Positions 1-36,606 of a stretch of 36,606 bases of DNA are shown piece after piece (the stretch's first letter is position 1; each line of letters begins with the position of its first letter). Made by a program: the position numbers and the translations under genes. The stretch covers positions 1 to 36,606 of the forward strand of contig JABSSW010000093.1 of assembly GCA_018902385.1 (NCBI GenBank). Reading direction: 5' to 3'. Below the pieces are notes generated by a model. It ran no database searches. It was not told where the DNA came from and saw only the letters and a list, made by a program, of their open reading frames with translations. This stretch comes from Physcia stellaris. Its lineage: Eukaryota; Ascomycota; Lecanoromycetes; Caliciales; Physciaceae.

Positions 1-3000
1 ATCGCGAATCGAACGTGTTTCGATTTTTTTGAGTTTCGTTTTGTTACGTCGATTGAAATCGATATTGTTAATTTTCGTATGAACGTTTTTGCATATTTTG
101 TGTCGATTGTTGTCGATTTGAATAATTTGATTGATACGAACGTTATTGAAAAATGTAAACGTTATTTTGTTTTTCAAATTGATACGATGTCGAATATTGA
201 ATTTGACGAAATTGCGAAAAAAATTCATTGAAATTTTCGTAATTTACACGTTCATTGATAACAAAAAAAATATTATACGAATCGAATGATGTTGACAACG
301 TTAATAATTGAAAACGATAAATGAATTGAAAACGACGTTCGTTTTCGTGTTGAAAATAAAAACGATATCGATTTTCGATGTTTTATTATATTTTTTTTAT
401 CATCAAATTGTTGAAAAAATTCATTCATTATAATTTTTTTTGTCGATTTAATTAAATTTCGTCGAAATTTTAATTTCAATTCATTGTAAATTAAATAAAA
501 TTGTGAATAAATTGACATCATAATCGATTTAACATTTTTGATTATTATTTCGACGAAATCGAATAATTTTTTATGTTTGCGAACATTTTTCATAATGTAT
601 TTTTTTTCGTGATTATCGTCAACGTCGTAAACGACGATTTTTTATAACGTTTTAACAACAAACGTTTTCATTTTTTTACATTTTTTTTTAATTTGATCAA
701 TTTTTTTTGATCGTCATTGACGATTTCAATATATTATCGTAATGCATGATCACGCATACAATTATAAAAATTTGTTCGAATCACATCAACATTTTTGAAC
801 AATGTCATATTTTTAATTTTTTCAATATAAAAATAAACATTTCGAAAATATGTATTTTTGTTCGAATGCTCGATCGAATTGTCGATAATAACGTTTTTTT
901 TTTCGTATCACGAATCGAAAAATTTTGTTTTTTGAATATTTCATTTGACGTCATCGTCATTGTCAAAAAATTCGATTGAATTTGATGATTCGACAAAATT
1001 TTGAAATTTTGTTTGAATATCGTTTCGAACATTTGTAATCAATGTTTGAAAAATTTGTCATTGTTGTTGCATGAATTTCGTGTTTTGTCAATTGTTATTT
1101 TCATTCGTCATGTTTGTATTAAATGTAAAAATAAATTCGATATTTTTTGTGTTTCGAAAAATAATATTCAACGAAATTATGATGTTGTTTCGTCGTTGAA
1201 AAAACGACGTCGACGAAATGATTTGAAATTTACGACGTAAATTTTTCGAAAAATAAACGTAAAAAATATCAAAAAAAATATTTGCAATCGTCAATTTTAA
1301 ATCAAAAATGAATGACGTAATTCGATCATTAATTCAATCGAAAATGATTGATTGTTTCGATACGTTTCGATAACGATCACGAAAATTTTAAAATTTTTGC
1401 GAAAACGAATTTTGTCGACGATTTATTCTGTTAAATAAACGATGTTTGTCGAAATTGAATAATTAATAATTGACAACGATGTTGATTTAAAGCAATTAAT
1501 TACAATATTGTTCATAGTAATTTTTGCAAATGTATTGACAGAATAAATTGAATCAATTGTATCGATGTAATCGAATAACTCAAACGCAATGCGAATAATT
1601 TGTGATATGAAAACAATCAAAATAACTTAAATGAAAATGATATGTCGTATTGAAATCTGAAATAAAATGATGATAAACAAAACAAAAAAAACCGAATTGA
1701 AATTTTCAAAATTTGTTGAACAAATTATTTGTTGATGAAAAAACAAATAAAATCGTTAAATTGAATTGTTCAAATCAAACAAAAATTCGATGATAAATTG
1801 ACATTCAAATGCGTCGTCATTGAGCGATAACAATGCGAATTCTCACGAAAAATCGAAATGTTTTGAATATTTGAATGAAAAATCAATCGTTTCTGCTGAA
1901 AATTGTAAAAAATTGAAAAAATTTGATTGAAATTTTTATTTTCAATTAAATGTTTGTTGTTAATAATTGATTTCGATCGACACGTCGAATCGAACGAACA
2001 ATAAAATTTTCGACAACGACAACGAAAAAAATATTGATGAACAAATGATTTGCGTACAGAATGCAAAACTGTTCGAAAACTGATACGTTAAAAAACAAAA
2101 AATGATGTCGTTTTGTTTACGTACAAATTATCGCTTGAATGATATTATCAATTGTTATGCGTAAAATGTGAATTCATTGATTTAAAAATTATGAACGACG
2201 AAATGTCAATTTATGTACAATAATTGCGAATTAATTGTTTGATCATCACTCATTTAATATGAAACGATGACAAAATTCTTGTCAAATGTTTTGCAAGAAT
2301 ATTCGATTTAATTTCAAATCATTCAATTTAATTTTGTGTTATAACAAAAACGCATTTCGTACAACAAAAACATGTCGATCAATTCGATATAATAAATTAA
2401 ATTTAACAAAATTGTAATTACATCGTCAAAATGAAAAATTCACATTTTCAATTATTTTCGAAACGTCGTTTTAATCGTCGTTCAAACGATGAACAAAATT
2501 TATCATTTTTTCGTATAATAAATTATTTTCACAAAATGAATATCAAAAATGTATGTATTAAATCAAATTAAAAAAATTTGAAATGTTCGTCAATTATGAA
2601 AATTGTTATAATCAAATTCGACAACGTTTATATCAACATCGAAAAACAAATCAAAAAAAAATTTCGTCGTACAAACACAATCGTCAATTAATCGATAATT
2701 TGTTCGAAAATTTCAACGATATTTTATCAAAAATTATAATTCGACATATTTTCGAATCATTTTAATTTGACAAACATATTAAGCAATTTTTATTACACAC
2801 GAACGTAAATGTGAATATGAAATTTTTATCGAACTTTTCGTCATTATTAAATCAATTTAATGAAATTATCAAATATCAATTACAAATCGTCGAATCAACG
2901 TTTCGAAAATTTGCGAATCAATCAATAATCAATAAAAAACGTATTTTGTTAATGACGAAATTATATCGAATAATATTCAATTTTTCATTCATGTTGAAAT

Positions 3001-3870
3001 TTTGAAACAATTCGATTAATATTCAATATCAAATAACATTTATCGACATAAAAAAATGAATCAAAAATGACAAAATGAATTCAAATTGTTCATTGAATTT
3101 TCGTTTTGAAATGTTTTTAATTATCAATTTTAAATCAAATTACATTAATCGCAATATGAATATTTGAAACGAAAAACAAAATAACAAAATATTAATATAA
3201 ATGACGTTTGTTATCGTTGCGCGTTTTGTCGCATTGATACGTTTATTGTTAATAACGAAATCAATTGTGTATATTATTAATATAATTATAATATATTAAT
3301 TGACATATCATTGAAAAAATCGTCGTATTTTTTCATTTTGAAATTTCAAACAAAAAACGAATCACGATTAAACGTGATTTTCAATGTTATGTAAATTCAT
3401 TCGATTTTACAAAATTGTTCAAATATTTTCAACACGATCACGATATTATTTCATCAATTTTTCGTTTTTTGAATATTGATATGACATTAACACAATTCGA
3501 CAAATGTATTTTCATAATGTCACAACATATGTCGTTTGCGAAAACGCAAAAAAAAATCGCGTATTGCGCGTGATACAATAACAATTTATTGAATTCGTCA
3601 AATTTGTTTGCAATTAATTAAAAATTGAAAACATTGTTATTGATACAAATAAACAATATTATTAATTTTTCATGACAATATTAAAAATAATGTTGAATAA
3701 AACGAAAAAAAAATACAAAAATGATATAATATAAAATGAATGTTTCGATAAATTCATATATATTCAATTCGTAATGTTTACAATACAATGATGCAAAAAT
3801 CAAATATCGTTTTTCGATAAAATATATCATTGCATCAATTTTATGCGTTCGAAATCGATTAAAATTTTTT
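1..3870. other. Gene-free, heavily CpY-mutated AT-rich DNA
   Basis: Almost no CpT, CpC, ApG or GpG remains here, while CpG (mostly inside TCGA, ACG and CGT) is frequent. Short open frames occur on both strands (for example 1-228 plus, open at the left edge; 746-979 and 1001-1240 plus; 1423-1620 and 1770-2066 minus; 2583-3005 plus). None shows a motif I recognise, and all are nearly free of Gly, Pro and Trp, as expected for frames left open by this mutation pattern. I read the stretch as eroded repeat DNA and support no gene in it. Confidence 0.6.
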
Positions 3871-3900
3871 CATAATATGTTTTGCAAACATAAAATCGAT

Positions 3901-3949
3901 TCGACTTCGAGTCGATAAACAATGAAACGTTTTCTCGACGTAAAGTCGA
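3901..3949. repeat. Two adjacent short hairpins
   Basis: TCGACT-TCG-AGTCGA at 3901-3915 is a perfect 6-bp stem with a 3-base loop. TCGAC at 3935-3939 pairs with GTCGA at 3945-3949. The sequence between them (GTCGATAAACAATGAAAC) recurs near 21674-21691 in the same orientation, so it belongs to a dispersed repeat. No function is visible. Confidence 0.5.
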
Positions 3950-3973
3950 TTTAAATATTGTTATTCATTGTTT

Positions 3974-4342
3974 TGTAACGATTCAAATCAAAATCGAATA
4001 AACGATTTGCAACAATTCAAATCAAAAACGAATAAAAAAATTTCAAATTTTGATTCAAATTTTAATGAACAGATTTCGATATATACGTCAAATAACGATG
4101 TAATCAAAAAAATTTTACAAATTTTAATTTCGAAAATTGTGAAAATCGCGAATAAATCAATTATTAGCGATATGCGATAATCGTTGAAAATTTCGATAAA
4201 AAATCGTCAAATACATAATGAATTACGAATTTTGCTTTTGATAAAACAGAAATTCGTTTGAATAACAAACACGTTAAATTGTAATTTTAATATTAATCAA
4301 TTGATGCATACAAATCAATTTTTCAAAAAAAAAATTTTACAT
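3974..4342 (+). repeat. Dispersed repeat R1, copy 1
   Basis: About 369 bp starting TGTAACGATTCAAATC and matching 21272-21607 in the same orientation. This copy carries an extra ~33 bp, which is a second version of the AATTCAAATCAAAAACGAATAAA-like block at its start. Differences from the other copy include ApG/ApA changes but also several CpG-to-CpA and TpG-to-TpA changes, so the pair looks older than the LTR pairs further right. The element type is unknown; the frame at 3968-4180 is not a credible gene. Confidence 0.75.
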
Positions 4343-4889
4343 TCGAATCGTTATTATAATCATCACGATTTGCATTTCTCGATTGAAATCGATATACAAT
4401 TTGTTTCGTACGAATTACAATCAAGAATTTCAAATTATATGAAGTTTGTAATCGTTTCGCAACAATTAATAGTCATTATATCAATTCGAAAATATCATCG
4501 AAAACATTATCGAAAATTCAATTTTATTCGTTTTACATTTAAGAATTTGCGAAATTTTTATCGTCAATTTTTTTTTCATTGCATGTCAATGCGTGAAACA
4601 ATAATACGATATTTTATTTAAAAAAATGTTTTTAACACGATTCAATTTTTCTATATTAATTCGAAATAAATTTCGTAAAACGCACGAAATGATCATTACG
4701 AAATTGGAAATCAATCAAATATCGCAACGAACGAAAAATTTCAATCGACATATTAAAATATTCAATTTCAACAATCATATTTTGCGAAAAAACGAAAATG
4801 TTTTTTAAGTTTTGAATCATCAAAAATTCATCGAATTTAATATCAATATTCAACAAAAAAACAACCATGTTTTTAATGAAATTTCATTA
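4343..4889. other. No recognisable feature
   Basis: Mutated AT-rich DNA with two overlapping open frames on the plus strand (4301-4621 and 4626-4808) and one on the minus strand (4656-4868). None has recognisable motifs or a credible start. Nothing else is seen. Confidence 0.4.
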
Positions 4890-5320
4890 TAATTTAAACA
4901 GATAAATTCGAAAGTTTTTTTAAAAAAAACTTTGTCGAAAACTGTTGAAATAAAAACTAAATTTGATAAAATTACGAATCGAAATCAGAATTTCTTGCGA
5001 TCTCATCGATTTCGCATCTTAATAATTTTTCAATTCAATAAATAAATCATAAATTCGAAAATTTGTTTTGAAACACGAAATGAATACTATTCAAAGAATC
5101 AAAAATATCGAAAATCGAACGAATGCGCATTGAATTATGATGAATATTACATTGTTGTTTCGCAAACATTGTTGCGAAATTGTTTTACAAACACATTTTT
5201 AGCATGATTTTTCAAGTTTCAAAATTATTGCGATTATAAATCGATTTCTGTTATTTTTGCAACGTTAAATTGCGTTCATTCAACTTTACAAAATTGATTA
5301 AATCAATAGAACACTTTCTA
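4890..5320 (-). repeat. Dispersed repeat C, inverted copy with terminal palindrome
   Basis: Read on the minus strand this matches 7181-7430 and 27130-27535: the unit core (AACGTTGCAAAAATAACA-like, then a Cg-rich CGATT..ATCGCAATAA block) and a terminal palindrome AAAG-T7-A8-CTTT at 4911-4933. The stretch of about 35 bp around the palindrome is identical to 7370-7404 read in reverse. With the plus-strand copy at 7156-7430 it forms a long inverted repeat. Element class is unknown; an LTR, MITE or fold-back element are all possible. Confidence 0.7.
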
Positions 5321-5880
5321 TAAAAAAATGTTCAGTCTTTCCTTATGAGGGAATGTTTTCCCGATCGAAACATCAATTGTAGAGATTCAGAAACATCAAC
5401 TTTCATCGCATTTTCATTCACAATCAATCACACTGCACACGAACTCATGAAATCATCAAATTGTAGAGTTAATTCAGCGCATTTCAACGCATCAACAATC
5501 ATTAGAAACGAATATATATCAAGAATGTTGTGAAATTCAGAAATATCGAGATTTTCGAGTTCGTCAAGCTTGCTCGCAGATCAGAATCTGATTTCGACTC
5601 ATTTCAGAATCTTTTGTTAAATTCGATGTTTTCATCAATATTTAATTCAGGTTCTCAATCAAAAAATATATCATTGCATTTTGAGATTAGCACGAACATC
5701 AAAACAATTCGAATTCATACAGTTGCTGTGCAGTTTGCACATCAATTATCAATCACATGAAGTTTTGATCTGTTGACATTCAATTATAAAGCAAATTAAG
5801 CGCATTTCAACGAATCAAAAATAGCGAAAATCGATTCATTATCGTCAAAGTTTTGATCGATGTAAATTATATGTTTTGTT
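5321..5880 (+). repeat. Least-mutated island with two partial repeat C units
   Basis: This island still contains CC, GG, CT and AG (for example CCTTATGAGGG near 5341), unlike its surroundings. Two partial copies of the repeat C core are present, near 5403-5520 and 5722-5870; both contain GCGCATTTCAACG followed by an A-rich block. The open frames at 5345-5533 and 5530-5760 run through these repeats and are not convincing genes. The low mutation load may mean that this part is single copy in the genome; that is inference. Confidence 0.5.
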
Positions 5881-6661
5881 GAAAAATTCGCGAAATGATC
5901 AATTTTTCGCAAAATCTGATTTGTTTATTTATCTATTTATTTATCTATTTATTTTTTCTATTTATTTTTTCAACATTTGCACGTTCGTTATGAAAGATTT
6001 TCTCGATTTCGATTTGTGTATCAATGCATATTCGCGAAAACAAGTTTTTAGACACGTCAAAATGCGAAAAACGCGCGAAAAACAACAGAAACAATTGTCA
6101 CATTTTCGCATTCGATTTACTTTTTACTTTTTCTTCTTTTTCTTCTTCTTTTATCGGCGATTGAAATTTTTTGCTCGAAAAACGAATGTTTCAATCAAAA
6201 AACAATTTTTTGTTGAGCACAAAATCGAACAATATATTCGCAATATGAACGACGTTGACAACGCGTTTGATATATCGTTTTCAATTCGTCGTTTCACTTT
6301 CGATGTATTCTCATTGAATGAAGAATTGAAAGATCATTCAAGACGATTGATTAAGCAAATTCAAATCGACACTAAACACGCGAAAATTGCATGATTAGTC
6401 ATTACAATTGATGATGTTTTCGAATTCATGAGCTTCGATCGAGTTCTCAAATCTCGATACAACGATATAAAAAAAAATTTATTCAGAGTCATTTTCGACT
6501 CGAAACGTTGCGATGAGTTTTACAAACAAACGTTTCACGATGTCGACGACGAAAAATTGAAATTTCAATTCGTTTTCAAATCGAATATCATCGAGTCGTT
6601 ATTGAAGTCGAATCAACAAACAACAAGAAGATGCAAAATGATTGAAATTGAATATTTCTAA
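5876..6661 (+). pseudogene. Unrecognised coding-like relic
   Basis: A frame of 172 codons (5876-6394) is followed, in a different frame, by one of 77 codons (6428-6661). I do not recognise the product. The N-terminal hydrophobic run (Leu-Phe-Ile-Tyr repeats) is the translation of a TTTA/TCTA tetranucleotide repeat at 5923-5970, and a Phe run comes from a CTT-rich tract at 6119-6152, so neither should be read as a membrane segment. After residue ~100 the sequence is charged and mixed (Glu, Lys, Arg, Asp) and looks more protein-like. It lies in a moderately mutated stretch between the inverted repeat C arms, where an element's coding region would sit. Confidence 0.35.
5923..5970. repeat. TTTA/TCTA tetranucleotide repeat
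   Basis: Tandem TTTA and TCTA units. A similar tract is found at 29535-29575 in the leader of a family 1 element and shorter ones occur at 17025-17190. It produces an artificial hydrophobic stretch in the overlapping open frame. Confidence 0.8.
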
Positions 6662-7178
6662 AACGTTTCAAGAAACGCAAGGAATGAATCATGATCGACT
6701 TTCTCAAAAAATCATTCGTGTATGAATCGAAATTGTTGAAAACGTTTTCAATCAATTCGACTGTTCTGAACAAAATACGCTCGTATTTGATCAATATCAT
6801 CGTTTTTCGTTTTCGTCTTGAGCGAAAACAATTAGATAATTTCAATTTATCAGCGTTGTTGAAAATCTGCGAGAAAAAAAATCATATTGCAGCCTCTAAA
6901 TGTCAACATATGTACATAGTATTCAGAATGATCGATATCAAAGCAAATACATTTTGAAATTCTATTGCGTTATATTCAAACGAAAATCATGATATGTTTC
7001 GAAAATGTGATCAAATGATTGCAATTTCTGCAATTCAAATTTCATGTTTGACATTGAAATTTTTCAAATTATTGCAGATTTGCGGCACTCTTTTTCGATT
7101 TGATTAGCTCAAAATTTGTTTGACGTTTCATCATCGAATTTATTGCGTCATACAGTTGTTTCGCATCGTGCATTCCAA
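6659..7178 (+). repeat. Long inverted repeat B, left (less mutated) arm
   Basis: About 520 bp that match 7431-7954 on the opposite strand nearly end to end (the arms meet around a ~250-bp spacer containing repeat C). The left arm keeps many AG, CT and GC dinucleotides and holds an open frame at 6691-6957 (plus) of unknown product, whose middle is Leu/Arg-rich. The right arm has lost most of the same sites to A or T. Confidence 0.8.
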
Positions 7179-7430
7179 TCAACAATCACATATGATTTTC
7201 ACTTATTTAGTCAAAATTGTAAAACAGAATGAGCGCATTTCAATGTCGCAAAAATAACAAAAATCGATTCATTATCGCAATAGTTATGAAACTTCGAATA
7301 TTACGTCGTTGCCAAATCGATGTCTGTTTCGAATTTTGCAATCTTATCAGATCTGACTTTAACCCTAAGAGTTTTCGACAAAGTTTTTTTTAAAAAAACT
7401 TTCGGACCTACTTGTAAAAATCATATATAT
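7156..7430 (+). repeat. Dispersed repeat C, direct copy with terminal palindrome
   Basis: Begins TTGTTTCGCATCGTGCATT, contains the core AACAGAATGAGCGCATTTCA and TCGATTCATTATCGCAATAG, and ends with palindrome AAAG-T8-A7-CTTT at 7380-7402. Homologous to 26851-27535 (direct) and 4890-5320 (inverted). It forms the loop between the two arms of inverted repeat B. Confidence 0.75.
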
Positions 7431-7954
7431 TTGTCGATCGAAATGCAAAATACGAAACAATTGTACGACGTAATAAATTCGATGATTGAACGTCAAATAA
7501 ATTTTGAATTAGTCAAATCGAAAAAAAATATCGCAAATTTGCAATAATTTGAAAAATTTCAATGTCAAACATGAAATTTGAATTGCAAAAATTGCAATCA
7601 TTTGATTACATTTTTGAAACATATCATGATTTTCGATTGAATATAACGCAATAAAATATCAAAATGTATTTGTTTTAATATCGATCATTTTGAATTTTAT
7701 GTACATATATTGACATTTGAAAATTGCAAAATAATTTTTTTTTTCGCAAATTTTCAATAACGTTTGCAAACAAAAATTATTTGAATGTTTTTATCGAAAA
7801 ACGACGATATTGATCAAATTCGAACGTATTTTCTGTAAAAATGTCGAAATGATTGAAAACGTTTTTGATTTTTTCAACAATTTCATCTCATGATCGAAAG
7901 ATTTTCGAAAAAAACTAATCATGTTTCAATTTTTACGTTTTTTGAAACGTTTTA
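7431..7954 (-). repeat. Long inverted repeat B, right (heavily mutated) arm
   Basis: Reverse complement of 6659-7178. Where the left arm has AG, CT or CC, this arm mostly has AA, TT or TC. A minority of differences are at CpA or CpG, and a few are indels in A/T runs. The open frame at 7320-7547 crosses from the loop into this arm and is an artefact. Confidence 0.8.
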
Positions 7955-9820
7955 AATACATTCAATCGATGTTAATAATTTGTCGAAAAAATTGTTCGAT
8001 TGATTTTGACGTTCGAAATCGATTTCGAATCGTTTAATCAAATAATCAAAATTATTGTTTTTCATTGTTTCAAATCAACACGAATTCGTCAAAAACAAAT
8101 TTCAAACGATTGAAATTTGCTTTAAATCGTTCATTGTCGATTCAAAATTTACATTTGAAACATTTAATTAATTTAACATGTTTCAAAAATCATCAAATAA
8201 TTTCAACATTTTTAACTCGTTAATTTATTGAATGTTTTTATGTTTTTTTCACGTTGTTTCGTGCGCGTTTTGTATCAATGTTCGTTTTCGTTTTTTTGAT
8301 GATTTTTTTATTCATGTCATTTTTTTCGTTTTGAATATTCATATGATTTTTTTTTATTTGAATATTCATATGATTTTTTTTTATTTAAATATTCATATCG
8401 TTTTTTTATTTGAATATTCATATCGTCATTTGAATTTCTGAATTATTGATCGTTTGTATTGTTTTTGTAATATTAAATTTGTTTTATTTTTTGTTATTTC
8501 GCGCACGTTTTGAATTTTTGTTGATATGTTTTTAACAATTTGTTTATAATTTGTTCGAATGTCAAAAGCACGAAATGTCGAACGACATGTTTTAATAACG
8601 ACGAACACGATATGTTCAAATTGACATGTTCAAAACGATATGTTTGTTGACATAATCATATATCAAAAACACGATATATGTTAAAAACAAAATCACGAAC
8701 ACGATATGTTCGTTCGTATATTTGATCAAATATATCGAAAATCGTGCAATTTGTAAACATTGCGATGTATCAAAACAAATTTTACGAAAATTTCATTTCG
8801 TTTTTTTGTATTGCAATATAATCAAATTAATTATACGATGATTGCAATAATATTGTCATTAAAATTTAAATCAATATAAAACATTTAAAATTCAAATTAA
8901 CAAAACATAACGATCGAAATTTTACAAGATTATATTAAGCAATTCGATCATCGAAATTCGATAAATTACGAAAACGATCAATTTGACTACGTCAACATTA
9001 AATTTTCGATTGAATTTAACAAATTTATATTTTCGAATAAATTTCAAAATGTGTGTACGATTGAACAATTTAATTGATTATATAAACAGAAATTTGAAAA
9101 GTAATTAATTTTACATTTATTAATTTAATGATAACGTTGTTTTTGTTATATATTTTCGCATATTTTTCGAATTTTATGATTAACATCATGATTTACATAT
9201 CGAACGAAATTCGATACATGTTTCAAAAACACGATATATTCAAATGACGATATCACGATATCAATTGACATGTTCGTTTGACAAAATCAAAATGTTTGTT
9301 GATACATTCGAACAAAAACGTCAAATGTTCGTTTACATGCTCGAAAATATAAACATTACATCAAAATTTATCGAAAACAAAAACAAAACTCGATACGAAA
9401 CAATTTCGTTTATTCAACAAAACTCGATGCATGTTTCAAAAAATGCAATTTTTGACGATTTCGCATCAAATCATGATGCGAACAAAATTTGATTCGATCA
9501 AAATTTATTTCGATAAAATTTTCGTTTTTCAAAATTGATTTCGATTTTGCAAAAAATAAACAACAATATTAATTCAAAATGAATGCGTTTCAATCGATGT
9601 TTTTCGTTTAAAAACAATCGTGTCGAAAAACGTTCGTCGTTTTTCAAAAATCATATTGCAATGAACAAAATATGTCAAAATCGATATAATTTTATCGATG
9701 CAAAATTTCACATGCATCGTGAATTAAAATTTCGTCGAATAATTTGTTGTCATTTAATCGTTATTACAAAATCGTTATTTGCGAAACATGAATGAATTGA
9801 ATATAATTTTTAATTGTATT
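7955..9820. other. AT-rich DNA with simple repeats, no gene
   Basis: Apart from the minisatellite at 8331-8425, this stretch shows only loosely repeated words (ACACGATATGTTC and ATATGTTCGTTCG variants near 8620-8760 and 9210-9290). Open frames at 9244-9492 and 9583-9795 have no recognisable motif. Confidence 0.4.
8331..8425. repeat. 27-bp minisatellite
   Basis: Four copies of a unit containing GAATATTCATAT (itself a near-palindrome, at about 8333, 8360, 8387 and 8412) separated by T-rich runs. Period is 27, 27 and 25 bp. The overlapping frame 8232-8441 translates it as a repeating hydrophobic peptide, which is an artefact. Confidence 0.85.
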
Positions 9821-9821
9821 A

Positions 9822-9921
9822 TTTCGATTTGCATTTTTTCGCGTTCGCGCGAAATTCTAAAATGCAATTTTTTTTTTGCATGAAATATCGATTAAATCGA
9901 TTTTTTCGATTTGAATAATTC
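9822..9921 (+). repeat. Left terminal inverted repeat of Tc1-like element
   Basis: Starts TTTCGATTTGCATTTTTTCG, contains the CpG-dense near-palindrome CGCGTTCGCGCG, and is the reverse complement of 19757-19854 with very few differences (including a T-run length change). Preceded by TA. Confidence 0.8.
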
Positions 9922-9990
9922 ACACGTTTTTTTGAATTGTTCGTAAATCGTTCAAATCAATGTTTCAACACGTTTTAACGATTAAACATC

Positions 9991-10994
9991 GTGATCGTTT
10001 CGATCGCAATTTTTTTCGTTGTTGCAAATCTTATCGTCGTGAAAAATGTTTTTTTTTTCAACGACGTTTGCAAAAATCGCATTGAATATTATATTTATCG
10101 AAATTTGTTTATCGAAACTATACGAAACATCGAAAAATGTGAAATTTTCGTTGTCAAAAAAATTCGACGAAATTTGAAAAAATACGATCAATATATTGTT
10201 TTTCATAAACGTTTTGATTCGAAATTTTTAATCGACGCTTTCGTGATCAAAAAATTAAAAAATTATTTTTTGAATCGATCGTGAACATATTTGAATGAAA
10301 TGATAATATATTTGTTCGATAATTGAAACATTGTGTGCAACGAATTTAGTGTTTCGAAAATTTTAAAACATTATGATATCAACAGAAAAAAATTTCAACG
10401 AATCGTTTTGAAACGTTTTCAAATATGTCGCAACGAACACATATTATTCTTGATGTCATTAAAAAACGATCAATTATGCTTTTTAGACGAAAACGCGAAT
10501 AATGAACATATTTTACATTGCAAAAATGAATGATTTGTTTATAAAATTATATTTCGAATCATTCGATTCGTTAAACGTTCGAAACAATTCAATTTATTTT
10601 TCGTGTACATCAAAAACGATATATTCATTTATCACATCGTTTAAAACGATTTTAATCAAATTTTGTTTGAATGATTTTTTAAAAAAAAATCTTTTTCGTT
10701 GTAATTCATTTTCAAAATTTCGATAAATTTTAATAATAAATAATGTTTCAATACATTATTATCGTGACGTTCGAAATCTGTGCGCGAAACACGATATTCG
10801 AATTTTTTTTTTCAAATTTCAATTTTATTGAAAAGTTTTTTTCGATGTTTAAAGTTCATTTGAAACGTTATTATAACGACGTTTCTGTGAACGAAAATCA
10901 ATTCGAAACAATATTTCGTCAAACGATTGAAACATGCAATAATTCGAAAACGATTAAAAATCATTTTTCGTATGCAAATATTACGATTCATTAA
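9991..10994 (+). pseudogene. Tc1/mariner-type DDE transposase relic
   Basis: The product would cut and paste DNA at TA sites. The similarity to the fungal IS630/Tc1 (DDE_3) type is seen in order. A helix-turn-helix-like region at 10204-10430 contains TYLNEMIIYLFDN then FSVSKILKHYDINRKKFQR. The first catalytic Asp is in DQLCFLDENANNE near 10471-10515. A VKRSKQFNLFFVY block follows near 10579. The second catalytic region, INNVSIHYYRDVRNLC near 10735, now has Asn where Asp is expected. The third is FNFIEKFFSMFK near 10820, with the Glu kept. The frame is 1 up to ~10660, then 2, then 3 from ~10810, with the shifts in A and T runs. TGA replaces likely Trp at 10282-10284 and 10531-10533. It is clearly dead. 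Confidence 0.75.
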
Positions 10995-11069
10995 ATTGAA
11001 AATATCGATGAGCAAAAAATCATTTAAAATGACAAATAAATTTATTTTTTCTGTATAACGCACGAATTT

Positions 11070-13269
11070 CGAATTTTTGAATGCGAATTGAATGCAATAA
11101 ATAAATTTTATATATTAAATAAATTAAAATTAATGAAATGTTCGCAAAAAAACAATACAATTTGAATGCAAAATCATGTATTTTTTCGATGTTTTTATTG
11201 TCGCATTACATTTTTTAATTTCAAATCGAAAATCACGAATTCGAAATTTTTGAATCAAAATACGTTTTCGATTTTCGATTTTATCTGTATGAAAACGTAA
11301 AGAATTCAAATCAATTTTGATGTAAAACAACGTTTGTTTTTTTTTATTTTTTGTTCGCAATTAGTTTATTTATTTATTTTTTTATTTCAAATCGAAAAAC
11401 ACGAATTCGAAATTTTTGAATCGATATATGTTTCGATTTTTCGTAAATTCGATCAAATATCGTGTTTCAAAAGTTTTGCGATCAAAAACAATACATTGAA
11501 AAAAAAAAATCATTTTGTTTTTTTATCGCATGCTTTTTGTTTTTGATGTTGTTGTATTCGTTTAAAAAAAAATTTAATTTTTTTTGTAAACGTGTTTCAA
11601 AATTTTTGAATATATTCAAATCGTTTCAATCGTTTTTGATAAATTTTCGTATTTGTTTCAAAAAATAAAATTTATCGTTCAATAATTCATTTGCGTTTTA
11701 AAATACGTTTTGATTTTCGAAATTGCGTTTTATTTGTCACACGATATAATTTTTCAAAAATAATGTTTTCGTTTTGTTTTTCGAAAATTGAATCGAATTG
11801 ATTTGAAAAATTAACGACGAAAATTTTTCGATCACGTTTGATGTATTTTTGATCGTAACGAAACGAAATTCGAAAATATTCGAAAACGTGTCAAAATGAA
11901 AAAACGACGAAAAAGTTGAAAAAACAAAATTATGCGATTTCGAATGATAAATTGAAACAAAATTGAAATGAAATTGTGATAAATATTGAAATTCGAATTA
12001 AAAATCGAATTGAGAAAAATAATACAATTGTTGATCGTAAAAAAAAACATTTTTTGAAAACGACATAACGTACGAATGTTGATTTGTTTGTTGATACGAT
12101 GAAAACGAAATTTAAAAAAATTGATAAAAATAATACGAATTTATTGACGTTTCAAAAATCGATGATTGTGACGTTAATATCGTCGAAAATAATAAAATAA
12201 ATGCAAATTTCTCGTTGAACGTTTTTACAATATTTTTTTTTTCGATCGTTGTTTGTTTTCAAAAAAAAATTTCATATCGTATAATTTGAATTGCAATTTG
12301 TTTGAAAATTTATCGATAATCGTTTTTTTCGCAACGATAATATCGTTTCATTCGTCGAATCATTCGTGATACAAAACATGATATTTATTATTTTCGTCAC
12401 GAAATTGTCAACAATATGATGTATCATTTCGACATGTTTGCAAATTGCATTTTTATATAAAAAACATTTTATGATTTTCAAATTTTAATTGTTTTTTTGT
12501 TTTTTTACGAAATTTCGTTGTTTTTTTTGTTTGACGATGATCGAATTCGATTTTTTTTTCCGTTTTGAATTTTTTTAATACGTAATTTGTTAACATTTTC
12601 ATTCGTATCGTTGTTTAATTACTCGTCATCGATATCGAAAAAAACGAAAAAAAAAACAAATCAATTTCAACAATATGACATCGTTTTTTGTTAAAAAATT
12701 TTGAAAAAAAAATGATTTCATTTTTCAATTTATTATTGTATCGAAACACGATATTAACAATAATATTTTTTTTGTCATGAAATCATTGCATAACAAATTC
12801 ATGACAAACATTTCAATCGTTATTATTGTTGAATTTTTGTTTTGCAATGTTTTTGAACGAAACACATTACAAATTCGTCGTACGTTCATGTTTGATCACA
12901 TTTCGATTTCGACGATTTTATTAAATCGAAATATCGAATTTTCATTGAAATTCGAATAATTGAATGTTTTGAAAATCGTTATTTTGTTCATAATTTTGTT
13001 GTCGTTGTACGAAATTAAAATGTTTATCGTGTAAAACAACGAAAACATCGACGATCGTTTTTCGATAACAACGAATTCAAAAAAACGAACATCGTTAATG
13101 AAAATCGTGTTATTCGTAATCGATTCGTTGAATATGTTGAATATTTTTTTTTGACGAAATTGATATTCGTATTTTCATTTTTATTGCGTTTTTTTTTTCG
13201 ACGATTTGTATTTTTTGATCGCGTTTATAACGATCGTTGCGATTCAATCGTCAAATATGCGATCGTAAT
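11070..13269. other. Gene-free DNA with a 55-bp direct repeat
   Basis: A ~55-bp block (AATCGAAAATCACGAATTCG onwards) at 11222-11276 recurs at 11390-11444, a period of 168 bp, and a shorter related word lies near 11062. Open frames on both strands (11130-11360, 11334-11668, 11832-12050, 12272-12481, 12777-12959) show no motifs. The stretch lies inside the putative Tc1-like element and could be an eroded insertion. Confidence 0.45.
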
Positions 13270-13441
13270 TGTTACGATAAATCGTGATGTGAATGAATAA
13301 TATGTTTGATTGTTTTATTTAGAAAACTGTCGAACACATATGAAAATTCTGAAACGAACGTTAATTTCATTTGATCAAATTATTTACAAAATTCAGTTTT
13401 GATTTTACGTTTTGCGTGCGTAACATGCAGAATTCATAACA
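13270..13441 (-). repeat. Family 1 LTR (3' LTR)
   Basis: 172 bp, TG...CA ends, TGTTA/TAACA terminal inversion. It differs from 19526-19697 at 13 positions: nine are CpC/CpT transitions (either strand), one CpG, two CpA, and one transversion. No indels. Confidence 0.9.
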
Positions 13442-13670
13442 AATGTTCACGAAAAAAGAAAAAAAATTGCGTTTTCGCAATCATTTCATTTGTCGAAAAA
13501 AAAATGTGAATTCATCGTTGAAAAATCTATTAATAATACACGTAAAGAAAAAAGAAATTCATCGAATTTTTCGTTCATTAATTCAAATGTCTTTGTGAAT
13601 TGCGCTCGAAATCAGAAATAATGCACATTTTGTATAACAAATGATTCGATATTTTTGATCAGAACTTTTT

Positions 13671-14771
13671 TCAAAATTGATTCAAACGTCGATTCGATCG
13701 AACAGAAAAAATTCGTTCGACGAAACGACGATGACGATGTTTCAAATGAATGCAACGAAAATGTTCATACAATTCGTTATTGAAACGAAAAATTCGAAAA
13801 CAACGACGACATGTATGAGAAATGAAAATTTTGTCGAAAATCATTGCGAAAATTTTCGAAATTTGACGATCAACGTATTGTTCGACAAATGCGAATTTTG
13901 TTTTCGAATCATACATTGATTCAAATTTTTCGAATTCGTGCTTTTCGCATCTTTTGTAATGTTCGATTTCTGATTGATCAATTCGTTGAACTTTTTCAAT
14001 GTCTTGATGATCGTGATTTCGAAAAACTTGATTCGAAACAAAATCATTTTGTATGATGTTTTGTTCAATATTTTCAATCACGACATGATTCACTATTATT
14101 TCTTCTACTCGATCATACGTCATTGAAATCTCACTGTTTTCTATACAGATTCGATTTTTGAAAATGAGAATATCAACGTTGTAATTCTTGATGATATTTA
14201 TGTTTAATAACACGTTTGCGAAAAGTTTTTTCATCACGTATGATTGAACGACTAGCTTCTCGTTGTCAATGATGATGTCGTAATTGACGTATTTCGAAAT
14301 CAACTGATTTTTCACTTCTCGCAAATTGACAGACTTGATATTCTTGATTTCGAGACTCAGTTTATTGACGATGCGATCGTCGATCAAAATCATCATGCTT
14401 TCAGTATCGAGACAGATTTCTCGCTTGACATCGTCAGGAAATTGCGCTTGTATTATGATGTAATCACGTGCAATAAACGAATAAACGACGACGTGATGCA
14501 TTTGATTGCTATATGAAAAAAAGTCAAAATCAATATCATGTTGTTGAATCATGTGCTTTCACAAATCATCGTAAATATTTCATTTTTTAGCACATTTCAT
14601 GCAAGAAAACGATGATTGAATTTCGCGTTGAAACGTAAAATCGTTAAAAAACATTTCAACAAAATTCGTCTTCTCGTCAACGAAGTAGAAATTGATTTCA
14701 TTGATTTCGTTCTCGTTGATTTCGACAATTTCGACGATATTTGTCAAAAATTTCTGATCATTGACGAACAT
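13671..14771 (-). pseudogene. Retroviral-type aspartic protease with two C2H2 zinc fingers
   Basis: In retroelements this protease cleaves the gag-pol polyprotein. One frame runs from 14771 to 13671. First comes a C2H2 finger, C-x2-C-x12-H-x4-H, at about 14600-14538. It is broken by two in-frame TGA codons (14582-14580 and 14561-14559) at positions that would suit Trp. The uninterrupted 293-codon part follows (14552-13671). In it the active-site triad reads Asp49-Thr50-Glu51; Glu (14402-14400) replaces the Gly of DTG, as GGA-to-GAA would give. The flap/C-terminal part has the usual NVLLNINIIKNYNVDILIF pattern. A second finger has Cys248, Cys251, His264 and His269, a layout common in fungal gypsy elements. 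The next module, the polymerase, is absent. Inactive by the triad alone. Confidence 0.75.
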
Positions 14772-15914
14772 TTAGATAGAAAATGTGACATATTCACGAA
14801 CGAAATCGAAAGTTGATGTTGCATTCGCTGAAATATTGTATTGTTGCGAAAAAAAAGCAATTTGATTACGTTTTGATCGAGAAAATCGTTGATATTGCTG
14901 ACGATTTTGATTTTCTTGCTGTTGATATTTTTGTTGTTGATATTCAATCGACGATTGTTGTTGATATTCTTGTTGTTGATATTCAATTAATTGTTGTTGT
15001 TGACGAACATTGATTTTCAAATTTCGTTGATATATCGCTTTTTCACGTTTTGCAGCGAATTGACGACTTTTATTGATTCAAAATTCGCAAATCTGTTTCA
15101 GACGTTTCGTGAAATCGTTTTGATCGTCATTTGATTCGAAAACACGAACGTTTCGTTGAAATTCGAAATCGAAATTTTTTCAAACAATTGTAAAAATCGC
15201 AAATTCAAATAATTCGATCGCTCGCGAATAACGCAAAATGATTTAAATATACTCGTTCACGAAACGTAATTTTTGCGCATTTGACATCGAATAATGTTTC
15301 GCGATCAACTTATCGAATGTCTGTGACGTAAACATTTTGTATTTTTGTTTCAAACGAATGCAAAAAATTTTCATCGTGCGACAAATGCGATTTTGCAATT
15401 TCATCATCAAGTTCGAAAATCATTGCATTGCAAAATCTCGAAAACATTCGTGAAATCGCGAAACAATGTTCTCAAAATTAATACGAGCGATACGTTTAAT
15501 TTGTTGCACGAAAAAAATCACGTCACGATATACGATGTATTTGTTGACATTAATAACATCGTTTGCAGAATATTCAGACGTAATGATCAGATTCGAAACA
15601 AAAAAATCGATATTCGATGTTTTGAAATTTATTGTCATTTGCAAATACTTTTTATGATCACTCGAAAACGTAATATGATTTCGATTGTATTTTGAATGTG
15701 TTGCATTGTACTCGAATAAAATAAATGAATTAATTTGATTCTGTATAAAACGTTCGATAAATTTCTGTTGAAAAAAATCATTCAAATTTCGATAAAACGA
15801 TCGCATTTCGATTTTCATGAAATCAATCGAAACGATTAATGAATTCATATTTTTTTTCAATTTCGCTACGCGTTGTTTCACGATAATTTGTTTCGCGTTT
15901 TGTTGTTGAATCAT
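14772..15914 (-). pseudogene. Family 1 gag-like relic with Gln-rich tail
   Basis: A single frame of 381 codons ends in TAA at 14774-14772, directly against the ATG of the protease frame. Several stops interrupt it (TGA at 15422-15420 and others between 15250 and 15065). It begins MIQQQNAKQIIVKQRVAKLK, a helical charged segment. The middle is a helix-rich region typical in composition of gag, though I cannot match a domain. The end (about 15020-14900) is Gln-rich from TTG repeats on the plus strand. It is identified mainly by its place upstream of the protease. A further short minus frame at 16279-16013 may be the original N-terminus in another frame. Confidence 0.6.
14900..15003. repeat. TTG-rich degenerate repeat (poly-Gln)
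   Basis: Repeated TTGTTGATATT and TTGTTGTTG units, read as Gln-Gln-(Tyr/Leu)-Gln on the minus strand at the end of the gag relic. Confidence 0.7.
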
Positions 15915-16302
15915 TGAATTTTTTTGTTTTTGTTGTTGTTGAACTCATAAATTCGAATGTGAATTCAATGAAATTGATTGATCGAATACGTTTTTAGCAA
16001 ATTGAGAAAAAGTCACATCGACGATCGAACGAAATCGTTGTTGAACATTAAACACGACGTATTGAAAAACAAAAAAATTAAAAATTTCGACAAAAAACGA
16101 CGAAAATGATGCGATGATTTCGAATTTTCGTTTACGTACTCGACGTGTGAATTACGTGCGATTTGATCACGATCAAAAATGACATTATCGAGATTTGAAT
16201 GATTTTTTTGATTTGAACGATTTTTTGAATTTGAACGATTTTTTGAATAATTTTCAATAAAATGCGAAGAACGATTCATGACGTAATACTATTTTGTATG
16301 AG

Positions 16303-16307
16303 ATTTT
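16303..16307. repeat. Target-site duplication ATTTT, left
   Basis: ATTTT directly before the first 184-bp LTR; the same five bases follow the last LTR at 19353-19357. Confidence 0.8.
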
Positions 16308-16491
16308 TGTGACGAGCGTATTATGTGTTAGAATCCTGATAGATGTTTGAATTTTTATTTTATCACAGCGAGATTTGCGATTCGAATTTCGTTATGATCA
16401 AATCATCTACATATGTTTTGTCAGATTTTCATAGTTAATTTTGCAGTCTAGAATTCTGTTGTTTACTCATATCATTGCATGACATTTTACA
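16308..16491 (+). repeat. Family 2 LTR, copy 1 (outer left)
   Basis: 184 bp, TG...CA. Among the three copies, 15 positions vary, all explained by C-to-T before C or T on one strand. Followed by TTAA and then directly by the next LTR. Confidence 0.95.
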
Positions 16492-16495
16492 TTAA
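16492..16495. other. TTAA junction between tandem LTRs
   Basis: The junction reads ACA-TT-AA-TGTG. The base pairs TT also follow the inner LTR (16680-16681) and AA also precede the right LTR (19167-19168). The four bases are thus the two extra bases of each end of an unprocessed linear cDNA, joined end to end. Confidence 0.75.
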
Positions 16496-16679
16496 TGTGA
16501 CGAACGTACTATGTGTTAGAATTCTGATAAATGTTTGAATTTTTATTTTATCACAGCGAAATTTGCGACTCGAATTTCGTTATGATCAAATCATCTACAT
16601 ATGTTCTGTCAGATTCTCATAGTTAGTTTTGCAATTTAGAATTCTGTTGTTTATTCATATCATTGCATGACATTTTACA
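16496..16679 (+). repeat. Family 2 LTR, copy 2 (inner left)
   Basis: 184 bp, same ends as copy 1, no indels relative to copies 1 and 3. Confidence 0.95.
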
Positions 16680-17250
16680 TTATTCTAAACTCTATCAAAT
16701 TCATTCGGAGTATGTTTTCGTACATGTCTCAATCATAGTCTGTAGCAGACAGTTGAATCGAGCATTGCATTTCGCAGCAGAATTTCGTCGATCAGATTCT
16801 AATTTCTAAATCATTAATCAACGAATTTCGATTTCTTTTTTTTACACGTTTATTCAGATCATTACATCTATTTATCGCTCGTTTGTGATACGCGAGATTA
16901 AATAAGCATTCACACTCTCTTCATTTTCAAAAATTCGATTTCGAAATCTCATATCAGATTTCAAAATCGTCACGATAATTCAGCACTCGAATCATCTATT
17001 TGTTTCGAGAACTTTTCACAATCATATTTATTTATTTAGCAAATCGGCATTTGTTTTCTGTCTCGATGATAACTTCAATAACATTTCGAGTCACAATCTT
17101 ACGAGTCGAAACATTCAATCGAGATATTCAATATTTACATCATCATTTCTATTGAAGAATCTTTCGATATTTTATCTATTTATTTAGCAAATCGATCGTC
17201 ATTTTTTGTTTTCGCAATGAACAAGTACGATACTTTTGCAAAGCGATTGC
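16680..17250 (+). other. Family 2 leader, weakly mutated
   Basis: Untranslated leader after the LTR. It retains many CT, AG, CC and GG dinucleotides. The segment GATACGCGAG near 16890 and its surroundings recur near 29840 after the LTR at 29587-29802, which ties the two elements together. Short TTTA-type tracts occur at 17025-17040 and 17175-17190. No primer-binding site could be assigned with confidence. Confidence 0.6.
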
Positions 17251-17273
17251 ATATCTTTGATGTCAAGAATTGA

Positions 17274-17830
17274 TTTTCAAGTTATTTTACATCACAAGAG
17301 TTAGTCGACGCTGACTTTTACAAAAAGCGCAATTTGATAAAATGTTCAGATTGTCGCGTTAGCTTTCATAATCTTGTTTTGAAACTTTACAAATCATATC
17401 ACAATTTCGACTGTTCATTAGTTGAAGAGATCAAGTTCGAAATCGAATTAACAAAATTACAATCTCATATACAAGCGAAAGCAGAAATCTTGACGATCGA
17501 ACTGTTCAAGCAGAAAAAGTTCAATCGACTGAACAAAAAATTCAGAAACAAACACAACGTGAAGTCAAATTGATCGAATGTCAAATCAAATGAAAAGCGA
17601 AAAAGCACACTGAATTGATCGAGCAGAAAGTTCAATTATCTAGATCAACATCTCAGAATATCGATATTTTCGATTTTACATTAGTATGCGATATTCTGAA
17701 GTTCGATTTATACAGCAAAATGATAAACTTTCTGAAACATTTTCAGCAAATACAACATCAAAATCTGTATTGTGAATCAGATGTGCTCGATTTATTGTTC
17801 AAATGTTTTCGAAAATTTGCATTCGCATGA
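17274..17830 (+). pseudogene. CxxC zinc segment plus charged helix, BIR-like
   Basis: The frame 17274-17573 reads FSSYFTSQELVDADFYKKRN, then KCSDC, then 15 residues, then HNFDC, then a Lys/Glu/Gln-rich probable coiled coil. The order EL.DA.FY, C-x2-C, H, C resembles a BIR zinc domain, but the spacing (C-x2-C-x15-H-x3-C) is shorter than the usual C-x2-C-x16-H-x6-C, and the Trp and Gly landmarks are missing. Such residues are exactly those this mutation pattern destroys. An upstream TGA at 17271-17273 sits where Trp would be plausible. After 17573 the frame is broken and continues as 17615-17830 in another frame. Alternatively it is simply an unassigned zinc motif of the element. Confidence 0.4.
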
Positions 17831-17992
17831 TTCAAAAATCAAATCTTCAACATCATACAAAACTTCGATAAAGATTTAACATGTGCATTTTTTATTATTT
17901 CGCTCGAATTTATCGCGAAATCAATTATTTTTATTTCAAATTCTTCGTCGCAATATCATTCGTGCGTTGAATGTTTCGTTCAATTCTCGTCA

Positions 17993-19109
17993 ATGACTCG
18001 ATTTCTAGAACATACGAAACAAATCAATTGTTCGAAAATGATTTGGAAGCATTGCGATGCAGATTTCAATTTCAAGAACAAGTTTCACGAGCACATTCGC
18101 GAACAACATACTCAGAAATCGAATATCAATTCGAATTTCCGATTCATTACATCAGAATTCACGTACAAAATCAAGAAGAAATCAGCAATCATTTGCTCGT
18201 TTGTTTCGTTTGTTTCGTCGACTTTCTTTGCAACATTTGCATCGATATCATCAAAATGTTCACATTTTTCTATTGCGACATTCGATATTACATCAAAGCA
18301 AACGAAGATCGCAACAATGTTAATTACACGAGATTTTACATCAAAACGCGTCGAAATTGCAACGTTCAATTGTTCGTTTGCTTTTTCGTTTACTCTCTTC
18401 GCAACATCACGAAATCAAATATTTTCAACGAAAATTGCTTCACGATTTGTTTCATCAAATGATTCAGATTTTTCGATTGCGACACATAAAATCACATCGA
18501 AATCGATGAAGAAACTATCAGTCAATTCATTTACATTTTCGATTTCATCTTTTTCAACATTTTCTCGAACATCTGTATCAGAACATCAGAAATCTTATTT
18601 CATTATCGATGATTTGATTCGCATGTTTCGTGAAAAATCTAAATCATTTGATTTACGTCAACATCAAAAGCGTCGTTTTTTTTCGCAAAGCATCGACGCT
18701 CGATCATTTGTTACATATTAATTTCGCATTATCGTCTATTTTTTGTTTGCAATCAATCAGAAAACATCGATTGATCAAAATTTGAAAAGTTCGAATTCGA
18801 AACGTTTTCAACAGTTTACGTCTGCGAAAACGATTCGTTTTGTTTTGTCAAAAAAATCGATCATTTCATCATACAAAAAAACAGACATCTTTTACATCTC
18901 ATTGCAATCAAGATTTTCATCAAAATTTTCATTCGCATGATTTCGATTTACGTTTTCGTTTGCGTTTTCGTTTACATTTTCGTCATTTTTTCGATTTCGA
19001 ATTTCAGATCACGTTTGTTACATTTGCTTCGATCATTTCAGTTTTTGCAATGACTCGTTCAATTATCGACATTTTAGTCAATCATATTTTTCGAATCGTC
19101 GATCGATGA
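17993..19109 (+). pseudogene. C2H2 finger, Ser/Thr linker and DDLxRMF segment of a gypsy polyprotein
   Basis: The 242-codon frame 17993-18721 has a finger-like segment at residues ~13-40 (Cys13 or Cys21, ending NKFHEHIREQH). A long Ser/Thr/Phe-rich linker with repeated TSK.., IAT.. units follows (residues ~50-195). Then comes IIDDLIRMFREKSK and a basic QHQKRR tail (~200-242). In fungal gypsy elements this order (finger, low-complexity linker, acidic-start DDLxRMF block) lies between protease and reverse transcriptase. The text continues in other frames to about 19109 with Arg/Phe-rich repeats, then the purine tract and LTR. Overlapping frames (17971-18462, 18057-18323) are shadows. Which role the segment has in the protein is not known. 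Confidence 0.55.
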
Positions 19110-19141
19110 GAAAAATGAGAGAAATGATTAGTCGTTTCGAA

Positions 19142-19168
19142 ACGAAATTGAAAAAGAACGAAAAATAA
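19142..19168 (+). other. Purine-rich tract before right LTR
   Basis: AACGAAATTGAAAAAGAACG followed by AAAAATAA, almost pure purine, directly adjoining the LTR start TGTGACG. Position and composition fit the plus-strand priming tract of an LTR element. Confidence 0.5.
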
Positions 19169-19352
19169 TGTGACGAGCGTACTATGTGTTAAAATTCTGA
19201 TAAATGTTTGAATTTTTATTTTATCACAGCGAAATTTGCGATTCGGATTTCGTTATGATCAAATCATCTACATATGTTCTGTCAGATTTTCATAGTTAGT
19301 TTTGCAATTTAGAATTCTGTTGTTTACTCATATCATTGCATGACATCTTACA
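19169..19352 (+). repeat. Family 2 LTR, copy 3 (right)
   Basis: 184 bp, followed by target duplication ATTTT at 19353-19357. Confidence 0.95.
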
Positions 19353-19492
19353 ATTTTGATGTAAATTCGATGAAATCGCGAAATCGTTTTTCAGCGAAAT
19401 TGATGTTATTTTTCGATATTGACGATATTCAACGATTCTGATACGATTCAGCGACGTTGATCGTTGCTAAAAGAATTTTAAACAGTTTGAAA

Positions 19493-19525
19493 AGTTGTCG
19501 ATCGTATGCTCGATAATGTTATCAT
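19493..19525 (-). other. Conserved post-LTR segment of family 1, possible primer-binding site
   Basis: Read on the minus strand directly after the 5' LTR: ATGATAACATTATCGAGCAT and on. It matches 29182-29214 at all but a few bases, after which the two leaders diverge. TGATAGC or TGATAAC could derive from TGGTAGC by GpG-to-GpA, which would fit the first seven bases of an initiator-tRNA primer site; that reading is tentative. Confidence 0.45.
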
Positions 19526-19697
19526 TGTTACGATAAATCGTGATGTGAATGAATAATATGTTTGATTGTTTTATCTAAAAAATTGTCGAACACATATGAA
19601 AACTTTGAAACAAACGTTAATTTTTCTTGATCAAATTATTCACAGAATTCAATTTTGATTTTACGTTTTGCGTGCGTAACATGCAAAATTCATAACA
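19526..19697 (-). repeat. Family 1 LTR (5' LTR)
   Basis: 172 bp, partner of 13270-13441. In element orientation it begins TGTTATG and ends CGTAACA. Confidence 0.9.
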
Positions 19698-19756
19698 ATA
19701 ATAATATGTTCGAACACGTGTAATCATGATATCATAAATTAATCGATAATAATGAT

Positions 19757-19854
19757 GAATTATTCAAATCGAAAAAATCGATTTAATCGATATTTCATGC
19801 AAAAAAAATTGCATTTCAGAATTTCGCGCGAACGCGAAAAAATACAAATCGAAA
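19757..19854 (-). repeat. Right terminal inverted repeat of Tc1-like element
   Basis: Reverse complement of 9822-9921, ending CGAAA followed by TA at 19855-19856. Confidence 0.8.
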
Positions 19855-19856
19855 TA

Positions 19857-21271
19857 TTGTTAACAAAATTCGTAATTATCAATATTTCGTGATTAAACAA
19901 CGATCGCATCGTTGAATGTTTTTGATAATGATTACATTATGTTGAATAAATTTAATCATTATAATCACGTTTGATTTGTTTTCGTTTTTTTGTTAAAAAG
20001 AAACGATTCAAAAAGAAAATTATTTTTATTACATTTCGTTTGATTATCGATACAATTTGTTTAAAAAACGCAACAAATTTTTATTCGTTTGAACGATAAT
20101 TCAAATTTTTGAATCGAATTGATTATCATGTCGATTTGATTAAAAAATTTGCATTATTTAATAAAATTATGAAATTTGTGCGATTTACATTGACGAATCA
20201 AATACGTAAAATTGTTGCAAAATTAATTGTTGATTTTGAAATTCGAAACGAACAAAATTTTCAATGAATTTGAATGACGAAAAAATTCGCGAATTTAACA
20301 AATTGAAATTACGATTTAACGTTGAAATTTCAACAATATAATTCAAACAAATCATTCAATAAATTAAACAATTTAACATCGTCATATGATTTAAAACATC
20401 AAATAATTTAATATCGAAATCGAAAAATTTTATCGTTAAATTAAAAACGAAACAAAATCGTCACGAATCAATTAATATTAAATATCGAAATCAAATATCA
20501 TATTGACGAATTTTTTTATTAAATTATAAATTATCAAAGTATTTATCGTAATTGAAATTAACGTGTTCGCAATCAACGTCGTCGTCGTTAAATTATCGTC
20601 GTTTTCAAATCAAATCAATTTCAAAAATCAACATTTTGATCAATTATCGATCAAATATTTGCAAACAAAAATTTAACAAATATATTACACGAATTATCGA
20701 ATTAACATATGATCGCGAAAATGTTTTCGTTATTTCATATTTTCAATCGAATACATACAATTTTTTTTTGTTTCAACAAATCGCGCATTTTTTTGTTTTG
20801 TTTTTATCGAATTTTTCAAATTTTAATAAAACGTCGACAAAAAAACAAAAATTTTTCTCGTCGTATTTTTAAAAATTTCGCGAAACATTTCGTATTGATC
20901 ATGTTTTTTTTTGTTTTTTTTTTCATTGTGTTTTTCAAATTTTAACGAAACATCGACAAGAAACGAAAAATCATTTATTTATTGATTAAACATGTTGTTA
21001 ATATTTTAATCATCATTTTATTTATCGTCGTCGTTGCGAAATGAATTAATTTCTAATCGAAAATGATTTTGATTATATGAAACTTTTTTATTTTCTTCAT
21101 TTTTTTTTTCATGATTTGTCATTTTCGAAACGATTTTCGAAAATAAATTTTTTGAAAATATCATTAAACGAATAATATTCGAAAATGACGATTTTTAATT
21201 CGAAATGAATGTTGATTTTGACGTCAAACATATAAATTTTATAAAATTTCGATTTGATTGAAAAAAAATAA
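19857..21271. other. No recognisable feature
   Basis: Strongly mutated AT-rich DNA. Frames at 20552-20872 and 20709-20945 overlap each other in different frames and lack motifs. Confidence 0.4.
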
Positions 21272-21607
21272 TGTAACGATTCAAATCAAAATCGAATAAA
21301 CGATTTTCAAATTTTGATTCAAATTTTAATGAACAAATTTCGATATTTGCGTCAAATAATAATATAATCAAAAAAGTTTCACAAATTTTAATTTCGAAAA
21401 TTGTGAAAATCACGAATAAATCAATTATTAACAATATACGATAATCGTTGAAGATTTCGATAAAAAATCGTCGAATACATAATAGATTACGAATTTTGCT
21501 TTTAATAAAATCACGATTCGTTTAAATAACAAACACGTTAAATTATAATTATAATTTTAATCAATTGATGCATACAAATCAATTTTTCAAAAGAAAAATT
21601 TTTACAT
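21272..21607 (+). repeat. Dispersed repeat R1, copy 2
   Basis: Matches 3974-4342, lacking ~33 bp of its start duplication. The hairpin-associated word GTCGATAAACAATGAAAC follows it at about 21674, whereas in copy 1 it precedes the repeat, so the two loci are rearranged relative to each other. Confidence 0.75.
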
Positions 21608-21715
21608 GTTTAATGATTAAAAAATCGATTTATAACGTTTATACAATTTGCATAATTCGTTTGTAAACTTTATGTCGATAAACAATGAAACATTTTTTCG
21701 ACGTACAATGAAATT

Positions 21716-24438
21716 AATATTTTCGAATTAATCGATTGATTAATTGATTTATCAAACATTCGAAATCGATTTTAAAAATTCGTTATACGATTAAAAACAA
21801 TCGAATCAAACATTTTTCAAAAAATTCTTGATTTTATACAAATTAATTTATTTTTAAAATTTTGATTTTCGATTCGAACAAATTATTTGAATGATATTTT
21901 TTTCATGTTTTTTTATTATTTATCGTTGTATTAAAATTTTCAATATAATATGTTTTTTTGTTATGTTTGAAATGTGTAATTGAATTAATTAAAAATTATG
22001 AAATGTAAAACGCATGTTTAATTAACAAATAACATAACGAAAATATTTGATTTAAAAAACAAATATCGTCGAAAAAATATTTCATTGTTTATCGATTTAA
22101 AATCGAATCGATTTTGATTAAAACGTTTAAAACGTTTAAAATCAATTTTTAACGTTTTTAATCGTTTTACATAATATTCGAATCAATTTCGAATTCATAA
22201 AACATTATATCAAAAAATTATATTCGATTTCAAATATTTGATGTTAAATTATCGTTTTGATTTTTTTAAAAACATTCGTTGTTGTGACGTTTAAATTTTA
22301 TATTACAACGCATGCAATCATGATTTGTTTATGTTTGTTTTTTGAATTGACAATACATTTTGATTATTGTTGTTTAAAAACAATATTTGTTCGTTGCATC
22401 ATTGTATTGCAAATTTAAATTAATTAATGATATTTCAATTAAAACAATTTCAAACATTTATCGATTTATCGATTTTCGTTTATGTTTGTTCGTTATTATG
22501 TTGTTTTTAAAAAATACGTTTAATTTAATTGATGCCGATGATTAATTCTAATTTTAATCGTAATAAAAAAATTAAAAAAATTTAATATTTGATTATGCAA
22601 ACAAATTTTTGAATGTCAAATAATTCATGTTAAATAAATATTGTTACGAATAAAAATAAACAAACAACGCGCAAAAAATATTCGAAAAATATTAAACAAA
22701 TTTTTATTTTTTCGTTTTTTGTCAAATTTGTAATAAATAATTAATAAATATTTAAATATATTATATGTCAAATTCGTTGTGATTTAAATTTTTACAAAAT
22801 TTCAAAAATAATTTAATTTTAATTTTGTTTTTGTTTTTGTCATCAATAAAAAAAAATTGATTCATTTTTTCAAATATTTGTTTTTTGTAATTTTTGTTTT
22901 CATGATAACGAACACGATTAAAAATCAAATAAACATAATAAATTGCAAAATTTATGTACGTTAATAAAATCATTTTTATATATTTTGAAAAATTTACGAA
23001 ATGATATCGATGTAATCGCACGCATATATTGATAAACGTGTTCGTAAATTATTGTTTGAAATACATTCGATTTTATATTTATTTTGTTTTTATTTGAATT
23101 TGAATTTATTTCAATACGATTTTTTTTGAACATTTTCATTTCGACGAATTTGATATATTTATAACAATGTTTCATTCGAATCAAAATTAAAAAATTTCAA
23201 ATTTAAATATATTGTTCAAAAAAACGTATTTTTATTGAACAACGTTCGTAATTCAAATATCGTTTTCGTATTGTTTTAATTTATGCGTTTGAACAAAATT
23301 TGTTTAATAACGATATTATCGTTTAACGATATTGCAACAAAAAAAATTTCGTGAATTGATAAATACATTTTGCGCATATTTGCAAAAAAATTAATTAATT
23401 TTTTTAACGATATGTAACAATCAACGACTTTTATAACATTATTATATTTCGAAATTTTTAATTCGTTTTTGTCGTTTACGATTATTAACATAAAATATAT
23501 TGTTATCAATTTTGTGTTCGTTAAATTTTTTAATTCATATGAAATTTCGAAAAAAAAAATCGAATAAATTCAATTTTTGCACGACAAAAAATTTCACGTT
23601 GTTTCGAAATTTTTCGTATTTTCGTCAATAAAATTTTTGCGATTATAAAAATTAATACGATTTTTTTTAACAATTTTCGATTTTTCAATCGAACGCATCA
23701 TTTTTCAAAATAATTTTAAATTTTTGTTAACAAAAAAAATTATTATTATCGTTTTTCATTAATGAATGTTATTGATATCGAATAACAATATCGAATTTTT
23801 GTATCGAATAACAATTGCGCATTTCGATTTAAATTTCGAAATTCAATTGTATTATTGAACAACGCGAAACGCATATTTATTGAATACGATATTAAACGAT
23901 AATTACAATTCAATCGTAAACATATTATTTTTTTGTACAACAAAGAATTTGTGCGTATAATTTGTTGTAATATCGAATATATAAAATTTTCAAATCATTC
24001 GCGTTCGAATTTAATTTTGATAATAAATATATAATATCGATATATTTTTAATTTATTTAAAAACATGTTTTAAACGTCAAAAATGTTCATAAATCAATTG
24101 TATGCGTTATTTATGTTCATATATTTTTTTTTCATGTTTTTTATTCGATTCGATTTCGCGTAAATTTTAATAATTTCGAAATTTTTTTCAAATTTCATTG
24201 AAATTATAATTAAAAATTTGAAATATAACGACGAATTCGTAATTGAATTTTCGATATTACAATCGATTTGAACGATATGAAAAAATTTGATAATTAATTT
24301 GATTTTTTTATGTTAATTTTGTTAAATTTGTGAAACGTTTTATACGTGAAATTTCGTTTAAATTTTTTAAATTTCGATTGAAATTTTTTTTTCGATATTC
24401 ATTAAATTTTTCGTTGTTAATATTTGTGCGAAAACATT
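21716..24438. other. Heavily eroded DNA without genes
   Basis: Very AT-rich, with CpG the main remaining G+C context. Minus-strand frames at 22761-23184, 23276-23509 and 23746-23943 have no recognisable motif. Nothing else is seen. Confidence 0.4.
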
Positions 24439-24624
24439 AAAAATCGCGAAAAACACAAAAACACGAAAAATCGCAAAAAACACAAAAACACGAAAATTCG
24501 CGAAAAACACAAAAACACGAAAAATCGCAAAAAATACAAAAACACGAAAAATCGCGAAAAACACAAAAACACGAAAAATCGCGAAAAACACGAAAACACG
24601 AAAAGTCGTAAAAAACACGAAAAT
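24439..24624. repeat. 30-bp minisatellite, about six units
   Basis: Unit AAAAATCGCGAAAAACACAA followed by AAACACGAAA, repeated with small changes (CGCG/CGCA, ACACA/ACACG). Because 30 is a multiple of three, it stays open in several frames and gives a 10-residue basic repeat on plus and a Phe/Val-rich one on minus. Neither is a credible protein. Confidence 0.9.
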
Positions 24625-24638
24625 TAAAAAAATGAAAT

Positions 24639-24880
24639 TTGTAAACGACGAAAAAACATCGAAATTATTTGTTTTTCGATCGATAAAATCGAAATGTTCG
24701 AAAAAACGTCGAAATATAAAATCAATAAACGAAAAAAAAATGTTGAAATTGTCGATTCGTTAATCGATCGAAACGAAACGTTTAATAATAAATTAATGAA
24801 TGCGATTTGTAAACGAAAAAAATATATTGAAATTGTTAATTTTTTAAACAATCAAAACGAAACGTTCGATAAAACGTAAA
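24639..24880. repeat. Degenerate ~84-bp tandem repeat, three units
   Basis: Three related blocks start near 24639, 24727 and 24807, each with a (G)TAAACGA.. start, GAAATT.. in the middle and AACGAAACGTT or similar at the end. Translated on plus (24694-24879) it shows an internal peptide duplication (KRKK..EIV..L..NETF), which is why the frame looks protein-like. Confidence 0.65.
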
Positions 24881-26479
24881 AAAAATTCGAAAAAACATAA
24901 AAAATATTGAACAATGTTTTTACACGATTTGTAATAAAAAAATCATTAAATTTGTATTTTAATTCGCGATTTGTTCGTATCAAATTCAATTGTGACAAAA
25001 AATTCGTCGTAAAAAATGTTGTATCATCGTATTTTTTATTTAAAAATTTGAATTAAATTTTTGATTAAACATTAAATTCTTTTTGTTTTTTTGAATTTTT
25101 AAAAATATTCAATTTGTTTATTATTGCGTTTTTTATTATTAAACATATTCGATCGACATTCGAATACATTTTTACGACATTATTGAAAATGTTTAAATTT
25201 TTTCAAATACATACGAATCATTATTTGTTTTACGTTGTCGAAATTTCAAAATTGTTTTAATTTTTTTTGTTCGAAATTTTCGTTTTTTTTTTCAAAACGA
25301 AAAATCGTTTTTTTATATTTGTTCAACGATCGTTTTGCAATTTCAAACGATTTATTGATAATTTTTCAATCAATTAATAAAAATCGATTATAAAACGTTT
25401 TATTTTATAACATATAATTATAACAAAATTTCAAACATTTCGTATCAAATTTTCAACATTTATGTCGCGTGTTTTGTGTTTCAAAAAAAAATTCAATTTG
25501 TCAATATAATTGAAAACATTGAATTGAATTATTAAACGTTAATTTATTTATTTCAAAAAAACATTAATACGACGTTTGATTGTCATTACGAATATTAATT
25601 TTACGAATGTTTTTACGAATATTATTGTTGATTTGAAAATCATTAATAAAATATAAACAAATCAAAATTTTGTAAATTACGCAATTTTTAAAAATTGAAT
25701 TATGAAATATCAAATAAAAATAAAATTTTTGTAAATTTAAACATTTTTTTTTTTGCAAATTCAAACAAAATTCGAAAATTGATTTGTGAAATATGAAATA
25801 AAAAAATCGAAATTTTGCAAATTTGAACGATTTTTGAAAATTAATTTGTAAAATATCAAATGAAATAAAAAACGTATTTACAATTCAAAAAATCAAATTC
25901 GAAAAAACGAAACAAACATTAAAATCGTTAAAAAAAAATTGAATGTCGATTATTAATTCAAATCAAATAAATTTTCACGATTGTTATTTTTCATTTTTTG
26001 ACACGCAATTATTAATGTTTATTGTTTTTATTTCATTTGATATTTTACACATATTTTATTGAAAAAAACTTTTGTTTTGATTTTAAACAAAAACAAATTT
26101 TCAAAAATTATGAATTAAATTATTTTATTTTGTTTTCAAACAATTCAATTTGAATGCAAATTTTTTTATAAATTATATATTTATTTGTTGAATTTTGATC
26201 GTATTTTGAAAAATTCAATCGAAATAATAATATTTTCAAATTGTAACAATTTTTAAAATCGAATTTGTGTATCAACGCGATATATTTTTTTTACAATAAA
26301 ATTTTTTTTAATTAATGTGTATTACGAAACAATTTTTTTTAACGTTTTAAACGTGACGAAATCATTACGTAAAATTTATAATTTCAATTAAAATGTAATT
26401 TTTTTTAATGATTCGAACGATAACATCGATATCGTTTGTAAATTTCGACAATTTTTTTTTTGCGTAACGAAACGATGTT
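24881..26479. other. Gene-free DNA with a loose ~85-bp repeat
   Basis: Around 25690-25880 a block with AAAATTGATTTGTGAAATAT and a following A-rich part occurs about three times in degenerate form. The rest shows no motif; the minus frame at 25564-25764 lies in the repeat. Confidence 0.4.
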
Positions 26480-26665
26480 ATCATTATTTATTTGCGATAT
26501 TTCGACAAAATGATTGTATTGAACGATCAAAATTCGCGATATTTATTCGTCGATTTTTGAATAAAACGATTGTATTAAACAATCAAATTTCGCGATATTT
26601 ATTCGTCGATTGTTAAATAAAACGATTGAATTGAACGATCAAAATTATCAATATTTATTTTAAAT
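26480..26665. repeat. 56-bp tandem repeat, about three units
   Basis: CGCGATATTTATTCGTCGAT at about 26535 and again at 26591, with flanking ATAAAACGATTGTATT and AACGATCAAA blocks; partial units on both sides. Confidence 0.8.
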
Positions 26666-26850
26666 TTGATAGAATCTTTCTATAATAAAATATTCATTAA
26701 AATCGCTTAACGCGAATGATCGATCGAAAAGAATTCTGATCAATTTTGCGTTCGTATTCGTTAAAGTCGATAACTTTCATCAATTGAGAATTCAAATTTT
26801 CAATCGGAACATACGTCAAGATCATTTCAAAACGTTTCAATAATTTGCAA

Positions 26851-27068
26851 TTATTTCGCATCTTGCACATCAAGCAACAATCACATATGATTTTCATGTA
26901 TTCAATCAAAGTTGTAAAACAGAATCAGCGCATTTTAACGTTGCAAAAATAATAAAAATCGACTCATTATCGCAATAATTTTGACGTTTCGAAGATTTCG
27001 TCGCTGTCAAATCGTCAATTGAGATGTTTGCGAAAATGTTTTCGTTCAACTTTTCGAAGTTTGTACAG
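26851..27068 (+). repeat. Dispersed repeat C, copy within a 218-bp tandem duplication (unit 1)
   Basis: Starts TTATTTCGCATCTTGCACAT and contains the repeat C core; the next unit starts 218 bp later at 27069. Less mutated than the surroundings. The minus frames 26697-26909 and 26906-27091 run through it and are not convincing. Confidence 0.75.
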
Positions 27069-27535
27069 TTATTTCGCATCTTGCATTTCAATCAACAACT
27101 TCATATAATTTTCGCGTATTTAATCAAGTTTATAGAACAGAATAAGCGCATTTCAACGCTTCAAAAATTGTACAAATCGATTCATTGTCGCAATAGTTTT
27201 GAGAATTCGAAAATTACGTCGTTGTCAAATTTGTGTCTGCTGAGATGTGTTGCGTTCGATTCTCGACGATGTCTGCAACGTTTCAATGCGATTTCGATCA
27301 TAATTCAATGCGCACTCGATGAATATTCGATGTTATTGATTATTTGAATAAAGTTCATAATGAACTTCAAAATGAGCCTTCGTTTGTATATTTTACTTAT
27401 TGAGTGTAAATGTTATTAAGATGCGAAGTCGTTGACATCGCAAAGCAATTGCGAGATGTCGATTTTCGCAATTTTATCAGATTCAAACTTAATTCTGAAG
27501 TTTTGCATGGAATTTTTTTGAAAAAATTCACGAAC
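27069..27535 (+). repeat. Dispersed repeat C, unit 2 with 3' extension and palindrome
   Basis: Second unit, then ~300 bp also present in the inverted copy 4890-5320 (GCGCACTCGATGAATATTCG region, GATGCGAAGTCG region), ending in the palindrome GAATTTTTTTGAAAAAATTC at 27510-27529. This is the longest direct copy and the best guide to the repeat's full extent. The element class is unknown. Confidence 0.7.
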
Positions 27536-29030
27536 AAACTTGTTCGATATAAATAAAAACATATTTTTTTGAAAATTTTCGCGAATTCGCGATATATTTT
27601 TTTTCGTTGTATTGTTTTTTGTTTTTTATTCATTTCGTTAATCGTTTTCATAATGTAATAAATGTTGTTTTTGATTGTTTTTATTTATTTGTTATATCGT
27701 TTTATTTTATTTTCGAATATCGATATATCGACAATTAAAATTAATTTTTTTGTTTTGTATTTATTTATCAATCAATTTTTTAACGTGAAAAACGTCATTT
27801 TTTAAAAATTTCATTTATTTGTTATATCGTTTTATTTTATTCAAAAAACAACATTGACAACAATAATTATTTTTTCGTTTTCGATAAATAACGATTTTTA
27901 AAATCGAATATTCAACAATAAATATACACATCAATAAAAACGCGAATTTCGAATATTTTCACGCACGCGAATCATTTTACATTTTTAATATTTTTTTTAT
28001 TTCGAATATTTGTTTATTTTCGCGCAATTTAAATCGACAAAATAATATCAAATTTGATTAAATTTTGTGTTGTTCGATTCGATTCGAAAAACGTACGCGC
28101 AAAAAAATTTCATTATCAAAATTTAATTTTTTTTATTATTTAAATGTTTTGATTTTTTATTGATCGATACAATTTTTGTATTAACGTTTATTTGATGCAA
28201 AAATTTTTCATTGATAAAATAATCGCGATTTTTGACACAATTCGATTTTTTGATAAAAAAAACAACATTAATTACGAATTAACGTGTTGTTAACAAAACG
28301 TTTATAACGTGACGATTTCGAAAATAATCGAATGACGTTTTTTTTAAACGAAAAAACAAATTTGCAATTTTTTTTTATTCGATTGAATTTGTAAAAAATT
28401 GAAAAATTCAAAAAAAAACGAATTTTTTTGATAACAATCAATGAATTATCGAAATTGTCAATCACGACGAATAATTGACGTTTGCAATTTGACAATAACG
28501 ATATAAATTTGTTCGTAACGACAACAACAAATTTTTTGTTTTGTGAAAACGTTTAAAACGCATGATGAAAATTCGAAACATGAAAAATTGTTAAACATTT
28601 AATAACAACGAAATCAATCGAAAAAATAATTGAAAAATAATATAAAAATGAAATGAAAAACACGAAACGATTTGTTTATTAATTAAATTAATGCGAAATT
28701 TAATGTTTCAACACACGTTAAAATTACGAATTATTTTTGATTACATACGCAATTTGCATATATTGCGACATAACATCGAAACGACAATCGATAAATTTTT
28801 TGATACGTGAATACATTTCAAAAATTTTGTTTAACAAAATGAACACAAACGCATTTGAAAACGAATTCGAAATTAATTTTTATCAATTTGAAACAAAATA
28901 CGAACGTTTGTATCGAAATTTGAATTTTTAATTATCGTTATTTTAATTATCGTTTATCATCGAACAATTGATTTCAATTAAATGTTAAATTTTCGTTTTT
29001 CAAATTTTTTATTTTTTTTGTTTTCGTTTT
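27536..29030. other. Gene-free DNA with a 29-bp direct repeat
   Basis: ATTTATTTGTTATATCGTTT followed by TATTTTATT occurs near 27685 and again near 27813. Frames at 28268-28495 (minus) and 28737-28931 (plus) lack motifs. Confidence 0.4.
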
Positions 29031-29181
29031 TGTTACGATAAATCTTCACATAGAACTGAAATCAAAATATCTTGATCAGAAGAAATTAACGTCTTGACAA
29101 TTTGATTCATATTTCGCATTTTGTTTTCTAGATAATAACAATCAAGCATATTATTTTTTCACATCACGATTTATCGTAACA
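29031..29181 (+). repeat. Family 1-related LTR with 14-bp terminal inverted repeats
   Basis: 151 bp. Its right ~75 bp match the family 1 LTR end (AACAATCAA.CATATTATT..CACATCACGATTTATCGTAACA in pieces). It starts TGTTACGATAAATC and ends GATTTATCGTAACA, exact inverse complements. The other family 1 LTRs start TGTTATG in this orientation, so the left end here looks replaced. The post-LTR segment 29182-29214 gives plus orientation. Confidence 0.75.
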
Positions 29182-29586
29182 ATGATAGCATTATCGAACA
29201 TACGATCGACAGTTTTCATGATTGTTTTGTAACGAAACAATATTTAGTTATCGTGTAACGTTTAGCTGTTCGCAGTTTTAATTCTCGTGAAATATCTAAT
29301 TCGACAAACGATAATTGTCACAATTTCAATGAAGTACTCAGTCAAATCTGACGATAACGATTTTAATTGCAATGCAATATTTAGTTGTTTTGCAACGTTT
29401 AGCTTTCGAACATTTATCGAGTCAAAATATTTAATTTTCAAAGCATTTAATCATTGAGCATCAGAATATCTTGTCACGAATTCTTCGCAATAATCAGCAT
29501 ATTTATTCATCAATTTACTCAATCAATTGTCTATTTATTTATTTATTCATTCGTCTGTTCGTCTATTTATTTAATCAGCAAGTATC
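29182..29586 (+). other. Family 1 leader fragment, weakly mutated
   Basis: The first ~33 bp match the conserved post-LTR segment of the element at 13270-19697. The rest contains repeated ATTTAG..GTTTAGC words and a TTTA/GTCT tract at 29535-29575. Many CT and AG dinucleotides survive. It is cut off at 29587 by the family 2-related LTR. Confidence 0.6.
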
Positions 29587-29802
29587 TGTGACGAGCGTAC
29601 ATCGAATTCAACATTTGACAAAATTAACATCGAATTAACATCGTTATTTTATCACATCGAATGTTAAAGTCGAAATTCGCTTTGACGCATTCAAGAAATC
29701 AAATTTTTACATATGTTTTTGCAGATTTCATGTATTTGCTTTTCACTTCGATATTTTCGTGTAATTATGTAATAATATCATATTATTGCATAACATTTCA
29801 CA
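29587..29802 (+). repeat. Family 2-related LTR (5' LTR), divergent
   Basis: Starts TGTGACGAGCGTAC and ends ATAACATTTCACA, with shared blocks TTATTTTATCACA and ACATATGTT. It is 32 bp longer than the 184-bp copies and clearly divergent. The downstream leader shares GATACGCGAG with 16680-17250. Confidence 0.75.
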
Positions 29803-31088
29803 TTATATCGAAATCATTTTTTTTCATGCTCGTTCATGATACGCGAGCATTCAAATAAACAAAACTTTTTACAATTAAATTCAATGAACGAATAAAAACA
29901 TAATAAATTCAATTTGATTTTGATCATTCAACGAAAACAACGAAACATAATAGACTCGTTGTGAATTGAAAAAAACGAAACATAATAAATTCGTTTGCTT
30001 TGCTTTAAAGAACGTTCAGAACAGACGAATTCACGCGATAGTCTCGATTCACAATACAACAAATTTTTTTTTTTATCATTTTTGACGAAGCATTCGTGTT
30101 TGAAAATCAAAAAATCAACAAACAAACATTTTATTTAACATTCATTTGCTTCATTATAAACAAACATTTAGAAATTTCATTCAACATTACATCGAATTTG
30201 TCATTTTAAATGAAATTCAATCATCAAGATTTATTTAAATCATTGTTTTGTTCATTTTTTTTTTTCTGTTTCAACAATTATTCGATTTCAATTCACAATC
30301 ATGATTTTTTCAAGTTTTCTTTCCGAAGTCAATCTGAAAAATCGATTATTGTTTAACGAAATCACACAATTGAACGTGTATGTTTTTGATCGAATAATCA
30401 CAAATTTCGAGCAACATATCATCGACATCTTTTTTGTTTTAAATTTTAGTCAAAATGACGATGAATTTGATGAAAATAAATCGTTCAAAATCGTTAATTC
30501 GATAAATATTTTTTCGAAACAATAATTTTAATCAATGATCGTCAATCATTTCGACGAGTTATGAATCATTTTCGAAATTTTTCGACGAAATCGAAATCGA
30601 AAAATAATCGTTATTCGAGTCTGAAATTTTCAAATGAAAAACATGAAAATCAAAATTTCGAATCATAACAAAAAAAAATATGAAATCAATGAAATTTTGC
30701 GTGTTGTCAAAATCGAAATCTTTGTTGCTCAAATTTAATGTAATGAATTTTTCAAGATTCAACGTGTTCGTGAAAATAAAAATAAACAACGAAAAAAAAA
30801 ACTGTTAAATTATCAAAATTATCAAAATTTTTCAATTTCGAGAAAAAATCTCGTTTTGAATTTAAAAAACGCTCGTTCAAACAATTTGATTTTTTTGTTG
30901 AAAAATTTCGATTTGATTTTAAAACGCGTTCGTTTCGACATTTTGATTTTTTTATTTTTTTTGAACATAAAAATTTCAATACATTCGAATACATTCGTTA
31001 CGATATCTGAAAAAATAAATGCATTGATAAATTGAAAATCAATTTCGATTGATACGTCGATAAATTCAAAAAAATTTGCAATTATTGA
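29803..31088 (+). other. Leader and unassigned 5' part of the chromovirus relic
   Basis: Contains a plus frame at 30301-30525 (74 codons, begins MIFSSFLSEVNLKNRLLFNE) that may be the eroded N-terminus of gag by position only. Mutation load rises sharply from about 30180 onwards. Minus frames (29928-30125, 30559-31115) are shadows. Confidence 0.4.
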
Positions 31089-31397
31089 TTGAACAAAAAA
31101 AAATTCGCGAAACATATCGATATTCGACGCGAAATTAAACGCAATTTTTTCGAATTAATTGATCAAATTTTCAAATTTTTGAACGACATTTATATCGATG
31201 TTGATCATTTTCGAAACGTTCGTCGTCAATACGATGATTTGAAAATGAAATTCATTGAATTTTTTAACGAATTTTATTTCGAATTTTTTTTTAATCAATC
31301 AATTGTTCAAAAAAAACGAAAAAAACAAAATTCACGATTTCGAAAAAAAAATCACAACGAAATTTCAACATGTCGACGTTATTCTGAACGATTATGA
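31089..31397 (+). pseudogene. gag-like capsid relic
   Basis: Gag forms the particle that carries the element's RNA. The 102-codon frame has the arrangement FLNDIYIDVDHFRNVRRQYD then LKMKFIEFFNEFYFEFF, which fits the C-terminal part of the retrotransposon gag domain (an 'I..D......A...L..L.M...E.F..F...F' spacing). Gly and Pro expected in that family are absent. The frame 31432-31656 after it is basic and may be the eroded nucleic-acid-binding tail, but no CCHC knuckle is visible. Upstream and downstream frames are closed by TGA and TAA. Confidence 0.55.
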
Positions 31398-31656
31398 AAT
31401 TTTTGACGATTATTTTCGCAAATTTTAAATCATGAATAACAAACATCGTCGCATCAAAAACAACGATGTTAAAATCAATATTTTTTTCATTAAAAACAAA
31501 TCATCGACAAATCAGTTAAATTTTCGAGTTCGTCGCAATGAACAATACATAAAAAATCTGAAAATTAAATATACGATTTTTTTGAAAAAAAAAACGTATA
31601 AAATTGTCATTGTTCGTTCTAATTTGTTTAAATTGAAAAAAATGTCGAAAATGTGA

Positions 31657-32233
31657 TGAAAAAAATCATTGATGAAAAAAATGCATTTTTGATAAATCAT
31701 TTGATAATTGAATCGACAATTTAATCAAACAAAAAATGTTTAATTTGCAAATCATTTTTTTGATTAACGATAATTTTTCAAATATCGACGACGATAATAT
31801 AAATTTCGATATTTCAATCACATTCGACGTTAAATCGAAAAATTAACAATTTTTTTCGAAAACGCGAAAAAAATTATCAAAATTTGTTCACGAAATTTTC
31901 AGCATAACATTTTTAACGAATTTCATTGTAAATTTTTAATTAAAAAGATAAATTTGTTTTCAAATGATAAAAAAATCATGATTTCATGATTTAATTGATA
32001 TCGATGTTTTTGAATACGTTTTCATTAATGAAAAAATTGCGCAAAAATATGTCATAAATTAAAATTAATTTCAGTTTTTATCGCGATTTAAAAGAATTTT
32101 TAATTTCGAAAAAACGAAAATCAAATTTATTATTTATCAGATATTGTTCAAAATGACGATACAAAATTATTCAAAATTTTTCGTTTCATTGTTCATCAAA
32201 ATAAAACAACATTCGCTGATTTTAAAAAAATTT
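31657..32233 (+). other. Expected protease position, unreadable
   Basis: By order this segment should hold the element's protease, but I find no DTG/DSG-like motif in any frame. Frame breaks are dense. Its end joins the next segment through a TGA at 32234-32236. Confidence 0.35.
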
Positions 32234-32905
32234 TGAATGAACAAACATGAAATGATTTTCAATATGATCAACGACGAATATTATTTCATTTCGAATCATT
32301 GTGATCACGTTGAAATTTTTTTTTTGTTATCACGTTCATTTGTATTTCAAAAGTTATTTAATTCGAACAAACATTCGAATAAAACGTTTTATTTGTCATT
32401 TTTTGAACGATTTTTAACGTCGTTTTCATCGACAAACGTTCAAAAATATCAAATATTGCAAAAACGATCAATTTCGACATTTTTTCGAATAATTTTTTCT
32501 CGTTTTATTGTGAAAAATTCGAAAAAAAACGAACAATCAATAAAAAAAATTTTGAATTCAAATTTCAAATATGTCATTGAAAAAATAAACAAAAAATATT
32601 TATCGAATAAATCGTTCAAAAAAAAACGAAAAACGAAAATCATACGTGAAATTCAAAAATCGAATCTAATTAACGTTTCGATAAAAAAATTTGACATTTT
32701 CAAAAAATTTGCACGTCGATTTAGTCGACGATTTAAAATCACGATTTCGAAAATTGAAAATGACGAACAAAATTTCGATTTTGATATATCATTGAACGTG
32801 ACGTTCATCGACGCGACGATTTTTCAATCTTTAACAAAATTTAAAAAAAAAAAAAAAAATCAAGATTTTTTCATTGATTATGAAAAAATTAAACGAAATT
32901 ATTGA
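32234..32905 (+). pseudogene. Pre-polymerase segment of gypsy polyprotein
   Basis: The frame opens MNKHEMIFNMINDEYYFISN and HCDHV, which matches the 'W-(M)-x-K-H-G-V-x-x-D-M' segment that follows the protease in fungal gypsy polyproteins. The TGA directly before it (32234-32236) would be the Trp. The rest of the 222 codons is a Lys/Arg/Ser/Phe-rich linker ending near SLNVTFIDATIFQSL, which corresponds to the region just upstream of the reverse transcriptase. The next short frame (32973) carries KFYDHKIELIE, the usual entry motif to the polymerase. Confidence 0.6.
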
Positions 32906-32972
32906 CAACGTCAAAAAAACTGATCAAAATAAAAGTTGATTTTGATTTGAATTTCAAAAAAATTTTAAAATC

Positions 32973-33962
32973 ATGAAAACAATCGTCGAGAAATTGAAAC
33001 GTAAAATTTTTGAATTTTTTAAACGTTTCGAAAATGTATTCAATTCGAAAAAAACAAACAAATTATTTTTTCATAAATTTTACGATCACAAAATCGAATT
33101 GATCGAAAATTCGAATCAATTGTTTCGAAATCGAGTTTATTTTTATCGTTCAAAAAATTCGAAATTTTTCAAAAATATTTACACGATAATTTTCAAAAAA
33201 AATTTATCAATTCAAACAAGACGTTTTATGTTTCGTTTATTTTATTCGTTGTCAAATCGAATGAACAATTTCGTTTGTGCGTGAATTATCGAAAATTGAA
33301 CGTCATAATCAAACGTAATAGTTATTTTATTTCGTTGATCGAAAAAATGTTCGTTAAAATTATCGATTGTAAATTTTTGTTCAAATTGAATATTATATCG
33401 ATTTTCAATAAATTTCGAATGAATTCACAAAACGAAAATTTTATTATTTTCATATGTTCGCTAAACATTTACAAATATCATGTATTGTTTTTCGATTTTA
33501 TCAATGATTCGATCAATTGACAACATTACATGAACGATTTGTTGTTTGAATATATTAATCATTTTTGTCAAATGTATTTGAATGATATTTTCATTTACAA
33601 CAAAATTCGAAAACAGCATAACGACATTTCATTCAAATATTTCAAAAATTGAAAAAATTAATTTTCAAATCGATATCAAAAAATGCGAATTTTTTCAAAC
33701 AAAAATTTCATTTTTAAAAATCATATTATCGACAAAAATTTACGCATGAATTTCAAAAAATGCAAAACATCGTCAATTGAATTCGTTCAACATGCATCAA
33801 AAAAATGCAAACGTTTGTGAATTTTGCAATTTTTATCGACGTTTCATTAAAACGTTTTCGAAATTCGTCAAGTTTTTAATTCGAATGATAAAAAAAAAAA
33901 AAAAAAAAAAAAAATTGATTTCGAATGAATTGATTTCGTTAACGAAATATTCGAAATTTTAA
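32973..33962 (+). pseudogene. Reverse transcriptase relic
   Basis: Would copy element RNA into DNA. Seen in order: YDHKIELIE (frame 3, about 33081); CVNYRKLN (frame 2, 33278); the first catalytic block FKLNIISIFNKFRM, with Asn at 33389-33391 for the catalytic Asp; ICSLNIYKYHVLFFDFINDS, with Gly replaced by Asp and Pro by Ser; TGA at 33518-33520; HYMNDLLFEYI; and the catalytic box YLNDIF, with Asn at 33581-33583 in place of the first Asp of YLDD. The connection block CNFYRRFIKTFSKF follows in frame 3 (about 33818). Each substitution is what GpG-to-GpA or CpY-to-TpY produces. Catalytically dead. Confidence 0.85.
33890..33914 (+). repeat. 25-base A run
   Basis: It lies inside the reverse transcriptase relic after RMI and codes for a Lys run. 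The likely source is a run of Lys and Arg codons (AAG, AGA, AGG) whose ApG and GpG were changed to ApA and GpA. It is not a retroposon tail. Confidence 0.6.
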
Positions 33963-34199
33963 AAAAACAAATAATCGAACGAAATTTCGATTTTTGACAT
34001 TACGATCGCAATCGTAAAATTATTTTGAAAATCGATTTTTCAAATTGATGTTTAAATGAAATTTTATTTCAATACGACGACGACGAAATTTTTCATTCGA
34101 TGAATTTTTTTCAACAAAAAAATAATTTTTGTCGAATGTAATTATGAAATATATGACAAAAAATTTTTGATCATTATCAAATGTTTGAAACATTGAAAA

Positions 34200-34480
34200 T
34201 TCGAATTCGAAAATATCGACGAATCAATTGAAATTTATATCGATCACAAAAATTTGAAAATTTTTATGACAAACAAAAAATTCATTTTTTGTCAAATACG
34301 TTGAGTCGAAATTTTGACGAATTACAACATCAAAATTCAATATCAATTCGAAATCAAAAACGTCAAATCAAATGTTTTGATTAAAATGTTTGAATTTCGT
34401 TTCGTCGAAAACGACGAACGTGAATTTTATAAAAAACAAATTTTGTTGTCATTTTTTCGATTGCAATTATGTTCGATTGA
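34200..34480 (+). pseudogene. RNase H relic
   Basis: Would remove the RNA strand of the hybrid. Frame 3 has IDHKNLKIFMTNKK at 34239-34280, the TDHKNL block of gypsy RNase H with its Asp at 34242-34244. Then follow QIR-TGA-VEIL (TGA 34302-34304 at the invariant Trp of the R-W-x-E pattern), NYNIKIQY, and an N-V-x-x-N-V-L region for the usual 'N-x-x-A-D-A-L'. The N-terminal half (33963-34199) cannot be read. Confidence 0.75.
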
Positions 34481-34734
34481 CGTTTAAAACGATTTGTACG
34501 AACGCGTCATGCAAATCAATCGAAAAAACGAAAACTGTACAAATCATCGTCAAATTTTGATCGATGAACAAATCATTAACGAAAAAATAAATTTGCAAAA
34601 TTGTTTCGATCGAGACGAAATTTTCTTTAAAAACGAAAATTTATGAATATCAAATCAATTAAATTTTATGATGAAAATAATTCGTGACGTTCACGATCAA
34701 TTTTTTTGTGTGCACATTCGAACATGAATCGTAT

Positions 34735-35400
34735 TGAAAAATTCATTAAACGTTATTATTATTGATTTAGTATGAAATTATTCATCAAACGTTATATTCG
34801 TAATTGTCACAAATGTCAACGATCGAAATTTTTTCACGATAATCGTCACGAATTGTTAATTTCATTGTCGATTTTTAATCAACGATGAATTGATATATCG
34901 ATAAATTTCATAATTGAATTATTTGATTTCAAAAGCAACAATGTCATTTGTACAATTATCGATCGTTTGATCAAAAAACGTCATTACGTTTTTTTTGTGA
35001 TTGATGACGATAATTTAACAATTCAAATTTGTGTCAAAATATTGTTCATTACGTATTTCGTATTCATGAATTATTTTTTTCATCATTTCAAATCGAAATG
35101 ATCAATTTGTAAATCGCGTTTGAAAAATTTTTTGTAAACGATTAAAAATCAAATGTAAATTGTTCATTGTTTTTCAATTTGAAATCGATGATCAAATCGA
35201 ACGAACGAATCAAAATATCGAAATTCGATTGCGTTTGTATTGCAATTATCGTCAAAACGATCAATTGATTGAATAAATATCATGAAATTCGTCGACAACA
35301 ACGATGTTTCAACAATCATCGAATTCATTTCATTTTTATTAATAAAAATTATCATTTTCGAATGATTTTGAATCAAATTTAAATGATTATGAAATCATTA
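34735..35400 (+). pseudogene. Integrase relic (zinc-binding and catalytic core)
   Basis: Would insert element cDNA into the chromosome. Frame 2 from 34772: KLFIKRYIRNCHKCQRSKFF, with the C-x2-C of the HHCC zinc domain (Cys codons 34805 and 34814). Then TGA at 34886-34888 for Trp, then IDISINFIIELF, with Asn at 34904-34906 for the first Asp of the DDE triad, then CTIIDRLIKKRHYV. In frame 3 the block DDQIERTNQNIEIRLRLYCN keeps the catalytic Glu (35199-35201); its Gly is now Asp. Further TGA and frame changes lie between. Confidence 0.85.
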
Positions 35401-35529
35401 AAAAACGTTTGTTGATCAAACAAAACGAATTCATTGTCGAAAAATGAATCGTATTATCGAATACGTCAAAATCAATGTTGTCGACGCTGAAACAAAAATG
35501 ATTATTCGAATCAACAAATTTCGTTTGTT

Positions 35530-35990
35530 TATAAATTTTGAAATAAAAAATTATTTTTGATTAAATCGTCGTTACATAAAAACAATTCGTTCATCAAACA
35601 AATTGAATGACAAAAATGAATTCATACAAAATAATTCAAAAAAAAAATTTTGTTTATGAATTGAAATTGTTCGACGACATGCACATTTATTCAATTTTTC
35701 ATTTTTGATTATTAAAAAAAATTTAGAAATTCGTTGAAAAAACAACATAACGATTTTTCAAAATCAATTATTGCAAACGAAATGTTTGAATGAAAATTCG
35801 ACGATATATTACAATTTCGATATCATTATTATCGTTTTCAATATCGTTGCAAATGATCGAATGAAATTTCACGATCGAACATTTGATATTACGTCGACGA
35901 CGACAAATTTCAAAATATTCAAAACATCGTGAATGTTTTTCACGATGTTAATTCAAAAACAACAAAATTTGTTTTGCGAAATGATTAAAT
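35530..35990 (+). pseudogene. Integrase C-terminal module with chromodomain
   Basis: Chromodomains in these integrases bind histone marks and steer insertion. A segment near 35570 reads LNRRYIKTIRSSNKL, the 'L-x-x-x-x-I-x-T-x-R-x-x-x-K-L' part after the core. The chromodomain follows in frame 1 from 35770: IANEMFE-TGA-KFDDIL, RYHYYRFQYRCK-TGA, and TGA-YYVDDDKFQN..IVNVFHD. The TGA codons at 35791-35793, 35854-35856 and 35884-35886 fall at the aromatic-cage or core Trp positions of the family. Three Trp losses within 32 codons; no other stop in this stretch. Confidence 0.75.
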
Positions 35991-36606
35991 TGTAACTTTA
36001 TTGTTTATGATCGATCAGAAAATTGTTATCGAATTCGTTACAATTCATTTTCAAATTGATTCAATAATTTTTTTTTTGTCATTCGTTTCGTTGTCATTTC
36101 GCGTTATTTACAGTCAGAATTTACGTCGCATGAAAAGTGAATCGTGTCAAAAACATTTTCAAAAATTGTCGTCAAATTTTACTGAACAATAAATAATAAT
36201 GTAAAATGTACGCAATGATTGAATAAACAACAAATTGTCAAAAATTCGAACATTTACAAATTCGTCAACAAGATTTTCAATTGTTTACTAATGACACGCG
36301 AAATTATTTGTAAAATTCGTTCAAAATATTTGTTTTTTCAAAAATTTAATACATGCGTATTTCGTTGAATGCAATGTACGAATCAAACGTCGTATATGCG
36401 ATAACATCAACGCGTTAATCGTGATGATAAAAATTTTATCGATTTGTTCAAATTGTTCGTTTCGTGATATCAATTTGATGATTCAAAAATTCTCAAAATC
36501 GTTGACGCGCTCAATTGTTTGCTTACTAATGTTCGTCGAAATTATTCTTGACGAATTGTATGAATTCGATTATTTTTCACGACATTCATTACATTCACGT
36601 TTTGTC
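35991..36606 (+). other. Right end, unassigned
   Basis: Follows the chromodomain. A plus frame at 36001-36192 and one open from about 36366 to the edge (with ICSNCSFRDINLM) have no recognisable match. ATTGTTTACTAATG near 36280 and TTGTTTGCTTACTAATG near 36515 are similar words. No LTR start TGTGACGA is seen. Confidence 0.35.

Follow-up and report, generated by a model that had tools for sequence, protein, structure and literature searches.

In the RIP of Neurospora crassa the mutated contexts follow the order CpA>CpT>CpG>CpC (PMC5496416), and in Zymoseptoria 240 of 242 mutations fell in CpA and the remaining two in CpT (PMC10294615). In Trichoderma reesei CpA and CpG are mutated about equally, both more than CpT, with CpC last (PMC5496416). 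For Magnaporthe oryzae and Botrytis cinerea T4, CpT is reported as predominant and CpA as secondary, with no CpC signature among the contexts listed there (PMC4352252), and strong CpT changes are described in two papers with alignment-based analyses of RIP fungi (PMC2621366, PMC7882544). The RIP-like mutation of basidiomycetes targets CpG or TpCpG (PMC4014442, PMC4352252). Among lichen fungi, RIP has been called through CpA-type indices in Endocarpon pusillum, Cladonia metacorallifera and Gyalolechia flavorubescens (PMC3897900, PMC7882544) and from GC content in Cladonia rangiformis (PMC12542154). A first-pass annotation of the DNA studied here stated that no RIP specific for a 3' pyrimidine was known; that statement needs narrowing, as RIP that leans to CpT, accompanied by CpA mutation, has been published, and it stands for a CpC-first, CpA-sparing RIP, of which we found no published case in the open-access literature searched.

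We analyzed a stretch of 36,606 bases (the window), which is one whole contig of the 44 Mb Physcia stellaris genome and has a GC content of 25.0%. Dinucleotide counts, given as ratios to mononucleotide expectation, revealed 17 CC and 15 GG (each 0.03 of expectation), 366 CT (0.21) and 380 AG (0.23), together with 2254 CA (1.30), 2043 TG (1.21) and 2034 CG (3.56). Bases 1-180 hold 16 CG, 2 CA and no CT or CC, exactly the split that had been claimed. When the window is cut into consecutive 500-bp segments, fewer than 30% of the C's (both strands) precede a pyrimidine in each of the 73. Across 1.5-kb blocks, CC never exceeds 0.15 and GG never exceeds 0.20 of expectation, and CT ranges from 0.02 to 0.61 and AG from 0.02 to 0.92, with the maximum at 16.5-18 kb. 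The persistence of CA/TG and CG described by the first-pass annotation is therefore borne out, and its near-absence of CT, AG, CC and GG holds for CC and GG and for CT and AG in most blocks, but not for CT and AG in some. Since the ratios are mononucleotide-normalized and the loci of the genome's own methyltransferase genes (the lower of their GC values being 0.504) give 0.89-1.09 for CT, AG, CC and GG, the loss does not come from base composition alone. Plain AT bias was rejected as the main reading, the depletion being context-specific and confined to repeats, and so was CpA-type RIP, as in none of 292 low-GC 500-bp windows (a set that includes overlapping loci) did fewer than a quarter of the C's precede A.

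Direction and context were read from alignments between copies of the same repeat. In the cleanest pair, L082 to L079 (GC 0.54 vs 0.33), C had become T at 263 of 282 CpC, 153 of 252 CpT, 7 of 278 CpA and 2 of 264 CpG sites, and 426 of the 440 base substitutions were C>T or G>A, against 14 others over about 2,000 columns. CpG-type mutation was rejected as the main reading in view of the near-complete retention of CpG in this pair and the excess of CG in the window. Across 22 alignments to two unmutated references (several copies aligned to both; alignments <600 bp left out, as were L030, L034 and L046, which duplicate a place already covered; the L056-L058 pair outside the total), the losses were CC 2442/2982, CT 2345/3576, CA 360/3821 and CG 384/3356; between the two references themselves they were 14%, 9%, 7% and 12%, respectively. 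Within the window, the piece that aligns with L014 and L016 (Table 1) showed C to T at CC in 42/50 and 50/52, CT in 21/30 and 24/33, CA in 4/41 and 4/40, and CG in 3/42 and 5/44 sites, these two relatives being 93% alike and hence not independent references. A further copy-alignment total, in which the two unmutated copies are included, gave 769/983 at CC vs 305/3850 at CA; pairwise copy alignment returned no alignment for 2 of 13 pairs.

The order of mutated contexts is thus CpC > CpT >> CpA, CpG, with CpC mutated at about 2-3 times the rate of CpT and CC lost earlier than CT in lightly mutated copies. Neighboring bases other than the 3' base have small effects only, and 5' bases matter little. 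Mutation on both strands, as annotated, is confirmed, and CpA, which as the main context would have spoken against the annotation, is not that context in these copy alignments. When low-GC references were aligned to the window, four alignments (L010 and L011 at 8926-9156; L014 and L016 at about 21731-21968) gave CA 41/134 and CG 13/92; such CpA losses in small, heavily mutated pieces may be due to divergence or slow CpA mutation. Strand clustering was mixed: of 10 copy pairs, 3 had same-strand and 4 opposite-strand clustering at p<0.05. Forward modeling of the CpC/CpT rule arrived at a GC of 0.263 vs 0.250 in the window and a TA/AT of 0.33 vs 0.48 observed, and a CpA-led forward model failed.

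Table 1. Features located in the window, with strand and the evidence noted for each.
Feature	Position	Strand	Evidence
Whole contig, repeat-derived, CpC and CpT sites of both strands mutated C to T	1..36606	.	Dinucleotide counts; 73/73 segments
Mutated repeat piece; contig C29 has another mutated copy (86%, 2,947 columns); many shorter matches	13269..16189	.	
Piece aligning with unmutated relatives L014 and L016	13510..13817	.	Copy alignment
Surviving 293-aa open frame, retropepsin-like	13671..14552	-	Ty3-type peptidase match below cut-off
L034-family relative; mutated more than L046, L048 and L049	18449..19375	.	
Mutated repeat piece, 90% identity to a stretch of L015, contig C55	33303..34623	.	
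Mutated repeat piece, 87% identity to a stretch of L026, contig C6	35734..36604	.	

A repeat search with one window piece gave 47 matches. Pfam matched two of seven open frames of the window, both below cut-off, and a search with 38 open frames gave single-frame matches to two families (E 0.00045 and 0.0082) that have no evident bearing on the question; retropepsin families are present in P0240, a less mutated relative of the surviving 293-aa frame.

Outside the window, 24 of 28 sampled genome stretches were normal, with a C-before-pyrimidine share of 0.47-0.57; these controls are a sample, placed on large contigs by round-number coordinates instead of being drawn at random. Two of the four mutated stretches were checked for copies and both are repetitive, and the one normal stretch of the 24 so checked is single-copy except for 99 bp. 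The same depletion in single-copy genes, named beforehand as the finding that would overturn the annotation, is missing from the non-repeat DNA of these sampled stretches and of the methyltransferase loci. C-to-T change on both strands, governed by a 3' pyrimidine, is linked to repeats in the stretches tested and spares non-repeat DNA. Speaking against a RIP reading, part of the duplicated DNA has escaped: L014 and L016 are identical at 93% over 3.3 kb, about two thirds of it unmutated in both, and unmutated copies of mutated families persist (L056, L058, L082).

These properties resemble canonical RIP of N. crassa and other Pezizomycotina: C:G to T:A changes dominate on both strands, repeated DNA is the target in our limited sample, single-copy DNA is spared (copy number checked in one stretch), GC is strongly lowered and RID-class genes are present. 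In contrast, P. stellaris mutates CpC before CpT and spares CpA, a sharp departure from the order reported for N. crassa. M. oryzae and B. cinerea T4 share the strong mutation of CpT and RID-class genes; in P. stellaris, however, CpC leads and CpA stays near background. T. reesei likewise has its own dinucleotide order, at the opposite end of the scale. The basidiomycete CpG-type process also consists of C-to-T hypermutation with one preferred 3' base, but P. stellaris keeps its CG. Other lichen-forming ascomycetes, too, carry AT-rich mutated repeats, detected there by CpA-type indices or GC.

The search for RID and DIM-2 homologs that had been proposed found one DIM-2-like (L035) and two RID-class (L036, L037) methyltransferase genes. 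Both L036 and L037 have a C5-methylase core with PPC, E-Q/E-T and GNAVPP motifs, which places them in the RID/Masc1 class. A quick tree with long branches, in which group B was chosen from L037's own matches and N. crassa RID was not included, put L037 in a clade apart from the genome's RID. Target-recognition parts differ between groups of RID-class proteins, with no difference tied to a context; in 12 of 30 of these proteins motif VIII is unrecognizable or the sequence ends early. The best structure chain for L035 is 9bap (E 4.6e-188), titled only 'DNA (cytosine-5-)-methyltransferase', and its BAH domain match lies below cut-off; L035 is a putative DIM-2. The genome thus has the expected RIP-type enzymes and a second RID-class gene, and the new-context methyltransferase or deaminase suggested by the first-pass annotation is a conjecture.

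We consider it probable, at roughly three in four, that the window is transposon-derived repeat DNA inactivated by RIP and that RIP in the transposon repeats of P. stellaris has a changed target, C before a pyrimidine, with CpC hit at a higher rate than CpT and with CpA and CpG nearly untouched. A methyltransferase of the RID class whose 3'-base preference has changed would act on paired repeats ahead of meiosis, by analogy with RID in Neurospora, and the target cytosines would finish as thymines. The sequenced culture was grown from ascospores (PMC7513301), indicating that the species undergoes meiosis.

Instead of a RID-class enzyme, the DIM-2-like enzyme encoded in the genome might set the context, with heterochromatin-linked methylation of CpT preference guiding the mutations; a review gives a CpT preference for Neurospora DIM-2 and a requirement for it in RIP of older heterochromatic repeats (PMC13297926). 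We regard this as unlikely, as CpT is only second to CpC in P. stellaris and DIM-2 genes are common among fungi with CpA-type RIP (PMC4352252, PMC7882544), so that the presence of DIM-2 alone does not explain the switch. Somewhat less likely still is slow decay by CpC/CpT methylation of repeats and spontaneous 5-methylcytosine deamination with no sexual-phase burst: it would yield the same context and limitation to repeats, and copies of all degrees of mutation exist, but the 426 vs 14 substitutions of L082 to L079 imply mutation that is fast relative to ordinary divergence, a pace that very rapid deamination might nevertheless reach. An AID/APOBEC-type DNA cytosine deaminase acting on repeats directly could produce C-to-T changes only, on both strands, and the genome has eight matches to PF00383 (cytidine/deoxycytidylate deaminase family), a number ordinary for a eukaryote; however, AID/APOBEC enzymes read chiefly 5' bases, whereas here the 3' base decides, and a SNAD4 profile search of the genome found no match, making this reading very improbable. 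The APOBEC_N search, with no match in the genome or in controls, is uninformative.

Modified bases can be miscalled in sequencing, and the assembly combines Nanopore with Illumina reads (PMC7513301), but an artifact of this kind is hardly credible, since unmutated copies of the same families lie in the same assembly and 13 of 14 protein relatives, all on ENA contigs, have proline and glycine at or near zero with histidine and glutamine kept. Evidence on how widely the context occurs comes solely from these relatives, which bear no species names.

RIP at CpC and CpT would silence transposons nearly without stop codons, because among CAA, CAG, CGA and TGG only TGG is convertible. Among less mutated copies, of which six were counted, the four longest frames (from L056, L058, L016 and L022) contain 31, 28, 28 and 16 CAA/CAG codons, convertible to stops under a CpA rule alone, and 3, 2, 7 and 5 TGG codons, convertible under the CpC/CpT rule. 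Genes would thus be killed through loss of proline and glycine, and loss of AG splice acceptors may be a further route. The 293-aa frame surviving in the mutated window fits this rule of few stops.

As predicted, standard indices built on TpA/ApT and CpA+TpG miss the signal: TA/AT and (CA+TG)/(AC+GT) are unremarkable in the window and pass no usual threshold, and 0 of 72 sub-windows were positive under two sets of thresholds, so other genomes with such mutation may be wrongly scored as RIP-free. Tentatively, and with more doubt than confidence, L037 could be the CpC/CpT-specific RIP enzyme whose gain or retention restricted the target of RIP in this lichen lineage to C before a pyrimidine. A fungus that combines two RID-class genes with an altered context would allow the determinant of the RIP target base to be tested by expressing such genes in a laboratory strain.

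We analyzed a genome assembly of 147 contigs and 43,974,083 bases, in which the window is all of contig C93. This assembly is somewhat smaller than that of the P. stellaris genome paper (184 scaffolds, 46.57 Mb, 43.32% GC), which was made from Nanopore and Illumina data of an axenic culture derived from ascospores; no analysis of RIP was found in the accessible part of that paper (PMC7513301). The GC content of the window is 25.0%, and the dinucleotides CC, GG, CT and AG are depleted (observed/expected: 0.03, 0.03, 0.21 and 0.23, respectively) with CA, TG and CG kept (1.30, 1.21 and 3.56), a signature present in 73 of 73 consecutive 500-bp segments. The first-pass annotation had split the 18 C's of bases 1–180 into 16 before G and two before A, which proved exact on recount.

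Alignments with real repeat copies as references revealed the direction and context of the change. Between the reference L082 and the mutated copy L079 (2,000 columns, 77% identity) the substitutions comprised 241 C>T and 185 G>A changes plus 14 of other kinds, with 5 transversions at C, and the mutated context was CpC and CpT, not CpA, as had been proposed from the sequence alone. The rates between L056 and L058 represent the background of divergence for counts that use these two references. Counts that run counter to the rule, from low-GC references, indicate that in the oldest pieces either CpA is not wholly spared or divergence is visible.

C-to-T changes by 3' base (changed sites/reference sites)
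Reference	Compared with	CC	CT	CA	CG
L082 (C11, GC 0.54)	L079 (C43, GC 0.33)	263/282	153/252	7/278	2/264
L056 and L058 (GC 0.46–0.50 in aligned parts)	22 alignments, several copies aligned to both	2442/2982	2345/3576	360/3821	384/3356
L056	L058 (also a reference)	20/146	17/184	12/183	20/173
L034 (GC 0.40, partly mutated itself)	15 copies, 2 of them unmutated	769/983	1942/3168	305/3850	329/3370
L034	L049, lightly mutated	44/84	73/258
L034	L048, lightly mutated	60/84	101/259
L014, unmutated	window 13510–13817	42/50	21/30	4/41	3/42
L016, unmutated, 93% like L014	window 13510–13817	50/52	24/33	4/40	5/44
Low-GC references	window's most mutated parts (4 small alignments)			41/134	13/92

CpC was ahead of CpT in both lightly mutated copies. 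In 500-bp windows binned by GC, P(C|C) went from 0.219 at GC 0.45–0.50 to 0.055 at GC 0.35–0.40, and P(T|C) from 0.283 to 0.256. Per-site rate ratios in three pairs, the first being the clean L082/L079 pair, were 2.9, 2.2 and 2.5 for CC/CT, 106, 28 and 42 for CC/CA, and 355, 13 and 29 for CC/CG; the ratios in the second and third pairs are probably lowered by background divergence. Bases at −3 to −1, +2 and +3 had small effects, with CCC as the one plain exception (first C less often mutated, 33/47), as would be expected if the middle C often mutates first, leaving CpT. Dependence on the 3' base with only slight influence from the 5' side is the behavior expected of a C5-methyltransferase that reads CpN; AID/APOBEC-type deaminases would not be expected to show it.

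A forward model run on stretches of three unmutated copies, at rates that we chose (CpC 6, CpT 2.4, CpA 0.05, CpG 0.02), ended at a GC of 0.263 (window: 0.250) and P(A,C,G,T|C) of 0.515/0.000/0.426/0.058 (window: 0.470/0.003/0.445/0.082); the fit was poorer for TA/AT (0.33 vs 0.48). A CpA-led rule in the model yielded 0.071/0.172/0.285/0.472 and a TA/AT of 1.32, unlike the window.

At the four methyltransferase gene loci (two overlapping), GC was 0.504–0.519 and the CT, AG, CC and GG ratios were 0.89–1.09. Among 28 further control stretches, taken at round-number coordinates, 24 were normal (GC 0.446–0.547) and four carried the signature (L041, L072, L078 and L079; GC 0.227–0.330), with CpA depletion in none; the CpC/CpT depletion is absent from the non-repeat DNA sampled. 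Across all loci analyzed, overlaps included, fewer than 30% of C's preceded a pyrimidine in 288 of 292 low-GC 500-bp windows, and fewer than one-quarter preceded A in 0 of 292. Copy number, checked in 2 of the 4 mutated and 1 of the 24 normal stretches, was 42 matches for L079 and at least 40 for L072 (40 scored of 239 candidates); the normal stretch L076 had, besides its self-match, a single further match covering 99 query bases. The L034 family, related to the window, has 127 genome matches. At 300-bp resolution, the transition from mutated to normal DNA spans a few hundred bases. The L014/L016 duplication is either duplicated DNA escaping mutation or younger than the mutation. L056, L058 and L082 are unmutated (GC about 0.5), other copies in their families being heavily mutated, and are either recent insertions or escapees. 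The GC of the L017 segment is below what the rule alone yields starting from normal DNA, and the segment is possibly centromere-like or satellite sequence.

Coordinates of features in the window and related loci
Locus	Position	Strand	Feature
Window	13400–16000		47 genome matches
Window	13671–14552		293-aa frame; 14 protein relatives, all ENA-sourced
Window	16308–16682		188-base unit, two copies
Window	24431–24623		27-base unit in tandem, 7.1 copies
Window	26485–26659		56-base unit, 3.1 copies
L014 (C95)/L016 (C60)	about 300–3300		3.3-kb duplication, 93% identical
L014 and L016	about 300–1200		mutated in both; normal beyond
L017 (C2)	about 1650–2850		GC down to 0.11–0.17; no CpC/CpT in 300-bp windows
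L022	1612–3096	-	BIR (inhibitor of apoptosis) domain, E 1.9e-11; frame in repeated unmutated region
L056	2891–4597	-	C2H2-type zinc fingers near long frame's start, E 6e-07; repeat family related to window

For the window, TA/AT was 0.48 and (CA+TG)/(AC+GT) was 1.37; ten control loci gave 0.62–0.71 and 1.19–1.37. With either a RIPper-style threshold set or the set of PMC3897900, 0 of 72 sub-windows were RIP-positive, so standard indices miss the signature, as had been suspected.

Contexts reported in the accessible parts of the cited papers are CpA>CpT>CpG>CpC in N. crassa and CpA~CpG, CpT>CpC in T. reesei (PMC5496416), strong changes at CpT in N. crassa Tad1 (PMC2621366), CpA at 240/242 in Zymoseptoria (PMC10294615), CpT with CpA second in M. 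oryzae and B. cinerea T4 (PMC4352252), CpT to TpT as the dominant form in control fungi (PMC7882544), CpA and CpT in A. anomala (PMC10998396), and CpG in basidiomycetes (PMC4014442). A survey of 1,239 genomes concluded a common CpA preference (PMC12543289), and CpC is mentioned in PMC7493409 and PMC8959702. Whereas N. crassa ranks CpA first and CpC last, P. stellaris ranks CpC first and largely spares CpA; CpC is ahead of CpT, unlike the CpT-then-CpA order of M. oryzae and B. cinerea T4, and the CpG targeted in basidiomycetes is kept in the window at 3.56 of expectation. No report of CpC-first, CpA-sparing RIP was found in the accessible text of the literature searched, which was mainly open-access.

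Thirteen of the 14 relatives of the 293-aa frame contain 0–0.5% Pro, 0–0.3% Gly, 1.5–5.1% His and 4.3–6.4% Gln, the exception being P0240 (4.5%, 8.2%, 4.8% and 7.2%, respectively). Under the rule CCN and GGN codons are lost and CAN codons kept, matching the Pro and Gly loss; lower His in several of the 13 may come from their being shorter pieces. As judged from these protein sequences, the signature would not be an artefact of the P. stellaris assembly.

PF00145 gave four matches in the genome, in three genes. The DIM-2-like L035 has a 1118-aa frame (best solved chain 9bap, E 4.6e-188), and RID-class motifs are present at L036 and L037, the last conserved block of L037 lying in a third exon. 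L036 is located on contig C5, and a protein of this locus has the record G7Y79_00005g016670 in P. stellaris. In a quick tree of 82 rows, N. crassa RID not among them, the L036 protein was closest to P0001, P0011, P0003 and P0009 (Heterodermia), and L037 grouped in a separate set (SH-aLRT 100) with 35 rows that are its own top hits, including P0128 (Heterodermia aff. obscurata), one row with an organism name. Since two RID/Masc1-class genes are also present in other fungi (PMC4352252), gene number alone is not new. The context and direction of mutation, its link to repeats and the presence of these genes are demonstrated. Most likely, a candidate RID-class enzyme with an altered 3'-base preference would act on paired repeats before meiosis.
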